From Flectobacillus major DSM 103 (lineage in GTDB: Bacteria > Bacteroidota > Bacteroidia > Cytophagales > Spirosomataceae), in NCBI RefSeq assembly GCF_000427405.1, contig NZ_KE386491.1, forward strand, positions 5,115,047-5,179,046: 64,000 nt of DNA, written 5' to 3'. The notes under the pieces were generated by a model. The model made no database searches. It was not told the DNA's origin and worked only from the letters and a program-made list of their open reading frames with translations. Shown one piece after another: positions 1 through 64,000 of this stretch (position 1 is the first letter of the stretch; each line of letters opens with the position of its first letter). The position numbers were made by a program, and so were the translations under genes.

Positions 1-508
1 AATCACCACACGGTCGGGCTTCATAAAGTCCTCTACGGCTACACCCTCACGCAAAAACTCGGGGGTTCGATACCACATCAAACAACTCCACTGAAGCATT
101 TTTGGCAATAGCAGCATGTACTTTTTCGGCTGTACCCACAGGTACGGTACTCTTGTCGATAACCACCACGTATTGGTCCAAAATAGGCCCCAAGTCATTA
201 GCAACCTTCAATATATATTTTAAGTCTGCTGAGCCATCTTCACCTGGAGGTGTTGGCAATGCCAAGAAAATCACCTTGGCATCTTGGATTCCCTCAGCTA
301 AATTGGTCGTAAATTTTAATCTTCCTTCGGCGGTATTTCGGTTAAATAATACATCAAGACCTGGCTCATAAATTGGAATGATACCATTCTTCATCTTTTC
401 GACCTTCTTTTCGTCGATGTCAACACAGGTGACTTGATTTCCTGTCTCGGCAAAACATGTCCCTGTTACAAGGCCCACATAGCCAGTTCCGATTACAGCA
501 ATTTTCAT
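1..508 (-). CDS. UDP-glucose/GDP-mannose dehydrogenase family, N-terminal part, frameshifted and cut by window edge
   Basis: Nucleotide-sugar 6-dehydrogenase, which in this family oxidises UDP-glucose (or a related NDP-sugar) to the uronic acid with NAD for surface polysaccharide synthesis. The N-terminus shows the Rossmann dinucleotide motif GTGYVGLVTG (residues 7-16), an acidic residue after the second strand (CVDIDEKK) and the family block IPIYEPGLD. The open frame stops at position 47 with FDVVSNPRVFA, where the family reads [13 protein letters not shown]. Reading four instead of five G at 61-65 restores [23 protein letters not shown] up to the window edge. The frame is therefore broken by a single extra base in a homopolymer, either a sequencing error or a real mutation. 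The exact sugar substrate cannot be told from this fragment. The gene continues beyond position 1. Confidence 0.85.
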
Positions 509-660
509 AAATACAGACGATATGTTCTATTAAACGTTGAGAAAATATAATAGTTGAGCTTAAAAGTATTAATAAAAAGAATGTATTTCTACTTTTATCT
601 AACTAAAAATATATCAAACTAGATATTCTTCAAAAATAAGCTTTTTTATTAAGAAAAGTA

Positions 661-692
661 AAAAGAGACCTAAAATGATTAGGTCTCTTTTA
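661..692 (-). terminator. Hairpin terminator after pafA-like gene
   Basis: A 13-14 bp stem (AAAAAGAGACCTAA with TTAGGTCTCTTTT) and a loop of about 5 nt lie 28 bp after the stop of the phosphatase gene. A-tracts and T-tracts on both sides would let it work in both directions, so it may also shield the phosphatase from antisense transcription. Confidence 0.8.
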
Positions 693-719
693 TTGAACGG
701 GCTAGGAGGCTAATAATCT

Positions 720-2387
720 TTATTTTACCACGTCTGTTATGACATTCCCTACTGTTCCGTTAGGTTCTAAAATACTCAATAAATCGGCTACTGTAGGGGC
801 AATATCCGAAATATTGGTTCGCTGTGATGTTTCGCCATGTTTTACTTTCCAGCCGTAAAAAAGTAATGGAATGTGAGTATCATAACGATATACCGAACCA
901 TGAGTAGTACCTGTTTTTCTACCTGTAAACCAACCTGGGTTTAGGAAATAAAGAATATCTCCGCTACGTCGTGGATTGTAGCCGTTTCTGATATAACCCA
1001 ACTGGTAAGTTGGTACGGTAGCATTAGCGATATTTTGTAAATCTATCACATCGGCAATGTCATCTCTTTTCAAAAGAGCTTCTCTAACTACTTGATAAAC
1101 CTGCGACTGTGAAATATTACGAGCTTTTAGGGTTGTGTGGTTGAGATACAGCTGGTTATTTTCGTCGGCACGAATAAAATCACCTTCTCCAAAGGCTGCT
1201 TTAAGGGCTTCTTTGACATTGTTGGTAATATTTACGCCTTCAACAGTACCAGCAGGGAGTTTCTTTGAACGCCAGTAGCCTGGTACATCAGCTACACCGT
1301 GGTCGGCACTCAAAAACACCAATACATTTTCTTTTCCTAAATAGCCATCCAGAAAAGTCAATAAACTAGCAATATCTTTGTCTAAACGCAAATAAGTATC
1401 TTCTGCTTCGATAGAGTTAGGACCAAAAGCATGGCCTACATAATCGGTAGACGAAAAGCTAACAGTTAAGAAATCTGTTAGATTGCCTTTACCTAGTTGC
1501 TCATTTTGAATAGCCGACACGGCAAAATCCTTGGTTAGCGAGTTGCCATAAGGCGTTGAGCGAATTACCTCTAACAAATTAACACCTGCCTGTGCAGCTA
1601 ATTCATGAGGAAATACAGGTTTTGATTCGCCACTCAATTTGCCTTCAAACGGTTGGTCATCGGCAGTACTTTCTGTATATTGGTCGATAGGCAAAAGGGT
1701 ATTCCAGCCTTGAGCAATATATTTTTGGGCATTTTTCTGACCATTAAAATCTTTTACCCATTGTGGCAAATCATTCATGTAAAACGAAGAGGTGATCCAA
1801 TGTCCATCTTTTGAATCAAACCAGTAAGCAGCGTTGGCTGTATGACCAGCAGGCAAAATAGCACCACGGTCTTTGAGGGCAATACCAATGGTTTTGGATT
1901 GATGATTATTGGCGATTTTTAATTGGTCGGTAATAGTAGATACCAAGAGGTTTTTAGGTGACATCAAGCCAGCCGAAGTACCCGAACCTACCGTTTTTAC
2001 GGTTGAATCTTCAACACAATAAACAGTTCTGCCTGTTTTGGCATCAAACCATTCATTGCCAACAATACCGTCAACAGCAGGTACAGAACCCGTAAAGATA
2101 GCCGCATGACCTGCCGCAGTTACGGTTGGTACATAATCATAATGGTTGTTTCTACAATTGAAGCCTTCACCCATTAGTCGTTTAAAGCCACCTGCCGAGT
2201 ATTTGTTGGCATAACGGTATAGGTAATCGTACCGCATTTGGTCAACAACAATACCTATTACTAGCTTGGGTTTGGCAGGAGTTATTTTGGAGGCTGATGC
2301 TACAGTTTTTTTGGTAGTAGTTTGTGCTTGCAAATCTGTTAGAACTGGGCAAAGGCCAAGTAACAGAACTAATATTTTTTTATGCAT
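720..2387 (-). CDS. pafA: PafA-type alkaline phosphatase, secreted
   Basis: Phosphomonoesterase of the alkaline phosphatase superfamily, close to the PafA group of Bacteroidota that frees phosphate from organic phosphates in the periplasm. The start is set at MHKK (2387): it is followed by a signal peptide (hydrophobic KILVLLLGLCPVL, then LQAQ), and a TATCTTTG box at 2407-2414 sits between this Met and the longer in-frame Met at 2426. Metal and active-site features: VVDQMRYDYLYRY, the nucleophile block PTVTAAGH (second Thr, about residue 90), FTGSVPAVDGIVGNEW, SFSSTDYVGHAFGP and SADHGV. These match PafA more closely than phosphodiesterase (NPP) relatives, which carry PTKTFPNH. It lies 78 bp downstream of the HsdR-N gene on the same strand but has its own promoter box. 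Confidence 0.9.
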   Translation of the reverse strand: MHKKILVLLLGLCPVLTDLQAQTTTKKTVASASKITPAKPKLVIGIVVDQMRYDYLYRYANKYSAGGFKRLMGEGFNCRNNHYDYVPTVTAAGHAAIFTGSVPAVDGIVGNEWFDAKTGRTVYCVEDSTVKTVGSGTSAGLMSPKNLLVSTITDQLKIANNHQSKTIGIALKDRGAILPAGHTANAAYWFDSKDGHWITSSFYMNDLPQWVKDFNGQKNAQKYIAQGWNTLLPIDQYTESTADDQPFEGKLSGESKPVFPHELAAQAGVNLLEVIRSTPYGNSLTKDFAVSAIQNEQLGKGNLTDFLTVSFSSTDYVGHAFGPNSIEAEDTYLRLDKDIASLLTFLDGYLGKENVLVFLSADHGVADVPGYWRSKKLPAGTVEGVNITNNVKEALKAAFGEGDFIRADENNQLYLNHTTLKARNISQSQVYQVVREALLKRDDIADVIDLQNIANATVPTYQLGYIRNGYNPRRSGDILYFLNPGWFTGRKTGTTHGSVYRYDTHIPLLFYGWKVKHGETSQRTNISDIAPTVADLLSILEPNGTVGNVITDVVK

Positions 2388-2406
2388 AATAAAGGTAGTT
2401 TTTTCA

Positions 2407-2414
2407 CAAAGATA
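2407..2414 (-). promoter_or_regulatory. -7 promoter box for pafA-like gene
   Basis: TATCTTTG on the minus strand matches the Bacteroidota -7 consensus TAnnTTTG. It lies 19 bp before the chosen start at 2387. No clear TTG/TTTG -33 element is seen at the right distance, so this is a half-match. It supports the shorter start. Confidence 0.5.
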
Positions 2415-2465
2415 AGTAAACCCCAAGTTAAGTAGTTGAGGGTCTATGATTATCCTTTTGTGAAA

Positions 2466-2909
2466 TTAGGGTAAAATAGGAATGTTTTCTAAAAAATGAA
2501 TACTCTGGGTTTCCCAGTTAGTTTGGCAACAAAACTGTGTCATACCATTGGTGATGGTCAAGTATGGGCTTCTCAGAACCTGATTATATTGAGCTATTTG
2601 TTCAAAAACGCCCTGATTGAGTGCTACAAATGGAGCTTTACATTCTACAATCATAAATAGGCTACCGTTGCGGTCAAATACCTGAATGTCGGTTCGCTTT
2701 TGGAGCTGGTTGTATTGTAAACCACTTTCCAACTTGATTAAACTTTTGGGGTATTGGTGCTGTTTAATCAGGTAATGTACAAAATGCTGACGCACCCATT
2801 CTTCGGGAGTTAGAATCAGATACTTTTTGCGAAGCTCGTCGAAAATGTATAATTTTCCATCATTTTTTTTTAATTTGTAGTCAAATGTAGGAAGATTGAG
2901 TAACTCCAT
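2466..2909 (-). CDS. HsdR N-terminal-like nuclease-fold protein
   Basis: Stand-alone protein of 147 residues resembling the type I restriction enzyme R-subunit N-terminal domain (HSDR_N_2 type). The PD-(D/E)xK core is visible as RTDIQVFDRNGSLFMIVECKAP: an Asp, a beta strand, then Glu-Cys-Lys. An upstream block EEWVRQHFVHYLIKQHQYP is typical of the family. There is no helicase/translocase domain, and no methylase or specificity gene is nearby, so this is not a restriction system. Such single-domain proteins are common in Bacteroidota genomes; their job is unknown. It is divergent from the AMP nucleosidase gene (145 bp between starts). Confidence 0.8.
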   Translation of the reverse strand: MELLNLPTFDYKLKKNDGKLYIFDELRKKYLILTPEEWVRQHFVHYLIKQHQYPKSLIKLESGLQYNQLQKRTDIQVFDRNGSLFMIVECKAPFVALNQGVFEQIAQYNQVLRSPYLTITNGMTQFCCQTNWETQSIHFLENIPILP

Positions 2910-3054
2910 AACAAATCAATTCAGTAATTAAGAAGGCAAATATACGGCTAATAGACCGAAAAATAGCCCAGAAAGTATGAATTTAGACGATTCTGTATCA
3001 ACCTCATCTTAATTTTTCAAATCAAATTCTAACTAAACAACCACTTCATCAGGT

Positions 3055-3828
3055 ATGAAAACAAAAGAGGAAATAGTAAACAATTGGTTGCCAAGATATA
3101 CTGGCACAGCTATCGAAGATTTTGGACAATATATTTTATTGACCAACTTCAGAAATTATGTAGATATGTTTGCTGATCAGTTTGGTGTTGCTATCAACGG
3201 TATCGACCGTCCAATGCAAACTGCTACAGCTAATAATATTACCATTATTAATTTTGGGATGGGTTCGCCAATGGCCGCTACTGTAATGGACATTCTGACA
3301 GCCATAGAACCTAAAGCTGTTTTATTTTTAGGAAAATGTGGCGGCTTAAAAAAGAATCTTGCTCTTGGTGATTTGATTTTGCCTATTGCTGCCGTAAGGG
3401 GAGAGGGTACTTCCGACGAATACATGCCTAAAGAAGTGCCAGCCTTGCCTTCTTTCCGATTGCAAAGGTCTGTTTCTTCTATGATTAAAAAACACGAACT
3501 TGATTATTGGACAGGGTTGATATACACTACCAATCGCCGTGTTTGGGAGCACGACGAGCAGTTTAAGCAGTACTTGACAGATATTCGTGCAATGGGAATA
3601 GACATGGAAACGGCTACTATTTTTACAGTAGGTTTTGCCAACAAAATTCCACACGGAGCTTTATTATTGGTATCAGACAACCCAATGACTCCCGATGGTG
3701 TAAAAACAGAGGAAAGTGATAAAAAAGTAACGGTCAATTTTGTAGAAAAACACCTGCAAATTGGTATTGATTCTCTTGAAGAATTGGCAATGTCTGGCGA
3801 ATCAGTGAAACACCTTCGTTTTGAATAG
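3055..3828 (+). CDS. amn: AMP nucleosidase
   Basis: Splits AMP into adenine and ribose 5-phosphate, a route for adjusting adenylate levels in the cytoplasm. The protein is the short (about 257-residue) form with only the nucleoside-phosphorylase-like fold, lacking the extra N-terminal domain of the enterobacterial enzyme. Visible family features: INFGMGSPMAATVMDIL, FLGKCGGLKKNLALGDLILPIAAVRGEGTS (split phosphate/ribose-binding loop), MGIDMETATIF, where the ME pair binds the ribose, and LLVSDNPM. It stands alone, divergent from the HsdR-N gene, and ends in a strong hairpin shared with the convergent TPR gene. Confidence 0.92.
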   Translation: MKTKEEIVNNWLPRYTGTAIEDFGQYILLTNFRNYVDMFADQFGVAINGIDRPMQTATANNITIINFGMGSPMAATVMDILTAIEPKAVLFLGKCGGLKKNLALGDLILPIAAVRGEGTSDEYMPKEVPALPSFRLQRSVSSMIKKHELDYWTGLIYTTNRRVWEHDEQFKQYLTDIRAMGIDMETATIFTVGFANKIPHGALLLVSDNPMTPDGVKTEESDKKVTVNFVEKHLQIGIDSLEELAMSGESVKHLRFE

Positions 3829-3841
3829 CCCTTTATATTCA

Positions 3842-3880
3842 CAAAAAAAGCCTGTTTAAGTGATTAAACAGGCTTTTTTG
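3842..3880. terminator. Bidirectional terminator between amn and TPR gene
   Basis: Stem AAAAAAAGCCTGTTTAA paired with TTAAACAGGCTTTTTT around a short loop, with A-tract and T-tract on the two arms. It fills the 69-bp gap between the convergent genes and should stop transcription both ways. Confidence 0.9.
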
Positions 3881-3897
3881 TGAATATCACTATTAGA

Positions 3898-5241
3898 TTA
3901 ATTACAAAAGTCTCTAATAACGGCATAAGCTGCTGTGTATCCTAGTTCACCTGCTTTACTCAAGTCGTTGCAACCTTCCATATCGCCCAAGGCATGACGA
4001 ATAATACCTCGTACATAGAATGCTTCGGCATATTTAGGGTTCAATTTGAGGGCATTGGTACAATCTTGAATAGCCGAACGCTGGTCGCCCAATTGCGATT
4101 TTACCATACCTCTGGTAAAATACGCTTCTGCAAAAGTAGGGTTTAATGCAATAGCTTTGTTATAATCTTCAATAGCCGACTTCGTATCACCGATTTTTGC
4201 TTTAGAAAGCCCACGGTTAAAATATACTTCCGAACGCTCAGACGACATTTCTGCCATTTTCAATCTTTCAGACACACCACTACGCAAATCGTCTAGGATT
4301 TGCTTAGTAATAGGGCCAGCAAAAATCACTTTTTTAGATTCGATATTGCCAATAGAAACAGCTTTGTTGAAATCATCAATAGCTTCTTTTGTTTTACCTA
4401 ATTTATTTTTAGCAAAACCACGGCCATAGTAAGCAGGAGCATTTTCGGGGTCTTGGCCCAAAGCTCTGTCAAAATCAATTTGAGCTCCAGCATAGTCTTC
4501 CATCTGGCTTTTACAGAAACCACGATAATATAGCGATTCTGCATCTTCAGGGCTAATTTCAAGAGCTTTTCCGTAGTCAGCGATAGCACCTTTATAATCG
4601 GTCATTTTCATTTTGCTGTAAGCACGGCCAGAATATGAAGACGGTCGTTTGGGGCTAAGTTCAATTGCTTTTGAAAAATCTTCTAAACTCCCTTTGTAAT
4701 CTTCTAATTTTTGCTTAACTACACCTCTGGCAGAATACCCTAGGGCATTGTCGGGGGTCAAATCCAAAGATTTGTTGTAATCAGAAAGTGCACCTTTATA
4801 ATTTTCTAATTTAGACTTACTATAACCACGACTAAAATAAGCATTGGCATCTACAGGGTTGAGGTCGATACCACGGTTATAATCTTGTAATGCACCTTTG
4901 TGGTCATCTTGGCGAGCTTTGCTTGTACCACGCCCCACATACGCATCGGCATAACGAGGGTTGATTTCAATAGCTTTGTCAAAATCGTTGATTGCACCTC
5001 GGTTATCTTTGAGGTTTGATTTTGTTACACCTCTACTATAGAAAGCCACAGCGTTGTCGGGCTGAAGCTGAAGAGCTTGTGTGAAATAATTTTGTGCTGC
5101 TGGATAATTGCCTTGACGACTTTGCATGACTCCCAAATCCATCAACTCCTGAAAAGTCTGGGTAGGTAGTGTTTGTTGTGAATATCCGTTGAAACTAATC
5201 AGCAAAATGGATAATAAAGAAGAATAAAAACTCTTTTTCAT
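3898..5241 (-). CDS. Secreted tetratricopeptide-repeat protein
   Basis: A 447-residue protein with a signal peptide (MKKSFYSSLLSILLISFNGYSQ) followed by about ten TPR units of the form GAIxDYxKAIELNPxxAxAYxxRG. The eighth unit is interrupted by a non-repeat stretch (around GNIESKKVIFAGPITKQILDDLRSGVSERLKMAEMSS, roughly residues 295-330) before the repeats resume. The C-terminal end has two cysteines (EGCNDLSKAG and RDFCN). TPR arrays of this type are protein-interaction scaffolds; the partner is unknown. It is monocistronic, convergent with amn and divergent from the OmpA lipoprotein gene (167 bp apart). Confidence 0.85.
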   Translation of the reverse strand: MKKSFYSSLLSILLISFNGYSQQTLPTQTFQELMDLGVMQSRQGNYPAAQNYFTQALQLQPDNAVAFYSRGVTKSNLKDNRGAINDFDKAIEINPRYADAYVGRGTSKARQDDHKGALQDYNRGIDLNPVDANAYFSRGYSKSKLENYKGALSDYNKSLDLTPDNALGYSARGVVKQKLEDYKGSLEDFSKAIELSPKRPSSYSGRAYSKMKMTDYKGAIADYGKALEISPEDAESLYYRGFCKSQMEDYAGAQIDFDRALGQDPENAPAYYGRGFAKNKLGKTKEAIDDFNKAVSIGNIESKKVIFAGPITKQILDDLRSGVSERLKMAEMSSERSEVYFNRGLSKAKIGDTKSAIEDYNKAIALNPTFAEAYFTRGMVKSQLGDQRSAIQDCTNALKLNPKYAEAFYVRGIIRHALGDMEGCNDLSKAGELGYTAAYAVIRDFCN

Positions 5242-5331
5242 AGGGTCAAAATTGAAAAAATAAGTTTTAGTGATTAGTTAGTTATCTGAAAAATGAAGTA
5301 ATGGGATAGACTAACCTTACGAATTGTTTTA

Positions 5332-5339
5332 TAACTTTG
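5332..5339 (+). promoter_or_regulatory. -7 promoter box for OmpA lipoprotein gene
   Basis: TAACTTTG matches TAnnTTTG and lies 69 bp before the start codon. No convincing -33 TTG is seen, so only the -7 half is supported. Confidence 0.4.
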
Positions 5340-5408
5340 TGAATATCAAAGATTCAGCCAAATTACTGAAAAATTAGCTTACAGCCAAAAATTAAAAGAT
5401 AAACTGTC

Positions 5409-6089
5409 ATGAAATTTGACTACCGATACAACATAAAAAAGATTGCATTAGGACTTTTCCTTGGTTTGGGTTTATTTATGGAGGGATGCCAAATTTTCAA
5501 TAGAAACACTATTGTAGAGGATACCCGATGGAACAGAACCAATAGTAGTTACTCTTCTGGACAAACGTACTCGCCACCCCAAGCACGGGTGCTGTCGGCT
5601 GAAGAACGAATGAACCAATACTTTGACGCTCAGACGGCTGAGCTTAAAAAGCAAATTAAAATTAGCCCTGTCAATAAAGTAAACCCCAAGCTAATCCATA
5701 TACGCTTTGACACCGATTCTTATTTTATTGGCAATAGCGAAGTACCATCTGAATTTGCAAAAATGAATATCGGAAATTTAGGAAGAGTTTTGCAAATGTA
5801 CCCTTATACTTCGGTGATTATTGAAAGCTATACCGACGACAACGGAACAGATGATTATAACGATAGATTATCCTTGAGAAGGGTTTCGCAAGTGGCCAAT
5901 TACTTGGTATTAATGGGTGTTGCACCCCAAAGACTCAAAGCCGCATGGTATGGAAAACGCAATTCAATTGCTACAAATGCCACTCCTGAAGGCCAAAGAA
6001 TGAACAGAAGAATGGAAATTTTTGTGATGCCGCACAAAAGTTTATATGATAAAATTAGTAGCGATATGCGATTGGCAACAAACAACTAG
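5409..6089 (+). CDS. OmpA-family lipoprotein
   Basis: A 226-residue envelope protein. The N-terminus has a hydrophobic stretch (IALGLFLGLGLFMEGC) with a likely lipidated Cys at 27, though the lipobox (MEG before Cys) is a loose match. After a low-complexity linker, residues about 85-215 form an OmpA-like peptidoglycan-binding domain: IHIRFDTDSYFIG, VIIESYTDDNGTDDYNDRLSLRRVSQVANYL and RMNRRMEIFV. In this family the Asp/Arg pair in the last two blocks binds meso-diaminopimelate of peptidoglycan, so the protein probably tethers the outer membrane to the wall. It is monocistronic, with a hairpin starting at its stop codon. Confidence 0.85.
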   Translation: MKFDYRYNIKKIALGLFLGLGLFMEGCQIFNRNTIVEDTRWNRTNSSYSSGQTYSPPQARVLSAEERMNQYFDAQTAELKKQIKISPVNKVNPKLIHIRFDTDSYFIGNSEVPSEFAKMNIGNLGRVLQMYPYTSVIIESYTDDNGTDDYNDRLSLRRVSQVANYLVLMGVAPQRLKAAWYGKRNSIATNATPEGQRMNRRMEIFVMPHKSLYDKISSDMRLATNN

Positions 6090-6122
6090 CTAATAGTTCT
6101 ATCGGCAAGAACTACTAGCTAG
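6086..6122. terminator. Hairpin between OmpA lipoprotein gene and menA
   Basis: A 15-bp stem (CTAGCTAATAGTTCT with AGAACTACTAGCTAG, one mismatch) around a 7-nt loop. It overlaps the stop codon of the OmpA gene and ends 8 bp from the menA stop. There is no long T-tract, so termination strength is uncertain. Confidence 0.65.
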
Positions 6123-6130
6123 CCGTAAGG

Positions 6131-7030
6131 CTATAAAATTTGGCTTAGTCCAAAAGTAATTACAAAAAGAAGGGTTGTTAAAGCCATTCTTTTTAAAAAA
6201 GGGTCAATTTGTGCAGGCGTTTGGCCCTCTGCGACACCTCTACCTATTTTGATAAGCAATGGTAAGGTAATCAAGAATATCCAGTGAATCCAATGGCTAC
6301 CTTCGGGCATAATGCTGGTATAAACCACAGCACATAAAAAACCTGTTATTAACAAAATCCAGTGGTATATTACGGCTTTGTCTTTTCCCAAACGCACAGG
6401 AATAGAGTTTTTTCCCGTTTTTGTATCCGATTCAATATCTCTGATATTATTGATATTGAGAACCCCCACCGCAAAAAGCCCACAAGAGGTAGCTGGTAAA
6501 AAGTTGTACCAATCAAACTGATGAGTGTGCAAAAAGTACGTACCCATTACACCAACCCAGCCAAAAAATATAAGTACCGATATATCGCCAAGACCCATAT
6601 AGCCGTAAGGTTTTTTTCCAACGGTATAAGTAATAGACGCAATAATGGCCAAAATCCCTAAGCCAAAAAAGCTAAGAATAGTTTTGAAACTTGTATTGCT
6701 CAAGCCTTCTACAATGAGCCAAGAACCTGCAATAAATGACAACACCGACATCAAAATAATAGCATTACGCATTTGTTCACGGGTAATAGCTCCTGTTTGT
6801 ACGGCACGAGTAGCCACTTTGCGGTCGGCATTGTCTACGCCACTTACGGTATCGCCATAATCATTGGCAAAGTTAGATAGTACTTGTAAGAAAGTGGTGG
6901 TGAGTACAGCGAGCCAAAAAATCTTCCAAGAGAAAGCATCGTGCCCAGCCGCCAAAAAGCTTCCCATTAGAATACTGGCTAATGCCAAAGGTAAGGTTCG
7001 TGGACGAGCAGCAGATATCCAATTTTTCAT
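6131..7030 (-). CDS. menA: 1,4-dihydroxy-2-naphthoate polyprenyltransferase
   Basis: Integral membrane prenyltransferase that attaches the isoprenoid chain to 1,4-dihydroxy-2-naphthoate, giving demethylmenaquinone in menaquinone synthesis. The UbiA-fold motifs are clear: NFANDYGDTVSGVDNADR (Asp-rich motif 1, Mg-diphosphate binding) and NNIRDIESDTKTGKNSIPVRLG (motif 2). About eight to nine hydrophobic segments cover the 299 residues, the usual size. The N-terminus MKNWISAARPRTLPLALA is typical of MenA. No other men genes are adjacent. It is downstream of the peroxidase gene on the same strand, separated by 146 bp with a strong hairpin, so probably transcribed on its own. Confidence 0.95.
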   Translation of the reverse strand: MKNWISAARPRTLPLALASILMGSFLAAGHDAFSWKIFWLAVLTTTFLQVLSNFANDYGDTVSGVDNADRKVATRAVQTGAITREQMRNAIILMSVLSFIAGSWLIVEGLSNTSFKTILSFFGLGILAIIASITYTVGKKPYGYMGLGDISVLIFFGWVGVMGTYFLHTHQFDWYNFLPATSCGLFAVGVLNINNIRDIESDTKTGKNSIPVRLGKDKAVIYHWILLITGFLCAVVYTSIMPEGSHWIHWIFLITLPLLIKIGRGVAEGQTPAQIDPFLKRMALTTLLFVITFGLSQIL

Positions 7031-7110
7031 TTGTTAGGATCCGTTAATGTATTTACAAAAAATATCTTTAAAATAGCTTCATGGGTTATTCACTCAACTG
7101 CTTAAATACA

Positions 7111-7160
7111 AATGGTGAATAAAAACATTCTCAAAAATACGAATGCTTTTATTCACCATT
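7111..7160 (-). terminator. Long hairpin after peroxidase gene
   Basis: Twenty-base arms (7111-7130 and 7141-7160) pair with one mismatch around a 10-nt loop, 17 bp after the stop of the peroxidase gene. Alternating A/T runs lie inside the arms but there is no terminal T-tract on the minus strand. It could terminate transcription or stabilise the argS-gpx mRNA 3' end. Confidence 0.6.
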
Positions 7161-7176
7161 GGCTAAAATCACAAAA

Positions 7177-7803
7177 TTACTTATTGATAGCCGCTAAAAA
7201 TTCTTCACTATCAGGTTTTACCTTCGAGGCAAAGAAATTAACAAGCTCTCCTTTTTCATTAATCAAGTATTTGCAGAAGTTCCAAGATGGTTCTTTGTCG
7301 TTCCATCCGTTTAGTTCTTTGGTAGTAAGCCATTTGTAAAGGTCACATTTGCCATCACCTTTCACAACTACCTTCGAGAACATAGGAAAGCTAACTCCGT
7401 AGTTTTTTTGGCAAAAAGAAGAAATTTCACTGTCAGAACCAGGCTCTTGTCCACCAAATTCGTTAGACGGAAAGCCCAATACTACGACTTTGTCTTTATG
7501 GCTTTTATAAAACGCTTCCCAGTCTGCATATTGAGGCGTAAAGCCACATTTGGATGCAGTATTCAAGATAACCACTTTCTTACCTTTGTAGATAGAAAGG
7601 TCTACGACTTTTCCCTCCAATGATTTTACTTTAAAATCATACAACGATTTACTAGCAACTACCTCTATTCCAGCGGGTTTGCTTTCGATGTCGTTTTGAG
7701 TAAAAGGAATGGCCAATGCACTCAATAAACTTCCGATTTTCATTAGTTTCAGAATCATAATTGTGATGATAGTTAAAATGATTATTAACAAGGGCTTTTT
7801 CAT
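7177..7803 (-). CDS. Glutathione peroxidase-family thiol peroxidase, membrane-anchored or exported
   Basis: Reduces hydroperoxides, in bacteria usually with thioredoxin rather than glutathione. After an N-terminal hydrophobic segment (LLIIILTIITIMILKLMKIG, residues 5-24; signal or anchor), residues 50-208 form the GPx domain. Cys86 in NTASKCGFTPQY is the peroxidatic residue; Gln and Trp partners appear in FGGQEPG and in PSWNFCKYLI. The common FPCNQF block reads FPSNEF (Ser113), and Cys131 in SSFCQKNYGV could be the resolving Cys. It starts 26 bp after the argS stop, so it is likely co-transcribed with argS. Confidence 0.9.
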   Translation of the reverse strand: MKKPLLIIILTIITIMILKLMKIGSLLSALAIPFTQNDIESKPAGIEVVASKSLYDFKVKSLEGKVVDLSIYKGKKVVILNTASKCGFTPQYADWEAFYKSHKDKVVVLGFPSNEFGGQEPGSDSEISSFCQKNYGVSFPMFSKVVVKGDGKCDLYKWLTTKELNGWNDKEPSWNFCKYLINEKGELVNFFASKVKPDSEEFLAAINK

Positions 7804-7829
7804 GTGAATGCACTAATTAGAAAAGGTTG

Positions 7830-9608
7830 TTACATTCTATTAGGAACATTTATACCTAATAACGCCATTCCTTTCTTAATTGTTTCGCCAACACATTTTG
7901 ATAACTGTACTCTGAACTGCATCGCCTCTGGGCTTTCGGCATTAAATATGCTCAAATCTGCAAAAAGTCGGTTGTATGATTTAGCTAAATCGTACACATA
8001 TTGGGCAATCAAGGCTGGCGAATATTCGCGTCCTGCATCTGCTACTTTTTGTGGATATTCGCTTAGTATAAAGATAATTTCACGTTCAACTTCGTGTAGT
8101 TGGGCATATTGGCTTGGCGTTGCAATATCAATACCTAAATCTACTGCTTTTTTCAAGATAGAACAAATACGAGCGTGAGTATATTGTACAAATGGCCCTG
8201 TATTGCCTTGGAAGTCAATAGATTCGGCAGGGTTAAACAGCATTCTTTTCTTGGGGTCTACTTTTAGTAAGAAATATTTCAAAGCACCCATTGCCAAGGT
8301 TTGGTAAAGTTCTTCTGCTTCTTCTTTTGAGAAACCATCAATTTTGCCTAATTCATCGGTACGTTCACGGGCAGTATCTTTCATTTCTTGCATTAGGTCG
8401 TCGGCATCTACCACTGTTCCCTCGCGTGACTTCATTTTACCCGATGGCAGGTCGACCATACCATAGCTCAAATGATAACAACCTTCTGCATACGGACGGC
8501 CTAATTTCTTCAAAATTTTGAATAATACTTCAAAGTGATAGTCCTGCTCGTTGCCTACTACATACAGTGATTTTGACATACCAAAATCTTTGTATTTCAA
8601 ATCGGCTGTTCCCATATCTTGGGTAATATATACCGATGTACCATCTTTACGCAAAACTAGTTTTTGGTCAAGTCCTTCGTCGGTGAGGTCAATCCATACT
8701 GAACCGTCTTCTTTTTTGAAGAAAACACCTGCTGCCAAACCTTCTTCTACGGTTTCTTTACCCAACAAATAAGTGGCCGATTCTTTGTACATTTTATCGA
8801 AACTAACCCCCATTGTTTTGTACGTTTGGGCAAAACCTTCAAATACCCAATCGTTCATTTTTTGCCAAAGTGCCACCACTTCTTCGTCTCCTTGTTCCCA
8901 TTTCAATAGCATATTTTGGGCTTCGAGCAACAATGGAGCTTGTTTTTTGGCATCATCTTCCGACAGCCCCTGTGCTTTTAGGGCATCTATTTCTACTTTG
9001 TAGTGTTTGTCGAACTCTACATAGTATTTTCCTACCAAATGGTCACCTTTCAGGTTGGCCGATTGGGGCGTTTCGTTATGGCCAAATTTTTGATAAGCCA
9101 ACATCGACTTACAAATATGAATACCACGGTCGTTGACAAGGTTTGCTTTGATTACATTGTAGCCATTGGCTGCCAAAATTTGTGCTACCGAAAAGCCTAA
9201 AAAGTTATTGCGCAGGTGCCCTAAGTGCAAAGGCTTATTGGTATTTGGCGAAGAATACTCCACCATAACGGTTTCGTCCTTGGGGGTAAGTTGGCCAAAG
9301 CTAGTATCTGCGGCAATGGTATGAAATACCGATGTCCATGCCGAATCTGCAATTGAGATATTCAAAAAACCTTGTACAACATTGAATGCACTTACAATAG
9401 AAGTATTAGCAATAAGGTAATTGCCAATAGCATTCCCGATTTCGGCAGGCGATTTGCGAAGGGCTTTTACATAAGGAAATACTACGAATGTATAAAACCC
9501 TTCAAAATCCTTACGAGTAGGCTGAAGGGCAATATGGGCTTCGGTTACCTCAAATTCATTTTTGAGGGCTGTTTGGATACTGTCTTGTAATATTTTTTCG
9601 ATGTTCAT
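7830..9608 (-). CDS. argS: Arginyl-tRNA synthetase
   Basis: Charges tRNA-Arg with arginine in the cytoplasm; class I synthetase of 592 residues, normal length. In order: the N-terminal Add-1 domain that recognises the tRNA elbow (residues 1-105), the catalytic domain with the HIGH motif as HLGH (128-131, preceded by SSPNTNKPL), a KMSKS-like segment GKMKSREGT, and the DALR anticodon-binding domain at the C-terminus (YVYDLAKSYNRLFAD ... LLGINVPNRM). The degenerate KMSKS is normal for many ArgS. It is followed closely by the peroxidase gene. Confidence 0.97.
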   Translation of the reverse strand: MNIEKILQDSIQTALKNEFEVTEAHIALQPTRKDFEGFYTFVVFPYVKALRKSPAEIGNAIGNYLIANTSIVSAFNVVQGFLNISIADSAWTSVFHTIAADTSFGQLTPKDETVMVEYSSPNTNKPLHLGHLRNNFLGFSVAQILAANGYNVIKANLVNDRGIHICKSMLAYQKFGHNETPQSANLKGDHLVGKYYVEFDKHYKVEIDALKAQGLSEDDAKKQAPLLLEAQNMLLKWEQGDEEVVALWQKMNDWVFEGFAQTYKTMGVSFDKMYKESATYLLGKETVEEGLAAGVFFKKEDGSVWIDLTDEGLDQKLVLRKDGTSVYITQDMGTADLKYKDFGMSKSLYVVGNEQDYHFEVLFKILKKLGRPYAEGCYHLSYGMVDLPSGKMKSREGTVVDADDLMQEMKDTARERTDELGKIDGFSKEEAEELYQTLAMGALKYFLLKVDPKKRMLFNPAESIDFQGNTGPFVQYTHARICSILKKAVDLGIDIATPSQYAQLHEVEREIIFILSEYPQKVADAGREYSPALIAQYVYDLAKSYNRLFADLSIFNAESPEAMQFRVQLSKCVGETIKKGMALLGINVPNRM

Positions 9609-9736
9609 TGCGAGGAAATGTTTCCAGTAATAAAGCTGATAGGGCTACAGTTGGTTTTATGACAAAATCGACCAGTATTTTATTGAAAAATGCCTGTTGA
9701 ATTGTGTATTTCAGACGAGCCCACCAATTAAGTTTG

Positions 9737-9744
9737 CAAAATTA
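9737..9744 (-). promoter_or_regulatory. -7 promoter box for argS
   Basis: TAATTTTG on the minus strand fits TAnnTTTG, 128 bp before the argS start. The -33 element is not clear. The gap 9609-9850 between the divergent argS and the next gene holds nothing else recognisable apart from the promoter on the other strand. Confidence 0.35.
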
Positions 9745-9798
9745 GCCAAAATCCCCGCTTTAACCATACCACAAGATGAAAACCTCGTAGGTTTTTCT

Positions 9799-9828
9799 TT
9801 TGACTAAACATTGATTTGTGTAACTTGT
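9799..9828 (+). promoter_or_regulatory. Promoter for the 540-residue secreted protein gene
   Basis: TTTG (9799-9802), an 18-bp spacer, then TAACTTGT (9821-9828), a near match to the Bacteroidota TTTG/TAnnTTTG promoter. It lies 22 bp before the ATG at 9851, which supports that start over the internal Met at 9926. Confidence 0.5.
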
Positions 9829-9850
9829 TGTAGTAATAAACGCTCTAACT

Positions 9851-11473
9851 ATGAATCGGTTTTTTTCTGCTAACACAAGATTATATGCTCGTTTTCAGCG
9901 GGTTGTTATTGTCCTATTACATAATATGCCTTTACGGCTCAGGAAGGTATATAATCGGCTATCACTATGGGTGTTTTGCCTTTTATTGATTTCTTTTTCG
10001 GGAATGGCACAGCTTCAGCAAATTGCTCAATTAGAATATATTAAAGACCCCAAACAAAGCCAAGAAATGGATTTGTTACCCTTGCAAGATGCAGGGGCAT
10101 TGCTGACTTTTGAAAAAAATGAGGTTTTTGGCAAAAGTATTACTTGGGATTTTGTGAGAATAGACTCGTCGCTGAAGGAACTTTGGAAAACCAAATTTGA
10201 AATTCCCAACAACTTTGAGCCAAGTTTATCTTTTCAAAACAAAGAGTATTTGTTTTGGCTGTTTATCGAACCCGAAACAGTTAATATCCAGATAATGAGG
10301 CTCGATCTTGCCATAGGTGAGCTCGACGAGTTTAAAGGAAAACTCTTGGGTGTGGTCGATATTTCACATTTTAAGGTATTAGGTAATACCGCATTTATTG
10401 GAGGTGTTTATTTTGATAAGCCCGTAGTACTTTCTTTTTCTTTCTTCAATCAGGCTTCCAAAGTGCTGCATGGTATTTATGACAAACACCTTGAAGTAAA
10501 TGCGTTGGAAATTGATGAAAAAAGAAACGAACTCAATGTTATTATCAAAGAACGCCGCAATGGGCGCTGTGGCTTGGGTATTCAGAGTTATTCGTATGAA
10601 GGCAAATTGCTAAGAAGTATTCATGTTCCAACTATCGATAACAACAGTTTGAGCTTTATTAGTGGCAAAATGCTGCCGATTTCTGAGCATGAAAGTATGC
10701 TTGTGGGGAATTATTCAACCAATTGTAGCGAATATTCAAAAGGACTCTATCTGACCCGACTCGAAGATGGCGAAGAGAAAGGGACAAGTACCATCACTTT
10801 TGCGGATTTGCAGAGCTTTTTCAGCTATATGTCGCCCAAAAGGCAGGAGCGAGTTCGTGAAAAAATTGAGAAAAAGAAAAAAGAAGGTAAAGAACCACAT
10901 TTTACCTACAAATTATTGGTGCATAACCTCGAAAAAACACCTAGAGGATTTTTATTGGTAGCCGAAGTGTACTACCCTAGTGCTACAAGCTATAGTTCGT
11001 CTAATTATATGATGGTGGGTGCTAGTTTAAGAAACAAAGTAGCCAAAGACAAAGCTCTTAGCTACAGGTTTACACATGCGGTTGTTTGTGAGTTTGACCT
11101 CAAAGGAAAAATTTTGTGGGACAACGCCATGATAATGGATAACCTAGAAAGCAAAGATTTGGTAGAACAGATTCAAGTAAGCCATTTGGGCAACGAGCTA
11201 GTGATGGCTTATTTTGAAAAAGGAAAGGTCTATTCTCAACGGATTCATGAAAATAAGTTGGTGGGCGAAAAGGCAATTTTTGAAATAAAATCCGATGAAA
11301 CCACCAATCGAATAGATGAAGAGGCCACCGTAGCGGCTTGGTATAAGCAGTTTTTTATAGCATGGGGAACACGCAAAGTAGAAGGGAAAAGGGCAGATAC
11401 GCCTGATACCGAATTATTTTACCTTCGTAAATTAACCTATTCTAACTCCTCTGGTGTGGTTAATGGTCAGTAA
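9851..11473 (+). CDS. Secreted protein of unknown function
   Basis: I do not recognise this 540-residue protein. The N-terminus has a long basic stretch, then a hydrophobic core (LWVFCLLLISFSGMAQ, about residues 39-54) that looks like a signal peptide; Met26 (9926) would give a more usual signal length. The rest is rich in alternating hydrophobic/charged strands (for example SITWDFVRIDSSLKELWKTK, FDLKGKILWDNAMIMDN), suggesting a beta-propeller-like fold, which is inference only. A lysine/glutamate-rich segment (RVREKIEKKKKEGKEPHF, around residue 340) interrupts the strands. There is no T9SS sorting domain and no lipobox. The gene precedes tsaC by 97 bp on the same strand; no functional link is evident. 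Confidence 0.75.
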   Translation: MNRFFSANTRLYARFQRVVIVLLHNMPLRLRKVYNRLSLWVFCLLLISFSGMAQLQQIAQLEYIKDPKQSQEMDLLPLQDAGALLTFEKNEVFGKSITWDFVRIDSSLKELWKTKFEIPNNFEPSLSFQNKEYLFWLFIEPETVNIQIMRLDLAIGELDEFKGKLLGVVDISHFKVLGNTAFIGGVYFDKPVVLSFSFFNQASKVLHGIYDKHLEVNALEIDEKRNELNVIIKERRNGRCGLGIQSYSYEGKLLRSIHVPTIDNNSLSFISGKMLPISEHESMLVGNYSTNCSEYSKGLYLTRLEDGEEKGTSTITFADLQSFFSYMSPKRQERVREKIEKKKKEGKEPHFTYKLLVHNLEKTPRGFLLVAEVYYPSATSYSSSNYMMVGASLRNKVAKDKALSYRFTHAVVCEFDLKGKILWDNAMIMDNLESKDLVEQIQVSHLGNELVMAYFEKGKVYSQRIHENKLVGEKAIFEIKSDETTNRIDEEATVAAWYKQFFIAWGTRKVEGKRADTPDTELFYLRKLTYSNSSGVVNGQ

Positions 11474-11545
11474 AAACAGAGAACATATCTTGTTTTATCA
11501 AGAAAGTGGTATTTGACAAAAAACATATCAAATCCATTATTGTTG

Positions 11546-11553
11546 TATCTTTG
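11546..11553 (+). promoter_or_regulatory. -7 promoter box for tsaC-like gene
   Basis: TATCTTTG is a full match to TAnnTTTG, 17 bp before the ATG. The nearest TTTG (11512-11515) is 30 bp upstream of it, farther than usual, so the -33 half is unproven. Confidence 0.5.
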
Positions 11554-11570
11554 TGAAAAAATAAAATAGT

Positions 11571-12134
11571 ATGATTGAGTTATATAAAGAAGCTGTTGGT
11601 CATTTAAAAAAAGGCGATGCCATTTTGTATCCTTCCGATACTATTTGGGGTTTGGGTTGTGATGCTCGCAACGAAAAAGCAGTAGATAAATTATTGTCTA
11701 TTAAGAAACGTCCTGAAAATAAGGCGTTTATCGTGTTGATTTCTAAAGTAGAACAATTGTCGGAGTATGTAGTTGAAATACCCGAACTAGCTTGGAATTT
11801 GGTAGAGTTTGCCGAAAAGCCGTTGACCGTTATATATCCTAAAGGCAAAAACCTGGCTCCTAATTTGATGGGGCCCGATGGTAGTATTGCTATTCGTTTG
11901 GTAAAAGATGAATTTTGCAAAGGGTTAGTTTACCGAATGGAGCGAGCCATTGTATCCACTTCTGCCAACTTTTCGGGGCAGCCTAGTCCACAAAGTTTTG
12001 CCGATATTCATCCCGACTTAATTGCTCAGGTTGATTATGTTTTAAAGAACCCCAAAGGTGAAAACCCTAATCCTCAACCTTCGCAAATTGTCAAATTAGG
12101 GCTTTATGGTGAATTTGAGTTTATCAGAAAATAA
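11571..12134 (+). CDS. tsaC: L-threonylcarbamoyladenylate synthase
   Basis: Makes threonylcarbamoyl-AMP from threonine, bicarbonate and ATP, the first step of the universal t6A37 tRNA modification. The 187-residue protein is a single YrdC/Sua5 domain: GDAILYPSDTIWGLGCDARNEKAV, the KKRPENKAFIVLIS block that binds the nucleotide, ekPLTVIYP and SIAIRLVKDEF, and VSTSANFSGQPSP. There is no C-terminal Sua5 domain, so it is the TsaC (short) type. It is cytoplasmic. The cca gene follows after 156 bp with a hairpin between, so both tRNA-maturation genes are adjacent but may be separate units. Confidence 0.92.
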   Translation: MIELYKEAVGHLKKGDAILYPSDTIWGLGCDARNEKAVDKLLSIKKRPENKAFIVLISKVEQLSEYVVEIPELAWNLVEFAEKPLTVIYPKGKNLAPNLMGPDGSIAIRLVKDEFCKGLVYRMERAIVSTSANFSGQPSPQSFADIHPDLIAQVDYVLKNPKGENPNPQPSQIVKLGLYGEFEFIRK

Positions 12135-12161
12135 GCTAAGTATATCAACTAGAAACGATAA

Positions 12162-12198
12162 CTACTAAATAGCTAATGGATAGGCGTTTATTTAGTAG
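12162..12198 (+). terminator. Hairpin between tsaC and cca
   Basis: Ten-base arms CTACTAAATA and TATTTAGTAG around a 17-nt loop, 27 bp after the tsaC stop. AT-rich and lacking a T-tract, so only a possible terminator. Confidence 0.4.
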
Positions 12199-12290
12199 AA
12201 AGCTTGTCTTTTTGATTACTTACAACAAATAATTAAAACTTTTGCAGAGCCAAAAGTTAATGAATAGCCATTTGTATTGGGCTAGAAAAT

Positions 12291-13712
12291 ATGAATTTTA
12301 CAGAAACATTACATAGTAATCCAATATTTCAGTTGGTGGCCGATTCGGCACAGCAGCTCAACGTTCGTACTTATGTCGTAGGAGGTTTTGTACGTGACTT
12401 GATTTTAAAAAGACCCTCCAAAGATATTGATATTGTATGCGTTGGTTCAGGTATTGAATTGGCAGAATTAGTAGCCAAAAAATCGGGAAGAGACGACACC
12501 TATTTGTCTGTATTCAAAAACTTTGGAACGGCAATGATACGTATTGATGACTGGGAGGTAGAGTTTGTTGGAGCCAGGAAAGAGTCGTATCGAAGCGATT
12601 CTCGAAAGCCAATCGTAGAAGATGGAACACTCGAAGATGACCAAAATAGACGTGATTTTACTATTAATGCAATGGCTATTTCACTCAATAAGGCTGATTT
12701 TGGCGAGCTTATAGATCCATTCGATGGTATTTCTGACCTGCGTCGTAGAATTGTCAAAACTCCATTAGCACCCGATATTACTTTTTCAGACGACCCACTG
12801 CGTATGATGCGTGCTGTTCGATTTGCTACACAGCTCAATTTCGATATTCATCCCGATACTTTCGATGCCCTTATTGCTATGAAAGACCGCATCGAGATTA
12901 TCTCAAAAGAGCGTATCACCGAAGAGCTCAATAAAATTATTTTGGCGAGTGTGCCTTCTTATGGCTTCAAATTACTCGATACGTGTGGTTTGTTGGATTT
13001 GATATTCCCTGAGTTTTGTAAACTAAAAGGAGTAGAAACAGAAGAAGGGAAAGGTCATAAAGATAACTTTTACCATACATTACAGGTACTTGACAATGTA
13101 GCCAAAAAAAGTGATGATTTGTGGACTCGCTGGGCGGCAATTTTACACGATATTGCCAAACCTGCAACCAAACGATTTGATAAGAAAAAAGGATGGACTT
13201 TTCATGGACACGAGGAGGCCGGAGCAAAAATGGTAAAGCCTATTTTTACCAATATGCGTTTGCCCCTGAATGAAAAAATGCGATATGTAAAACGCTTGGT
13301 TCGCTTGCATTTACGCCCAATAGCTTTGTCGAAAGAAACTATCACAGATTCGGCACTCAGACGATTACTTTTTGAGGCTGGCGAAGATTTGGAAGGTTTG
13401 ATGACCCTTTGTCGTGCCGATATTACGTCTAAGAATGGGGAAAAAGTAAAGCGATATTTGCGTAATTTTGATATTGTTGAACAAAAGCTCAAAGAGGTAG
13501 AAGAAAATGATAAACTCCGTAAATTTCAGCCTGTAATTACTGGTGAAATGATTATGGAAACCTTTGGAATTAGCCCTTCAAAGGAAGTAGGACTTATCAA
13601 AGTGGCTGTCAGGGAAGCTATTTTAGAAGGACAAATCGAAAATACCATAGAATCGGGTATGCCTTTTGTACTAGAAGAAGGGCGAAAATTGGGATTAACG
13701 CCTGCTCTATAA
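12291..13712 (+). CDS. cca: CCA tRNA nucleotidyltransferase with HD domain
   Basis: Adds or repairs the 3' CCA end of tRNAs, a class II nucleotidyltransferase. Residues about 20-160 are the catalytic head: YVVGGFVRDLILKRPSKDIDIVC holds the GG and DxD metal-binding motifs, followed by RRDFTINAMA and DPLRMMRAVRFA. Then comes a neck/body region and an HD domain (TRWAAILHDIAKPATKRF ... FHGHEEAGAKM, about residues 270-330) with the His-Asp metal site. Length (473) is normal for the HD-containing form common in Bacteroidota. Whether it adds all of CCA or works as an A-adding or CC-adding enzyme cannot be told by eye. Confidence 0.93.
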   Translation: MNFTETLHSNPIFQLVADSAQQLNVRTYVVGGFVRDLILKRPSKDIDIVCVGSGIELAELVAKKSGRDDTYLSVFKNFGTAMIRIDDWEVEFVGARKESYRSDSRKPIVEDGTLEDDQNRRDFTINAMAISLNKADFGELIDPFDGISDLRRRIVKTPLAPDITFSDDPLRMMRAVRFATQLNFDIHPDTFDALIAMKDRIEIISKERITEELNKIILASVPSYGFKLLDTCGLLDLIFPEFCKLKGVETEEGKGHKDNFYHTLQVLDNVAKKSDDLWTRWAAILHDIAKPATKRFDKKKGWTFHGHEEAGAKMVKPIFTNMRLPLNEKMRYVKRLVRLHLRPIALSKETITDSALRRLLFEAGEDLEGLMTLCRADITSKNGEKVKRYLRNFDIVEQKLKEVEENDKLRKFQPVITGEMIMETFGISPSKEVGLIKVAVREAILEGQIENTIESGMPFVLEEGRKLGLTPAL

Positions 13713-14201
13713 ATACGAGCTGATAGTACGAGATTTTTGCAACAAGTTATTTTTTCCTACTAGCTGGCGAATTTATTTGCCAGTTACTAAAAATGTTGAT
13801 AGCCGATGCTATACCTCTGGCGAAATATAGTATCGGCTTACTTTTGGTTTAAAAGATTTGAATACGCTCATTTATTTGACTAGATAAGCTTTCAAAATTA
13901 TGTCTCTATCAATTGCCTTATGGGCTAAAAGTTAAAACCGTTTTCAACAAAACAGCCTAAGTTAATATTAACAAATCACTTTGTACCTTCTATTCTTTCC
14001 TCTCAATCTCCAATTGCTGCGATACCATTTTATAAAAAGGATACCATATTTTACAGAGAACAATAGCAATAAAATATCTTATACAAGATTGGATTTATGC
14101 TAAAAAATAGTAATGTTTTGTTATTCAGTGATTTGTGCTTTATTTTGTTTTGCAAAGTTAACATCTGATATAAATTATATTTCTTAGTTCTCAATTATAT
14201 T
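13713..14201. other. Intergenic region with two hairpins
   Basis: 489 bp with no convincing gene. Two inverted repeats are seen: 13764-13783 (CTGGCGAA with TTTGCCAG) and 13801-13838 (AGCCGATGCTATA with TATAGTATCGGCT, one G-T pair), the second being a likely cca terminator. The remaining AT-rich stretch to 14201 presumably contains the promoter of the esterase gene. Confidence 0.6.
13801..13838 (+). terminator. Hairpin terminator after cca
   Basis: A 13-bp stem with one wobble pair and a 12-nt loop, followed by ACTTTTGGTTT. It lies 88 bp after the cca stop, and a second weaker hairpin precedes it. Confidence 0.55.
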
Positions 14202-16208
14202 ATGCAACTGATTTGGCGGTTATTTCTTGTTTTATTACTGTATTGTTTGTCCTGCAAAGCAAGCGGTCAAATACATATTTTGCACCCTTTTTCTCGATTG
14301 GTATTACAAAGGGGGTTAGACAACAAAGCTCAATTAGTTATTGCAGGATATACCAGTGGTTCAGTTACTAAAATAGAATATCAATTAGCTCCGCAAGGAG
14401 GCAAATTGATAGCTTGGAAAATATTGACAGAGTCATTGGGAGATGCCGAGTTTGCAGAAACTATAGCTGTAACTTCTGGCTGGTATGATCTGTATCTGCG
14501 AGCATGGAATAACACAACGCTTGTCGAAGAAAAACTTATTGATAGAATAGGAGTGGGGGAGGTATTTTTGATAGCAGGGCAGTCAAATGCCATGGGGGTA
14601 CAAGGTTTAGGTTCAAAAGATGTCTCTGACCGTGTAAATGTGATAGACCGACTCAATAAACGCTTGGATAACGATATTACAGTAGCCCCCAACGAGCCTA
14701 TGACACTCAGAAATGTAAGCCGAGGGCGAGCTACCACCAGTGTTTATCCTTCTGGCGACTCATCGTGGCTTTGGGGTGAACTGGCCGATTTGATAGTACA
14801 AAAACATAATGTTCCTGTTTTTTTTCTCAATTGTGGTTGGGCTGCGGCTACTTCCGAAAACTGGAGCCAATCGGCTAAAGGAAATCTTGCCTATAACCAG
14901 TATGTTGGTAAATATTGGCCTAATTATCAGCCTTATGCCAATGTACGAAATAGCCTGAAATATATTACGGCTCAAACAGGTATTCGAGCTATTCTTTGGC
15001 AACAAGGCGAATCAGATGCGGCTCATAATGAGGCTTCAGCTAGAAATTATCGTGATAATCTTCAATATGTTATTAATAAAACTAGGGCCGATTTTGGCTA
15101 TAATTTACCTTGGGCGGTAGCTCGTTCAAGTGTTTCGGTGCGTTCGGAATGGTCAAAGTTTGTAATCATGGGGCAAGATTCGGTGATACAAGTACCTTAT
15201 AATATTGTATTTAAAGGCCCCAATACCGATACCATTCAAATTCCTAGACCCGAACATGGGCATTTTGAAAATACCAAAACAGGTATTCAAGGGCTAACAC
15301 TAGCTGCCAAAGCATGGATGAATGCCTTGGATAGTACTTTTTTTAAAAAAGCTCAGCCTTATCAGCCTGTTACTACATTAGTACCAAGAATACTGCCTAG
15401 TGTTGTGCCATTCGATAAAGATTTTAGGGTCTACTTTACGGGGGCAACTACCGAAAATAAAATATATAAAGTTGAACTATTAGATACCAATGGCGAATAT
15501 TTGTTGGAGGTTGGGCAAGGTACAGGCAGTCCTGTTGTTGTTAAAATTCCTTCTGGGTTAGCTTTAGAAAAGTATCGCTTACGGGTAGTTTCCGATGCCC
15601 CTTTTGCGGCAAGTACGCTTTCAAATACGTTTGGGTTAGCTGCTAGCTGGACACCATTAGTTAGCTTTACGATGGAGGAAAAGGAGGATGAAATATTTTT
15701 GAAATGGACTTTTATTACAGGGTATTCAGCCAAAAATTATGTTTTACAAGTAAGTTATGATGGCAAAACATATCAAGATATATATTCACTAAATGCCGAA
15801 AGTGGTAATTTTAATTCGGGTGAATGGAAAGGAAAAAAGCCTTTTGAAGTATTTACTTTTTATCGCTTAAAAATGTTGATGCCCGATGGCTCAACGCTAT
15901 ATTCCTCCAATAAAGAAATTATAGACTATTCAAAAGTTTTGGCTAATGAGCCGCAGGTTGCTGAAAATAATATTTTGTATCCAAATCCAACTAGCGACGA
16001 GCTTTTTAGTAAGCCACAACAGATTATCCGACAACTGCACATTGTGGATATAAATGGTAAAGAACAACAGGGATGGGAATTGGAGAAGCAAGATAATTGC
16101 TCAAAAATAAAATTACCTAAAAACTGGGCTAATGGTATTTATTTTGCTACAATTATATACACCGATGGAACAACGGCACAAAGTAAGATTTTGTTGATAA
16201 AAAATTAA
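14202..16208 (+). CDS. T9SS-exported SGNH-type (sialate O-acetylesterase-like) esterase
   Basis: A 668-residue extracellular carbohydrate esterase candidate. The signal peptide (MQLIWRLFLVLLLYCLSCKASGQ) is followed by a beta-rich N-terminal region, then a SASA/SGNH hydrolase domain: GQSNAMG with the nucleophile at Ser128, an oxyanion block around NCGWAAATSENW, ILWQQGESDAAHN, and a late Asp/His block near PRPEHGHFEN. Residues about 490-580 resemble a fibronectin-like module, and the C-terminus (about 588-668: NILYPNPTSDEL ... LPKNWANGIYFATI) is a type A sorting domain for type IX secretion. In this family the substrate is usually an acetylated sugar; sialic acid is not implied. It ends in a hairpin shared with the convergent reductase gene. 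Confidence 0.85.
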   Translation: MQLIWRLFLVLLLYCLSCKASGQIHILHPFSRLVLQRGLDNKAQLVIAGYTSGSVTKIEYQLAPQGGKLIAWKILTESLGDAEFAETIAVTSGWYDLYLRAWNNTTLVEEKLIDRIGVGEVFLIAGQSNAMGVQGLGSKDVSDRVNVIDRLNKRLDNDITVAPNEPMTLRNVSRGRATTSVYPSGDSSWLWGELADLIVQKHNVPVFFLNCGWAAATSENWSQSAKGNLAYNQYVGKYWPNYQPYANVRNSLKYITAQTGIRAILWQQGESDAAHNEASARNYRDNLQYVINKTRADFGYNLPWAVARSSVSVRSEWSKFVIMGQDSVIQVPYNIVFKGPNTDTIQIPRPEHGHFENTKTGIQGLTLAAKAWMNALDSTFFKKAQPYQPVTTLVPRILPSVVPFDKDFRVYFTGATTENKIYKVELLDTNGEYLLEVGQGTGSPVVVKIPSGLALEKYRLRVVSDAPFAASTLSNTFGLAASWTPLVSFTMEEKEDEIFLKWTFITGYSAKNYVLQVSYDGKTYQDIYSLNAESGNFNSGEWKGKKPFEVFTFYRLKMLMPDGSTLYSSNKEIIDYSKVLANEPQVAENNILYPNPTSDELFSKPQQIIRQLHIVDINGKEQQGWELEKQDNCSKIKLPKNWANGIYFATIIYTDGTTAQSKILLIKN

Positions 16209-16211
16209 AAT

Positions 16212-16244
16212 ACCTTGTGGCGTTATAAGTAAACTCCACAAGGT
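16212..16244. terminator. Bidirectional hairpin between esterase and reductase genes
   Basis: ACCTTGTGG pairs with CCACAAGGT around a 15-nt loop in the 42-bp gap between convergent genes. On the plus strand it is followed by GAAAAACTATTTTTT. Confidence 0.7.
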
Positions 16245-16250
16245 GAAAAA

Positions 16251-17138
16251 CTATTTTTTGCCACGTACAGCACGAGCAATAATATCCCATTTTTCTTCTG
16301 GAATTTCGTTTAAATCCGAAAACTCCCCCGCACCCATAAGCCATTCACCGCCATCAATCGTAATTACTTCGCCATTGATATAAGCCGAAAACTCAGACAT
16401 TAAAAATGCAGCCAAATTGGCAAGTTCTTGGTGGTCGCCAACCCGCTTTAAAGGAATTCTATTAACAGGACTTAGCTTATGAGCCAGCTCTTGGCCCATT
16501 GCTTCAGCTGGAAAAAGCCGTTCCCAAGCCCCTTCTGTTGGAAATGGCCCAGGAGCAATAGCATTGAACCTAATACCATATTTTGTACCCCATTCTACTG
16601 CTAACGAACGAGTCAAAGCCAATACGCCAGCCTTGGCCGTTGCCGAAGGTACAACATAAGCCGACCCTGTCCAAGCATAAGTAGTCACAATACTCATGAC
16701 TGTTCCTTTGATATTGTTGGCTATCCAATATTTACCAAAAGCCAGGCTGAAATTGTAAGTACCTTTTAGCACAATATCCACAACTACATCAAAAGCCTTG
16801 TGAGAAAGGCGTTCGGTAGGGCTAATAAAATTGCCAGCGGCGTTATTGACAAGCCCTTCTACCGAACCAAAATGCTCAATAGCCACTTTAAGTACATTTT
16901 CAACCTCATCATAATTTCTAGCATCGCATGCTACAGGAATAATTTTTCCACCTGTCAAAGCTGATAATTCTGTGGCTGTTTGTTCTAAAATAGGTAGTTT
17001 TCGAGAGGCTATTACTACATTAGCACCTAGTTCGAGGAAGTACTTCGACATCGACCTTCCCAAGCCTGTGCCGCCACCTGTAACAACGATAGTCTTGCCT
17101 TGCAAGGCTCCATCTCTTAGCATCGGTTGGTTATACAT
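16251..17138 (-). CDS. SDR oxidoreductase, 2,4-dienoyl-CoA reductase-like
   Basis: Short-chain dehydrogenase of 295 residues resembling the mitochondrial 2,4-dienoyl-CoA reductase (DECR1) type, which reduces dienoyl-CoA with NADPH during oxidation of unsaturated fatty acids. TGGGTGLG (20-27) binds the dinucleotide, with ASRK after strand 2 favouring NADP; NNAAGNF follows. The active site has Tyr154 in TTYAWTG and Lys169 in ATAKAG, a spacing of 15 residues, unlike the classical YxxxK but as in DECR1. The tail GEFSDLNEIPEEKWDII also matches that group. It stands alone downstream of the YceI terminator; no other beta-oxidation gene is nearby. Confidence 0.88.
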   Translation of the reverse strand: MYNQPMLRDGALQGKTIVVTGGGTGLGRSMSKYFLELGANVVIASRKLPILEQTATELSALTGGKIIPVACDARNYDEVENVLKVAIEHFGSVEGLVNNAAGNFISPTERLSHKAFDVVVDIVLKGTYNFSLAFGKYWIANNIKGTVMSIVTTYAWTGSAYVVPSATAKAGVLALTRSLAVEWGTKYGIRFNAIAPGPFPTEGAWERLFPAEAMGQELAHKLSPVNRIPLKRVGDHQELANLAAFLMSEFSAYINGEVITIDGGEWLMGAGEFSDLNEIPEEKWDIIARAVRGKK

Positions 17139-17223
17139 ATTCTTTTATAATGGTTGTATTGGTTTGCAAGGTCAATATCGCTTAAAATAAAATATTATGC
17201 AAGCATACTAATTAAGAATGTAC

Positions 17224-17281
17224 AAAAAATCCCCTCAATCATTATAATCTTGGAAAAGACATAATATTGAGGGGATTTTTT
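17224..17281 (-). terminator. Terminator after yceI-like gene
   Basis: Sixteen-base arms AAAAAATCCCCTCAAT (17224-17239) and ATTGAGGGGATTTTTT (17266-17281) pair perfectly around a 26-nt loop, 31 bp after the YceI stop. T-tracts follow on both strands. Confidence 0.85.
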
Positions 17282-17312
17282 AAGATACTAAGCTGTGATA
17301 CTGTGTTTTGGA

Positions 17313-17912
17313 TTATTTACCAGCCACCAAAGTAACATCTAAGTTGAATACGTCGTCGATAGCTTTGTCACCGATAGAGTCAAAGAATTTTTTAGAACCG
17401 TATTTTACACCAAAATCAGTACGGTCAACTGGGATAGAAGCCGTTGCAGTTACTTTACCACCTGCTGTAGTGATTTTTGCAGGAAAAGTAATAGATTTAG
17501 TAACACCGTGCAAAGTTAAGTCACCAGTAATATTTGAACCAGCTACTTTAGTGATTTTGAAAGTAGAAGTTGGGAATTTTTCTACTTCAAAGAAGTCACC
17601 AGTTGTGATGTGGCCAATGAATTTTTTGTTATATCCTTCGTCTGTAATATCTGTACAAACAATAGATTTCATGTCGATAGTGAAATTACCACCAGCTACT
17701 TTACCGTTGTTTACAACCAAAGAACCGTTGCTGATGCTAATAAATCCTTCGTGCTGACCAGTTACTTTTTTAGCTAACCAGTGGATTTTTGATTCTTTTG
17801 TATCAACAGCCAAAGAAGCTGCTTTTTTAGATGTTCCTCCGTTACCAGCGATTGCTGAACCTACGAATGCTACTGCTACGAAAATTCCTGCGATTAATTT
17901 AATTGCTTTCAT
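17313..17912 (-). CDS. YceI-family periplasmic lipid-binding protein
   Basis: A 199-residue secreted protein with signal peptide MKAIKLIAGIFVAVAFVGSAIAG. The rest is a YceI lipocalin-like barrel: KESKIHWLAKKVTGQHEGFISI, FTIDMKSIVCTDI, GHITTGDFFEVEKFPTSTFKITKV, GDLTLHGVTKSITFPAKI and IPVDRTDFGVKYGSKKFF. The family binds isoprenoid or other lipids in the periplasm, and its exact role is unsettled. It lies 68 bp downstream of two tandem MarR regulators on the same strand, so it is the likely target of one or both and may be induced by a small ligand or stress. Confidence 0.92.
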   Translation of the reverse strand: MKAIKLIAGIFVAVAFVGSAIAGNGGTSKKAASLAVDTKESKIHWLAKKVTGQHEGFISISNGSLVVNNGKVAGGNFTIDMKSIVCTDITDEGYNKKFIGHITTGDFFEVEKFPTSTFKITKVAGSNITGDLTLHGVTKSITFPAKITTAGGKVTATASIPVDRTDFGVKYGSKKFFDSIGDKAIDDVFNLDVTLVAGK

Positions 17913-17980
17913 TTTTAGAAATTATTAATTTTTAAATTGATATATAAATGTGAATAAGTAAATACGTGTCGTGAATCAAA

Positions 17981-18436
17981 TTAAACTGAACCTCTGAGCT
18001 TGTCGAGCAAAAAACTTAATTGAAGAGCTTCTTCTTCAGTAAGTTTGTGCAATGCCTTTTCCCATTGTTGTTGTTGGTTGTCTAGTTCCAAAAGTAAGTC
18101 AAGCCCTTGTTGCGTAATAATAACATCTACCTGACGGCGGTCGCTAGGGCATTCTTTACGAACTACCAGGTTTTTGATAATCAGCTTATCTACCAGCCTT
18201 GAGGCATTCGACATTTTGTCTAACATTCGCTCAATAATACCACAAACTGTAATGGGGTTGGGGTATTGTCCTCTCAAAATCCTCAATACATTATATTGCT
18301 GAAGCGTTATATCATAACGCTTTAATAAGTCATTTTGTAAAGAACATAGCCAATTGTTGGTATACATGATATTGACTACGGCTTTGGTATATGGTGACTT
18401 AAATGCTTTTTGCTGTATGTCGTGTTCGATACTCAT
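17981..18436 (-). CDS. MarR-family transcriptional regulator, copy 1
   Basis: DNA-binding repressor/activator of 151 residues. The start at MSIEHDIQQKAF (18436) is chosen because it aligns exactly with the neighbour's MSIEQDIRQKAF and because a full promoter lies just upstream; the longer in-frame Met (18478) would overlap that promoter. The winged helix is visible in ITLQQYNVLRILRGQYP, ERMLDKMSNASRLVDKLIIKNLV (recognition helix) and RRQVDVIITQQGLDLL (wing). It is clearly paralogous to the next gene upstream. A palindrome within its promoter suggests autoregulation (inference). The yceI-like gene follows after 68 bp. Confidence 0.88.
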   Translation of the reverse strand: MSIEHDIQQKAFKSPYTKAVVNIMYTNNWLCSLQNDLLKRYDITLQQYNVLRILRGQYPNPITVCGIIERMLDKMSNASRLVDKLIIKNLVVRKECPSDRRQVDVIITQQGLDLLLELDNQQQQWEKALHKLTEEEALQLSFLLDKLRGSV

Positions 18437-18448
18437 AATTTGATGAAA

Positions 18449-18478
18449 CAAAATTAATGTAAAAACATTAAATGTCAA
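18449..18478 (-). promoter_or_regulatory. Promoter of MarR copy 1 with palindromic operator candidate
   Basis: On the minus strand: TTG (18476-18478), 19-bp spacer, TAATTTTG (18449-18456), a full match to the Bacteroidota TTG/TAnnTTTG promoter. The spacer holds a perfect inverted repeat TTAATGT-aaaa-ACATTAA (18454-18471), well placed to be a MarR operator. The start codon follows after 12 bp. Confidence 0.65.
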
Positions 18479-18545
18479 TACATTTATTTGTTAATTTTTG
18501 TTAACAATTATTTATTGGTCTAATAATCAATCAGTTGTGTTTTTT

Positions 18546-18995
18546 TTATTCTCTTATTTTTGCTAATAATAAATCAAGTTCATTAGCTTCTTGCTCGTTT
18601 AATCCTATTGTATTGGCTTCCCACGCCGAAATGAGCTGACTAATATTGTGTACCATATCAAGCCCCGATTCGGTAATCATAATATCTACGGCTCTTTTAT
18701 CCTGCAAAGATTGTTGGCGAATCACCAAACCTTTGGCTACAAGTTTGTCGACCAGCCTCGATACATTCGACATATTATCTCGCATATTTTCAATAATATA
18801 ATTGACTGTTGATGGCTCTGGCGATTTTTCTTGTAAGATTTTTAATACATGGTACTGTTGCTCGCTCAGATTATAGGGTTTTAGCAATTGACAACAGCCC
18901 GATACCAGCCAGTTATTGGTAAACATCAAATTGACCGCTAACTTTTGGTAAGGATTAATAAAGGCTTTTTGCCGAATATCTTGTTCAATAGACAT
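18546..18995 (-). CDS. MarR-family transcriptional regulator, copy 2
   Basis: A 149-residue MarR-family protein, paralog of the adjacent downstream gene: both share MSIE-DI-QKAF, the TNNWL block, QQY-VL-IL, the recognition-helix segment MSNxSRLVDKL and the wing (D-R-VD-IT--GLD). The central effector-pocket residues differ more (SGCCQLLKPYNLS, with two adjacent Cys, against SLQNDLLKRYDIT). The CC pair could sense redox or electrophiles, which is speculation. It is probably first in a MarR-MarR-YceI cluster, with 109 bp and a separate promoter before copy 1. Confidence 0.88.
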   Translation of the reverse strand: MSIEQDIRQKAFINPYQKLAVNLMFTNNWLVSGCCQLLKPYNLSEQQYHVLKILQEKSPEPSTVNYIIENMRDNMSNVSRLVDKLVAKGLVIRQQSLQDKRAVDIMITESGLDMVHNISQLISAWEANTIGLNEQEANELDLLLAKIRE

Positions 18996-19076
18996 AATAC
19001 ATCAAGATAAGTTAGTAGTGTATCCTGCTCGAAGTAAGTGGCTCACTGCTAAAGTGTATACAATGAAATGATGTAG

Positions 19077-19084
19077 CAAATATA
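19077..19084 (-). promoter_or_regulatory. -7 promoter box for MarR copy 2
   Basis: TATATTTG on the minus strand matches TAnnTTTG, 81 bp before the start. A perfect 10-bp palindrome TGTAGCTACA lies just upstream of it at 19109-19118 and could be an operator. No clear -33 TTG. Confidence 0.35.
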
Positions 19085-19169
19085 TTAATTATATGTCAGT
19101 GTAAATAATGTAGCTACACACTATATGATGAACGGTTATGGACTGATAATAATTCAAGAAAAAACAAGA

Positions 19170-21158
19170 TTATCTGAATGGAACGATTTCGGGTGCAGAA
19201 ATATCAAAGTCTTTTAATCGTAAATTATAAGTATCACTAAATGCTACATTGAGCATACCTATATCGGGTAAGTTGGGGAAATACGTAAACTTGAGCTGGA
19301 AAGTATTGAAGGTAAGATTTTCGTTTCTGAGCCTAATACCAAGCCCCACACCTGTATAAGGGGCTTTGGTAAATAAAAACTGATTGCGTGGTGTAACAAA
19401 AGCAAAATCTAATTGGAAAAAAGGAGCAAGGCGAAAACCCACAAAGTTGATACGTGAAAATAGTACGCTTTGATACCCCAACGTAAGCTTTTTACTACCC
19501 CAAAGTTTGTCACTATTGATCCCCTGAATACCATTTTCGCCATTGATATTGAGGTATTCGCCTGTATAGCGTTGAGTGCCAAAGGCGTATCGGAAGTTGA
19601 CAAAATGCCTTAATTGAGCTTTTTTCATAGACATAAGCCTTGAAAAATAGTTAGATTCTATGCTAAAACCCGTAGTCCCATTTGAATACGCTCCAATATT
19701 GACAAGGGCATATAAATACCCCGATTTGGGCAAATAATGTCCTCGTGCCAGTTTGATACCCGAGTACCAACGCCTGCCATAAGCATCAGAATTTTCGGCT
19801 CCTGCCACAAAAGTGGCCAAATATCCATAAGGTACGTCTTCGGTGATACCAAAACCATAAATCAAAAAATCTCTTTTATATCTTCTGTTTGAAAAACCAA
19901 TGCCAAACAAATACTCGCTTCTATCTCTGAAGAGCTGATTGGTGTCGGCCGTAACTTGGGGGCGTTGGGTATAATGAATACCTGTATAACGAATCCCTAC
20001 AACTAGACGGGTACGAGCTTGGTTAGCAGCACTCAAAAAAGGGAGTTTATAAGAACGAGCCAGCCATAGGTCTATATAATTGCGGGCACTCGGAAAATAA
20101 AGTAGGGTTGTGTCATTGATTTTGAGGGTTGTGGCATCATATCCACGGGTTGTTACACGCAAATCACGGTCATGACTTACTTCAAAGCCACCTGCCATTT
20201 TCATTTCAGGAGTAAGAAATGGGCGAAAAAAACGCAAGGCATATCGACTGGTTTGCCTACGAAAGGATAACTCGGCCTGTCCTGTAATGAAGCTCCGACC
20301 AATATAAGGAATGGTATAACTAGTAGCGTATTCTAAGGCAGGCTTTTCGTTATAATTCATGAAAAAAGTATTTCGCCATGAATGCCCTAGCCCTCTGAAA
20401 TTGACTTGGTTGATACTTATGTCAAATCGGTTGAGGCCTCCAAAATTGACATCAGGAATCAACGACCACACATCTTGAGTTACCACAATCAAGTCGACCA
20501 AATTAGGGTATTGGTCGTCGGGTTCAACAAAGATTCGGGCATCGTGCAAAATACTGCTATTCCGCATCAAACGCTCGTTGTCACGAAGCCTATTGGCATC
20601 AATAATATCGCCTACATTGAACATCAAGAAGGATTTTCGGATTACACCTTCTTGCGTATTGGTATGTACCGCACTAAGCAATTTTTCAAATCCCTTGGCT
20701 TTTCTATTGGTATCAATCACACTTTCGCCAAATACCCGTAAGCCTTTTACATAAATATGCCGAATTACTCGCCCCTCATATTCCTGAAAAGGGTTTTGTT
20801 CTACTTTTACGATTTCTTGTCCAGCAACATTCTGGTTATAAACATCTTTGAATAAAGCTCCGTAGATTTCGTTGAGGATTTTATTTTTTGAAAACCTATT
20901 TTTGATTTTGGTATAAATAATACTGTCTTCAACCGATTTTTTGATTTTATAATCTTCAGGAACAATCGTTGTTCCGACGCTATCTCTGGACAGGCTATCT
21001 TTTATCTGAGCGTATCCACTATATGTACCCAAAATACCCCACAGCATACACCCTAGCTGAATTACCAAAGCGGAGGTAAATACTCGGGATATTTGTGTAT
21101 TCCAAGATATACCATGCTTTATTGGGTTATTTTCTCGAAATTTGTATCTTCTAATCAT
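19170..21158 (-). CDS. BamA/TamA-family outer-membrane beta-barrel protein
   Basis: A 662-residue outer-membrane protein. A long basic N-terminus with a hydrophobic core (about residues 28-50, ending SGYAQ) acts as signal peptide. Residues about 125-235 look like one or two POTRA-type modules (VIRHIYVKGLRVFGESVID ... FNVGDIIDANRLRDNERLMRNSSILHDARIFVEP), including the N-x-R-L-R-x-x-E block common to this superfamily. The rest is strand-rich barrel (RLRNENLTFNTFQLKFTYFPN). It is shorter than BamA itself (five POTRAs), so it is a paralog, not the main assembly factor; cargo unknown. Its start is only 24 bp from the divergent maf start. Confidence 0.8.
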   Translation of the reverse strand: MIRRYKFRENNPIKHGISWNTQISRVFTSALVIQLGCMLWGILGTYSGYAQIKDSLSRDSVGTTIVPEDYKIKKSVEDSIIYTKIKNRFSKNKILNEIYGALFKDVYNQNVAGQEIVKVEQNPFQEYEGRVIRHIYVKGLRVFGESVIDTNRKAKGFEKLLSAVHTNTQEGVIRKSFLMFNVGDIIDANRLRDNERLMRNSSILHDARIFVEPDDQYPNLVDLIVVTQDVWSLIPDVNFGGLNRFDISINQVNFRGLGHSWRNTFFMNYNEKPALEYATSYTIPYIGRSFITGQAELSFRRQTSRYALRFFRPFLTPEMKMAGGFEVSHDRDLRVTTRGYDATTLKINDTTLLYFPSARNYIDLWLARSYKLPFLSAANQARTRLVVGIRYTGIHYTQRPQVTADTNQLFRDRSEYLFGIGFSNRRYKRDFLIYGFGITEDVPYGYLATFVAGAENSDAYGRRWYSGIKLARGHYLPKSGYLYALVNIGAYSNGTTGFSIESNYFSRLMSMKKAQLRHFVNFRYAFGTQRYTGEYLNINGENGIQGINSDKLWGSKKLTLGYQSVLFSRINFVGFRLAPFFQLDFAFVTPRNQFLFTKAPYTGVGLGIRLRNENLTFNTFQLKFTYFPNLPDIGMLNVAFSDTYNLRLKDFDISAPEIVPFR

Positions 21159-21182
21159 AACAAAAATATCAAAACAGTCAGA

Positions 21183-21764
21183 ATGCTTACATTGAAATAT
21201 CCACTTGTTTTAGCCTCGGGCTCTCCAAGAAGGCAACAATTACTGAAAGATGCGGGTTTTGAGTTTACAGTTCAGGTAAAACCTACCGACGAGGATTTTC
21301 CTGATACGATGCCCGCCCATGAAGTTCCTGCATTTTTGGCACGAAAAAAGGCAGAAGCTTTTCAGAACGAAGTCCAAAACCAAATAATACTTACGGCTGA
21401 TACAATTGTTGTGGTTGATGATGAGATTCTAAATAAGCCAAAAGATGCGGAGGAAGCAAGTTTGATGCTCAGAAAATTATCAGGCCGTAGGCATCAAGTG
21501 ATTACTGGCGTTTGTATTATGACCCAGCACGAAACAGAATGTTTCATTGACACTACCGATGTTTTCTTCCGTAACTTAACGCAGAATGAGATAGATTATT
21601 ATATCCAAAAACATCAACCTTTCGACAAAGCTGGAAGCTATGGTGTACAAGATTTTATTGGAATGGTGGGGATTCCCCGAATGGAAGGCTCTTATTTTAC
21701 GGTAATGGGGCTTCCTGTTCACAAGGTGTATGATGCTTTGAGCAAATGGATAACTAATTTATAG
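21183..21764 (+). CDS. maf: Maf-family nucleoside triphosphate pyrophosphatase
   Basis: Hydrolyses non-canonical or excess nucleoside triphosphates (dTTP/UTP type by family) to monophosphates, a house-cleaning enzyme. The start at MLTLKYPLVLASGSPRR (21183) is chosen over an upstream in-frame Met because SGSPRR is the N-terminal substrate-binding motif of the family and begins about residue 12 in Maf proteins. Further motifs: ADTIVVVDDEILNKPKD (catalytic Asp), SGRRHQVITGV, DKAGSYGVQD and GSYFTVMGLPV. Length 193 is typical. Confidence 0.93.
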   Translation: MLTLKYPLVLASGSPRRQQLLKDAGFEFTVQVKPTDEDFPDTMPAHEVPAFLARKKAEAFQNEVQNQIILTADTIVVVDDEILNKPKDAEEASLMLRKLSGRRHQVITGVCIMTQHETECFIDTTDVFFRNLTQNEIDYYIQKHQPFDKAGSYGVQDFIGMVGIPRMEGSYFTVMGLPVHKVYDALSKWITNL

Positions 21765-21938
21765 GTTTTTAAGGCAATAGATTGATAAACAGTAGGCTCT
21801 GGCTATTCAACTCGACATTCAGTATGATGGTGTATCTAGGTGTTATAATACCTTTCAATTACTATTTGTCTCATAGATTCTTTTATTATTATTCAATAAT
21901 CTACCTAAATTCTTATTATTCATTTTTCAAAAAATACC

Positions 21939-22913
21939 ATGAACAACACTAAAAAAAGCCCTAATAATACCTCCAAAACGAATTTACATCCTCGAAACAA
22001 ACATCGAGATAGATATGATTTTCCAGCATTGATTGCAAGTTGTCCAGCATTAGCAGCATATATTCAGCCAAATCCTTACAACAACAGTGATACCATTGAT
22101 TTTGCCGATCCTAATGCCGTAAAAACCTTAAATAAAGCTATATTATCGCATTTTTATGGTATCAAAAATTGGGATATTCCACCGCAATATTTATGTCCAC
22201 CTATTCCTGGGCGTGCCGATTATTTGCACTACATGGCCGATTTGTTGGCCGAGAGCAACAATGGCGTTGTGCCGACAGGCAAAGCGGTACGATGCTTAGA
22301 CATTGGTGTGGGAGCCAACTGTGTATACCCAATGATTGGCCATCAAGAATACGGCTGGAGCTTTGTGGGTACTGATATTGACCCTATTGCAATTAAATCG
22401 GCCAAAAATATTGTAGAATTTAATCCTACATTAAAAGATTCGGTAGACTGCCGTTTGCAAAAATCATCTGAGTTGTTTTTTGAGGGTGTTGTAAAAAACA
22501 AAGAGCTATTTGATTTAACCGTTTGTAATCCGCCGTTTCATGCCTCTATGGAAGAAGCTAATGCAGGTACAATTCGTAAACAAAGCAATTTGACAGGACA
22601 AAAAGTAACTAATTCTATCCTCAACTTTGGGGGTAAAAATGGAGAACTTTGGTGCGATGGTGGCGAGAATAAGTTTATTTGGCTCATGATTAAAGAAAGT
22701 GTGGAAATGGCCGATAGCTGTTTTTGGTTTTCAACATTGGTCTCTAAAAAGGAAAATCTTGTTAGTATTTATAAATCATTGCAAAAAGTAGGAGCAACCG
22801 ATGTGAAAACCATCGAAATGTCGCAAGGCCAAAAGGTAAGTCGTGTAGTTGCATGGACATTCCTGACCCCTGAGCAGCAAATTCAATGGGCTAAAAAGCG
22901 TTGGCAAAAATAA
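21939..22913 (+). CDS. rlmF: 23S rRNA (adenine-1618-N6)-methyltransferase
   Basis: SAM-dependent methyltransferase that makes m6A at position 1618 of 23S rRNA (YbiN family). The basic N-terminus (NNTKKSPNNTSKTNLHPRNKHRDRYDF) is followed by DFADPNAVKTLNKAIL, the SAM-binding LDIGVGANCVYPMIG, GTDIDPIAIKSAKNIVEFN, and the adenine-N6 catalytic motif NPPFHAS. WFSTLVSKKENL and SRVVAWTF complete the family signature. Length 324 is normal. It ends in a clear terminator and appears monocistronic. Confidence 0.95.
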   Translation: MNNTKKSPNNTSKTNLHPRNKHRDRYDFPALIASCPALAAYIQPNPYNNSDTIDFADPNAVKTLNKAILSHFYGIKNWDIPPQYLCPPIPGRADYLHYMADLLAESNNGVVPTGKAVRCLDIGVGANCVYPMIGHQEYGWSFVGTDIDPIAIKSAKNIVEFNPTLKDSVDCRLQKSSELFFEGVVKNKELFDLTVCNPPFHASMEEANAGTIRKQSNLTGQKVTNSILNFGGKNGELWCDGGENKFIWLMIKESVEMADSCFWFSTLVSKKENLVSIYKSLQKVGATDVKTIEMSQGQKVSRVVAWTFLTPEQQIQWAKKRWQK

Positions 22914-23040
22914 AGATGTGCTATAATTGCCCACTTTAGAATAGGGCTGGCAGTTGAATGTTAAATATATTATACGTTTGATTTTTAATGGCCAGAGTCT
23001 TGTTTTTTTGATTATACAAAGGCTCAAATACATACCTCAG

Positions 23041-23078
23041 AAGGATTAATAAAGACCATTTATTAATCCTTTTTGTTT
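23041..23078 (+). terminator. Terminator after rlmF
   Basis: AAGGATTAATAAA pairs with TTTATTAATCCTT around GACCA, followed by TTTGTTTTTT. It lies 128 bp after the rlmF stop. Confidence 0.8.
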
Positions 23079-23183
23079 TTTAGAGATAGCTATCCCCGAT
23101 TAGCTTCTTTCTGTACACTGCCACTATTTTCTTGTATTTTATCCCTATATTCGTAGCTCCATTAACCAGTATATAAACATTTT

Positions 23184-26030
23184 ATGAAAAAATTATCTTT
23201 TGTGCTTACCCTTATTTGGGCAAGTTACCTATCTGTGTACGGGCAGGCCGTCACTACTGAGCCATTGTTGCCCAATGGCGATAAAGAAATTACCCTTATT
23301 TTTGACCTAAAGCTAGCCAAAGATGCTCGTGCAAAAGGATTATTAGGCAAAACATCCGATGTTTACCTTTGGTCGGGAGCTGGTACTACCGCCACAGGCG
23401 ATGCCTTTGAATATCAGCCTACAGGACAAACAGATTTTTCAAAACCTTTTGAAAAAGGAAAAATGACCGCATTGGGCAATGATGTTTGGAGTATTAAAAT
23501 GATTCCTAGAAATTATTTTGCTGTACCAACGGGCAAATCACTAAAACGTTTGGGTGTTTTATTGAAAAGTGGTAGCGGCTCGGCTCAAACCGAAGATTTT
23601 ATCGTAACCCTTTACGATGCCGTATTGAGTGTAGCATTTTTGACCCCAGTCCAAGAATCTACGGTGCTTCAACAAGGGCAAGATTTGCCTATTAGTATCC
23701 GAATTTCAGAAAAAGCTATTTTAACAGCCGAAACGAGGGTAGGAGACACCCTCGTGCCGTCCGACTTCCTAAAACTCCCTAAAGATAGTATCGATACATT
23801 TACTACCACTATTCCGTTTACTAGCCTAGAACAGTTGGTAATGACAAACGGAAAATCATCGATGATTACCATGAAAGTTCAAGCAAAGAATAAATCTGCC
23901 TTAGCTGCCGCCCAAATTACGGTAATGGTTCCTCCTAAAAACATAGTAGAAAATGTACCAGCGGCTTGGAAAGATGGTATCAATTATTTGTCCGACACCC
24001 AAGTTGGACTGGTGCTGTTTGCTCCGTCAAAAGACTTTGTGTATGTGATTGGTGACTTCAACGATTGGAAACCCACTGGTGCTTCTTTGATGAAACGCTC
24101 GGTAGATGGCACACGTTATTGGATCGAAATAGATGGTCTTGAAAAAGCCAAAGAATATGCTTTTCAGTATTTGGTCAATGGTGTATTGGCGGTAGCCGAC
24201 CCTTTTAGCGAGAAGATTCTCGACCCCAATAATGACAAATATATTCCTGCTAGTACTTATCCTAACCTAAAAACATTGCCCCAAACCGTAAAAACAATTG
24301 CTTCTGTGCTTCAAACAGGTCAAGAAAACCATGTTTGGAAGATTAACGATTTTAAGCGACCCGCCAAAGAAGATTTAGTGATTTATGAATTACATGTGCG
24401 TGATTTTGTAGGAGACAAAAGCTATAAGTCCGTTATGGATACATTATCGTATCTAAAAAATTTGGGAATAAATGCTATAGAACTTATGCCCGTACAGGAG
24501 TTTACCGGGAATGACTCGTGGGGGTATAATCCTATATTTTATTTTGCTCCAGATAAAGCTTATGGGAGCAAAAACGATTTGAAGGCTTTTATCGACAAAT
24601 GTCATGAAATGGGTATTGCTGTACTGATGGATATGGTATTTAATCAGGCCGACTATGAGTTTCCGTATGTGAAAATGTATTGGGATGGTTCAAAGCCTTC
24701 GGTAGATTCCCCTTTTTTTAATCAGCAAGCCAATCATCCGTTTAGTGTATTTTTTGATTTTAACCACGAGAGCCAAGCTACCAGAAATTATGTAAACCGT
24801 GCCAATGAATTTTGGCTAAAAGAATACAAAATAGATGGTTATCGATTTGATTTGGCCAAAGGGTTTACTCAAAAAAGCTCATCAAACGACAGTCAGTTTC
24901 GTCTTTACGACCAAAGTAGGGTAGATATTTGGAAGCAATACTATGACAATATCCGAAAAAAAGACCCCTCGGCGTATGTTATTTTAGAGTTATTTTCAGA
25001 AGATTTTGAGGAACGAACTTTTATTGATTATGGAATGATGGTTTGGGGAAATCATAATTATGATTTTAGGAATATGGCAAAAGGCGAAAATGCCGATTTG
25101 TCCAGATTGTCCTATAAGGCTCGTGGTATGTCGAGTGCAGGGGTGGTAAGCTATATGGAAAGCCACGACGAAGAGCGAGTTGTATTTGATGCTCTACAAA
25201 ATGGCAAATCGGTAAGTGGTTATTCAACCAAAGAACTCAGTACTGTATTAGAAAGAGTCAAGGCCAATACAGCAATATTTATGGCTGTTCCTGGCCCCAA
25301 AATGATTTGGCAGTTTGGCGAAATCGGATATGACATTAGTATCGACCAAAATGGTAGAACTGGACAAAAACCCCTGAAATGGGATTACCTCCAAGATACC
25401 CGCCGCCGCAATTTGTACAAAACTTTTGCTGCTATTGCCAAGCTAAAAACAAGTCAGTCGGTATTTAAAACCTCCGATTTTGATACAGATTTAACAGGTT
25501 TACAAAAAAAAGTACTATTACGCTCGGCCGAGAATACAGTACTCGTTATTGGAAATTTTGATATTTCGAGTAAGGCCATTACTAAGGTTTTTCCCAAAGT
25601 GGGCAAGTGGTATGATTATTTTACGGGCGATAGTTTTGAAGTAACAGATACCTCATTGCCTTTATTTCTACAAGCAGGCGAATTTCATATTTTTTCAATA
25701 ATACCATTGCCTAAGCCCGAAGTTGGTTTAGTACCTTGGAAAGCCCCCGCTTCGTTGATTATTACAGCCACCGAAAACGAACCGCCAACCGAAGTAAAAC
25801 TGTATCCTAATCCAGCTCAAAATATTTTGACGATCGAAATACCAACATTGGGGAAATCGGCCGTCAATTTTACGCTTTATGATTTTTATGGACGAGCCTT
25901 GATCAATACGCTTATCAAAGACAAAAAAACGGATTTTGACATACAGTCATTGAAAGATGGTTTTTATCTGGTGTATCTACAAGAGCAAGACCGCAAAACG
26001 ATATTAAAATTCACTAAAGTGAACAAATAG
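23184..26030 (+). CDS. T9SS-exported GH13 alpha-amylase-type glycosidase
   Basis: A 948-residue secreted starch/glycogen-degrading enzyme candidate. Order: signal peptide (MKKLSFVLTLIWASYLSVYGQ), an N-terminal beta domain (about 22-140), a second Ig-like region, an E-set/CBM48-like module (about 265-345: DFVYVIGDFNDWKPTGASL ... YLVNGVLAVADPFSEKI), and the GH13 barrel (about 390-770). Catalytic residues: Asp556 (GYRFDLAKG), Glu602 (VILELFSED) and Asp662 (ESHDEER). A beta domain follows, then a type A sorting domain (VKLYPNPAQN ... LKDGFYLVYLQEQ, about 868-948) for type IX secretion. The CBM48-like module is typical of debranching or glycogen-acting members; exact specificity is unknown. The stop codon directly abuts the next start codon. 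Confidence 0.9.
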   Translation: MKKLSFVLTLIWASYLSVYGQAVTTEPLLPNGDKEITLIFDLKLAKDARAKGLLGKTSDVYLWSGAGTTATGDAFEYQPTGQTDFSKPFEKGKMTALGNDVWSIKMIPRNYFAVPTGKSLKRLGVLLKSGSGSAQTEDFIVTLYDAVLSVAFLTPVQESTVLQQGQDLPISIRISEKAILTAETRVGDTLVPSDFLKLPKDSIDTFTTTIPFTSLEQLVMTNGKSSMITMKVQAKNKSALAAAQITVMVPPKNIVENVPAAWKDGINYLSDTQVGLVLFAPSKDFVYVIGDFNDWKPTGASLMKRSVDGTRYWIEIDGLEKAKEYAFQYLVNGVLAVADPFSEKILDPNNDKYIPASTYPNLKTLPQTVKTIASVLQTGQENHVWKINDFKRPAKEDLVIYELHVRDFVGDKSYKSVMDTLSYLKNLGINAIELMPVQEFTGNDSWGYNPIFYFAPDKAYGSKNDLKAFIDKCHEMGIAVLMDMVFNQADYEFPYVKMYWDGSKPSVDSPFFNQQANHPFSVFFDFNHESQATRNYVNRANEFWLKEYKIDGYRFDLAKGFTQKSSSNDSQFRLYDQSRVDIWKQYYDNIRKKDPSAYVILELFSEDFEERTFIDYGMMVWGNHNYDFRNMAKGENADLSRLSYKARGMSSAGVVSYMESHDEERVVFDALQNGKSVSGYSTKELSTVLERVKANTAIFMAVPGPKMIWQFGEIGYDISIDQNGRTGQKPLKWDYLQDTRRRNLYKTFAAIAKLKTSQSVFKTSDFDTDLTGLQKKVLLRSAENTVLVIGNFDISSKAITKVFPKVGKWYDYFTGDSFEVTDTSLPLFLQAGEFHIFSIIPLPKPEVGLVPWKAPASLIITATENEPPTEVKLYPNPAQNILTIEIPTLGKSAVNFTLYDFYGRALINTLIKDKKTDFDIQSLKDGFYLVYLQEQDRKTILKFTKVNK

Positions 26031-26324
26031 ATGAATTCAAAGCTTGTATATCAACTTTTGTTGGTGATTTCGGTCATGTATTTTTTGGCTGTTTTGGCTT
26101 CTGTATTTCCCATAATGATGTCGCCAATGCTATTTGATGCGGGCGAAAATGCTGCCGTTTGGCTTATCTTTATTTCGTTGCTGTTTTTTCCGGTGGCGTG
26201 TATTGTGGCATTAGTTTTGGCATGGTATTACTACCGAAAACAACAATTGGCTCTTTCGCTCAAAGTTATATTATTGCCTTGGCTTAGTATTGTAGGTATT
26301 ATTATAGGGTTTGTTTTGGCCTAA
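26031..26324 (+). CDS. Small membrane protein, unknown function
   Basis: A 97-residue protein with three hydrophobic segments (LLLVISVMYFLAVLASVFPI; AAVWLIFISLLFFPVACIVALVLAWYY, split over two lines of the helix; VILLPWLSIVGIIIGFVLA). I recognise no family. Its ATG follows the amylase stop codon with no gap, so it is almost certainly co-transcribed and translationally coupled. That arrangement suggests, but does not prove, a role connected with the exported amylase. It could equally be a chance passenger at the operon end. Confidence 0.7.
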   Translation: MNSKLVYQLLLVISVMYFLAVLASVFPIMMSPMLFDAGENAAVWLIFISLLFFPVACIVALVLAWYYYRKQQLALSLKVILLPWLSIVGIIIGFVLA

Positions 26325-26331
26325 GCACCAA

Positions 26332-26569
26332 CTTTTAAGTAATATTAAAAGACACCTCCTATTGGTGTTTGCTGTGATTCATAAGGTAGTCAAGTGAACA
26401 TTGAAGAGGCTCATCAATTGCTCAAATAATAGAAAATTAGGAGCTATTCATGCAAAAGGCGTTCGAAATTAGTTTTTCGAACGCCTTTTTCGTGTTAAAT
26501 AACACATCTTTAGCCGTAAAGCATATTCAAAAATAATCACCATTCACTAAATTTAAGATGACTCATGTT
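26332..26569 (+). repeat. Dispersed intergenic repeat, copy A
   Basis: One of four related segments in this window. Shared blocks in order: AAGTAATATTAAAAGA, CTCCTATTGGTGTTTG, GATTCATAAGG, ATTGAAGAGGCT, ATTGCTCAAATAATAGAAA, then a hairpin, then ACACATCTTTAGCCG, AAAGCAT and CAAAAATAATCAC. Its right end carries AGATGACTCATGTT (26556-26569), whose reverse complement is at the opposite end of copy C. It lies between the convergent small membrane protein and A-type carrier genes. It shows no conserved reading frame. Confidence 0.85.
26454..26489. terminator. Core hairpin of repeat copy A
   Basis: AAAAGGCGTTCGAAA pairs perfectly with TTTCGAACGCCTTTT around TTAGTT. Flanking A/T runs make it a good bidirectional terminator between the convergent genes. 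Confidence 0.85.
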
Positions 26570-26581
26570 ATAATCGAATTT

Positions 26582-26908
26582 TTATACGGCAAAACTCTCT
26601 CCACATCCACAAGTACGCGAAGCGTTAGGATTTTTGAATTGAAAACCTTTTCCATTAAGGCCATCCGAAAAGTCTAGCTCTGTACCAGCAAGGTAAAGAA
26701 TAGATTTTTTGTCGACCATGATTTTTACACCTTTATCTTCAAAAACCATATCGTTGGCTTGAGGAGTTGACGCAAAGTCAAGGTTATACATCAAGCCCGA
26801 ACAACCGCCACCTTCTACGGCTACACGTACATTGTATTCGTTCGATAAACCTTCTTTATCACGAAGTTCCTTAATTTTATTGGCTGCTATATCAGTTACT
26901 GTTACCAT
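26582..26908 (-). CDS. A-type iron-sulfur carrier (IscA/ErpA/SufA family)
   Basis: Receives Fe-S clusters from the scaffold and hands them to target proteins. The 108-residue protein has the three family cysteines: Cys36 (GGGCSGLMYNL) and Cys100/Cys102 (SRTCGCGESFAV). Which of the IscA, ErpA or SufA subgroups it belongs to cannot be decided here. It is about 8 kb from the suf cluster on the other strand and is monocistronic, with a TATTTTTG -7 box upstream. Confidence 0.93.
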   Translation of the reverse strand: MVTVTDIAANKIKELRDKEGLSNEYNVRVAVEGGGCSGLMYNLDFASTPQANDMVFEDKGVKIMVDKKSILYLAGTELDFSDGLNGKGFQFKNPNASRTCGCGESFAV

Positions 26909-26964
26909 GTTGCTTTGTCAATTTTGAGAAGAAAATGAAATAAAACTTTCTTGCTAGTGAACCA

Positions 26965-26972
26965 CAAAAATA
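26965..26972 (-). promoter_or_regulatory. -7 promoter box for A-type carrier gene
   Basis: TATTTTTG on the minus strand fits TAnnTTTG, 56 bp before the start codon. No clear TTG at -33. Confidence 0.4.
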
Positions 26973-27070
26973 CAAGAAAAGTTCATATAAATACTTATAC
27001 AAAACCACAACGAAACACAAAAGTAAATGAATATGGTGTATAAGAAAGGGTGAAGTATTTTTACAAAAGG

Positions 27071-27118
27071 GGTATTTATTCTGTTCTATAATATTGGATT
27101 CGGAGCAGAATAAATACC
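27071..27118 (-). terminator. Terminator after ctlX-like gene
   Basis: GGTATTTATTCTG pairs perfectly with CAGAATAAATACC around a 22-nt loop, 14 bp after the ctlX stop. On the minus strand it is followed by CCTTTTG. Confidence 0.7.
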
Positions 27119-27132
27119 TAATAAAACTTTTT

Positions 27133-28071
27133 CTAATTGATATATTTATTTGGTAAATGAACTTCGGCCATCATACAACGTGCCGAACCGCCTCCATTGC
27201 CTTCTATCATAGACAAGTTAAAATGGTGAATGCTACAATATTCGTTTAGGCTTTGTAGCTGTTTGGGCGTTAGCGATTGAAAAGCAGCGTCGGACATTAC
27301 AAGCATTTTTTCACCCTTTTCGCTTTTGATTTCTAGCATATTACCTGCAAACTGATTCATTTGTTCAATAGATATTTCGATAATCTGTTTACCACTGCTT
27401 TCTAGCGAGTTTCGTACCATTAATCTTTCATCCAAATCAGGAATAGCATCTAGGCAAATTACAGCAAACATATCGCCAATACACATCAGTACATTGGTAT
27501 GATACACCTGCTTGCCCGAAGCATCAACAGCCGTAAACTTAACGATTTCGTAATTCATTTGTACTGAAAACTCCTGCAAAACAGCCTCGTGTGTACGTGG
27601 CGAAAGGCAGGCATAGGCAATTTTGTGTTTTCTGTCCAATACCATCGAGCCAGTGCCTTCCAAAAATTGATTTTTATCTTCAAAACCCGACAAATCAATA
27701 CGGCGATTAATATAGAACGACTGCCCCAACAGCTCAATAATATCTTCACGGCGTTCTTGTCGACGGTTGTGAGCTTGCATAGGGTAGGTGATTACTGTAC
27801 CATTGTTATGAAACGAAATCCAGTTGTTCGGAAAAATCGAATCGGGAGTGTAGGGTTCTGTGGTATCTTCAACCACAATAACATTTACGCCAAACTTTTG
27901 TAATTGATCTACCATTTCATCAAACTCCGCAAGGGCTTGTTGTTGAGCCTGCTGCTGGGTTTGTTGTCCAAACAAAGCATTTTGAAATGCGTTTGATTCG
28001 GCTGTTTGTTCATTAAACCCAAAACGAACAGGGCGAATCATTAAGATATTGGAGGTTGTTTGTGAACGCAT
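27133..28071 (-). CDS. ctlX: Citrulline hydrolase-type amidinotransferase-fold protein (CtlX)
   Basis: Member of the guanidino-group modifying superfamily, closest by pattern to CtlX/citrulline ureidase, which splits citrulline to ornithine, CO2 and ammonia. Visible features: MIRPVRFGFNEQTAESN, DSIFPNNWISFH (substrate-binding Asp/Asn), FLEGTGSMVLDR, HTNVLMCIGD (catalytic His) and the catalytic Cys299 in GGGSARCMMAEVHLP. The 312-residue length fits. It lies 58 bp after the arginine deiminase gene on the same strand, so the two probably form an operon turning arginine into ornithine. The citrulline specificity rests on family pattern and context. Confidence 0.82.
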   Translation of the reverse strand: MRSQTTSNILMIRPVRFGFNEQTAESNAFQNALFGQQTQQQAQQQALAEFDEMVDQLQKFGVNVIVVEDTTEPYTPDSIFPNNWISFHNNGTVITYPMQAHNRRQERREDIIELLGQSFYINRRIDLSGFEDKNQFLEGTGSMVLDRKHKIAYACLSPRTHEAVLQEFSVQMNYEIVKFTAVDASGKQVYHTNVLMCIGDMFAVICLDAIPDLDERLMVRNSLESSGKQIIEISIEQMNQFAGNMLEIKSEKGEKMLVMSDAAFQSLTPKQLQSLNEYCSIHHFNLSMIEGNGGGSARCMMAEVHLPNKYIN

Positions 28072-28129
28072 AATCTAAAGAAAGTTAGCAATGAAGTTAT
28101 GATATTTTTTAAACAGGAAAATAGGTTTT

Positions 28130-29563
28130 CTAAAAATCCTCTCTCAAAATTGGCATCGACATACAGTGCGAGCCTCCCCGAGCCCTCGATAATTCGGCCG
28201 AAGGCAATAATATAAAGGTATTTTGGAGCATAACAGGCGAGCTTTTTCCACTTTCAAAATCTTGTAGTAAATCGGCTACTTTGATGGCTTCAAATCCAAT
28301 TTGTTTGAAAGCGTCCAATGTTTTGTCATTGCGGTCATAACCTATTACTACCCCTTCTTTTAGTGCCAATAAATTACAAGAATCAGTCCATTGTTCTCGG
28401 TCGCCATAAGGAAACTCGTTGTTGCCCGAATATACAAACTGTACTTCGAGTGGCATACAACCCAGGTCATTGACAGAAATTTCTGTTAGCAAGTCTTCAA
28501 GATATTCAATGGTTCTAGGTTCTTTAGACTCTCGTCTAAACTGAATAATTTTTAACTCTTCAGATGCTTTAGGCTTGATAAGGCCAGCCTTAATAAATAC
28601 TTCATCTTCTTGTTTGGCTCTTTTGCCCAACGAACCCAACAATACCCAAATGTTTCGTTTTACCTGCGTAAAAACGGTATCGATGTGCATGTAGTCTCGC
28701 TTTTTAGGAATTTTGACAAGCGTAACTTTGTCGACAAGCTTTTTCTCGAAAAGGATTTTAATTACTTGTTTGGCTGCAAACACTGTAGTTCGTTCCGAAA
28801 TACCTATCAATAAGTGGTTGGGGGCTACCATCATTACATCGCCACCTTCAAGTGTTGCTTGCGAGTTAGATTGTTGCTCGTCGGGCATCAAAAAATGATG
28901 CTCATTATCTGGAATTTCAATGATTTTGTTTTTAAGTTCACTAAATATTTCGTGGTGAAAAAATACATACTGCATCAACAAGGCTTCTCTAGTACGAGCT
29001 AGTTTAGCTGGTTTGTTCAATAAAAGGTGGTCGTTGATAGTAATACCAATATCTCGGGTAAAAATAAAATTCGGAATAGGAGCAAAGAGCATTTGTTTGT
29101 CGGGTGTCATTCCCGAAATAAGTGTTTTGGCCAATTCAGACGATGGATATGCCAATAGCTCAGACTGTACCGTAAAAGAACAATGCTCGACAGCACACAC
29201 GGCTGCCACGAGTCGGGTACGATTAATGGTATTTTCGAGTACTTCGGCCAAAAGGCGTTGTACTTCTATCACTTTATCGGATTTGAAATAGTCAGGACTT
29301 TCGGGTTTGAAAAAATCTCTGCTTTCATCTTGGTCTATTTCGGCCAATCTACCTTTGATTTTATCAGGGTCAAGGAAGTATAACAACGTTTTCAGATAAT
29401 AATCATATTCATGCTTACGCATCGTATCAAGGTGTATAATATCTTCAAAAAGCCAATCTTGAGCTTTTGATGGGACTACTTTCCCCAAACCACTGTCGGG
29501 GCTATGAATTAGTAACCTTTTGAGTGTACCTACTTCCGAAGAGACTTTGATTGTATTTTCCAT
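28130..29563 (-). CDS. Arginine deiminase family protein
   Basis: Hydrolyses arginine to citrulline and ammonia in the cytoplasm. Key blocks: the N-terminal SSEVGTLKRLLIHSPDSGL, FTRDIGI, LEGGDVMMVAPNHLLIGISERT, MHIDTVFTQV (catalytic His and Asp), SRARGGSHCMSMPI with catalytic Cys467. At 477 residues it is longer than classical ArcA (about 410); the extra length is spread between the N-terminus and the FTRD block. No carbamate kinase, ornithine carbamoyltransferase or arginine/ornithine antiporter is nearby, so this is not the ATP-yielding ADI pathway. The downstream CtlX-type enzyme suggests the citrulline is hydrolysed instead. Confidence 0.88.
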   Translation of the reverse strand: MENTIKVSSEVGTLKRLLIHSPDSGLGKVVPSKAQDWLFEDIIHLDTMRKHEYDYYLKTLLYFLDPDKIKGRLAEIDQDESRDFFKPESPDYFKSDKVIEVQRLLAEVLENTINRTRLVAAVCAVEHCSFTVQSELLAYPSSELAKTLISGMTPDKQMLFAPIPNFIFTRDIGITINDHLLLNKPAKLARTREALLMQYVFFHHEIFSELKNKIIEIPDNEHHFLMPDEQQSNSQATLEGGDVMMVAPNHLLIGISERTTVFAAKQVIKILFEKKLVDKVTLVKIPKKRDYMHIDTVFTQVKRNIWVLLGSLGKRAKQEDEVFIKAGLIKPKASEELKIIQFRRESKEPRTIEYLEDLLTEISVNDLGCMPLEVQFVYSGNNEFPYGDREQWTDSCNLLALKEGVVIGYDRNDKTLDAFKQIGFEAIKVADLLQDFESGKSSPVMLQNTFILLPSAELSRARGGSHCMSMPILREDF

Positions 29564-30406
29564 GATTGATGATTGTCTTTGAAGCTTATTGAGATATTTT
29601 CCTAAAAAATAGTAAAAAAGTGATTTTTCGCAATAAACAATTTTTTTAGAACAATGTCAAGTTGAAACAAGAAAGTACCATGGCAATATACCCTCTATAG
29701 TAGTTTCAGAGGGGATTTAGATACGTAACTTTTTGGAGAAAATAAGAAGAACTAATAATCTCTTTACAAAATAACCCAAAAGCTATTTTAGCTACTTAAA
29801 AGGGAAAGTTTGCTATTTTGTAAGAAAAATATCGTAGAAGGTGCAATATTACACAGTAGATAAAATATTTATAAATTATGATGAATAATTTATTTAATCG
29901 TAGAAAAAATGAAAAATAAGGTCATTTTGAGGTAAAAAAAAATAAGCAAAAGCAAACTAAAAAATAATTCTTTTCGTAAGTTTATTATCTATATATAGGC
30001 ACGGGAAGAAAGTTTCTCAAATAGATAGTTTCAATGGTAACTTGTCATATGCTCATGACGCATTCGTATCAATGCAATAATTAGGCGGTTTAAATGCAAA
30101 AAATATAGAATGTTTTTTTTATTCCTTACTACTTTTTGAGACTTTCTTTCCTTTTCCTTTCTTACAGATCCTCCCCAACTTCATTGCTGTTCATTCGTAT
30201 TTTTACTCATATTTCTTTTTTCAAAGTGCTTCGGTTCTAGCTATCGCTGATTGGCTATGCCATAGGATATTTTGCAGGAAAGAACGAGCAAAATATAGTA
30301 TATATCCTATCTCTTTAAGATTTTATACCAGCTTCTGTATTATTATGCAAAAAAAAACAGGAGCCCATTTGAGCCCCTGTTTTCATTGCTTCTTCGCAAA
30401 TGTATA
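29564..30406. other. Long AT-rich intergenic region
   Basis: 843 bp without a convincing gene. The arginine deiminase gene starts at its left end (minus strand) and the surface-protein gene ends at its right end (minus strand). A small hairpin (CCCTCT/AGAGGG near 29691-29715) and the surface-protein terminator (30353-30384) are the only structures seen. No tRNA-like, RNase P-like or SRP-like core motifs were found by eye. Confidence 0.6.
30353..30384 (-). terminator. Terminator after surface-protein gene
   Basis: AACAGG and CCTGTT arms extended by GAGCCC/GGGCTC-like pairing around ATTTGA; on the minus strand the stem is followed by a run of at least eight T. It lies 23 bp after the stop of the 1189-residue protein. 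Confidence 0.8.
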
Positions 30407-33400
30407 TTATCTCACTTTTGTTACTGTGATTGGTACACAAATGTTTGGCAAACAGCTTGAACAAGCTGAAGGAGGAGTAATTGTCACACCTGTCAATGAA
30501 CAACCATTTGCATCTGTTATCGTTACTGTTTTATTACCGCCTGTGATTAAGAACGGACCGTAAGGGCCAGAAGCTGTACCGTAAGCAACGTTAGTAGCTG
30601 TAGCACCACCCGACACAGAGTAAGTAGTAGAGCCGCCCGAAGGATTCAATGTGAATGTAAATGTGTCATCGGCAGGGTTGCTTGGAGTACCATTATCGTT
30701 ACAGATTGATACAATACCTGTCGCTGTAAGCATTGGAGTAGCTTTTACAGTTACATTAAATACGTCTGTTACACTACAACCAGCACCTGAGGTTTTCACA
30801 ACACTATAGCTTCTGCTCAAAGTAGGAGATACGCTAAGTGAAGCTGTTGTTTCGCCAGTTTCCCACAAATAAGAAGTACCGCCTGTTGCAGTTAATACTA
30901 CTGAAGAACCCGCACAAACTTCGGCTGTAGATGTAGCACCTGCTGGTGTTGCATTTACTGTTACTGATACTGTTGCAGTACTTGTACAACCATTGGTACC
31001 TGTTACGGTTACTGTATAAACACCTTGGTTAGCCGAGGTAGCTGTTGCAGTGATAGAAGGACTTGCCTCAGTTGACGTGAAGCTACTAGGACCACTCCAT
31101 GCGTAAGTTTCGCCTGCTGTAGTACCCGATAAAGCTAATGCTAATGGCGTACCCGAACAAACTGCATACGTAGGGCCTGCCGTGATTGTTACACTTGGAG
31201 CAGGGTTTACAGTTACTGAAGTAGTACCTGTACTTACACAACCTTTAGCATCTGTTACCGATACTGTGTAGTTGCCACTCATTGCTGTTGTAGCTGAAGT
31301 AGATACCGTTGGATTAGCAGATGTTGAGTTAAAACCATTTGGCCCTGTCCATGCAAAAGAAACACCCGCAGGGTTACTTGTTACATTGAGTGTTAATGGA
31401 GAACCAGAACAGTTCAATGGGCCAGTTGTATTAGTAATAGTCAAAGCTGGATTAGGGTTAACAATTACGTTGACAGTAGCTGTTGCACTACAATTGTTGC
31501 CACTCAAACCTGTTACTGTATAAACACCAGGGTGTGTAACTAGTGAAGCAAGAGATGTTACTGTAGGGTTAGCTACTGTAGAAGTAAAGCCACCTGGACC
31601 AGACCACGAATAAGTACTAGCTCCTGATGCGGTAAATGTAATAGGGCTATTTTCACAAACTTCAACCGATGTTGGTGTAATAGCTACCAATGGAGCAGCG
31701 TAGATACCAACACTTGTCGTGGCTGTTGCAATACATCCATTTACATCTGTTAATGTTACAGTATATGTACCTACAATAGCGTTGGTTGCTGATGCTGATA
31801 CTCTAGGACTTTGTAAAGTTGATGCAAAGCTATTTGGACCACTCCAAGAGTAAGATGCTCCTGCAGGAGTACTAGCTACTGTAAGGTCTACAGTGCTACC
31901 AAGACATACTTGCAATGGAGCTGTAGCTGTTAATACAGGAAGTACGTTAACATTTACGTTGACTGTAGCAGTTGCAGTACAACCCAAAGATGAAGTACCT
32001 GTAATGGTATAAACACCGTTGTGAGTAGCGGCGTTAGCCAATGCCGATACAGTTGGGTTTTGTACTGTAGAGGTAAATCCACCAGGGCCCGACCATGCAA
32101 ATGTAGCGGTGTTCGAGGCTGTTACTGCCAAAGCAAGTGGCGTGTCTTTACAAACATTAACTGTAGGGGTTGCAATGGTCAATACAGGAACTGGAATGAT
32201 TTCAACAATTACGGGACAACATGTACCTGTCGGACAGCTACCTACTGTACCTTGAGTTGTATATGAGCCTGCCTCAGTAACTGTCAATGTAGCATTTGTT
32301 GCACCAGGAATAGCAGTTCCATTTTTGTACCACTGAATACTTGTAAAGCCAGCTGCTGCTGTTAATGTAAGTGATTCTCCTTGACATAATTTTACAGGAA
32401 CACTCACACAAGTGGTAGCAGTAATCGTACTACTCAAGTTTGTTCCATTACCTGCCGTAATGGCCGCAGTATTATAAAGTACACCGTCCTGAATAGCTTT
32501 TGCTGTAATTTTTAAATCAAGACTGTTGGTTGTACCACCGATAGCACTACCAATATTCCAAATACCAGTAGTTTCGTCATAGGAAGTACCTGTAGGAACT
32601 ACTTTGCTTACAAACGTGAAGCCTGCTGGCAATAAATCTGTAATTTTCAAGCCTGTTACATTTGGCGTACCAGCAAGACGAGCTGCTGTAATTGTGAAAA
32701 CAACATTTTCGTTCAGTTGTACAGTACTTTTATCTGAAGTTTTTGATACCGAAACATTGTATTGGTCAGTATCACAACCGTTAGGATAACCGTCGCCATC
32801 TGTATCTAATAAGTCGTTCCCTCCATCACATTTATCTAAACAGTCAGCTACGCCGTCATTATCAGTATCAGTTTTTGAATAAGCGTAATAAACTCTTAAA
32901 GAACCCAACACAGATACTAAACCACTCGTTGAGATAATTCTGATTTTGTTGAATGGTTTGGTTGTTTTAAAGCCTAATTCATACGCTCCAGAACCACCCA
33001 ATAAACCTAATTTAATAAGGCTGCTATTGGCTGCAATACTTTCTTGTTTGGTTGTACCATTATAAGTCTCAATGGTAATTGCATTCAATAAATCTAAGTT
33101 TAACAAAGCGTTTCCATCAGCAACAACAAAACCGGCCTCAGTACCAGCAGTTTTTGTTGCTGATGAAGCTACCTCTATGTAGCTATTACAAGTGCCTAAT
33201 GCTATGGCTAATGTAGTTGCGATTGTTGCATAATCAGTAGTACTAGCGTTTACAACATTATTTTCATTAGCAACACCCGATATACAGACAGCTAAACCTG
33301 TGTTATATTTACCTTCAGACACACTATACGTTGTGCCTCCAGTGCCACCGCTTACCCATTTGTCAGCACAGTCAACATTAGTAGTTGCAGCAGGGCCTTC

Positions 33401-33976
33401 AAAAGCATAATAAACTTTTACGCTGCTTAGTGCACCAAGGATACCCCCTGAATAATAAAGTTGAACTTCGTCAAAATCTTTGGTTGTTGTAAAACTAACA
33501 ATTTGCTTACCGATTGTACCACCCAAAACAGAGGCACTCAATAATGGCCCACCACTTGTTGTGGAAGTTTCTTGCAAAACCCCGTTTCTGTAAGTACGAA
33601 TTTGGAAATTAGCCAAAGCTGAAGCAGAAAGAAAACCACTACCTGCTCCAATCACAAAACCTGCCACATTTCCTGCTGGGTAATATTGGTTAGGGTCTTT
33701 CACCGAAATACCACTACCACCACCTAAAACTGAAATGCCAAGGGTTAAATTAGAAAAGTCTGATAAGTTGCCATTGACTGTATTGGCTCCATCGGCAGCA
33801 GAACACGCTAGACAAAGTCCTGTGTTTGTACCATTAATAAATACGCCACTCCCAACAATTGGATCCATCGCAATCTGATTGTTCTCCAGTGTTTGGTTTT
33901 GTGAAAAGGCATGGGTAATACTATACATACTTAGACATAGTATTGTAACTACTTGGATAAGTTTTTTCATGAGCAT
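30407..33976 (-). CDS. Large secreted repeat protein with DUF11 and Ig/PKD-like modules
   Basis: A 1189-residue surface or secreted protein. Order: signal peptide (MKKLIQVVTILCLSMYSITHAFSQ); two paralogous N-terminal domains (about 40-205 and 210-370, each ending in SxxVYYA[FY]); a thrombospondin type 3-like calcium-binding stretch (DTDNDGVADCLDKCDG ... DTDGDGYPNGCDTDQ); a DUF11 domain (SVSKTSDKSTVQLNENVVFTI ... LLPAGFTF); then about seven Ig/PKD-like modules of 70-85 residues, most with YxWSGPxxFTSTxxNPTV, GxYTVTVTxxxGC and ATATVxVxVN, each with a Cys pair. The C-terminus (PPSACSSCLPNICVPITVTKVR) has no recognisable T9SS sorting domain. It is probably adhesive or structural. Wide non-coding DNA on both sides is unusual for this window. 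Confidence 0.85.
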   Translation of the reverse strand: MLMKKLIQVVTILCLSMYSITHAFSQNQTLENNQIAMDPIVGSGVFINGTNTGLCLACSAADGANTVNGNLSDFSNLTLGISVLGGGSGISVKDPNQYYPAGNVAGFVIGAGSGFLSASALANFQIRTYRNGVLQETSTTSGGPLLSASVLGGTIGKQIVSFTTTKDFDEVQLYYSGGILGALSSVKVYYAFEGPAATTNVDCADKWVSGGTGGTTYSVSEGKYNTGLAVCISGVANENNVVNASTTDYATIATTLAIALGTCNSYIEVASSATKTAGTEAGFVVADGNALLNLDLLNAITIETYNGTTKQESIAANSSLIKLGLLGGSGAYELGFKTTKPFNKIRIISTSGLVSVLGSLRVYYAYSKTDTDNDGVADCLDKCDGGNDLLDTDGDGYPNGCDTDQYNVSVSKTSDKSTVQLNENVVFTITAARLAGTPNVTGLKITDLLPAGFTFVSKVVPTGTSYDETTGIWNIGSAIGGTTNSLDLKITAKAIQDGVLYNTAAITAGNGTNLSSTITATTCVSVPVKLCQGESLTLTAAAGFTSIQWYKNGTAIPGATNATLTVTEAGSYTTQGTVGSCPTGTCCPVIVEIIPVPVLTIATPTVNVCKDTPLALAVTASNTATFAWSGPGGFTSTVQNPTVSALANAATHNGVYTITGTSSLGCTATATVNVNVNVLPVLTATAPLQVCLGSTVDLTVASTPAGASYSWSGPNSFASTLQSPRVSASATNAIVGTYTVTLTDVNGCIATATTSVGIYAAPLVAITPTSVEVCENSPITFTASGASTYSWSGPGGFTSTVANPTVTSLASLVTHPGVYTVTGLSGNNCSATATVNVIVNPNPALTITNTTGPLNCSGSPLTLNVTSNPAGVSFAWTGPNGFNSTSANPTVSTSATTAMSGNYTVSVTDAKGCVSTGTTSVTVNPAPSVTITAGPTYAVCSGTPLALALSGTTAGETYAWSGPSSFTSTEASPSITATATSANQGVYTVTVTGTNGCTSTATVSVTVNATPAGATSTAEVCAGSSVVLTATGGTSYLWETGETTASLSVSPTLSRSYSVVKTSGAGCSVTDVFNVTVKATPMLTATGIVSICNDNGTPSNPADDTFTFTLNPSGGSTTYSVSGGATATNVAYGTASGPYGPFLITGGNKTVTITDANGCSLTGVTITPPSACSSCLPNICVPITVTKVR

Positions 33977-34977
33977 GAATTGATTTTTATAATACCTACT
34001 TACAGCCCAATAGAAGATCTTTCAAAGTTGTCAACTAACTTCGGGAATGATGTTTCTACTTAGGTTTTTTTTATAGTAAATGATAACTGTAAATCAAATG
34101 CTCGTATACAAACAAAACAATAATTATGCCATGCAGTATAGCATAGAGAGATAAAAAGAGTTTTTTTGAATGAGTGTGGATTTTTGAGGATAAGATTAGG
34201 TAAAAAAATGATAAGGATGAAAATGTGTCTACAACAAACTTTTCATCATAAATCATGCCAAATTTGTTGCTTTTAAGTAAAAATAGAAAAGATGTTTGTT
34301 TTTTTACTTAAAAGTAACATAAGGCTCTTTTTAGGGGCTAGAAGCCGTTTTTTTGAGGCAATACCCTTTGGCTTATGCCAAAAATAGAAGCCATACAAGA
34401 TGATTGATAGTTTTATGAAACCTTACGTACGTATACAAGTCTGTATCTTTCAAACGGAGTGTCTACACGTATCATATTATGTAATGTTTAAGTATTGAAT
34501 ATTTATTCTATAGAGTAAAAATGCTATTACGAGTCAAACAATCTAAACCTTTGCCAAGCGATAAATTAAAGCTTGACGTATAAATTTCCATTAAAATTTT
34601 ATAAATAATACAAACTTTTTTCAATTGTTTAGAGTTGTTCTAAATAAAGTATAGTATTTGAAAAATCCAATAAGTAATTTTGTGCCATAATTTATAGGAT
34701 GTGACTATCTTGTTGATTTTAAATTAACTAAAAGTCATTTCTTGTATACATATCGCAATTGAAGTATTAGGAATAGGTTGATTGAATAGTACGCCTCAAT
34801 AAAGTTTACTATTGTTCAAGTCCTTTTATCCTTTGAATAGAGAAACACAATCCCAAACAAGGGTAGGTTTTGGCTGTTTACCTACTTCCCAATTTTTAGG
34901 TTGCGTATGATACCTCGTTACAAATCGTAAGGAGTTTGATAATTCTTAAATTAAGGTCAAATATCACTACCAAGACA
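33977..34977. other. 1-kb intergenic region between surface-protein gene and sufC
   Basis: A 1-kb divergent, very AT-rich gap without a supported gene; it must hold the promoters of both flanking genes. A TAATTTTG box at 34675-34682 (with TTTG at 34657-34660, a short 14-bp spacer) is a candidate start of suf transcription. A short palindrome TACGTACGTA lies near 34425. No remnant of sufB is seen. Confidence 0.55.
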
Positions 34978-35742
34978 ATGTTAAAGATAAATAATTTGCA
35001 AGCCAAGATTGGTGAAAAAGAGATTCTAAAAGGAATTAATTTAGAAGTAAAAGCAGGTGAAGTACATGCTATTATGGGACCAAACGGTTCGGGTAAGAGT
35101 ACGTTAGCCTCCGTTTTGGCAGGACGCGAAGATTATGAAGTAACAGGTGGTTCTGTTGAATTCTTCGGTAAAGATTTGTTGGAGCTAGCTCCAGAAGAGC
35201 GTGCCGCTGAAGGAATTTTCTTGGCTTTCCAATATCCAGTAGAAATACCGGGGGTATCTACTACCAATTTCTTGAAAACTGCGGTAAACGAAATTAGAAA
35301 ATACCGTGGCGAAGAGCCAATGGATGCTGTACAGTTTTTGAAAATGTTCAAACAAAAGATGACTTATGTAAATATCGACCAGTCGCTTTTGAATCGTGCT
35401 TTGAATGAAGGCTTCTCGGGTGGCGAGAAAAAAAGAAACGAAATCTTTCAAATGGCAGTTTTAGAACCTAAACTAGCGATTTTGGATGAAACCGATTCTG
35501 GACTAGACATTGATGCCCTTCGTATTGTAGCTGAAGGTGTAAATAAGTTGAAATCGCCAGACAACGCTACTATTGTTGTAACTCACTACCAACGTTTGTT
35601 AGATTATATAGTACCTGATTTTGTTCACGTATTATATAAAGGACGTATCGTAAAATCAGGAACTAAAGAATTGGCTCTTGAATTGGAAGAAAGAGGTTAT
35701 GATTGGATTAAAGCTGAAGCTGATGCTGAAATCGACGCTTAA
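34978..35742 (+). CDS. sufC: SUF Fe-S assembly ATPase SufC
   Basis: ABC-type ATPase of the SufBCD scaffold complex, which builds Fe-S clusters in the cytoplasm. The start at MLKINNLQAKIG (34978) is chosen because SufC begins at this strand; the upstream in-frame Met adds 14 unrelated residues. Walker A GPNGSGKST, Q-loop FQYPVEIPG, signature FSGGEKKRNEI (typical SufC) and Walker B LAILDETDSGLDIDAL are all present; 254 residues. It is the first gene of the cluster here. SufB, which normally sits beside it, is absent. Confidence 0.96.
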   Translation: MLKINNLQAKIGEKEILKGINLEVKAGEVHAIMGPNGSGKSTLASVLAGREDYEVTGGSVEFFGKDLLELAPEERAAEGIFLAFQYPVEIPGVSTTNFLKTAVNEIRKYRGEEPMDAVQFLKMFKQKMTYVNIDQSLLNRALNEGFSGGEKKRNEIFQMAVLEPKLAILDETDSGLDIDALRIVAEGVNKLKSPDNATIVVTHYQRLLDYIVPDFVHVLYKGRIVKSGTKELALELEERGYDWIKAEADAEIDA

Positions 35743-35782
35743 TTTACGATACCTCATAACAATCATCTAACAATCGAACAAA

Positions 35783-37102
35783 ATGAATATCGATAATAAC
35801 GATTTGAAGGCTCAGTTAATTGCCAATTTTAAGGCTGCTGAAGGAAAAATGAATGGTGAAGCCAAAAGTCCTATTCATTTGGTACGCCAGCAAGCTTTAC
35901 AAACCTTCAATCAATTGGGTTTTCCAACTATTAAACATGAAGAGTGGAAATATTCAAATGTCAAAAATCTGATTAAACAGTCATTTGAATTTAACGCTGT
36001 TTCAACCTTAAATGCTCAGGATTTGGCCCAAATGGCGATTCCAAATCTTGATGGTAATATTTTGTATTTTATTAACGGAGTTTATAATCCAAGTTTATCA
36101 ACTATCGTTAGCCCTGCGTCTGATTTAATCATCTTACCTTTTGCCGATGCTGTAAAGCAGTACCCAGATTTGGTAGAAAAATATTTTAACCAATATTCAG
36201 ACATTGCAGATAATGCTTTTACGGCCTTAAATACAGCTTTTGCTCACAACGGTGTATTTGTATATGTGCCTGAGAAAAAGGTAGTTGAAAAACCTGTTAT
36301 TTTGCGTTTTATTGCCGATGCTCGTAGCCTGAATGTAGCTTCTCAGCCTCGCAATTTGGTGGTGGTAGGTAAGCGTGCTGAAGTAAAAATTGCGGAAGCA
36401 TATCGTTCATTGGGCGAAAATGTAGCATTTACCAATACTGTTACCGAAATTGCTGTAGCCGAAGAGGCCAATGTACATTATTATAAAGTACAAAACGAAA
36501 CAGATAATTCATACCATATTGGTACTACGGCGGTGTATCAAGAAAGCCGCTCGGTATTTACTGCAAATACCGTAACTGCCAATGGCGGTTTTGTTCGTAA
36601 CAATCTGAATATCAAAATAGACGGGGAGTTTGCTGAGGCTAATATGTTTGGGTTGTATATTCCAAATGCCAAACAGCATATCGACAACCATACGGCCGTT
36701 GACCATGCCAAGCCAAATTCTAATTCAAACGAATTATACAAAGGGATTTTGAAGGATAAATCTACGGGGGTATTCAACGGTAAAATCTATGTAAGAGAGG
36801 ATGCTCAAAAAACAAATGCGTTTCAGTCTTGTAAAAACGTATTGATGTCAAATGAAGCATCGATGAATACAAAGCCACAGTTAGAAATTTGGGCTGATGA
36901 TGTAAAATGTTCACACGGAACAACCACTGGTCAACTGAACGACGATGCTTTGTTTTATATGCAAGCTCGTGGTATTTCAAAAGACTCGGCAAGAGCCTTA
37001 TTGATGTTGGCATTTGCCCAAGAAGTAATTGATAAAATGGAAATTCCAGCTATTAAAGAGTATTTGGAAGGACTTATTGTTGAGAAAATTTATCAATCTT
37101 AA
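35783..37102 (+). CDS. sufD: SUF Fe-S assembly protein SufD
   Basis: Scaffold partner of SufB and SufC, a beta-helix protein of 439 residues. Visible family features: the N-terminal GFPTIKHEEWKYSNVKNL block, the central beta-helix with alternating short strands (EIAVAEEANVHYYKVQNE), NFxGKIYVREDAQKTNAFQSCKNVLMS and the C-terminal DDVKCSHGTTTGQLNDDALFYMQARGI. The CSHG segment is shared by SufB and SufD, but the lack of the SufB-type N-terminal cysteines and the length point to SufD. It follows sufC by 40 bp. Confidence 0.95.
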   Translation: MNIDNNDLKAQLIANFKAAEGKMNGEAKSPIHLVRQQALQTFNQLGFPTIKHEEWKYSNVKNLIKQSFEFNAVSTLNAQDLAQMAIPNLDGNILYFINGVYNPSLSTIVSPASDLIILPFADAVKQYPDLVEKYFNQYSDIADNAFTALNTAFAHNGVFVYVPEKKVVEKPVILRFIADARSLNVASQPRNLVVVGKRAEVKIAEAYRSLGENVAFTNTVTEIAVAEEANVHYYKVQNETDNSYHIGTTAVYQESRSVFTANTVTANGGFVRNNLNIKIDGEFAEANMFGLYIPNAKQHIDNHTAVDHAKPNSNSNELYKGILKDKSTGVFNGKIYVREDAQKTNAFQSCKNVLMSNEASMNTKPQLEIWADDVKCSHGTTTGQLNDDALFYMQARGISKDSARALLMLAFAQEVIDKMEIPAIKEYLEGLIVEKIYQS

Positions 37103-37112
37103 TTCATACCAG

Positions 37113-37184
37113 TGTGTCGAGTAGGAGTGTAGTGTTCAAATTGTATACTTGTTATAGCTATTGTACCAATTACTACTCGACACA
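37113..37184 (+). repeat. Inverted repeat between sufD and the GNAT gene
   Basis: TGTGTCGAGTAG (37113-37124) and its exact reverse complement CTACTCGACACA (37173-37184) flank 48 nt in the 102-bp gap inside the suf operon. It could act as a partial terminator, an mRNA processing site or a protein-binding site. Confidence 0.6.
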
Positions 37185-37204
37185 TTCTATTTTACCAATA
37201 CAAC

Positions 37205-37648
37205 ATGCAAGTTAAATTGGTTGAAAATGAGCAGGATTTACAACGATGCTTTGAAGTATTGAAGGCCCTGCGTCCACATTTGGACTTAGCACAGTTCATC
37301 ACACTGTATACTCAAATGCAACAAGAAAGTTATCAAATTGCATTTGTTGAAGAAGACGATAATACGGTTTTATCGGCCATAGGCTTTCGTTTTATGACGA
37401 TGCTTTATACGGGTAAAATTATTTATATAGACGACTTATCGACGCTTCCAGCCTCAAGAGGCCAAGGGCGTGCAAGTCTGTTACTTGATTATGTGATAGA
37501 TTTAGCCGAGAACAATGGCTGTAATGCTGTTCATCTCGACTCGGGTCATCACCGCCACGACGCACATCGTTTGTATTTGCAAAAACGCTTTAAAATTGCA
37601 AGTCATCATTTTAGCTTAGACATACCGAGAAAGGAGCCACAACTATGA
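37205..37648 (+). CDS. GNAT-family N-acetyltransferase within the suf cluster
   Basis: A 147-residue acetyltransferase-fold protein. The acetyl-CoA binding loop is visible as PASRGQGRASLLLDYVIDLAENNGCNAVHLDSG (the R-G-Q-G-R-A pattern of GNAT motif A), preceded by strands KIIYIDDLSTLP and followed by HRLYLQKRFKIASHHFSL. The substrate is unknown. Its stop overlaps the sufS start by four bases (ATGA), so it is translationally coupled to sufS. That placement suggests a role tied to cysteine desulfurase or Fe-S assembly, but this is inference. Confidence 0.88.
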   Translation: MQVKLVENEQDLQRCFEVLKALRPHLDLAQFITLYTQMQQESYQIAFVEEDDNTVLSAIGFRFMTMLYTGKIIYIDDLSTLPASRGQGRASLLLDYVIDLAENNGCNAVHLDSGHHRHDAHRLYLQKRFKIASHHFSLDIPRKEPQL

Positions 37649-38877
37649 CACTCACCGACATTCTAGATATTCAGAAAATTAGAGCTGATTTCCCTATTCT
37701 TGATCAAGAAATCAATGGGAAAAAATTGGTGTATTTTGATAACGCAGCTACTACGCAAAAGCCTACTGCTGTAATTAATGCTATTTCTCACTATTACAAT
37801 TTCGATAACGCCAATATCCACCGCGGAATCCATACTTTGGCCGAACGTGCCACTCGCGATTTTGAAGCATCGCGTGAGGCAATTCGCCAGTTTTTAGGAG
37901 CATCTTCTACCGAAGAAATTATCTTTACTTCTGGTACTACGCAGGGTATCAATTTGGTGGCAAGTACCTTTGGTCGCAAGTTTATCAATCAAGGTGACGA
38001 AATTATTATTTCGGGTCTCGAACACCATTCCAATATTGTACCTTGGCAAATGCTTTGCGAAGAAAAAGGTATTATTTTGAAGGTTATTGCTGTTAATGAC
38101 CTTGGCGAGCTGGATATGGAAGCATACACAAGCCTTTTGACCGAAAAAGTTAAATTGGTGGCTGTAAACCATGTTTCTAATTCTTTGGGAACTATCAACC
38201 CTGTGAAAGAGATTATAGAATTAGCTCATAGTGTAGGAGCTAAGGTGCTGGTCGACGGGGCACAAGCTACATCGCATATCAATATCGACGTACAAGATTT
38301 GGATGTTGACTTTTATGCGTTTTCGGCTCATAAATTGTATGGCCCAACGGGTATAGGGGTATTGTATGGCAAAAAAGAAATTCTCAATGCTATGCCTCCT
38401 TATATGGGCGGTGGCGAAATGATTAAAGAAGTAACTTTTGCCAAAACTACGTATAACGAGTTGCCTTACAAATTTGAAGCGGGGACACCTAATATTGCCG
38501 ATGTTGTAGCCCTCAAAACTGCTTTAGAATACTTAAATACCATTGGCCGTGAAAATATTGCAGCTTATGAAGATATGCTTTTGCAATATGCTACCGAACA
38601 GTTGTCGGCAATTGATGGACTCAGAATTATTGGTCAGGCCAAAAACAAAGTTTCTGTTGTTAGTTTTGTTATTGATGGTATTCATCACCAAGATATTGGG
38701 GTATTGCTCGACAACCAAGGCATTGCCGTGCGTACGGGTCACCACTGTACACAACCACTGATGCAACGTTTTAATCTTTTGGGGACATCAAGAGCTTCTT
38801 TTGCTATTTATAATACTACCGAAGAGATTGATAGATTGGTAGCAGGTTTGATAAAGGTGAAAAAAATGTTGTCATAA
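37645..38877 (+). CDS. sufS: Cysteine desulfurase SufS
   Basis: PLP enzyme that takes sulfur from cysteine for Fe-S clusters (class V aminotransferase fold, group II desulfurase). Features: YFDNAATTQKP, HRGIHTLAERAT, the PLP-His segment GLEHHSNIVPWQ, DGAQATSH, the PLP-lysine block FSAHKLYGPTGIGVLYGK, and the persulfide-forming Cys368 in RTGHHCTQPLM. Length 410 is normal. It starts within the GNAT gene's stop codon; sufE follows 143 bp downstream. Confidence 0.96.
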   Translation: MTLTDILDIQKIRADFPILDQEINGKKLVYFDNAATTQKPTAVINAISHYYNFDNANIHRGIHTLAERATRDFEASREAIRQFLGASSTEEIIFTSGTTQGINLVASTFGRKFINQGDEIIISGLEHHSNIVPWQMLCEEKGIILKVIAVNDLGELDMEAYTSLLTEKVKLVAVNHVSNSLGTINPVKEIIELAHSVGAKVLVDGAQATSHINIDVQDLDVDFYAFSAHKLYGPTGIGVLYGKKEILNAMPPYMGGGEMIKEVTFAKTTYNELPYKFEAGTPNIADVVALKTALEYLNTIGRENIAAYEDMLLQYATEQLSAIDGLRIIGQAKNKVSVVSFVIDGIHHQDIGVLLDNQGIAVRTGHHCTQPLMQRFNLLGTSRASFAIYNTTEEIDRLVAGLIKVKKMLS

Positions 38878-39020
38878 CAAAAGATTCTAAAGGTATTTGT
38901 TGGGTATTTTATAGATGCTTTTGCAATTATATTTAGATTAAAAATATAAAATCATTCACAAAATTGGTCTATTATGTGTCATGAATGGCCTAGGACAATA
39001 TAGTGAACAAAAATAATTAA

Positions 39021-39437
39021 ATGACTATCAACGAAATACAGGAAGAAATAATAGAAGAGTTTGCTTTGTTCGACGACTGGGCAGATAAGTACGAATATAT
39101 TATTGATTTAGGTAAAAAACTAAGAGGCTTGCCCGAAGACCAAAAAACCGAAGACAATATTATCAAGGGATGCCAAAGTCGTGTATGGTTAAATGCCAGA
39201 AAAGAAGGAGATAAACTGATATTCGATGCCGACTCCGAAGCTATTATTGTAAAAGGATTGGTCAATATGTTGATTCGGGTATTGTCGGGGCATACACCCA
39301 AAGAAATCGCTGAAGCCGATTTGTTTTTTATTGATAGAATTGGCATGAGCCAACACTTGGCTCAAACTCGTTCAAATGGTTTGGCTTCGATGGTTAAGCA
39401 AATGAAAAATTATGCAATAGCCTATCAGCTCAAATAG
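39021..39437 (+). CDS. sufE: SufE-family sulfur acceptor
   Basis: Accepts the persulfide sulfur from SufS and delivers it to the scaffold. The 138-residue protein has the sulfur-accepting Cys51 in IIKGCQSRVWLN, plus LRGLPEDQKTEDN and the C-terminal GLAQTRSNGLASMV-like helix (SQHLAQTRSNGL). Size and motif fit SufE well. It lies between sufS and the DUF59 gene. Confidence 0.95.
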   Translation: MTINEIQEEIIEEFALFDDWADKYEYIIDLGKKLRGLPEDQKTEDNIIKGCQSRVWLNARKEGDKLIFDADSEAIIVKGLVNMLIRVLSGHTPKEIAEADLFFIDRIGMSQHLAQTRSNGLASMVKQMKNYAIAYQLK

Positions 39438-39498
39438 TTGATATTTCTCATATTCAATAGGTCGCTTGCTAACGACTCAAAACCCATAGCAAACAATC

Positions 39499-39810
39499 AT
39501 GACTGAAGCAGATTTAAAAGAAGAAGTAATAAAAGCCCTTAAAAGAGTATATGACCCCGAAATTCCTGTGGATGTATACGAATTGGGCTTGATTTATGAT
39601 ATCAAGGTATTTCCTATCAACAATGTTTACGTTTTAATGACGCTGACTTCGCCGTCTTGCCCTTCGGCAGAACAGATTCCTGGCGAGGTAGAACAAAAAA
39701 TTCGTGAAATTGAGGGTGTTACCGATGTTAGTGTAGAATTGACCTTCGACCCACCATATTCGCAAGATATGATGTCGGAAGTAGCTAAATTGGAACTTGG
39801 TTTTATGTAA
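39499..39810 (+). CDS. sufT: SUF-associated DUF59/MIP18-family protein (SufT-like)
   Basis: A 103-residue single-domain MIP18 (DUF59) protein, a Fe-S cluster maturation factor in the SUF-linked subgroup. Key patterns: VYDPEIPVDVYELGLIYDI, TLTSPSCPSAEQIPGEVEQKI (with the conserved Cys) and VELTFDPPYSQDMMSE. It follows sufE by 61 bp in the same direction, the usual Bacteroidota arrangement. The gene symbol is by context. Confidence 0.92.
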   Translation: MTEADLKEEVIKALKRVYDPEIPVDVYELGLIYDIKVFPINNVYVLMTLTSPSCPSAEQIPGEVEQKIREIEGVTDVSVELTFDPPYSQDMMSEVAKLELGFM

Positions 39811-39885
39811 TCATGTTCATTAGAAAGTACAAAAGGTGTAAACCAGTGTTATCATCAATATTAATTCAATAATTACAAAAATATT

Positions 39886-40299
39886 ATGTATCCAGAACAT
39901 TTAGTAGCTCCAATGAGAGCGGATATTGTGGAAGGCGGTTTCAAGGAGTTGAAATCTGCTGCCGAAGTGGAATCAGTAATGACTGAAAAAGGAACAACGT
40001 TGGTATTCATCAATTCAGTTTGTGGTTGTTCTGCTCGTACTGCTCGTCCAGGGGTAAAAGAAGCCGTTTGGAACTCAGCTAAAAAACCAGAACATTTAGT
40101 AACTGTATTTGCGGGTGTAGACCAAGAGGCTACTCAAAAGGCTCGTGAATACACCCTTCCTTATCCTCCATCGTCACCTTCTATTGCATTGTTCAAAGAC
40201 GGAGAATTAGTACACTTTGTAGAGCGTCATCATATCGAGGGCCGTTCGGCCGATATGATTGCTTCGCACTTAGAAATGGTATTTGAAGAATATTGCTAA
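39886..40299 (+). CDS. BrxA/BrxB-family bacilliredoxin
   Basis: A 137-residue thioredoxin-fold protein of the YphP/YqiW family, which removes bacillithiol (or another low-molecular-weight thiol) from oxidised proteins. The active site is Cys46-Gly-Cys48 (SVCGCSARTARPGV). FAGVDQEATQKAREYT and YPPSSPSIALFKDGELVHFVERHHIEGR match the family. It ends the suf cluster 75 bp after sufT, suggesting redox repair linked to Fe-S assembly (inference), and stops before a perfect 46-nt palindrome. Confidence 0.93.
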   Translation: MYPEHLVAPMRADIVEGGFKELKSAAEVESVMTEKGTTLVFINSVCGCSARTARPGVKEAVWNSAKKPEHLVTVFAGVDQEATQKAREYTLPYPPSSPSIALFKDGELVHFVERHHIEGRSADMIASHLEMVFEEYC

Positions 40300-40314
40300 G
40301 AGTAGCAAGTGCTA

Positions 40315-40360
40315 TCCATAAAAAAGGTTGAATCTGTACAGATTCAACCTTTTTTATGGA
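40315..40360. terminator. Perfect 46-nt palindromic terminator
   Basis: Each 23-base half is the exact reverse complement of the other, starting TCCATAAAAAAGGTTGAATC, so the stem runs to the centre with only a minimal loop. A6 and T6 tracts lie inside the arms. It sits in the 79-bp gap between the convergent bacilliredoxin and TPR genes and should terminate both. Confidence 0.9.
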
Positions 40361-40378
40361 CTCAAATGTCAAAAACTC

Positions 40379-41782
40379 TTATTTCTTTTTATACTGCTCA
40401 ATAATTCTATAGATAGCTTTTTGAGTTTCTAAATTTTTGAAATATTCAAACATGATTTCATGTCCATCAAAGTTTAGAATTAAGCCTGTTTCTAAATAAT
40501 TAAAGGCTTCACGGTATTTGCCAGCTTTTATCAAATAAATTGAAGCACGATAATAGAGTTCAGACTCTTCAGGAAGCTGGTCAATTGCCGAAAGCATTAG
40601 TTCAGCAGCAGTATCAAACTCGCCTTGTTCATGGCTCAATACCGACCATTTTACCCAAGCTTCTGTATTTTGGGGGTCTAGTTCGGCGGCCTTTTGATAA
40701 GCCTCTAGGGCTGTTACCAAATTACCTAGATTAGCTTCGGCATCGGCCAATGCTAGCCAATAATAAGTATTGTGTTTGTTGAGTGTAATAGCTTTATTGA
40801 GGAAATGGATGGCCTCAAACCAACGTTTCTTTTCACATAAACAAATCCCAACGCCAAAATAGCCATCATCCCAAAGTTGGTCTAGTTTGATAGCATCTTG
40901 GTAATAGTGAATAGCCTCATCAAAGCGTTCTTGACGCTCGATACTCGCCCCAAGGCAGCAATATACCTCTGGGCTTTGGTCTTCATGTTCGAGGCAATAG
41001 CGGTAACATTCTTCAGCTTTGGCCCAATTGCTTAGGTTCATGTAGGCATTGCCCAAATTGAAATAAGCCGACGAAAAATCGTCCTGAATCGCTACAGCAA
41101 ATTCATAGGCTTCGGCAGCTTTATCAAAACGCCCCAATTTAGAATAAGCAATACCAATATTATACCAAGCATTTTGTGAGAAAGGATCATTATCGATGAA
41201 TTTTTCATAATAGGGCAAACTCTCCTCTAATTTCCCGATTTCATCAAGGCTATTGGCAAGTTCGTACAAGGCATTTTCGTTATTCATATTTTCCTCGATA
41301 GCCTGCTTAAAAGCAGCAACAGCATTGTGATGCTTGCTCCAGCTTTGGTAGGCAAGTCCAATATGATAATATACCTCGTCTTTTTCCTCAACCATTTCCA
41401 GAATCTCAGTAAGTAATTCGATGGCGGCCTGATAATCGCCCTTGAGGTTATAGATAGTACTACGCAGATAAATAATATCGTTGTCGGATGGGTTGAAAAG
41501 TTCTGCCCGAGCCAGTACTTCTAATGCTTCATCGTATTGACTCAGATTAGAGTATAATTCAGCCTTGCAGAGCATCAATTCAACCGAATAAGGGTATTGT
41601 TCAAGAGCAATATCGCAAGCCTGAGCGGCTTCTTCGATTTTGCCCTCATCCATATAGTGTTCTACGATTTGTTCGTATGTATCTAGGTCGAAAAAAGAGC
41701 TCTCTGAACGTTTCAGCATTGATTCAAAACGCTTAACAGAATGGAGAACATCTTCATGACGGTCTTCAAAGTCTTGTTCCAT
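40379..41782 (-). CDS. Cytoplasmic tetratricopeptide-repeat protein
   Basis: A 467-residue protein without a signal peptide, made almost entirely of about eleven to twelve TPR units (for example AWYNIGIAYSKLGRFDKAAEAYEFAVAIQ and AWVKWSVLSHEQGEFDTAAELMLSAIDQLP). The N-terminus is acidic (MEQDFEDRHEDVLHSVKRFESMLKR). The last segment (EIMFEYFKNLETQKAIYRIIEQYKKK) is a capping helix. TPR-only proteins are interaction scaffolds; the partner is unknown. It stands alone, convergent with the suf cluster, with a 560-bp non-coding region upstream. Confidence 0.88.
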   Translation of the reverse strand: MEQDFEDRHEDVLHSVKRFESMLKRSESSFFDLDTYEQIVEHYMDEGKIEEAAQACDIALEQYPYSVELMLCKAELYSNLSQYDEALEVLARAELFNPSDNDIIYLRSTIYNLKGDYQAAIELLTEILEMVEEKDEVYYHIGLAYQSWSKHHNAVAAFKQAIEENMNNENALYELANSLDEIGKLEESLPYYEKFIDNDPFSQNAWYNIGIAYSKLGRFDKAAEAYEFAVAIQDDFSSAYFNLGNAYMNLSNWAKAEECYRYCLEHEDQSPEVYCCLGASIERQERFDEAIHYYQDAIKLDQLWDDGYFGVGICLCEKKRWFEAIHFLNKAITLNKHNTYYWLALADAEANLGNLVTALEAYQKAAELDPQNTEAWVKWSVLSHEQGEFDTAAELMLSAIDQLPEESELYYRASIYLIKAGKYREAFNYLETGLILNFDGHEIMFEYFKNLETQKAIYRIIEQYKKK

Positions 41783-42342
41783 GATAATTAAAATTGGATA
41801 AGATGCACGTGATAAGAGGTGATATAACGTTTTCTATAGCTTGTCGTCTATATATTTTGCTGTGAGTAGCAAATTGGAGAACGTAATTCCTCAAATACCA
41901 TAAACCAAAACGACTTATTGCTAAGATAGAAAAAAACTTTCAAATAAACAAACCCAATTATGTTGCTCAAACCAAATAGATTTTTTGAATAAAAATAGAA
42001 TTATTTTAAGAACCCGTTTGGGGGTCTTATCCATTCCTTGGTTTGTTTTTAAGCGAAAAGTATAGGGTTAAGGATATTTGTTTTGGTGAGTGCTTATAAA
42101 TCAATGGAATAGATTAAAGTTGTTCTATTCCCTTATCAGAACATTCCGACTGTCAATTAAGTTTGGATTTGGGTAAAGTTGTGTTAAAATAAGGGAGATA
42201 GTGGTGGGTGGAGTAGGCAAAATAAAACATTTTTGCTTTTAGAACAAAAGCCATTGACTCAAAGCATTTGTTGAATAACTTATGTAAGTCTTACAAAATT
42301 ACTTTGTGCCAATGGCCATGGTGTTTTATTTACAAAAGCAGA
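41783..42342. other. Intergenic region upstream of the TPR gene
   Basis: 560 bp without a supported gene, between two minus-strand genes. A weak hairpin (GCTTTT/AAAAGC, 42235-42251) about 90 bp after the kduI stop may be its terminator. The rest is AT-rich with no structure I could identify. Confidence 0.5.
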
Positions 42343-43173
42343 CTATCTTAAATCGGCAATAGCCGAGAAATCCATATCAGTAAAATCTAGGTTTTCACCT
42401 GCCATTCCCCAAATAAACGAATAGTTGGTAGTACCACAACCTGAATGAATCGACCACGGCGGCGACACAATTGCTTGGTGATTGGCTACCAAGAGGTGGC
42501 GTGTTTGCTGAGGTTGTCCCATATAGTGAAATACACGGTGTGCTTCGGGTACATCAAAGTACAAATAAGCCTCCATACGGCGGTCGTGTACGTGCGAAGG
42601 CATGGTATTCCAAACACTTCCTTTGTTCAAAACAGTTAGCCCCATCACTACCTGACAGCTCTGAATACCATCGCGATGGATGTATTTATAAATTGTACGC
42701 TCGTTAGAGGTTTCTAGGCTACCCAGTGCTACTGGTGAAGCTTCTTCTTTAGGCATTTTACGCACAGGATAGGCATGATGTGCTGGTGCCGATAAGATAA
42801 AAAACTGTGCCGGGTTTGTTGCTTCAATACTTTTGAAAACCACTTTCTGCGAGCCTTTTCCGATATATAGGCAGTCCAATTTCGACAAATCGTGCGTTGT
42901 GCCATCGACTTCTATTTGACCATCGCCTCCAACATTAATAATACCAGCTTCTCTTCTTTCAAAAAAATAATCAGCCTTCAAATTGTCGTAAGTTGGCAAT
43001 GTAAGTGCTTCCTCTACAGGCATAGCTCCCCCAATAATTACCCTGTCATAATGCGTATAAACCAAATGGATGGTATTCGCTACAAAATTTTGTTCTACTA
43101 AAAAATTGTTTCTTAATTCTTGAGTATCGAAGCCCTTTGCTTCATTGGGGCTTACTGCGTGAAGAATTTGCAT
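42343..43173 (-). CDS. kduI: 5-dehydro-4-deoxy-D-glucuronate isomerase
   Basis: Isomerises 5-keto-4-deoxyuronate to 2,5-diketo-3-deoxygluconate in pectin and uronate breakdown. The 276-residue cupin has the metal-binding set in NTMPSHVHDRRMEAYLYFD (His-x-His and Glu) and a late His in SPPWSIHSGCGTTNYSFIWGM. The N-terminus MQILHAVSPNEAKGFDTQELRNNFLVEQNF is typical of KduI. KduD, which normally accompanies it, is not in the window. A divergent LacI-family regulator lies 433 bp away with an operator-like sequence between. Confidence 0.94.
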   Translation of the reverse strand: MQILHAVSPNEAKGFDTQELRNNFLVEQNFVANTIHLVYTHYDRVIIGGAMPVEEALTLPTYDNLKADYFFERREAGIINVGGDGQIEVDGTTHDLSKLDCLYIGKGSQKVVFKSIEATNPAQFFILSAPAHHAYPVRKMPKEEASPVALGSLETSNERTIYKYIHRDGIQSCQVVMGLTVLNKGSVWNTMPSHVHDRRMEAYLYFDVPEAHRVFHYMGQPQQTRHLLVANHQAIVSPPWSIHSGCGTTNYSFIWGMAGENLDFTDMDFSAIADLR

Positions 43174-43606
43174 AAGTTGTGTCGTTTAAAAACTAATATA
43201 ATTATCAATAAAAGAATCAAGAATGATGATTCTACTACTATTGGTATTCAACCCATTTATGACGGTGTTCCTCTGACAAAGCCTTTCATCAAAAAAATCC
43301 AATTCATGGTATTCTTATTTTGCTAAAATATCTTTTAGCTAAAAAGAATAATATCTTGAAATAAGTAGTAAATGTTCTTGAATCTAGTTTCTTTTATATT
43401 GAAAAGAAAAAGAAATAACGTTTTTTAGGTGATATTTTTATGCAACCGTTACCGCAAGCGTTTTCATAAACAAAGCCTACCAATATGATATTCTTAGAAA
43501 AGTGAATATTTAGAGTTGTGCGGTTTAGCCAAATCGTAGCTGGTTGATATTAAATGCTTAGCGATAAAGAGGGTTATTATTGTAAAAGTTATATTTTGAA
43601 ATTTAT
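43174..43606. other. Divergent regulatory region between kduI and LacI regulator
   Basis: 433 bp without a gene. It contains the operator-like inverted repeat at 43441-43466 and presumably promoters for both genes. No other structure was recognised. Confidence 0.6.
43441..43466. promoter_or_regulatory. LacI-type operator candidate
   Basis: Two half-sites, TGCAACCGTT and (reverse complement) TGAAAACGCT, form an imperfect inverted repeat with CG dinucleotides in each half, the general look of LacI-family operators. It lies between the divergent kduI and lacI-type genes. The binding protein is inferred, not shown. Confidence 0.45.
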
Positions 43607-44632
43607 ATGAAAAGTACACAAGTAACCATAAAAGATATTGCCAAGGCCCTCAATATTTCGATTTCAACGGTGTCGAGGGCATTGAGAGGCTTGCCCGAAA
43701 TCCACCCAGATACCCGTAAGGCTGTGCTGAAGCTTGCCGAAGAGTTGGATTATCAGCCTAATCAGTTGGCCAAAAATCTAGCAAAAAGTCGTACTAAGAC
43801 AATCGGGGTAATTGTACCTAACCTTAGTTATTATTTCTTTTCGGCGGCACTCAATAGTATCGAAGAGGCCGCTATGCAGGCAGGTTATAGTGTGTTGGTG
43901 TGCCAGTCGCACGAGTCGTATCTGAGAGAGGTTACCAACATCCAAAACCTTTTACGGGGGCAGGTAGAGGGGCTGATTATATCGCTGGCTCGTGATACCA
44001 ACGAGTACGAGCATATCAATCGCCTTGTACGAAAAAATATACCACTGGTATTGTTCGACCGTTATTCTGATGGATTGTCGGTTTCAAAAGTTATCGTCAA
44101 TAATCGGGAGTCGGCATTTGTAGCCACAGAACATTTGATTAATAATGGTTGTAAAAATATTGGCTTTTTGGCGGGGCCTCCTAATATGCTTTTGAGCAAA
44201 GAGCGGATGTTGGGGTATCAAGATGCCCTGAAGCAACACAACTTGCCTTTCTTGCTACAAAATATAGCTCATTCCGATTTTACTCAAGATAATACTGTTG
44301 TACAAACCCTTGAGTTGTTAAATCGTAGTAAAATAGATGGTATTGTGGCGGTAAGCGACCGTATTGCTTACTCGGCTATGTATGCTCTAAAACAAAAGGG
44401 CATTCAAGTACCTGAAGATATTGCTATTGTAAGCTTTAATAATGAGCCAATTTGCACGCTTTTATCGCCAACACTTTCGAGTATTAGCCAACCTATTCAA
44501 GACATGGGCAATGAGGCTGTAAGAATATTAATTAATCAGATTGAAGCGGAGGAGGATGTGATTATTCCTGTAGAAACCAAAATATTACCAACTCAATTAA
44601 TTATCAGAGAATCTTCGGGGTTTTTTAGCTAG
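43607..44632 (+). CDS. LacI/GalR-family transcriptional regulator
   Basis: A 341-residue sugar-responsive DNA-binding protein. Residues 5-60 are the helix-turn-helix and hinge: VTIKDIAKALNISISTVSRALRGLPEIHPDTRKAVLKLAEELDYQPN. The rest is a periplasmic-binding-protein-like effector domain (IGVIVPNLSYYFFSAALNSIEEAA, LVLFDRYSDGL, GFLAGPPNM, DGIVAVSDRIAYSAMYAL, SFNNEP, SISQPIQDMGNEAVRIL). The likely target is the divergent kduI, so the effector may be a uronate intermediate; this is inference from position. A decayed copy of the intergenic repeat follows. Confidence 0.93.
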   Translation: MKSTQVTIKDIAKALNISISTVSRALRGLPEIHPDTRKAVLKLAEELDYQPNQLAKNLAKSRTKTIGVIVPNLSYYFFSAALNSIEEAAMQAGYSVLVCQSHESYLREVTNIQNLLRGQVEGLIISLARDTNEYEHINRLVRKNIPLVLFDRYSDGLSVSKVIVNNRESAFVATEHLINNGCKNIGFLAGPPNMLLSKERMLGYQDALKQHNLPFLLQNIAHSDFTQDNTVVQTLELLNRSKIDGIVAVSDRIAYSAMYALKQKGIQVPEDIAIVSFNNEPICTLLSPTLSSISQPIQDMGNEAVRILINQIEAEEDVIIPVETKILPTQLIIRESSGFFS

Positions 44633-44657
44633 TGATAAAGGGCTTTAGCATAAGTAA

Positions 44658-44866
44658 AACATAAGTTAGTCCAAATTTTAGGTAATATAAAAGAACCCTC
44701 TTATTTGTGTTGGTTGGAATTTGTGAGGTAAACCATCGTACCCTATTGGGAAAAGTACACCAATAGTAGGTATTTATTGACTTAATCAAAAAAGGCGAGA
44801 AGACTCATCTTTAGACATAATGCTTTGCATCTTTATTGCCAAAATACAGGTTTAATCACTTATTCA
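44658..44866 (+). repeat. Dispersed intergenic repeat, decayed copy D
   Basis: Left part (44658-44728) matches the left part of copy C: AACATAAGTTAGTCC, AAATTTTAGGTAATATAAAAGA, CTCTTATTTGTGTTGGTTGG. Right part (44802-44866) keeps GACTCATCTTTAG and a few later bases. The central GGCGTTCGAA hairpin is lost; only AAAAAAGGCG remains, and a different hairpin (CCTATTGG/CCAATAGTAGG, 44741-44770) lies between. It is in the convergent gap between the LacI regulator and metG. Confidence 0.6.
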
Positions 44867-44874
44867 TTCAATTG

Positions 44875-44910
44875 TTTAGTAGCTCAATAACTGCTTATTG
44901 AGCTACTAAA
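44875..44910 (-). terminator. Terminator after metG
   Basis: TTTAGTAGCTCAATAA pairs perfectly with TTATTGAGCTACTAAA (16 bp) around CTGC, 7 bp after the metG stop. No long T-tract. Confidence 0.75.
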
Positions 44911-44917
44911 GGCTTTC

Positions 44918-46951
44918 TTAGTTTACTGTGCCTCCGTTCCAAACTTCTTTTGATGGTTGGACAAATGCCAGTGAGCCATCTTTATCTTCTGCCATGAGAA
45001 TCATTCCTTCTGAAATCATTCCCATCATTGGACGGGGAGCTAGGTTTGCCAAAAACGTAACTTGCTTACCTATTACTTCTTCAGCAGAAAAATGTTCGGC
45101 AATACCGCTCAAAATGGTACGTTGTTGCAAGCCATCGTTTACGGTAAGTTTCAATAATTTTTTTGATTTGGCTACTTTTTCGGCGGCCTCAATAGTGCCA
45201 ATTCGTAAGTCCATTTTCGCAAAATCGTCGTACTGGATAGTGTCTTTAATGGCCGAAACCTCTTTTCCTGCTAATTCATTCATTTTCTTGGCATCTTGTA
45301 ATTTTTGGATTTGAGTTTGCACGGTTGCATCTTCGATTTTCTCGAAAAGCAAACCTAGTGCTTGAATTTCGTTACCTTCTGGCAACAAGTTGGCACGACC
45401 AGCTTCGCCCCAAGCTAGTTTATCTAAATTCAATCCTATTCTTAATTTTTCGGCAGTAAATGGCAAGAAAGGTTCACAAACGATCGAAAGTGAAGCTGCA
45501 ATTTGTAAGCCAATATTCAAGATAGTGCCTGTTCGTTCTACATCGGTTTTGATCACTTTCCAAGGCTCGGTATCGGCCAAGTATTTATTACCCAAACGAG
45601 CTACATCCATTACATAAGTTAGGGCTTCTCTGAATTTATAGTTTTCGATAGCCTCACCAATTTTGGCTGGTAGTTCGGCCAAAGTAGCCAGTGTTTGGCG
45701 GTCAAAATCAGTTAATTCACCTTGTTTTGGTACTTTTGAGTCGAAGTTCTTTTGTGTTAGAACGACAGCACGGTTGACAAAATTACCAAAGATCCCTACC
45801 AACTCCGAGTTGTTGCGGGTTTGGAAATCGCCCCAAGTAAAGTCTGAATCCTTGGTTTCAGGAGCAGAAGCTGCCAAAGCATAACGCAAGACATCTTGTT
45901 TGCCCTCAAATTCTCGTAGATATTCATGCAGCCATACTGCCCAGTTTCTTGAAGTTGAAATTTTGTCGCCTTCCAAATTCATAAATTCGTTGGCAGGAAC
46001 ATTATCGGCAACAATAAAGCGGCCATCGGCCATACACATAGCAGGAAAAATCAAGCAGTGAAATACGATATTGTCTTTACCAATAAAGTTGACCAAACGA
46101 GCTTCTGGGTCTTGCCAGTATTTTTGCCATTGGTCGGTCAATTCCTTGGTCATAGAAATATAGCCAATAGGAGCGTCAAACCATACATACAACACTTTGC
46201 CGTCGGTATCTGGCAAAGGTACTTTTACACCCCAATCCAAATCGCGTGTCATGGCACGAGGGCGTAGGCCGTCGTTGAGCCATGATTTTACCTGCCCCAA
46301 TACATTGGTTTTCCATTCAGGGTGGCTAGCTATGTATTCCTCCAATTGTGGCTGCATTTTATCTAAAGGCAAGTACCAGTTTTTGGTAGGTTTCATCACA
46401 GGTTTTTCACCACTCAAAGCCGAACGAGGGTTAATCAATTCGGTTGGAGAAAGGGTTGTTCCACATTTTTCGCATTGGTCGCCATAAGCATTTTCATTGC
46501 CACATTTTGGGCAAGTCCCTACGATATAGCGGTCGGCTAGGAAAGTTTGAGCTTTTTCGTCAAAATACTGTTCGGTAGTTTCTTCTACAAACTGGCCTTT
46601 ATCGTACAAATTTTTGAAAATTTCCTGCGAAGTTTCGTGGTGAATTTTATTGGATGTACGAGAATAGATGTCGAATGAAATCCCAAATTCTTCAAACGAA
46701 TCCTTGATAATTTTATAGTATTTGTCTACTACCTGTTGTGGTGTAATACCTTCTTTTTTGGCCTTGATAGTAATAGGAACACCGTGTTCATCTGTACCCG
46801 ACACAAATTTGACATCTTGCCCTGTTGCACGCAAATACCTTACATAAATATCGGCAGGCAAATAGCACCCAGCAATATGCCCAATATGAATAGGCCCGTT
46901 GGCGTAAATCAACGCAGCCGTTACAGTAGTTCTTTTGAATTGTTTTGTCAT
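44918..46951 (-). CDS. metG: Methionyl-tRNA synthetase
   Basis: Charges tRNA-Met. The start at [20 protein letters not shown] (46951) is chosen because MetG begins just before this strand; the longer frame adds 17 unrelated residues. Features: HIGH as HIGH in [11 protein letters not shown], the zinc knuckle [33 protein letters not shown], the KMSKS-equivalent [12 protein letters not shown], an anticodon-binding alpha domain, and a C-terminal EMAP/Trbp tRNA-binding domain ([19 protein letters not shown] ... [16 protein letters not shown], about the last 110 residues). The fused Trbp domain makes it 677 residues, the form usual in Bacteroidota. Confidence 0.97.
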
Positions 46952-47101
46952 CTGTATGGAAAGAATACCACCCTCATTTGCTACCGAAAGTCGATATTCC
47001 AATAAATTACCGTTGAAATTGGTCGCAAAATTAAGAAAATTTTAGGGTTAAATAGTATGGCTAAGGGATTTACTCGTAGAAAAGGCTTGTTATGAAACAC
47101 A

Positions 47102-47146
47102 AAAGTGAATGCTCTGAAAGTATTATCTAGCCAGAACATTCACTTT
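47102..47146 (-). terminator. Hairpin terminator after ABC-F gene
   Basis: AAAGTGAATG pairs with CATTCACTTT, and inside it TCTG pairs with CAGA, in the 218 bp between the ABC-F stop and metG. It starts 24 bp after the ABC-F stop. Confidence 0.65.
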
Positions 47147-47169
47147 GTAGGATATATAATCAATTATCT

Positions 47170-48810
47170 CTATTTGGCACTTCTTTCAATATCCTTTAGA
47201 TTCTCCATCTTTTTGTTTCTCAAGAATCCATTAATATCTTCAAAGTGTTCTTTGACACGTTTGTTGCCAAATTCAAAAACCTTGGTTGCCAAGCCATCAA
47301 GGAAATCACGGTCGTGAGAAATCAAAATTACAGTACCTTCAAAAGCTTTTAGGGCATCTTTCAAAATATCTTTTGTCTTGAGGTCAAGGTGGTTGGTTGG
47401 TTCATCCAGAATCAACAAATTGACTGGTTCTAGCAACAATTTAATCATTGCCAAGCGAGTTCTTTCACCTCCCGAAAGCACTTTTACTTTTTTGTTGATA
47501 GCATCGCCACTAAACATAAACGCCCCTAATATATCTTTGATTTTGGTGCGAATTTCGCCTACTGCAATATTATCGATGGTTTGAAACACCGACAAATCGC
47601 CATCGAGTAACGAAGCTTGATTTTGGGCAAAATAACCAATCATACAGTTATGCCCCATTTTTAGGTCACCCTCAAAGTCTATTTCATTCATAATAGCTTT
47701 GACGAGGGTAGATTTACCTTCTCCATTTTTTCCGACAAAGGCAATTTTTTCGCCTCTTTCAATCGTCAACGCAACATCTTTGAAAACCAGATGGTCGCCA
47801 TAACTTTTGCTTACCCCTTCAACAATAACAGGATAATTGCCAGAGCGTGGAGCAGGAGGGAACTTGAGATTTAAAGCAGAAGTATCAACTTCGTCAACCT
47901 CCACAATTTCCAATTTTTCCAACATCTTTACCCTCGACTGTACCTGCAATGTCTTTGAATAAGTACCCTTGAAGCGTTCAATAAACTCTTGGGTTTCGGC
48001 AATCATCTTTTGTTGCTCGTTGAATTGCTTTTGTTGCTGTTCCATTCGCTCTTTACGCAACTGCAAGTACTGCGAATAGTTTACTTTATAGTCGTAAATA
48101 CGCCCCATTGTTACTTCAATGGTACGGTTGGTAATATTATCGACAAAAGCCCTATCGTGTGAAATGACAATAACGGCTTTGGCATTATTAATCAAAAAGT
48201 CTTCAAGCCACTGAATCGACTCAATATCCATGTGGTTGGTGGGCTCATCCAGAAGAATTAAGTCGGGGTTTTGAAGAAGAATTTTGGCCAACTCGATACG
48301 CATACGCCAGCCACCACTAAATTCGCTAGTTGGGCGAGTAAAATCCGAACGTACAAAGCCTAAACCCAAGAGTGTTTTTTCTATTTCGGCATCGTAGTTG
48401 ATTTCTTCTATAGAGTAATATTTTTCGCTTACCTCCGAAACCCGCTCAATAATAGCCATATATTCGTCCGATTCGTAATCGGTACGGGTTTCTAATTGGA
48501 GGTTTAGCTCATCGATTTCGGCTTTCATATTTAGTACCGACGAAAACGCTTTGGCTGTTTCTTCAAACACCGTAGCGTTATCTTCAGTAAGCAAATGTTG
48601 AGGCAAATAAGCAATTACTGCACCATTGGGCTTTGATATTTTGCCTTTGGTAGGTTTGTCTACCCCTGCTATGATTTTGAGCATAGTCGATTTACCAGCT
48701 CCATTTTTGCCCATTAGGGCTATTTTATCTTTGTCGTTAACATTGAAGGTAACGTCACTAAAAAGAGCTCGTCCACCGAACTCTACCGCTATATTATCTA
48801 TCGAAATCAT
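47170..48810 (-). CDS. ABC-F family ATPase (ribosome-associated)
   Basis: A 546-residue soluble protein with two ABC ATPase domains and no membrane segments, the ABC-F architecture, whose members act on the ribosome as translation factors or antibiotic-resistance proteins. Domain 1: Walker A GKNGAGKST, signature SGGWRMRIELAKIL, Walker B LILLDEPTNHMD. Linker (about 240-310) is charged and helical (QQLRKERMEQQQKQFNEQQ-type). Domain 2: GKNGEGKST, SGGERTRLAMIKLL, LLILDEPTNHLD. It looks like a housekeeping member; the subfamily is not clear. The short C-terminal tail is not an extended coiled coil. Confidence 0.93.
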   Translation of the reverse strand: MISIDNIAVEFGGRALFSDVTFNVNDKDKIALMGKNGAGKSTMLKIIAGVDKPTKGKISKPNGAVIAYLPQHLLTEDNATVFEETAKAFSSVLNMKAEIDELNLQLETRTDYESDEYMAIIERVSEVSEKYYSIEEINYDAEIEKTLLGLGFVRSDFTRPTSEFSGGWRMRIELAKILLQNPDLILLDEPTNHMDIESIQWLEDFLINNAKAVIVISHDRAFVDNITNRTIEVTMGRIYDYKVNYSQYLQLRKERMEQQQKQFNEQQKMIAETQEFIERFKGTYSKTLQVQSRVKMLEKLEIVEVDEVDTSALNLKFPPAPRSGNYPVIVEGVSKSYGDHLVFKDVALTIERGEKIAFVGKNGEGKSTLVKAIMNEIDFEGDLKMGHNCMIGYFAQNQASLLDGDLSVFQTIDNIAVGEIRTKIKDILGAFMFSGDAINKKVKVLSGGERTRLAMIKLLLEPVNLLILDEPTNHLDLKTKDILKDALKAFEGTVILISHDRDFLDGLATKVFEFGNKRVKEHFEDINGFLRNKKMENLKDIERSAK

Positions 48811-49031
48811 CTGAAATAGTTATGAACTACAAAGATACGACCCAAAACCACTTTGGCACAAGCTCGCCGATAAGTTTAGTAGCAATTAGATGGGATGTCT
48901 TTTGTGCCAGCCCAAAAATTTATATATTTGAGTAAGATGTATACGAACAGATTAGGGATTCTATCAGATTGCAGATTCCTTGGTTCATACTATATTTGAA
49001 TACGCCCTTCCATTTATCTTTGATATACACA

Positions 49032-49490
49032 ATGAAATATCATTTAGCACAAATCAATATTGCCAAATTGGTTGCTCCAATCGACAGCCCTATTATTGCC
49101 GATTTTGTAGCTGACCTCGACAGAATCAATAGCTTGGCCGAGCAAAGTACAGGTTTTATTTGGCGGCTCAAAGACGAAAATAATAATGCTACAGCCATTA
49201 ATCCTTTTGATGACCCACTTATTATTGTGAATATGTCGGTTTGGGAAAATATAGACTTACTCAAGCAATACGTGTATCGTTCGGCACATACCGAAGTATT
49301 TCTGAAACGAGCCAAGTGGTTTGAAAAAGCCCAAGAAGCTAATGTTGCATTGTGGTGGATACCTGTAGGCACAGTACCTACAGCCCAAGAAGGCAAAGAC
49401 CGCCTGTTGCATCTAAGAACTTTTGGCGATACTACGTATTCGTTTACTTTTAAGAACCTTTTTCCAGCTCCATCTATCGACTTATTATAA
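49032..49490 (+). CDS. DUF3291 family protein
   Basis: A 152-residue cytoplasmic protein of the DUF3291 family, function unknown. The start at MKYHLAQINIAKLVAPIDSP (49032) is chosen because the family begins with HLAQ-N; the longer frame would add 21 residues. Conserved blocks: DLDRINSLAEQSTGFIWRLKDE, NMSVWENIDLLKQYVYRSAHTEVFLKRAKWFE and WWIPVGTVPTAQEGKDRLLHLRTFGDT. The fold resembles dimeric ferredoxin-like (monooxygenase-type) proteins, which is family inference. It is divergent from the ABC-F gene and 88 bp before rpsU. Confidence 0.9.
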   Translation: MKYHLAQINIAKLVAPIDSPIIADFVADLDRINSLAEQSTGFIWRLKDENNNATAINPFDDPLIIVNMSVWENIDLLKQYVYRSAHTEVFLKRAKWFEKAQEANVALWWIPVGTVPTAQEGKDRLLHLRTFGDTTYSFTFKNLFPAPSIDLL

Positions 49491-49507
49491 CGTTTTCAGC
49501 AAAAACC

Positions 49508-49538
49508 TTGACATTGAAAAAGTAAAGCCCTATCTTTG
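49508..49538 (+). promoter_or_regulatory. rpsU promoter
   Basis: TTG (49508-49510), 20-bp spacer, TATCTTTG (49531-49538): a full Bacteroidota-type promoter, 40 bp before the rpsU start. It is among the best promoter matches in the window, as expected for a ribosomal protein gene. Confidence 0.75.
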
Positions 49539-49578
49539 CACCTCAATTCAAAGTTAAGACAATAAACAAACAAATAAT

Positions 49579-49773
49579 ATGCTGATTATCAACGTAAAAG
49601 AAAACGAGTCAATCGACAAAGCTCTTAAAAGATTCAAAAAGAAATTTGAAAAAACTGGTGTAGTTAAAGAACTTCGTAAGCGTATGGCATTTGAAAAACC
49701 ATCTGTAGAGCGTCGTACAGAAGTTATTCGTGCTACATACAAACAAAAAATGTACGGTAATTTGGAGTCTTAG
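49579..49773 (+). CDS. rpsU: 30S ribosomal protein S21
   Basis: Small-subunit ribosomal protein of 64 residues, highly basic. Family pattern is clear: NVKENESIDKALKRFKKKFEKTGV then KELRKRMAFEKPSVERR. In Bacteroidota S21 lies near the 30S anti-Shine-Dalgarno region. Codon use is clean and the promoter is strong. Its likely terminator overlaps the start of the next gene. Confidence 0.97.
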   Translation: MLIINVKENESIDKALKRFKKKFEKTGVVKELRKRMAFEKPSVERRTEVIRATYKQKMYGNLES

Positions 49774-49845
49774 TCTCGATTGATTTCATTCATTATGTTA
49801 TCATTTAATCGTGAATTAAGCCGATAACCGTTCAGCATTCATAAA

Positions 49846-49891
49846 AAATTGACTATCTTAGAATCATGAATTCAGAGATAGTCAATTTTTT
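49846..49891 (+). terminator. rpsU terminator overlapping the xerC start codon
   Basis: AAATTGACTATCT pairs perfectly with AGATAGTCAATTT (stem at 49846-49858 and 49876-49888), followed by a run of T. The 17-nt loop contains the ATG (49866-49868) of the recombinase gene, and the right arm encodes its residues 4-8. It lies 72 bp after the rpsU stop. Confidence 0.85.
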
Positions 49892-50753
49892 TTTGCAGTA
49901 TATTCAGCACGAAAAACGCTGTAGCGACCACACCGTAACAGCTTATAGAAAGGATATGGCTCAGTTTGTCGAGTATTTGACCAAGACCTACGACTTTCAT
50001 CATCCTCAATTAGCAGACCACCAAATGATTCGCTCGTGGGTGGTTTCGCTCTCAGAGGCCAAGCTCGATAGCCGGAGTATTAATCGAAAAATAGCAACGC
50101 TTCGCAGTTTTTTTAAGTTTTTACAACAAAAAAAAATTATCGACCAAGACCCCATGCGAAAGGTATTGGCTATGAAAACTACCAAAAATATTCCCACCTT
50201 TGTACGGGAGGCAGAGCTAGATAATTTACTCGACGATGTAGAATTTCCAGAAAGTTTTGAGGGAGTGCGTGATAAGCTTATTTTGGAGCTGTTGTATGGT
50301 ACAGGTATGCGTTTGTCGGAATTGATTGACCTTGAGGTTCGGAATATAGATTTTTATGGACAAACCGTAAAAGTGTTAGGAAAAAGGAACAAAGAAAGGA
50401 TTATTCCTATTAATCAATCGCTGGCTCATCAGATAGAACTATATATTCAATGCCGTAATCAGGAAGGCTTAGAACATCAATATTTGATTGTTAGTGAAAA
50501 AGGAAATCAGGCATATCCAGTTATGATTCAGCGGATTGTAAAAAAATACCTTAGCTTAGTAACGTCTCTTACTAAAAAATCTCCTCACGTTTTGAGGCAT
50601 TCTTACGCTACTCATTTGCTAAATAATGGGGCCGATTTAACAGCTATTAAAGACCTAATGGGGCATACATCGCTGTCGGCAACGCAGGTATATACCCATA
50701 ATTCTATGGAAAAAATCAGAAAGATTTACGAACAAGCCCATCCAAAAGCCTAA
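49866..50753 (+). CDS. xerC: XerC/D-like tyrosine recombinase
   Basis: Site-specific recombinase of 295 residues, likely of the chromosome dimer-resolution type. Residues 1-90 form the SAM-like core-binding domain (FLQYIQHEKRCSDHTVTAYRKDMAQF). The catalytic domain holds Arg149 (GTGMRLSEL), His241 and Arg244 (HVLRHSYATHLL), His267 (MGHTSLSATQ) and Tyr276 (VYTHNS). Complete and of standard length, with no phage neighbours, so host-type rather than an integrase. Its start codon lies in the loop of the rpsU terminator. The XerC/XerD distinction cannot be made by eye. Copy B of the repeat follows. Confidence 0.92.
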   Translation: MNSEIVNFFLQYIQHEKRCSDHTVTAYRKDMAQFVEYLTKTYDFHHPQLADHQMIRSWVVSLSEAKLDSRSINRKIATLRSFFKFLQQKKIIDQDPMRKVLAMKTTKNIPTFVREAELDNLLDDVEFPESFEGVRDKLILELLYGTGMRLSELIDLEVRNIDFYGQTVKVLGKRNKERIIPINQSLAHQIELYIQCRNQEGLEHQYLIVSEKGNQAYPVMIQRIVKKYLSLVTSLTKKSPHVLRHSYATHLLNNGADLTAIKDLMGHTSLSATQVYTHNSMEKIRKIYEQAHPKA

Positions 50754-50774
50754 CAAATCCTGCATAGATAGAGG

Positions 50775-51002
50775 CTATTAAAGATGAGTTATTCTGTTGA
50801 GATTCATAAGGTAATCAAGAGAACATTGAAGAGGCTTATCAATTGCTCAAATAATAGAAAATTAGGGGTTATTCATGCAAAAGGCGTTTGGAAAACTAAT
50901 TCCGAACGCCTTTTGCATGTCAGCATGACATATCTTTAGCTGCGAAGCATTACATCCCTGTGAAAAGTATCTTCAAAAATAATCACTCATTCTCTAAATT
51001 TC
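50775..51002 (+). repeat. Dispersed intergenic repeat, copy B
   Basis: Near-identical to copy A over GATTCATAAGGTA, AACATTGAAGAGGCT, ATCAATTGCTCAAATAATAG, AAAATTAGG and the hairpin, and again over ATCTTTAGC, GAAGCATTAC and TTCAAAAATAATCAC. The left block (AAGATGAGTTATTCTG) has drifted from the other copies and no AGATGACTCATGTT end is seen. It lies in the convergent gap between the recombinase and the MoxR-type ATPase genes. Confidence 0.85.
50875..50918. terminator. Core hairpin of repeat copy B
   Basis: Nineteen-base arms starting ATGCAAAAGGCGTT and ending CGAACGCCTTTTGCAT, with one G-T pair, around AACTAA. Same design as in copies A and C but with two base changes that keep or nearly keep the pairing, consistent with selection on the stem. 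Confidence 0.85.
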
Positions 51003-51054
51003 TTCCTATTTGAGGGTGGATTCTATACAAGCTGCATAGACAGCCATTTAGTAA

Positions 51055-52575
51055 CTATTCTTCGTCAAACTTGAATTTATCTAAATCAAATAGCGAGTCG
51101 GTCAAGTCTTTGAATTGTAAGCCTTGGTCGAGGGTTTTCTTTGAAATCATCGAAAACTCCGATAAGCCATGCAATACAAATTCCATCATAAAAAGTTTTT
51201 CTCGTCCTTCAAATGTTGGGTATATCTTTTCGATTAAGTCGTCGAGGCCATCGATAGCACGCAAGCGAGAAGAATAATCGGTATCAGAGCTATCGTTGAA
51301 AATATCAATAATATTGCCATCCATAAACCAATCAATTACGGGCTTGAATGGGTTTTTTCCAGCTTTATCTTTCGCAACTTTTTTGATTTTTTCGGGGTCA
51401 GGAAAATAGTTTAAAAACTGAGTACGAATAGCCTTTCCGATAAGGTTTTGAGCCACAATAACAGGCCCTTCAATTTCGCCTTCGTACACCAATTCGACTT
51501 TGCCACATACCGCAGGAATTACTCCTACCAAATCAGCAACACGGATATAGGTTTTTTCTTCACCATTCAGTAAAGCACGTCTTTCGGCAGCCGAAATCAA
51601 ATTTTCATAAGCCGAAATAGTCATACGAGCCGATACTCCCGATTTGGCATCTACATATTCCGATTGGCGAGCCTCAAAAGCAATTTGTTCAATCAAGTCC
51701 TCAATTAAGGCATTGGTAGTTACCAAATCGTGTTGTTCAGGCTTGATATTGGCCTCCTGCAAAGTAATACGCTTACCGATTGCCAATGTTTTGGGGTAGT
51801 GCGTTACAATTTGCGAGTCGATACGGTCTTTGAGCGGAGTTACAATAGACCCCCGATTGGTGTAATCTTCAGGATTGGCTGTAAAAACAAATTGAATATC
51901 TAAAGGCAAGCGTAGCTTAAACCCACGAATTTGAATATCACCTTCCTGCAAGATATTGAATAGCGACACCTGAATTCTGGCCTGTAAATCAGGAAGCTCG
52001 TTGATTACAAAAATACCTCTGTGCGAACGAGGAATTAAGCCAAAATGCACAACTCGTTCATCAGAATAGGGGAGTTTGAGGGTAGCTGCCTTGATAGGGT
52101 CGGCATCGCCAATCAAATCGGCAACAGATACATCGGGCGTTGCTAGCTTTTCGGTATAACGCTCGGAACGATGCCACCAAACAATAGGCGTTTGGTCGCC
52201 TTGTTCGGCAATGGTGTCTTTTGCAAAACGAGAAAGTGGCTCAAGGGGGTCGTCGTTAAGTTCAGAACCCCGAACAACAGGAACGTATTCGTCGAGCAAA
52301 GTAACCATCAAGCGGGCAATTCTGGTTTTGGCTTGTCCACGTAAACCCAATAAATTGATATGATGCTGTGACAAAATAGCTCGCTCAATATCGGGAATGA
52401 CGGTGTCTTCATAGCCCCAAATTCCCTCAAAAACATTTTCTTTATTTTTGATTTTAGTAATCAAATTGTCTCTAAGTTCTTGTTTGATAGACTTAGCTTG
52501 GTATCCAGCCGCTTTTAATGCACCAAGAGTTGTAATAGACAGAATTTCTTCTGTAGAAAGATTTTTGTATGACAT
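51055..52575 (-). CDS. MoxR/Mg-chelatase-like AAA+ ATPase
   Basis: A 506-residue AAA+ ATPase of the magnesium-chelatase ChlI/MoxR type. Features: Walker A GLRGQAKTRIA, a long insert with IVWWHRSERYTEKLATPDVSVADLIG, the helix-2 insert block GLIPRSHRGIFVINELPDLQARIQVSLFNILQEGDIQIRGF (Walker B FVINELPDL), sensor 1 FVFTANPEDYTNRG, and arginine finger region LKDRIDSQI. Despite the resemblance to ChlI, no bacteriochlorophyll or cobalamin genes are near. The upstream neighbour on the same strand is a VWA-domain protein; such pairs act as chaperones that insert metals or remodel protein complexes. The target is unknown. Confidence 0.85.
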   Translation of the reverse strand: MSYKNLSTEEILSITTLGALKAAGYQAKSIKQELRDNLITKIKNKENVFEGIWGYEDTVIPDIERAILSQHHINLLGLRGQAKTRIARLMVTLLDEYVPVVRGSELNDDPLEPLSRFAKDTIAEQGDQTPIVWWHRSERYTEKLATPDVSVADLIGDADPIKAATLKLPYSDERVVHFGLIPRSHRGIFVINELPDLQARIQVSLFNILQEGDIQIRGFKLRLPLDIQFVFTANPEDYTNRGSIVTPLKDRIDSQIVTHYPKTLAIGKRITLQEANIKPEQHDLVTTNALIEDLIEQIAFEARQSEYVDAKSGVSARMTISAYENLISAAERRALLNGEEKTYIRVADLVGVIPAVCGKVELVYEGEIEGPVIVAQNLIGKAIRTQFLNYFPDPEKIKKVAKDKAGKNPFKPVIDWFMDGNIIDIFNDSSDTDYSSRLRAIDGLDDLIEKIYPTFEGREKLFMMEFVLHGLSEFSMISKKTLDQGLQFKDLTDSLFDLDKFKFDEE

Positions 52576-52912
52576 TTATTTTTTGCTTAAAATATGTAAC
52601 AAACTTTTTGAGGCCTATTACCAGATGAAGGTACATGGTAAGTAATAGCAAACGCTGATGAAACAATACAACGTTGTTATATACAAACATTAATAATCAT
52701 TTCCTAAGCACAATTACTTACGCATCTCCCTGAAATATGACCTTTGACAATATGATTTCAGCCGTTCACATACATTTTAGAATACACAAAAAAAACTATA
52801 CTGTATATTTGACCTATTCATTAACTGTATTAACCTCGATAGCTTAAAATTCTTATCTGTTTAGCCTCCTCAAACCTGCAAATTATATCCCTTCTATTAC
52901 AGAAGGGATTTT
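52576..52912. other. Gap between VWA and ATPase genes
   Basis: 337 bp without a supported gene. A strong hairpin at 52887-52909 (ATCCCTTCT/AGAAGGGAT, loop ATTAC) lies just after the VWA stop. On the plus strand it is followed by T5, on the minus strand by ATAATTTG, so it may only partly separate the two genes. The rest would hold the ATPase promoter. Confidence 0.55.
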
Positions 52913-52914
52913 TT
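52887..52914. terminator. Hairpin after VWA gene
   Basis: A 9-bp perfect stem with a 5-nt loop; the T-tract is on the plus strand, where no upstream plus-strand gene exists. As a terminator of the minus-strand VWA gene it lacks a T-tract and overlaps its last codon by 2 bp. Confidence 0.5.
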
Positions 52915-54031
52915 ATCTTACATCTTTTTTCCGATTACGCTGATAGTCTTCAAAAATAAAATCACCAAGCCCTTTTAGCGAAGAATAGTAAGCTCGGCCG
53001 TTATTAATTTTAGTAAACTCCTGCACAAACTCTTTGAGGTACTCGTCACGGGCAATCATAAAAGTGGTAACAGGTATTTTGAGCCTTCGGCACTGAGCCG
53101 CCAGAGTGAGAGTTTTGTTGAGGATTTTTTTGTCGAGGCCAAAGCTATTTTTATAATATCGAATACCCTCTTTGAGGCAAGTAGGTTTACCGTCGGTAAT
53201 CATAAAAATTTGTTTATTTTTATTTTTACGTCTTCTTAACAAATCCATAGCCAATTCTAGCCCTGCCACAGTATTGGTATGAAATGGCCCCACCTCCAAA
53301 TAAGGCAAATCCTTGACCTGAATCTGCCAAGCGTCGTTGCCAAAAACAATTACATCGAGGGTATCTTTGGGGTATTTGGTCATAATCAATTCCGACAAAG
53401 CCATAGCTACTTTTTTGGCAGGAGTAATACGGTCTTCGCCATATAGAATCATCGAATGCGAAATATCAATCATTAAAACCGTAGAGGTTTGAGCTTTATA
53501 TTCCTTATCCATAATTTCCAAATCATTTTCGGTTAGCATAAAATTCTCAAAACCATTATTGATTTGGGCATTTCTGATAGATTCGGTCATGGCAATTTGT
53601 TCAAGTGAATCGCCAAACTGAAATTCACGGCGGTCGGTATTCATTTCGTCGCCAGTACCTTGGTAGGGTGTTCGGTGGTTGCCCGAATTACCAGTTTTTT
53701 TGAGTTTGCCAAAAATTTCCTCCAACGACTGTTTCCGAATACTCTGCTCGCCCTTGGCAGTAAGAATTTCGGCTTGTTGGCCATCTTCATTTTTTTCTTC
53801 TCGAATATAGCCTTTGGCCTTGAGGTCGTCTATAAAATCGGCAATACCATACGAATCATCCGTAAGGTTGTATTGCTGGTCTAATTGAGTAAGCCACGAC
53901 AACGCCTCCGACACATTGCCTGCTGTCATCGTTACCAATTGATTAAAAATATCTAATAATTGGTCGAACTTGGCTTTTTGTCCCTGGTCATTTTCTTGAG
54001 GGATAAATTCAGAAAAGCGGTATCCTAGCAT
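52913..54031 (-). CDS. von Willebrand factor A domain protein
   Basis: A 372-residue cytoplasmic protein. Residues about 1-165 are helical and charged. The C-terminal VWA domain (about 180-372) has the MIDAS metal-site pattern VLMIDISHSMILYGEDRITPAKKVAMAL (DxSxS as DISHS), a Thr in GPFHTNTVAGLELAM and an Asp in IFMITDGKPTC. It lies 337 bp upstream of the MoxR-type ATPase gene on the same strand. AAA+/VWA pairs (Mg chelatase I/D, CoxD/CoxE, RavA/ViaA) work as ATPase plus metal-dependent adaptor, so a joint function is likely; which complex they act on is unknown. Confidence 0.87.
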   Translation of the reverse strand: MLGYRFSEFIPQENDQGQKAKFDQLLDIFNQLVTMTAGNVSEALSWLTQLDQQYNLTDDSYGIADFIDDLKAKGYIREEKNEDGQQAEILTAKGEQSIRKQSLEEIFGKLKKTGNSGNHRTPYQGTGDEMNTDRREFQFGDSLEQIAMTESIRNAQINNGFENFMLTENDLEIMDKEYKAQTSTVLMIDISHSMILYGEDRITPAKKVAMALSELIMTKYPKDTLDVIVFGNDAWQIQVKDLPYLEVGPFHTNTVAGLELAMDLLRRRKNKNKQIFMITDGKPTCLKEGIRYYKNSFGLDKKILNKTLTLAAQCRRLKIPVTTFMIARDEYLKEFVQEFTKINNGRAYYSSLKGLGDFIFEDYQRNRKKDVR

Positions 54032-54636
54032 AGTGAATAAGGGGTTATGTGCAATACCTGAGCTATAAGTAATTGAGTCAATCAGGAAGTGTGTGTATTA
54101 GTCATTAACCAATGCCTACCAAGGTACAAGGCTATAGTAAGGTATTGAGGTTTTATATAAGTAGCCTTTGGATACTTTGCTAATACTTTGTGCCTAAATC
54201 CATTATATTTTATTTTACTCATGTACTTACAGCATTATGCAGGCTTTTTGTTTTTAAATCCTAAAAAAGGCAATATATTGTTGAAGAACCAAGCCTTTTG
54301 AGCGTTAATTCAATAATAGACTAACAAAAATAATAGGCTTCGGGTTTCCAGAATTTCACTCCATAAATATCCAATAACCATAATATTTTGTTTTGCATAG
54401 CCACTTTGTCATTTATTTATACCGTTATTTGAATTTTTGACAGGAAAAATGTTCTATTTAGGTCAAAATTTAACAAAAGATTATTGTATCAAAAGGGATA
54501 ACAATCCATGAAGTATTACCAGCCTTTGGCTATATTTGTGATTCCAACTAAACAATCAAACTGCTGTTGTAAAGCAGACAGGAGCATTTAAAGAGGACAT
54601 CTATATCTCAAAAATGGCTTCTACAATATCTAAGAT
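54032..54636. other. Divergent region between VWA gene and thrA
   Basis: 605 bp without a larger gene. It holds a TATATTTG box (54531-54538), a small hairpin CTGCT/AGCAG (54563-54579) and a nine-codon ORF that overlaps the thrA start. No rho-independent terminator that could serve as an attenuator was found. Confidence 0.55.
54531..54538 (+). promoter_or_regulatory. -7 promoter box for thrA
   Basis: TATATTTG is a full match to TAnnTTTG, 98 bp before thrA, leaving a leader of about 90 nt. No clear -33 TTG at the usual spacing. Confidence 0.4.
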
Positions 54637-54640
54637 ATGA
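54614..54640 (+). CDS. Possible leader mini-ORF overlapping thrA start
   Basis: ATG, seven sense codons (Ala-Ser-Thr-Ile-Ser-Lys-Ile) and TGA; the stop overlaps the thrA ATG (ATGA). Upstream AAAGAGGA could be a weak ribosome-binding site. It would couple translation to thrA and contains one Thr and two Ile codons, the end products of the pathway. It may be chance. Confidence 0.3.
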   Translation: MASTISKI

Positions 54641-57093
54641 AAGTATTAAAATTCGGAGGAACGTCTTGTGGAACGGTTGAAAGTATTCAATCGGTTCTAG
54701 GCATCATCAAGGGCAACCTTGAAAAAGGAGAAAAATCAGCCGTAGTATTCTCGGCAATGGGCGGCGTTACCAACCAGCTTATTGAAACAGGAAAACGTGC
54801 CTCGGTAGGCGATACCAGTTATTTCGACTTGGTAAAAGCTATTGAAGACCGTCATTTTGGTGTAGTTCGTGCACTTATCGACGTAAAAGCACAGTCCAAG
54901 GTATTTGCTAATATCCGAACGATTATCAACGAGTTAGAAGACCTTCTCAAAGGGGTTTCGCTAATTCGTGAGATTTCTCCTCGTACCGCCGACCTTATTG
55001 TAAGTTTTGGCGAACGCTTATCTACTACTTTGATTTATGAAATTCTTCATGCTCAGGGTGTCGACTGCCAGTTTTTAGATGCTCGTAAGGTGATTCGTAC
55101 CAACGATACCTTTGGTATGGCAGAAGTAGATTTTGCGGTTACGAATCAGCAAATCCAAACGCATTTTTCTAAGTCCAAATCATTGCAATTGATTACGGGC
55201 TTTATTGGCTCGACCGATAAAGGCGAAACTACAACCCTTGGCCGTGGTGGTTCTGATTATACAGGGTCTATTTTTGGAGCAGCGTTGAATGCCACCGAAA
55301 TAGAAATCTGGACAGACGTAGACGGCATGATGACCGCCGACCCAAGAAAGGTGAAAAATGCCTTTACTATTCCGACAATCACTTATTCGGAGGCAATGGA
55401 ACTTACGCACTTTGGGGCTAAAGTCATTTACCCGCCATCGTTGCAGCCTGCTTTTGCCAAAAATATCCCTATTCGGGTACTCAATACCTTTAACCCTAGC
55501 TTTGTCGGGACAGTTGTAAGTCGCGAAGCCGAACCTAGCGAATACATTATTACTGGTATTAGTTCGATAGACAACCTTGCCTTGGTCAATCTTCAAGGGT
55601 CGGGTATGATCGGTGTTGCGGGGGTGTCGGGTAAGTTATTTACAATTTTGGCCAAAAACAAAATATCGGTTGTACTGATTTCGCAAGCTTCTTCAGAACA
55701 CTCTATTTGCTTTGCCATCGACCCTCAGTTTTCAGACCAAGTTCGTCAGATTTTAGAAACAGAATTTGCCAACGAAATAGCCATAGGCGATATTGAAGGA
55801 ATCGAAATTCAGGAAAATCTTTCCGTAATTGCTGTTGTTGGCGAAGGAATGCGTCGCCATACAGGGGTGAGCGGTAAGCTATTCTCGGTTTTGGGTAAAA
55901 ATGGTATCAATATCGTGGCTACAGCACAAGGGTCGTCCGAACTGAACATTTCGGTTGTTATCGAGAAAAAGGATATTTCAAAAGCACTCAATGTGATTCA
56001 TGATACTTTCTTCTTCTCGCAGGTCAAAACCTTAAATTTATTTTTGGTAGGTACTGGACTAATAGGAAAAACTCTCTTAAATCAACTTACAGGGCAAGCC
56101 AATTATTTGTCCAAATATAAAGCCCTGAAAGTCAATCTTGTGGGTGTAATGAATTCTCGTAAGATGTTGATTAATGCCGAAGGGATTTCAATGGACTCTT
56201 GGCAAGAAGCTGTTGAAAGTACAGGCAAATCAGCCGAGTTGTGGGCATTTGTAGAAGAAGCCAAACGACTCAACTTACCTAATTCGGTATTTGCTGATTG
56301 TACCGCCGACAAAAATATTCATAATTATTATTTAGGGCTTTTTGAGGCCAATATTTCGGTGGTAACTCCCAACAAAGTAGCCAATTCGGGTAGGTACGAA
56401 GACTACGCTTTGTTGCACAGAACAGCCCTGAAAAAAGGTGTTAAGTTTTTGTACGAAACCAATGTAGGGGCAGGATTACCTGTGATCAATACGCTGCAAG
56501 GGTTGATTTCGTCGGGCGACCGTTTTGAAAAAATCGAAGGTGTACTTTCAGGAACGTTGTCGTATATTTTCAACAACTTCAAAAAAGGTGTCAAATTTGC
56601 CGATATTGTTCGTGAAGCTAAAGCCAAAGGCTATACTGAGCCCGACCCACGTGAAGATTTGAGCGGGATGGATGTGGCTAGAAAAATTTTGATATTAGGA
56701 CGAGAAATTGGTCTTAAAATCGAACCAGAAGATGTTACAATACAAAAACTTCTTCCCGAAAACTGTGAAAAAGCACCTACTGTCGACGACTTTTTCCACG
56801 AACTAGAGGTATCGAACGAATATTTCGAGAAAATGGTAGACGAAGCCGAAGCCAAAGGCGAGGTACTTCGCTTTATTGCTACTTTAGAAAACAACGCCAT
56901 TACGATTGGTGTACGGAGTATCGGTAAAACGCATCCATTTTATATGATGGACGGAGCCGACAACGTAATTTCGTTTACCACCAAACGCTACCACGATCGC
57001 CCCTTGGTAATCAAAGGGCCAGGAGCTGGGGCCGAAGTAACAGCCTCGGGGGTATTTGCCGATATTGTAGCTATCGGAGCGTATTTGGCATAA
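54637..57093 (+). CDS. thrA: Bifunctional aspartate kinase / homoserine dehydrogenase
   Basis: Catalyses the first and third steps of the aspartate pathway to threonine and methionine. Residues 1-290 are aspartokinase (MKVLKFGGTSCGTVESI, FGERLS, TTLGRGGSDYTGSI, WTDVDGMMTADPR), followed by two ACT regulatory domains (about 310-460: MIGVAGVSGKLFTILAKNKISV and HTGVSGKLFSVLGKNGINI). Residues about 465-818 are homoserine dehydrogenase (NLFLVGTGLIGKTLLNQL, VTPNKVANSG, GVLSGTLSYIFNNF, DPREDLSGMDVARKILIL). Length 818 is standard for ThrA. Feedback by threonine through the ACT domains is expected for the family. thrB follows after 49 bp. Confidence 0.97.
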   Translation: MKVLKFGGTSCGTVESIQSVLGIIKGNLEKGEKSAVVFSAMGGVTNQLIETGKRASVGDTSYFDLVKAIEDRHFGVVRALIDVKAQSKVFANIRTIINELEDLLKGVSLIREISPRTADLIVSFGERLSTTLIYEILHAQGVDCQFLDARKVIRTNDTFGMAEVDFAVTNQQIQTHFSKSKSLQLITGFIGSTDKGETTTLGRGGSDYTGSIFGAALNATEIEIWTDVDGMMTADPRKVKNAFTIPTITYSEAMELTHFGAKVIYPPSLQPAFAKNIPIRVLNTFNPSFVGTVVSREAEPSEYIITGISSIDNLALVNLQGSGMIGVAGVSGKLFTILAKNKISVVLISQASSEHSICFAIDPQFSDQVRQILETEFANEIAIGDIEGIEIQENLSVIAVVGEGMRRHTGVSGKLFSVLGKNGINIVATAQGSSELNISVVIEKKDISKALNVIHDTFFFSQVKTLNLFLVGTGLIGKTLLNQLTGQANYLSKYKALKVNLVGVMNSRKMLINAEGISMDSWQEAVESTGKSAELWAFVEEAKRLNLPNSVFADCTADKNIHNYYLGLFEANISVVTPNKVANSGRYEDYALLHRTALKKGVKFLYETNVGAGLPVINTLQGLISSGDRFEKIEGVLSGTLSYIFNNFKKGVKFADIVREAKAKGYTEPDPREDLSGMDVARKILILGREIGLKIEPEDVTIQKLLPENCEKAPTVDDFFHELEVSNEYFEKMVDEAEAKGEVLRFIATLENNAITIGVRSIGKTHPFYMMDGADNVISFTTKRYHDRPLVIKGPGAGAEVTASGVFADIVAIGAYLA

Positions 57094-57142
57094 ATAAACC
57101 AGTGGTAATATTTCCACATAATTGCTGTTGACTTAACATACA

Positions 57143-58078
57143 ATGACAGATTCGATAAAAGTATTTGCCCCTGCAACAGTTGCTAATGTTGCCTGTGGTT
57201 TTGATATATTTGGTTTTGCAGTTGATAACCCTGGCGATGAGCTTATCCTTAAAAAGTCGACTAATAGGGGGGTCAAAATCAATAAAATAGAGGGCGACGA
57301 CGGGCGTTTGCCTTTGGATGCAAGCAAAAATACTGCAGGTATTGCAATTCTAAAGTTTTTGGAAGCCATAGGCGAGGAGGGACAAGGCTTTGAAATGGAC
57401 TTGAAAAAACTCATGCCATTGGGGTCGGGACTTGGCTCGTCGGCGGCTTCGTCGGTAGCAGGTGTTTTTGCTGCTAACGAACTTATGGGGCGACCTTTGG
57501 CTCAGAAAGACCTATTGCCTTTTGCTATGGAGGGCGAATTTATTGCTTGTGGGTCGGCTCATGCCGATAACGTTGGGCCTAGCCTTATGGGCGGGTTTGT
57601 TGTAATTAGGAGCTACGACCCTCTGGACATTATTCAGCTCAAAACTCCCAAAGAGTTATACGCTACAATTGTGCATCCGCATATCGAGGTGAATACCAAA
57701 GATGCCCGCAATATTTTGAAAAGAGAGATTTCTTTGAAAAATACTATCACTCAGATGGGAAACGTGGCTGGTTTGGTGGCAGGCTTGATGCTACCCGACT
57801 ATGATCTAATTTCTCGTTCGTTAGTAGATGTAATCATAGAGCCAATTCGTTCAATCTTAATTCCTCAGTTTGACGATGTTAAAAATGCAGCTTTAGAAAA
57901 CGGTGCTTTAGGATGCTCTATATCTGGTTCAGGGCCTTCGATGTTTGCTTTGTCGAAAGATTTATTTACCGCCAATCGTGTGGGTAAAGCCATGCAAGAT
58001 GGTTTTGCCAAAGTGGGTATTGGTTCTGAATGTTATGTGTCAGGTATCAATCAAGCAGGGCCTGTGGTATTAGGATAA
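57143..58078 (+). CDS. thrB: Homoserine kinase
   Basis: Phosphorylates homoserine with ATP, the step before threonine synthase. GHMP kinase fold of 311 residues: VFAPATVANVACGFDIFGFAVD, the ATP-binding glycine loop LMPLGSGLGSSAASSVAG, EGEFIACGSAHADNVGPSLMGG, and the C-terminal GCSISGSGPSMFAL. Complete. thrC is expected next but is not in the window; copy C of the repeat begins at the stop codon. Confidence 0.97.
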   Translation: MTDSIKVFAPATVANVACGFDIFGFAVDNPGDELILKKSTNRGVKINKIEGDDGRLPLDASKNTAGIAILKFLEAIGEEGQGFEMDLKKLMPLGSGLGSSAASSVAGVFAANELMGRPLAQKDLLPFAMEGEFIACGSAHADNVGPSLMGGFVVIRSYDPLDIIQLKTPKELYATIVHPHIEVNTKDARNILKREISLKNTITQMGNVAGLVAGLMLPDYDLISRSLVDVIIEPIRSILIPQFDDVKNAALENGALGCSISGSGPSMFALSKDLFTANRVGKAMQDGFAKVGIGSECYVSGINQAGPVVLG

Positions 58079-58288
58079 TGCTTTGCGGCCAAAGATGTGT
58101 CATACTAACATTTAACATGCAAAAGGCGTTCGAAATTAGTTTTTCGAACGCCTTTTGCATGAATAGCCCCTAATTTTCTATCATTTGAGCGATTGTTAAG
58201 CTCATTTGACAACCTCCCTTATGAATCCCAACAAACACAAATAGGAGAGCTCTTTTAATATTCCTTAAAATTCGAGATGACTCATGTT
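58079..58288 (-). repeat. Dispersed intergenic repeat, copy C (inverted)
   Basis: Same family as copies A and B but in opposite orientation: reading the minus strand gives AACATGAGTCATCT at the left end, then AATTTTAAGGAATATTAAAAGA, CTCCTATTTGTGTTTG, GGGATTCATAAGG, GAAAATTAGGGGCTATTC, the hairpin and ACACATCTTTGGCCG. Its right end is cut at the thrB stop codon. It lies between convergent thrB and the VanZ-like gene. A 12-codon ORF (58170-58205) inside is not conserved in A or B. Confidence 0.85.
58116..58161. terminator. Core hairpin of repeat copy C
   Basis: A perfect 20-bp stem beginning CATGCAAAAGGCGTTCGAAA, with its exact reverse complement after TTAGTT. It is the best-preserved version of the family hairpin and starts 37 bp after thrB. 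Confidence 0.9.
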
Positions 58289-58337
58289 TTTTGTAGTTCA
58301 ATAGTTATTATCGGCACTATATTGCATATTTAGGGGC

Positions 58338-58706
58338 TTATTCTTTTTCTACTAGTTTTGCTTTATGAATAGCTAAAAATACAATAATACCCAGTATTAC
58401 GCCAATTGTATCGGCTACAGCATCGTACCAATCGAACGAACGATGAAAAGATTCAGGTAATATACTTTGCCAAAACTCGATACCTATACCAAACAGAATA
58501 CCTGCTATAAAGGTGAAAAAGGTATTTCTGAATGAGTAAATCGTTAAAAATGACCATACTCCAAATGCAATAAAATGTTCAGCTTTGTCACTGAAACCTA
58601 AGTTTTGAGGTAATTCATGACTGGGTATAGAGCATAAAACCAATATCATGATACCACATATTATAGAAAGCGACTTGTTTTTTAGAAGAGTATCTAAGGT
58701 TTTCAT
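58338..58706 (-). CDS. VanZ-like membrane protein
   Basis: A 122-residue protein with four hydrophobic segments (LSIICGIMILVLCSIP, HFIAFGVWSFLTIYS, FFTFIAGILFGIGIEFWQ, TIGVILGIIVFLAI). The family pattern is seen in FSDKAEHFIAFG, IEFWQSILP and RSFDWYDAVADTIG. VanZ-like proteins are widespread; only some relate to teicoplanin resistance, and this one need not. The function here is unknown. It is monocistronic, divergent from the hexosaminidase gene. Confidence 0.87.
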   Translation of the reverse strand: MKTLDTLLKNKSLSIICGIMILVLCSIPSHELPQNLGFSDKAEHFIAFGVWSFLTIYSFRNTFFTFIAGILFGIGIEFWQSILPESFHRSFDWYDAVADTIGVILGIIVFLAIHKAKLVEKE

Positions 58707-58861
58707 TTTGAAAAAAATTTAATTATTAAGGTAAATGGTATATTTAATCGGCAATATAATACGTATATTGAAAAATATTTTAAATATTTCGGTTAAAAAA
58801 AGATACACATTGGCATTTTTTCACATACCTTTGAAGCAACAATTTACCAAACCGATTTCTA

Positions 58862-60475
58862 ATGAAAAAAATACTTTCCTTAATTTGCTTTTGGGTAGGT
58901 TCTCATTTTATTACTGCTCAAAACACGTATAACATTATTCCATTGCCACAAAAGCTAGAGCAAAAAACAGGTGCTTTTTCCATTAGCCCCAAAACCAACG
59001 TAGTAACAAGTACCAACGATGATGATTTTACGCATGTGGCTCAGTTGTTAATCGACCAGCTCAATTTGGTATCAGGTACTACCCGCAAACTTGTTGTAGG
59101 AAATAAAAGTGTTGCTAATAATAGCATCCAGTTTTTCAAAAATGAGCAAATAGCAGAAGAAGGATATGTCTTGAATGTAAGTAGCAAAAACATTAGTATT
59201 TCGGCCAAAACAGGCAAGGGTGCGTTTTATGGCTTACAAAGTTTGCTACAATTGATGCCAAATCAAATTTTTGGCCAAGAAAAAGTTAGCAATATTAATT
59301 GGACAGTACCCAACTGTACAATCGAAGATGCTCCACGTTATTCTTACCGTGGGCTGCATCTGGATGTAGGCCGCCATTTTTTCCCTGTGTCATTTATCAA
59401 AAAATATATCGACCTTATTGCCCTTCACAAATTAAATACTTTTCACTGGCATTTAACAGAAGACCAAGGCTGGAGAATTGAAATTAAGAAATATCCGAAA
59501 CTTACGCAGATTTCGTCGAAACGCAAAGAAACCGTAGTTGGACGTGCCTATTCAAAGAAATTTGACGGACAAGAGTACGGTGGTTTCTATACTCAAGACG
59601 AAGTAAAAGAAGTTGTAGCGTATGCCAAATCAAAGTTTGTAACAGTTATTCCTGAAATAGAAATGCCAGGCCACTCGCAAGCAGTGTTGGCAGCGTATCC
59701 AGAATTTGGCTGTAATCCAGACAAAATTTACCAAGTAGCTACCGATTGGGGTGTTTACGAAGACGTATTTTGTCCACGAGAAGAAACATTTACTTTCCTA
59801 GAAAATGTTTTGACAGAAGTAATGGACTTGTTCCCTAGCCAGTATATCCATATTGGGGGTGACGAATGCCCGAAAAAACAATGGAAAGAAAGCCGTTTTT
59901 GCCAAGATATTATTCAACGCAATGGCCTAAAAGATGAGCATGGTTTGCAAAGTTATTTTATTGGCCGTATTGATAAATTTATTACCTCGAAAGGACGTAA
60001 AATGATTGGTTGGGACGAAATTTTGGAAGGTGGCTTGTCGCCCAATGCAACAGTAATGTCGTGGAGAGGTACAGAAGGAGGAATTGCAGCGGCTAAAGAA
60101 AACCACGATGCAATTATGACCCCAGGAAGTCATGTGTATTTAGACCACTATCAGGCCGACCCCAAAACAGAACCTTTGGCTATTGGAGGGTTTACTACTT
60201 TGGAGAGAATATATTCTTATGAACCAACGCCTACAGACTTGACACCAGAGCAACAAAAGCACATTATTGGTGTTCAGGCTAATGTTTGGACAGAATACAT
60301 GAAAACTAGCGATTACGTAGAATATATGGTTTTTCCAAGAGCATCGGCGTTGGCTGAAGTAGCATGGACACCCAAAGAAAGTAAAAATTATGACCATTTT
60401 GCTAAACGAATGAAAGCTCATGCTGGTCGTTTAGAAAAGCTACATGTTAATTTTTACAAGGGCTTTTTAAAATAG
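58862..60475 (+). CDS. GH20 beta-N-acetylhexosaminidase
   Basis: Removes terminal beta-linked GlcNAc/GalNAc from glycans such as chitin or peptidoglycan fragments. After a signal peptide (MKKILSLICFWVGSHFITAQ) come the GH20b alpha/beta domain (about 22-155, YNIIPLPQKLEQ) and the GH20 barrel (about 158-510): APRYSYRGLHLDVGRHFFPV, HKLNTFHWHLTEDQGWRIEIK, IPEIEMPGHSQAVLAAYPE and HIGGDECPKKQW with the catalytic pair Asp334-Glu335. Length 537; no sorting domain or lipobox, so periplasmic or released. It is followed by a terminator. Confidence 0.95.
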   Translation: MKKILSLICFWVGSHFITAQNTYNIIPLPQKLEQKTGAFSISPKTNVVTSTNDDDFTHVAQLLIDQLNLVSGTTRKLVVGNKSVANNSIQFFKNEQIAEEGYVLNVSSKNISISAKTGKGAFYGLQSLLQLMPNQIFGQEKVSNINWTVPNCTIEDAPRYSYRGLHLDVGRHFFPVSFIKKYIDLIALHKLNTFHWHLTEDQGWRIEIKKYPKLTQISSKRKETVVGRAYSKKFDGQEYGGFYTQDEVKEVVAYAKSKFVTVIPEIEMPGHSQAVLAAYPEFGCNPDKIYQVATDWGVYEDVFCPREETFTFLENVLTEVMDLFPSQYIHIGGDECPKKQWKESRFCQDIIQRNGLKDEHGLQSYFIGRIDKFITSKGRKMIGWDEILEGGLSPNATVMSWRGTEGGIAAAKENHDAIMTPGSHVYLDHYQADPKTEPLAIGGFTTLERIYSYEPTPTDLTPEQQKHIIGVQANVWTEYMKTSDYVEYMVFPRASALAEVAWTPKESKNYDHFAKRMKAHAGRLEKLHVNFYKGFLK

Positions 60476-60500
60476 ATACCCAATTTTCCTATAAATATAC

Positions 60501-60538
60501 AGAGGTCAGCAGTTAGCACTGTCTGACCTCTTCTTTTT
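60501..60538. terminator. Terminator between hexosaminidase and histidine kinase genes
   Basis: AGAGGTCAG pairs with CTGACCTCT, extended inside by AGT/ACT, followed on the plus strand by TCTTTTTGT. It fills the 69-bp convergent gap. Confidence 0.85.
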
Positions 60539-60544
60539 GTAAAA

Positions 60545-62239
60545 TTATTCTTCAGAAGCAAAAGATAGATGCTTGGCCAAAAGAATATAAATTTCTTGTG
60601 GCGTGTGAGGTTTAAGTAGGTAGTCGTTCATTCCTGCCTGAATTGCCATCTCGATGGTTTCAGAATTGTTATCAGCCGAGCTAGCAATAATTGGCACATT
60701 CGGTAAAATTTTGCGTATTTCGCCAGCCAATTCAAAGCCATTCATATCGGGCATTTGTAAATCTACAATAATTAAATCATAGTTAACCCCCGATTTGACC
60801 GATTCCAGTGCTTCGAGAGGCGACAGAAATGTTTTGACCGAAATACCTTTTTTTACCAAGTTTCTGGATACAATCTTGAGGTTAATCTCATTGTCGTCTA
60901 CAGCCAATACATCAAATCCATTGAAATTAAAATCAGTTAGTTTTTCTTTTCTTACAATATTCTGCTCAATTCGTTTCGATTTTATTTCAAAATAAAAATT
61001 TGAGCCTTCGCCCATCTTGCTACTCACATGAATCTGGCTACCAAATAAGTTTAAAAGGTTTTTGATGATAGCAAGACCAAGTCCTGTACCTCCAAATTGA
61101 CGGGTGGTCATAGTAGAGGCCTGTGAAAACTCTTCAAATATTTTATCGATTGATTCTTGTGGAATACCTATTCCTGTATCTATTATTTCAAACAACAAGT
61201 TGTCAAAATCTTCACCATGTTCTTTTACACTAATTTGGATAGTTACAGAACCATTTTTGGTGAATTTTACAGCATTAGATACCAAATTATTAATAATTTG
61301 TACTAAACGAGTAGGATCGCCCAACAAATATTGAGGCACATTGTCGGCAATATTTACAACGATTTTGTTGCCTCGTTCTTTGGCTCGGTGAATATTGATA
61401 CTGACAATATTAGTTACCAAATCACGGATATGAAACGAAATTTGTTCTAACTGTACCTTTTTAGCTTCGAGTTTGCTATAATCTAAAATATCATTGATAA
61501 TTGTAAGAAGAGTTTCGCCTGTAAATTTGAGAACATTAAGCGGTACTTCTTGATCTGGCCGAGGCGATTCTTCCAACAGAAAATTGATATTCCCTAAAAT
61601 AGCATGCAGCGGAGTTCTGATTTCATGGCTCATCATCGACAAAAACGCTGATTTGGCTTTTATGGCTATTTCAAGTCTTTGTTTGGCTTCAAGTAATTCT
61701 TTATTTTTCAACTCCAAATCTTCTCGAATACTCTGTAGCTCAAGTGTTCTTTTACGCAAATCAAATTGACTCATAATTTGATTTGCCAAAGCTTTCAAAG
61801 CTACCACTTGGTCGTCTCGGAGCTGTTTAGGCTGGTTATCTATTACGCACAGCGTTCCTAAGGCTTGGCCATTGTCGGTAACAAGTGGTACACCAGCATA
61901 AAAAATTACAAAAGGCTCGCCAATAGTAAGTGGATTATCGAAAAAGCGTTCATCTTCTCGGGCATCCGAAATAATAAGTGGAACTTGATGATCGAGGATA
62001 GCATGAGCACAAAACGAAGTTTCCCGAGGGGATTCATTTACTTCTAAGCCAACTTTGGCTTTAAACCACTGTCTATCTCTATCTATGAGGGTAATTGTCG
62101 AAATGGGGGTATTACAAATCTCAGAAGCAATTTTTACAATATCATCAAAATCCTTCTCTGGTAATGTATCAAGAATCTGGTATTCTTGTAAGACTGCCAA
62201 TCGCTCTAACTCATTTTCTGGTTTAGCTGCCAATATCAT
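60545..62239 (-). CDS. GAF-domain hybrid histidine kinase with receiver domain
   Basis: A 564-residue soluble sensor. Residues about 10-160 are a GAF domain (PISTITLIDRDRQWFKAKVGLE, SDAREDERFFDNPLT, YAGVPLVTDNGQALGTLCVID). A coiled-coil linker (165-195) leads to HisKA with phospho-His205 (SMMSHEIRTPLHAILGN), the HATPase domain (about 300-420: NNLVSNAVKFTKNG, DTGIGIP, GGTGLGLAI) and a C-terminal receiver with Asp493 (IVDLQMPDMNG). No transmembrane segment, so the signal is cytoplasmic. There is no output domain; the receiver probably passes phosphate to an HPt protein such as the one encoded next upstream. Confidence 0.93.
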   Translation of the reverse strand: MILAAKPENELERLAVLQEYQILDTLPEKDFDDIVKIASEICNTPISTITLIDRDRQWFKAKVGLEVNESPRETSFCAHAILDHQVPLIISDAREDERFFDNPLTIGEPFVIFYAGVPLVTDNGQALGTLCVIDNQPKQLRDDQVVALKALANQIMSQFDLRKRTLELQSIREDLELKNKELLEAKQRLEIAIKAKSAFLSMMSHEIRTPLHAILGNINFLLEESPRPDQEVPLNVLKFTGETLLTIINDILDYSKLEAKKVQLEQISFHIRDLVTNIVSINIHRAKERGNKIVVNIADNVPQYLLGDPTRLVQIINNLVSNAVKFTKNGSVTIQISVKEHGEDFDNLLFEIIDTGIGIPQESIDKIFEEFSQASTMTTRQFGGTGLGLAIIKNLLNLFGSQIHVSSKMGEGSNFYFEIKSKRIEQNIVRKEKLTDFNFNGFDVLAVDDNEINLKIVSRNLVKKGISVKTFLSPLEALESVKSGVNYDLIIVDLQMPDMNGFELAGEIRKILPNVPIIASSADNNSETIEMAIQAGMNDYLLKPHTPQEIYILLAKHLSFASEE

Positions 62240-62470
62240 AATTGTATATACAAGAGTTGAATGTTGTGTATAATTTTTAAAGAATAACTGTTCTTTATTA
62301 TAAGAAAACAGATAAAAAGAACAATATACTTAGGTATATTGCTTGGATGCTTCAATTTGAATAGCATGCAAAAAGGAATAGTATAAGAATCTATAATAGG
62401 TAATGATATTTGATAAAATTAAAGTAGGACGATATACCTATTATTTTGCAAAAGATTATTTATCAATAAT

Positions 62471-62845
62471 TTATGATTCTACAAAGTCAGACAAACGGTT
62501 AATTTCGTGCTGAATAATCGTTGAAAATGAGTTGATTTCAAGAGAAATAGCCTCATATCTGTTGGCAATGTCATTCCAGGAAAGCCCTGAACGAATATCT
62601 TTTTCAAAATTTCGTATTTTGTCATGAATCTCCGATAAGCCTACCATCATGAATGTAGGTTTATTTTTATGAACAAGCCGTAGCACTGCGTCTAAATTTT
62701 GTTCTTCAATGAGTGGTATAATAGTATTCCACTCAGGAATACTATTATTTAAGAAATGCTCAAACATCATTTGTGCCATTTCTGTATCGTCGCCATACAT
62801 TTCTGTAAGGTATGTGCAATTTAGTTTTGAATTAAACTCGAACAT
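62471..62845 (-). CDS. HPt domain phosphotransfer protein
   Basis: A 124-residue four-helix histidine phosphotransfer protein. The phosphorylatable residue is His59 in LRLVHKNKPTFMMVGLSEI, and MFEHFLNNSIPEWNTII matches the first helix. It lies 231 bp upstream of the hybrid kinase gene on the same strand, so a GAF-sensor to receiver to HPt relay is likely. The final response regulator is not in the window. Confidence 0.85.
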   Translation of the reverse strand: MFEFNSKLNCTYLTEMYGDDTEMAQMMFEHFLNNSIPEWNTIIPLIEEQNLDAVLRLVHKNKPTFMMVGLSEIHDKIRNFEKDIRSGLSWNDIANRYEAISLEINSFSTIIQHEINRLSDFVES

Positions 62846-63162
62846 ACGAATATTGTTGTCAAAATAAGGATTTATACCAAAAATAGGTTAAATATCTACT
62901 ATATAACCTTGAGCTTGCCGATCGTAATGCACACTAAAAGATAGTAAATATTATAATATGAGCATCCAAAAATGCCTATTATTGTTTGAAATGATTCAGA
63001 AGTAAAAGAGTTGTATGAGGAAAACAGCCGATAAAGTAACTACTATTATATTTCCACTCAAGTTTTCAACGTATAAGAGCCTGAAAAAGTTTACGAAGAT
63101 GGTCTCTGTCGGTCATATATTTGACATGGGCTATGGCAAACAATTATTCTAAGCCCCAAAGA
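62846..63162. other. Gap between HPt gene and mgtC-like gene
   Basis: 317 bp. The only coding candidate is a 45-codon plus-strand ORF (63015-63152), opposite in direction to its neighbours. Otherwise AT-rich with no structure recognised. Confidence 0.5.
63015..63152 (+). CDS. Possible small protein (45 residues)
   Basis: ATG to TAA without interruption, predicted protein basic and aromatic (begins MRKTADKVTTIIF and ends MGYGKQLF), no recognised family. AAGAG precedes the start. It is antisense to no gene and lies between two minus-strand genes. Too short to trust without homologs. Confidence 0.2.
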   Translation: MRKTADKVTTIIFPLKFSTYKSLKKFTKMVSVGHIFDMGYGKQLF

Positions 63163-63825
63163 TTAATACTCAAGCTCGATAATTCTTTCGTCCGAAAGTA
63201 GCCGTTTGGCGAGTCGCTCGTGTTTGGAAGTTTGCCCACGTACCGACCAATAACAAATAAAAATTCCTTCTCGAAATACCTGTTTCCCTTTTTTTGCCTG
63301 CATGTGATTTTGTCTAAAAAACTCTTCTAGTTTTGGAAAACCCTCATGAGTTCTTCGCATCACAATTCTATAATTACGAGTTTCACCGTATTTATGAATC
63401 CATTTTTCGAGCGTAATAAAAAACTGTAAAATACCAAACACAAAAATTGCACCAAGAAACGACAACAAAATATGCCCGTCGCCAATGGCCATTCCCAATG
63501 CTGCTGTAACCCAAATAATAGCAGCCGTAGTGAGTCCTTTTACCCTGTCGTCTACCTTAAAGATAATCCCTGCTCCTAAAAAACCGACACCAGTAACAAT
63601 ATTGGCCGAAATTCTGTCTGGCGAAACACCTTGACCTACTTTTTCAGATAGAATAGTAAATATAGTTGAGCCCACACATATCAATGTAAATGTTCGTAAT
63701 CCTGCCGATTTGCTATGATATTCTCGTTCGCCCCCAATAATAGCACCTACAATAATCGAAGCTATCAATTTAATCAAATCCTCATTTCGGGTTATATGAT
63801 TCCACAAAATCTCTATATCGCTCAT
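63163..63825 (-). CDS. MgtC/SapB-family membrane protein
   Basis: Inner-membrane protein of the MgtC family. The start at MSDIEILWNHITRNEDL (63825) is chosen over a Met ten codons upstream because it fits the family N-terminus. The membrane domain (about 15-135) has LIKLIASIIVGAIIGGEREYHSKSAGLRTFTLICVGS, GVGFLGAGIIFK and GLTTAAIIWVTAALGMAIGDGH; the C-terminal ACT-like cytoplasmic part follows (NYRIVMRRTHEGFPKLEEFF). Despite the name, many members are not Mg transporters but modulate ATP synthase or acid/Mg stress; the role here is unknown. Confidence 0.9.
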   Translation of the reverse strand: MSDIEILWNHITRNEDLIKLIASIIVGAIIGGEREYHSKSAGLRTFTLICVGSTIFTILSEKVGQGVSPDRISANIVTGVGFLGAGIIFKVDDRVKGLTTAAIIWVTAALGMAIGDGHILLSFLGAIFVFGILQFFITLEKWIHKYGETRNYRIVMRRTHEGFPKLEEFFRQNHMQAKKGKQVFREGIFICYWSVRGQTSKHERLAKRLLSDERIIELEY

Positions 63826-63853
63826 TATTTGAAAGATTGTTTTAAGGATACGC

Positions 63854-63885
63854 AAATAGCCGTCACTTTTGGGCGACGGCTATTT
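63854..63885. terminator. Hairpin upstream of mgtC-like gene
   Basis: AAATAGCCGTC pairs perfectly with GACGGCTATTT around a 10-nt loop, 29 bp before the mgtC-like start. It lacks a T-tract. It may terminate a gene beyond the window end or be a 5' leader structure of the mgtC-like gene. Confidence 0.45.
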
Positions 63886-64000
63886 ACATAATACATTTTA
63901 TGGTTAAACAATTCCAAAAAGTTATTAAGTTCAACACCCTGCAATAGCAATTTTGTGTTTCTACTTAATACATGTTATTGTTTGTCTGTTGCCATTACTA

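Follow-up and report, generated by a model that had tools for sequence, protein, structure and literature searches.

The dispersed repeat in this 64,000-nucleotide stretch of Flectobacillus major DSM 103 (the window) is a MITE, about 235-290 bp long, bounded by the inverted repeats AAACATGAGTCATCCC...GGGATGACTCATGTTT and without a transposase gene. Its copies sit just behind stop codons, mostly between convergent genes, and most carry a hairpin that resembles a terminator on both strands. An IS with the same type of ends, 1.45-1.49 kb long and with an IS4-like transposase, is present in sister species and shows the same placement. We consider it probable that the family is a MITE mobilised by an IS, and that its copies settle behind genes and there assume the role of bidirectional terminator.

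Copies in the window and the anatomy of the element

The first-pass annotation had proposed four related segments around a common hairpin. A profile built from 44 genome copies, including A, B and C, recovered all four, D among them even though it had been left out of the profile, and the window copies align through their flanks and not only at the hairpin. The features are as follows.

26328..26569, + strand: copy A (profile match E 1.6e-70), in a convergent junction with stop codons at 26324 (+) and 26582 (-)
26458..26485, + strand: hairpin core of copy A, GGCGTTCGAA-attagttt-TTCGAACGCC; fold -26.2/-21.7 kcal/mol (two strands), z -8.4/-6.1
26549..26569, + strand: 3' terminal inverted repeat of copy A, AAATTTAAGATGACTCATGTT, from the 44-copy alignment; the 5' repeat is gone
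44658..44735, + strand: decayed 5' part of copy D, a worn terminal repeat and left body (profile match E 5e-9)
44794..44873, + strand: decayed right body of copy D (profile match E 6e-4), hairpin core lost (none in the core search)
50760..51001, + strand: copy B (profile match E 6.7e-62), without either terminal repeat, between stop codons at 50753 (+) and 51055 (-)
50883..50910, + strand: hairpin core of copy B, GGCGTTTGGA-aaactaat-TCCGAACGCC; fold -32.7/-30.1 kcal/mol; loop inverted relative to A
58066..58289, - strand: copy C, inverted (profile match E 8.8e-65); facing stop codon at 58338
58125..58152, - strand: hairpin core of copy C, GGCGTTCGAA-aaactaat-TTCGAACGCC; fold -33.7/-32.4 kcal/mol
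58268..58289, - strand: 5' terminal inverted repeat of copy C, AAACATGAGTCATCTCGAATTT, from the sequence and the alignment

Counting both strands, the folding energies of the A, B and C hairpins range from -21.7 to -33.7 kcal/mol (z -6.1 to -11.1), and in each of the six folds none of 200 shuffles was equally good. The 3' end of copy C overlaps the last ~13 bp of the gene at 57143-58078 (gaps to neighbours -13/49). Rfam gave no match within the window at gathering score. Adjoining the core-less, worn copy D, positions 44876-44910 hold a different palindrome, TAGTAGCTCAATAACTGCTTATTGAGCTACTA.

Terminal inverted repeats were absent from the first-pass annotation. Copy A keeps the 3' repeat, C the 5' repeat and D a worn 5' repeat, and B has neither; these worn or lost ends may be why they were overlooked. 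The ends are sharp in the 44-copy alignment, with AAACATGAGTCATCCCRAATTT on one side and its reverse complement on the other, forming terminal repeats of ~20 bp. Between them follow a left body, the palindrome and a right body. The palindrome consists of the core NGCGNTCGAA, an 8-nt loop and TTCGANCGCN, with core arms of 10 bp that outer positions extend to ~19 bp each, and an A-tract flanks the hairpin on one side and a T-tract on the other.

Searching the F. major genome (G000; 6.22 Mb, 7 contigs) by BLAST with copy A gave 74 matches, and 40 of 154 candidates were scored. The terminal-repeat pattern, with up to 3 mismatches, occurred at 102 + 109 = 211 sites, compared with 0 + 1 for the reversed control. 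The profile matched 91 times in the 1.75 of 6.22 Mb covered; the loci were partly targeted and many were picked by likeness to copy A, so these counts are biased towards well-kept copies. Two further terminal-repeat pairs lack a profile match and stand outside the 91. Shorter elements, ~160-180 bp long, share these ends and have a related hairpin.

A strict core pattern was found 83, 79, 84 and 59 times in four Flectobacillus genomes (G000, G001, G002 and G003, respectively) and 30 times in a genome of another genus of the same family (G045); the remaining 94 genomes searched, the fourth congener G004 included, gave no match. Interiors differ between these groups, that of the G045 element among them, and the ends and hairpin persist. 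The suggestion that the family is mobile or formerly mobile and non-coding is supported by terminal inverted repeats that it has in common with an IS, and by near-identical copies in another genus.

Placement behind stop codons, and the matching IS

In the sampled parts of the F. major genome (60 even stretches of 20 kb, together 1.2 Mb, plus the window and targeted loci), the 91 profile matches comprised 62 between convergent genes, 26 between co-directional genes, none between divergent genes, two at the edge of a stretch and one overlapping a gene. Counted as distinct junctions, the numbers were 60, 26, 0, 2 and 1. The single overlapping copy runs into Ns, and the gene call that it overlaps has a negative score. 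The even sample alone held 20 copies (11 convergent, 8 co-directional, 0 divergent, 1 at an edge) among 129 convergent, 130 divergent and 661 co-directional junctions, whose share of intergenic bases was 9.6%, 26% and 64%, respectively. The convergent share of 11/19 is far above what these bases would give (p 2.4e-7).

The repeat had been described as confined to convergent junctions, which is true of 62 of the 88 classified copies but not of the 26 that are co-directional; the rule that holds is a position just behind a stop codon. Its absence from divergent gaps was borne out (0/88), and copies were not common in divergent or intragenic positions. The 26 co-directional copies lay a median of 22 bp past the upstream stop and 191.5 bp ahead of the next start, and 25 of them were nearer the stop than the start, compared with half of random points in co-directional gaps. 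This skew persisted outside a 100-bp promoter zone (p 2e-5 for G000 alone, n=21; p 7e-7 with G045 added, n=25) and outside a 150-bp zone (p 0.004, n=15, and p 3e-4, n=19, respectively). Because our home-made gene finder misses small genes, some co-directional calls may in fact be convergent.

The same pattern was seen in relatives. In 0.8 Mb of F. longus (G001), 18 cores comprised 12 convergent, 6 co-directional and no divergent placements, five paired end sets comprised 4 convergent and 1 co-directional, and 16 unpaired ends 11 and 5. In G045, 20 elements chosen for readable ends or cores gave 14 convergent and 6 co-directional placements, after one element (L319) was moved from divergent to co-directional on finding a missed 220-aa ORF 56 bp before the copy; L319 alone was re-examined in this way.

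As had been noted, the window's nine convergent junctions, defined from the ORF list and gene calls, divide into five of 41-79 bp and four of 257-301 bp, and each of the latter holds a copy. That all convergent junctions above 200 bp hold copies is a property of the window; genome-wide the claim failed, with copies in 8 of 28 such junctions in the 1.2-Mb even sample. Among 20 long element-free convergent junctions, 11 had other repeat matches (in the sampled DNA) and 3 had terminal-repeat-like matches; some of these junctions thus owe their length to other repeats or to worn relatives. The five short junctions were said to hold ordinary hairpins, and our hairpin finder detected one in two of the five.

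The MITE has a matching IS. F. longus carries two copies, of 1466 and 1467 bp, in which the same ends flank a transposase gene. The best match of this transposase was NCBIfam transpos_IS4_3 (50.9 bits, curated cut-off 160), and Pfam DDE_Tnp_1 scored 20.6 (cut-off 23); both scores are below the curated cut-offs, and we therefore call it only IS4-like. Of 99 genomes, 10 had relatives of the transposase at E <=1e-10; G003 alone gave 18 matches, many of which are fragments at the ends of contigs. The 15-bp end was exact on IS copies of G001, G003, G019, G050, G062 and G092, and carried one mismatch per end on the G027 copy. It was kept exactly where transposases were 42-44% identical (L154, L155 and L157), and with one mismatch per end at 41% identity (L156). 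The exact 15-bp end was present in 21 of 99 related genomes. One IS copy (L168 in G092, 232-2810) is split near 296 by ~1.1 kb of other DNA, which suggests a nested insertion.

At E <=1e-10, the transposase search found no match in F. major and none in G045. A 1469-bp pair of terminal repeats in G000 was considered as a resident IS and rejected, as host genes and another element lie between the ends. G045 holds near-identical MITE copies (L300-L319) with no matching transposase at that threshold; its IS may have fallen into gaps of the assembly, or the copies may use a different transposase.

The IS obeys the same placement. At 19 loci, 26 gene-facing sides comprised 22 stops and 4 starts; for gene edges within 200 bp there were 18 stops and 1 start (p 1.6e-6 against 42% expected), the expectation being taken from random intergenic points of G000 rather than from the genomes that hold the IS copies. 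These sides are few and not independent, and the gene finder behind the calls had been trained on G001 before it was applied to other genomes, calling nothing at L157; at L177 the stop codon lies at the very edge, so that the IS possibly interrupts a gene. The MITE hairpin core was absent from all five IS copies examined. Because the IS shares the placement without the MITE hairpin, transposon target choice or tolerance is the more likely cause of the placement than the MITE hairpin, and purifying selection could be the source of much of it. The three IS copies examined for other terminator-like hairpins all had them near their ends: L131 and L155 have them on both strands, L154 on one. The IS is therefore not a terminator-free control, and a terminator may still play a part in the placement.

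These observations bear on an explanation that we regard as a real possibility, if on the whole an improbable one: the MITE and IS insert at many AT-rich places, insertions into coding sequences and promoters are purged, and the hairpin is incidental. IS copies that share the placement without the MITE hairpin fit this explanation, as does the finding that the junction of copy B is filled by other repeats or hairpins in sister species and in Arcicella. Pneumococcal IS, BOX, RUP and SPRITE elements are likewise enriched in convergent gaps, which has been read as tolerance (PMC3049150). However, the co-directional copies lie closer to the stop codon than avoidance of promoter zones predicts. The hairpin, moreover, is kept in 54 of 61 G000 elements that were found by both ends alone, and it is common to another genus in which the interior differs.

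Under the reading that we prefer, the MITE would be moved by the IS of a sister species, or by a relative now lost from G000, and its copies would settle close behind stop codons and therefore mainly where two genes converge. There, as its structure and context suggest, the hairpin probably terminates the transcripts of the genes on either side. Template switching from arm to arm during replication would keep the palindrome near-perfect and flip its loop, with selection possibly helping. A broader version, which we put forward tentatively and think rather unlikely as a whole, is that an IS family spread across several Cytophagales families targets positions behind genes specifically and duplicates no target sequence on insertion. 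Its MITEs would then be a portable two-way gene ending, with boundary stop codons in the terminal repeats and a bidirectional terminator replacing the resident one, and host 3' ends would have been repeatedly rewritten by a transposon.

The hairpin as probable terminator and its flipping loop

Most convergent copies have the stable hairpin with a T-tract on both strands that is expected of an intrinsic bidirectional terminator. Among 61 convergent copies (one convergent match with a gap >300 bp was dropped), a hairpin with a T-rich tail was found on both strands in 77% and on either strand in 90%. On either strand, the corresponding values were 3% for the remaining flanks, 38% for 109 element-free convergent junctions and 6% for shuffles. 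The leftover junction around a copy has a median of 46 bp, compared with 97 bp for element-free junctions (p 1.6e-7), and none of nine element-free convergent junctions shorter than 30 bp had a terminator-like structure; such short flanks leave little room for a second terminator. By these sequence features, most junctions that contain a copy offer neither gene a candidate terminator other than the MITE hairpin.

The T-run directly after the core most often has a length of 4 (76/172 ends) and reaches at least 5 in 46/172, whereas at least five T within 8 nt after the core occur at 164/172 ends. A stock, stricter terminator scan made no call in the junction of copy B. With T-runs this short and an empty scan at B, the predicted efficiency of termination is uncertain.

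The core was present in 86 of the 91 profile matches, a figure that is inflated by the core being part of the profile itself. Its arms were paired in 840 of 860 cells (97.7%), compared with 90.6% in shuffles, with several paired variants, and outer-arm positions 3-9 covaried (z 4-9). Between copies, stem letters were 90% identical and bodies 80%.

The loops of the G000 cores occur in exact inverse orientations, in ratios of 24:23 and 9:8, which together account for 64 of 86 cores; the other 22 differ. On a tree of 58 bodies, loop orientation required at least 17 changes, and 17 or fewer were required in 14 among the 94 of 100 shuffles listed. The closest 11 body pairs in G000 shared loop orientation in 73% of cases and more distant pairs in about half. 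A weak signal of descent therefore remains in loop orientation, and flipping is not fully random. In G045, the orientations stood at 15 to 5, not 1:1, and bodies 98.6-99% identical carried opposite loops. Arm positions that mismatch in the unflipped copies are paired in two flipped copies there (L300 and L307).

Perfect stems with inverted loops have been ascribed to replication template switching in hairpins (PMC8794818). The near 1:1 loops and the flips between near-identical copies point to the same process here, judged from sequence patterns. As template switching can yield perfect stems without selection, compensatory changes are weaker as proof of selection and are not to be read as such outright. 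Selection for termination may act on the hairpin too; covariation alone is insufficient to show it.

This weakens the suggestion of the first-pass annotation that the repeat is a host terminator family, its hairpin selected as a terminator with the compensatory changes as proof, which we now find doubtful. The 97.7% pairing of the arms, the paired variants and the covariation of the outer arms are what it predicts, and in most junctions the hairpin is the only terminator-like structure. Yet loop orientations close to 1:1 in G000, and arms that match together with flips in near-identical G045 copies, are marks of template switching (PMC8794818); the T-runs are short; and the IS obeys the placement rule as well. 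The related proposal that copies are kept where a bidirectional terminator is useful is supported only in part: most junctions with a copy have no other terminator-like structure, but an IS without this hairpin shares the placement, and template switching can explain the compensatory changes.

No convincing target-site duplication was found in 83 sites, nor in 30 sites of G045 and IS copies; the best z in the scan, ~3.6, arose among hundreds of length and offset combinations and is not credible. As the IS copies lack it too, the whole IS family may insert without a target duplication. To the left of G045 and IS copies the flanking DNA is rich in A, and to the right in T. That the element splits pre-existing terminator hairpins, leaving their halves as flanks, is very improbable: a few sites have strikingly palindromic flanks (for example, L135 and L145) and flank positions 1-3 show slightly more complementarity (z 1.4-1.9), but true flank pairs did not exceed mismatched ones (z 0.55, 83 sites), and pairs across the joint gave z 0.2 for 20 G045 copies, -0.9 for 10 IS copies and 1.7 for the 83 older sites.

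Seven of the 91 G000 matches, at six junctions, could be placed on F. longus junctions in the 0.8 Mb compared, with no clean pair of a filled and an empty site. One of these junctions (row 84) has the hairpin core in both genomes. In F. longus (L001), the junction corresponding to 50754-51054 contains an GAGTGATT-type palindrome; L002 and L004 have other hairpins there, and the Arcicella-type loci L005, L008 and L010 an CATTGCGAG-type repeat. Three convergent junctions on contig C4 of F. longus (rows 13, 14 and 88) hold a palindromic repeat, GATTGAGTGAATGA...TCATTCACTCAATC, that resembles part of the MITE right body.

Relation to known repeats

Plague, in 2010, reportedly found intergenic transposable elements to be non-random. 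REP elements with a RAYT transposase are recognised by a GTAG or CGTC tag together with the RAYT gene. No earlier report of the Flectobacillus repeat family was found in the open-access literature searched.

The closest known system in role is SPRITE of pneumococcus, described as a dispersed terminator-like hairpin repeat near gene ends, in convergent gaps in 15 of 30 cases, with co-option as a terminator proposed (PMC3049150). The likeness is one of role, by description: both are dispersed, terminator-like hairpin repeats enriched between convergent genes. SPRITE is described as an 18-bp duplex with simple AAAA/TTTT ends, whereas the Flectobacillus MITE has terminal repeats of ~20 bp and a matching IS. 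Also unlike SPRITE as described, the MITE has no divergent copies (0/88) and carries its loop in both orientations.

In structure, the element resembles the MITEs RUP, Correia elements and MITECca01 of Cardinium, which are described as short, non-coding, mostly intergenic and numerous, with IS-like ends (PMC3049150, PMC9769881, PMC10969869). From these descriptions it differs in having no detected target-site duplication, in a shared hairpin that is terminator-like in both directions and in its strict placement behind genes. The word 'convergent' does not occur in a MITE review. REP, BIME and REPIN sequences are extragenic palindromes proposed to act in termination and mRNA stability; REPs measure 20-40 bp (PMC3733652), whereas the Flectobacillus element measures 235-290 bp and has IS-type terminal repeats. 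Template-switch hairpins have been described in RNA genes (PMC8794818), whereas here dozens of dispersed copies belonging to one bacterial repeat show the pattern.

The element is thus of a known kind, a MITE, in a variant with a built-in two-way terminator-like hairpin. As far as our searches go, the matching IS, the placement common to IS and MITE and the flipping loop are new. A dispersed terminator-like repeat is here tied to a recognisable IS, and placement behind genes is common to the IS, to old MITEs and to near-identical MITEs of another genus. This makes it testable whether transposons supply bacterial terminators and aim for gene ends. Dozens of copies whose loop orientations stand near 1:1 also provide a natural record of apparent template switching.
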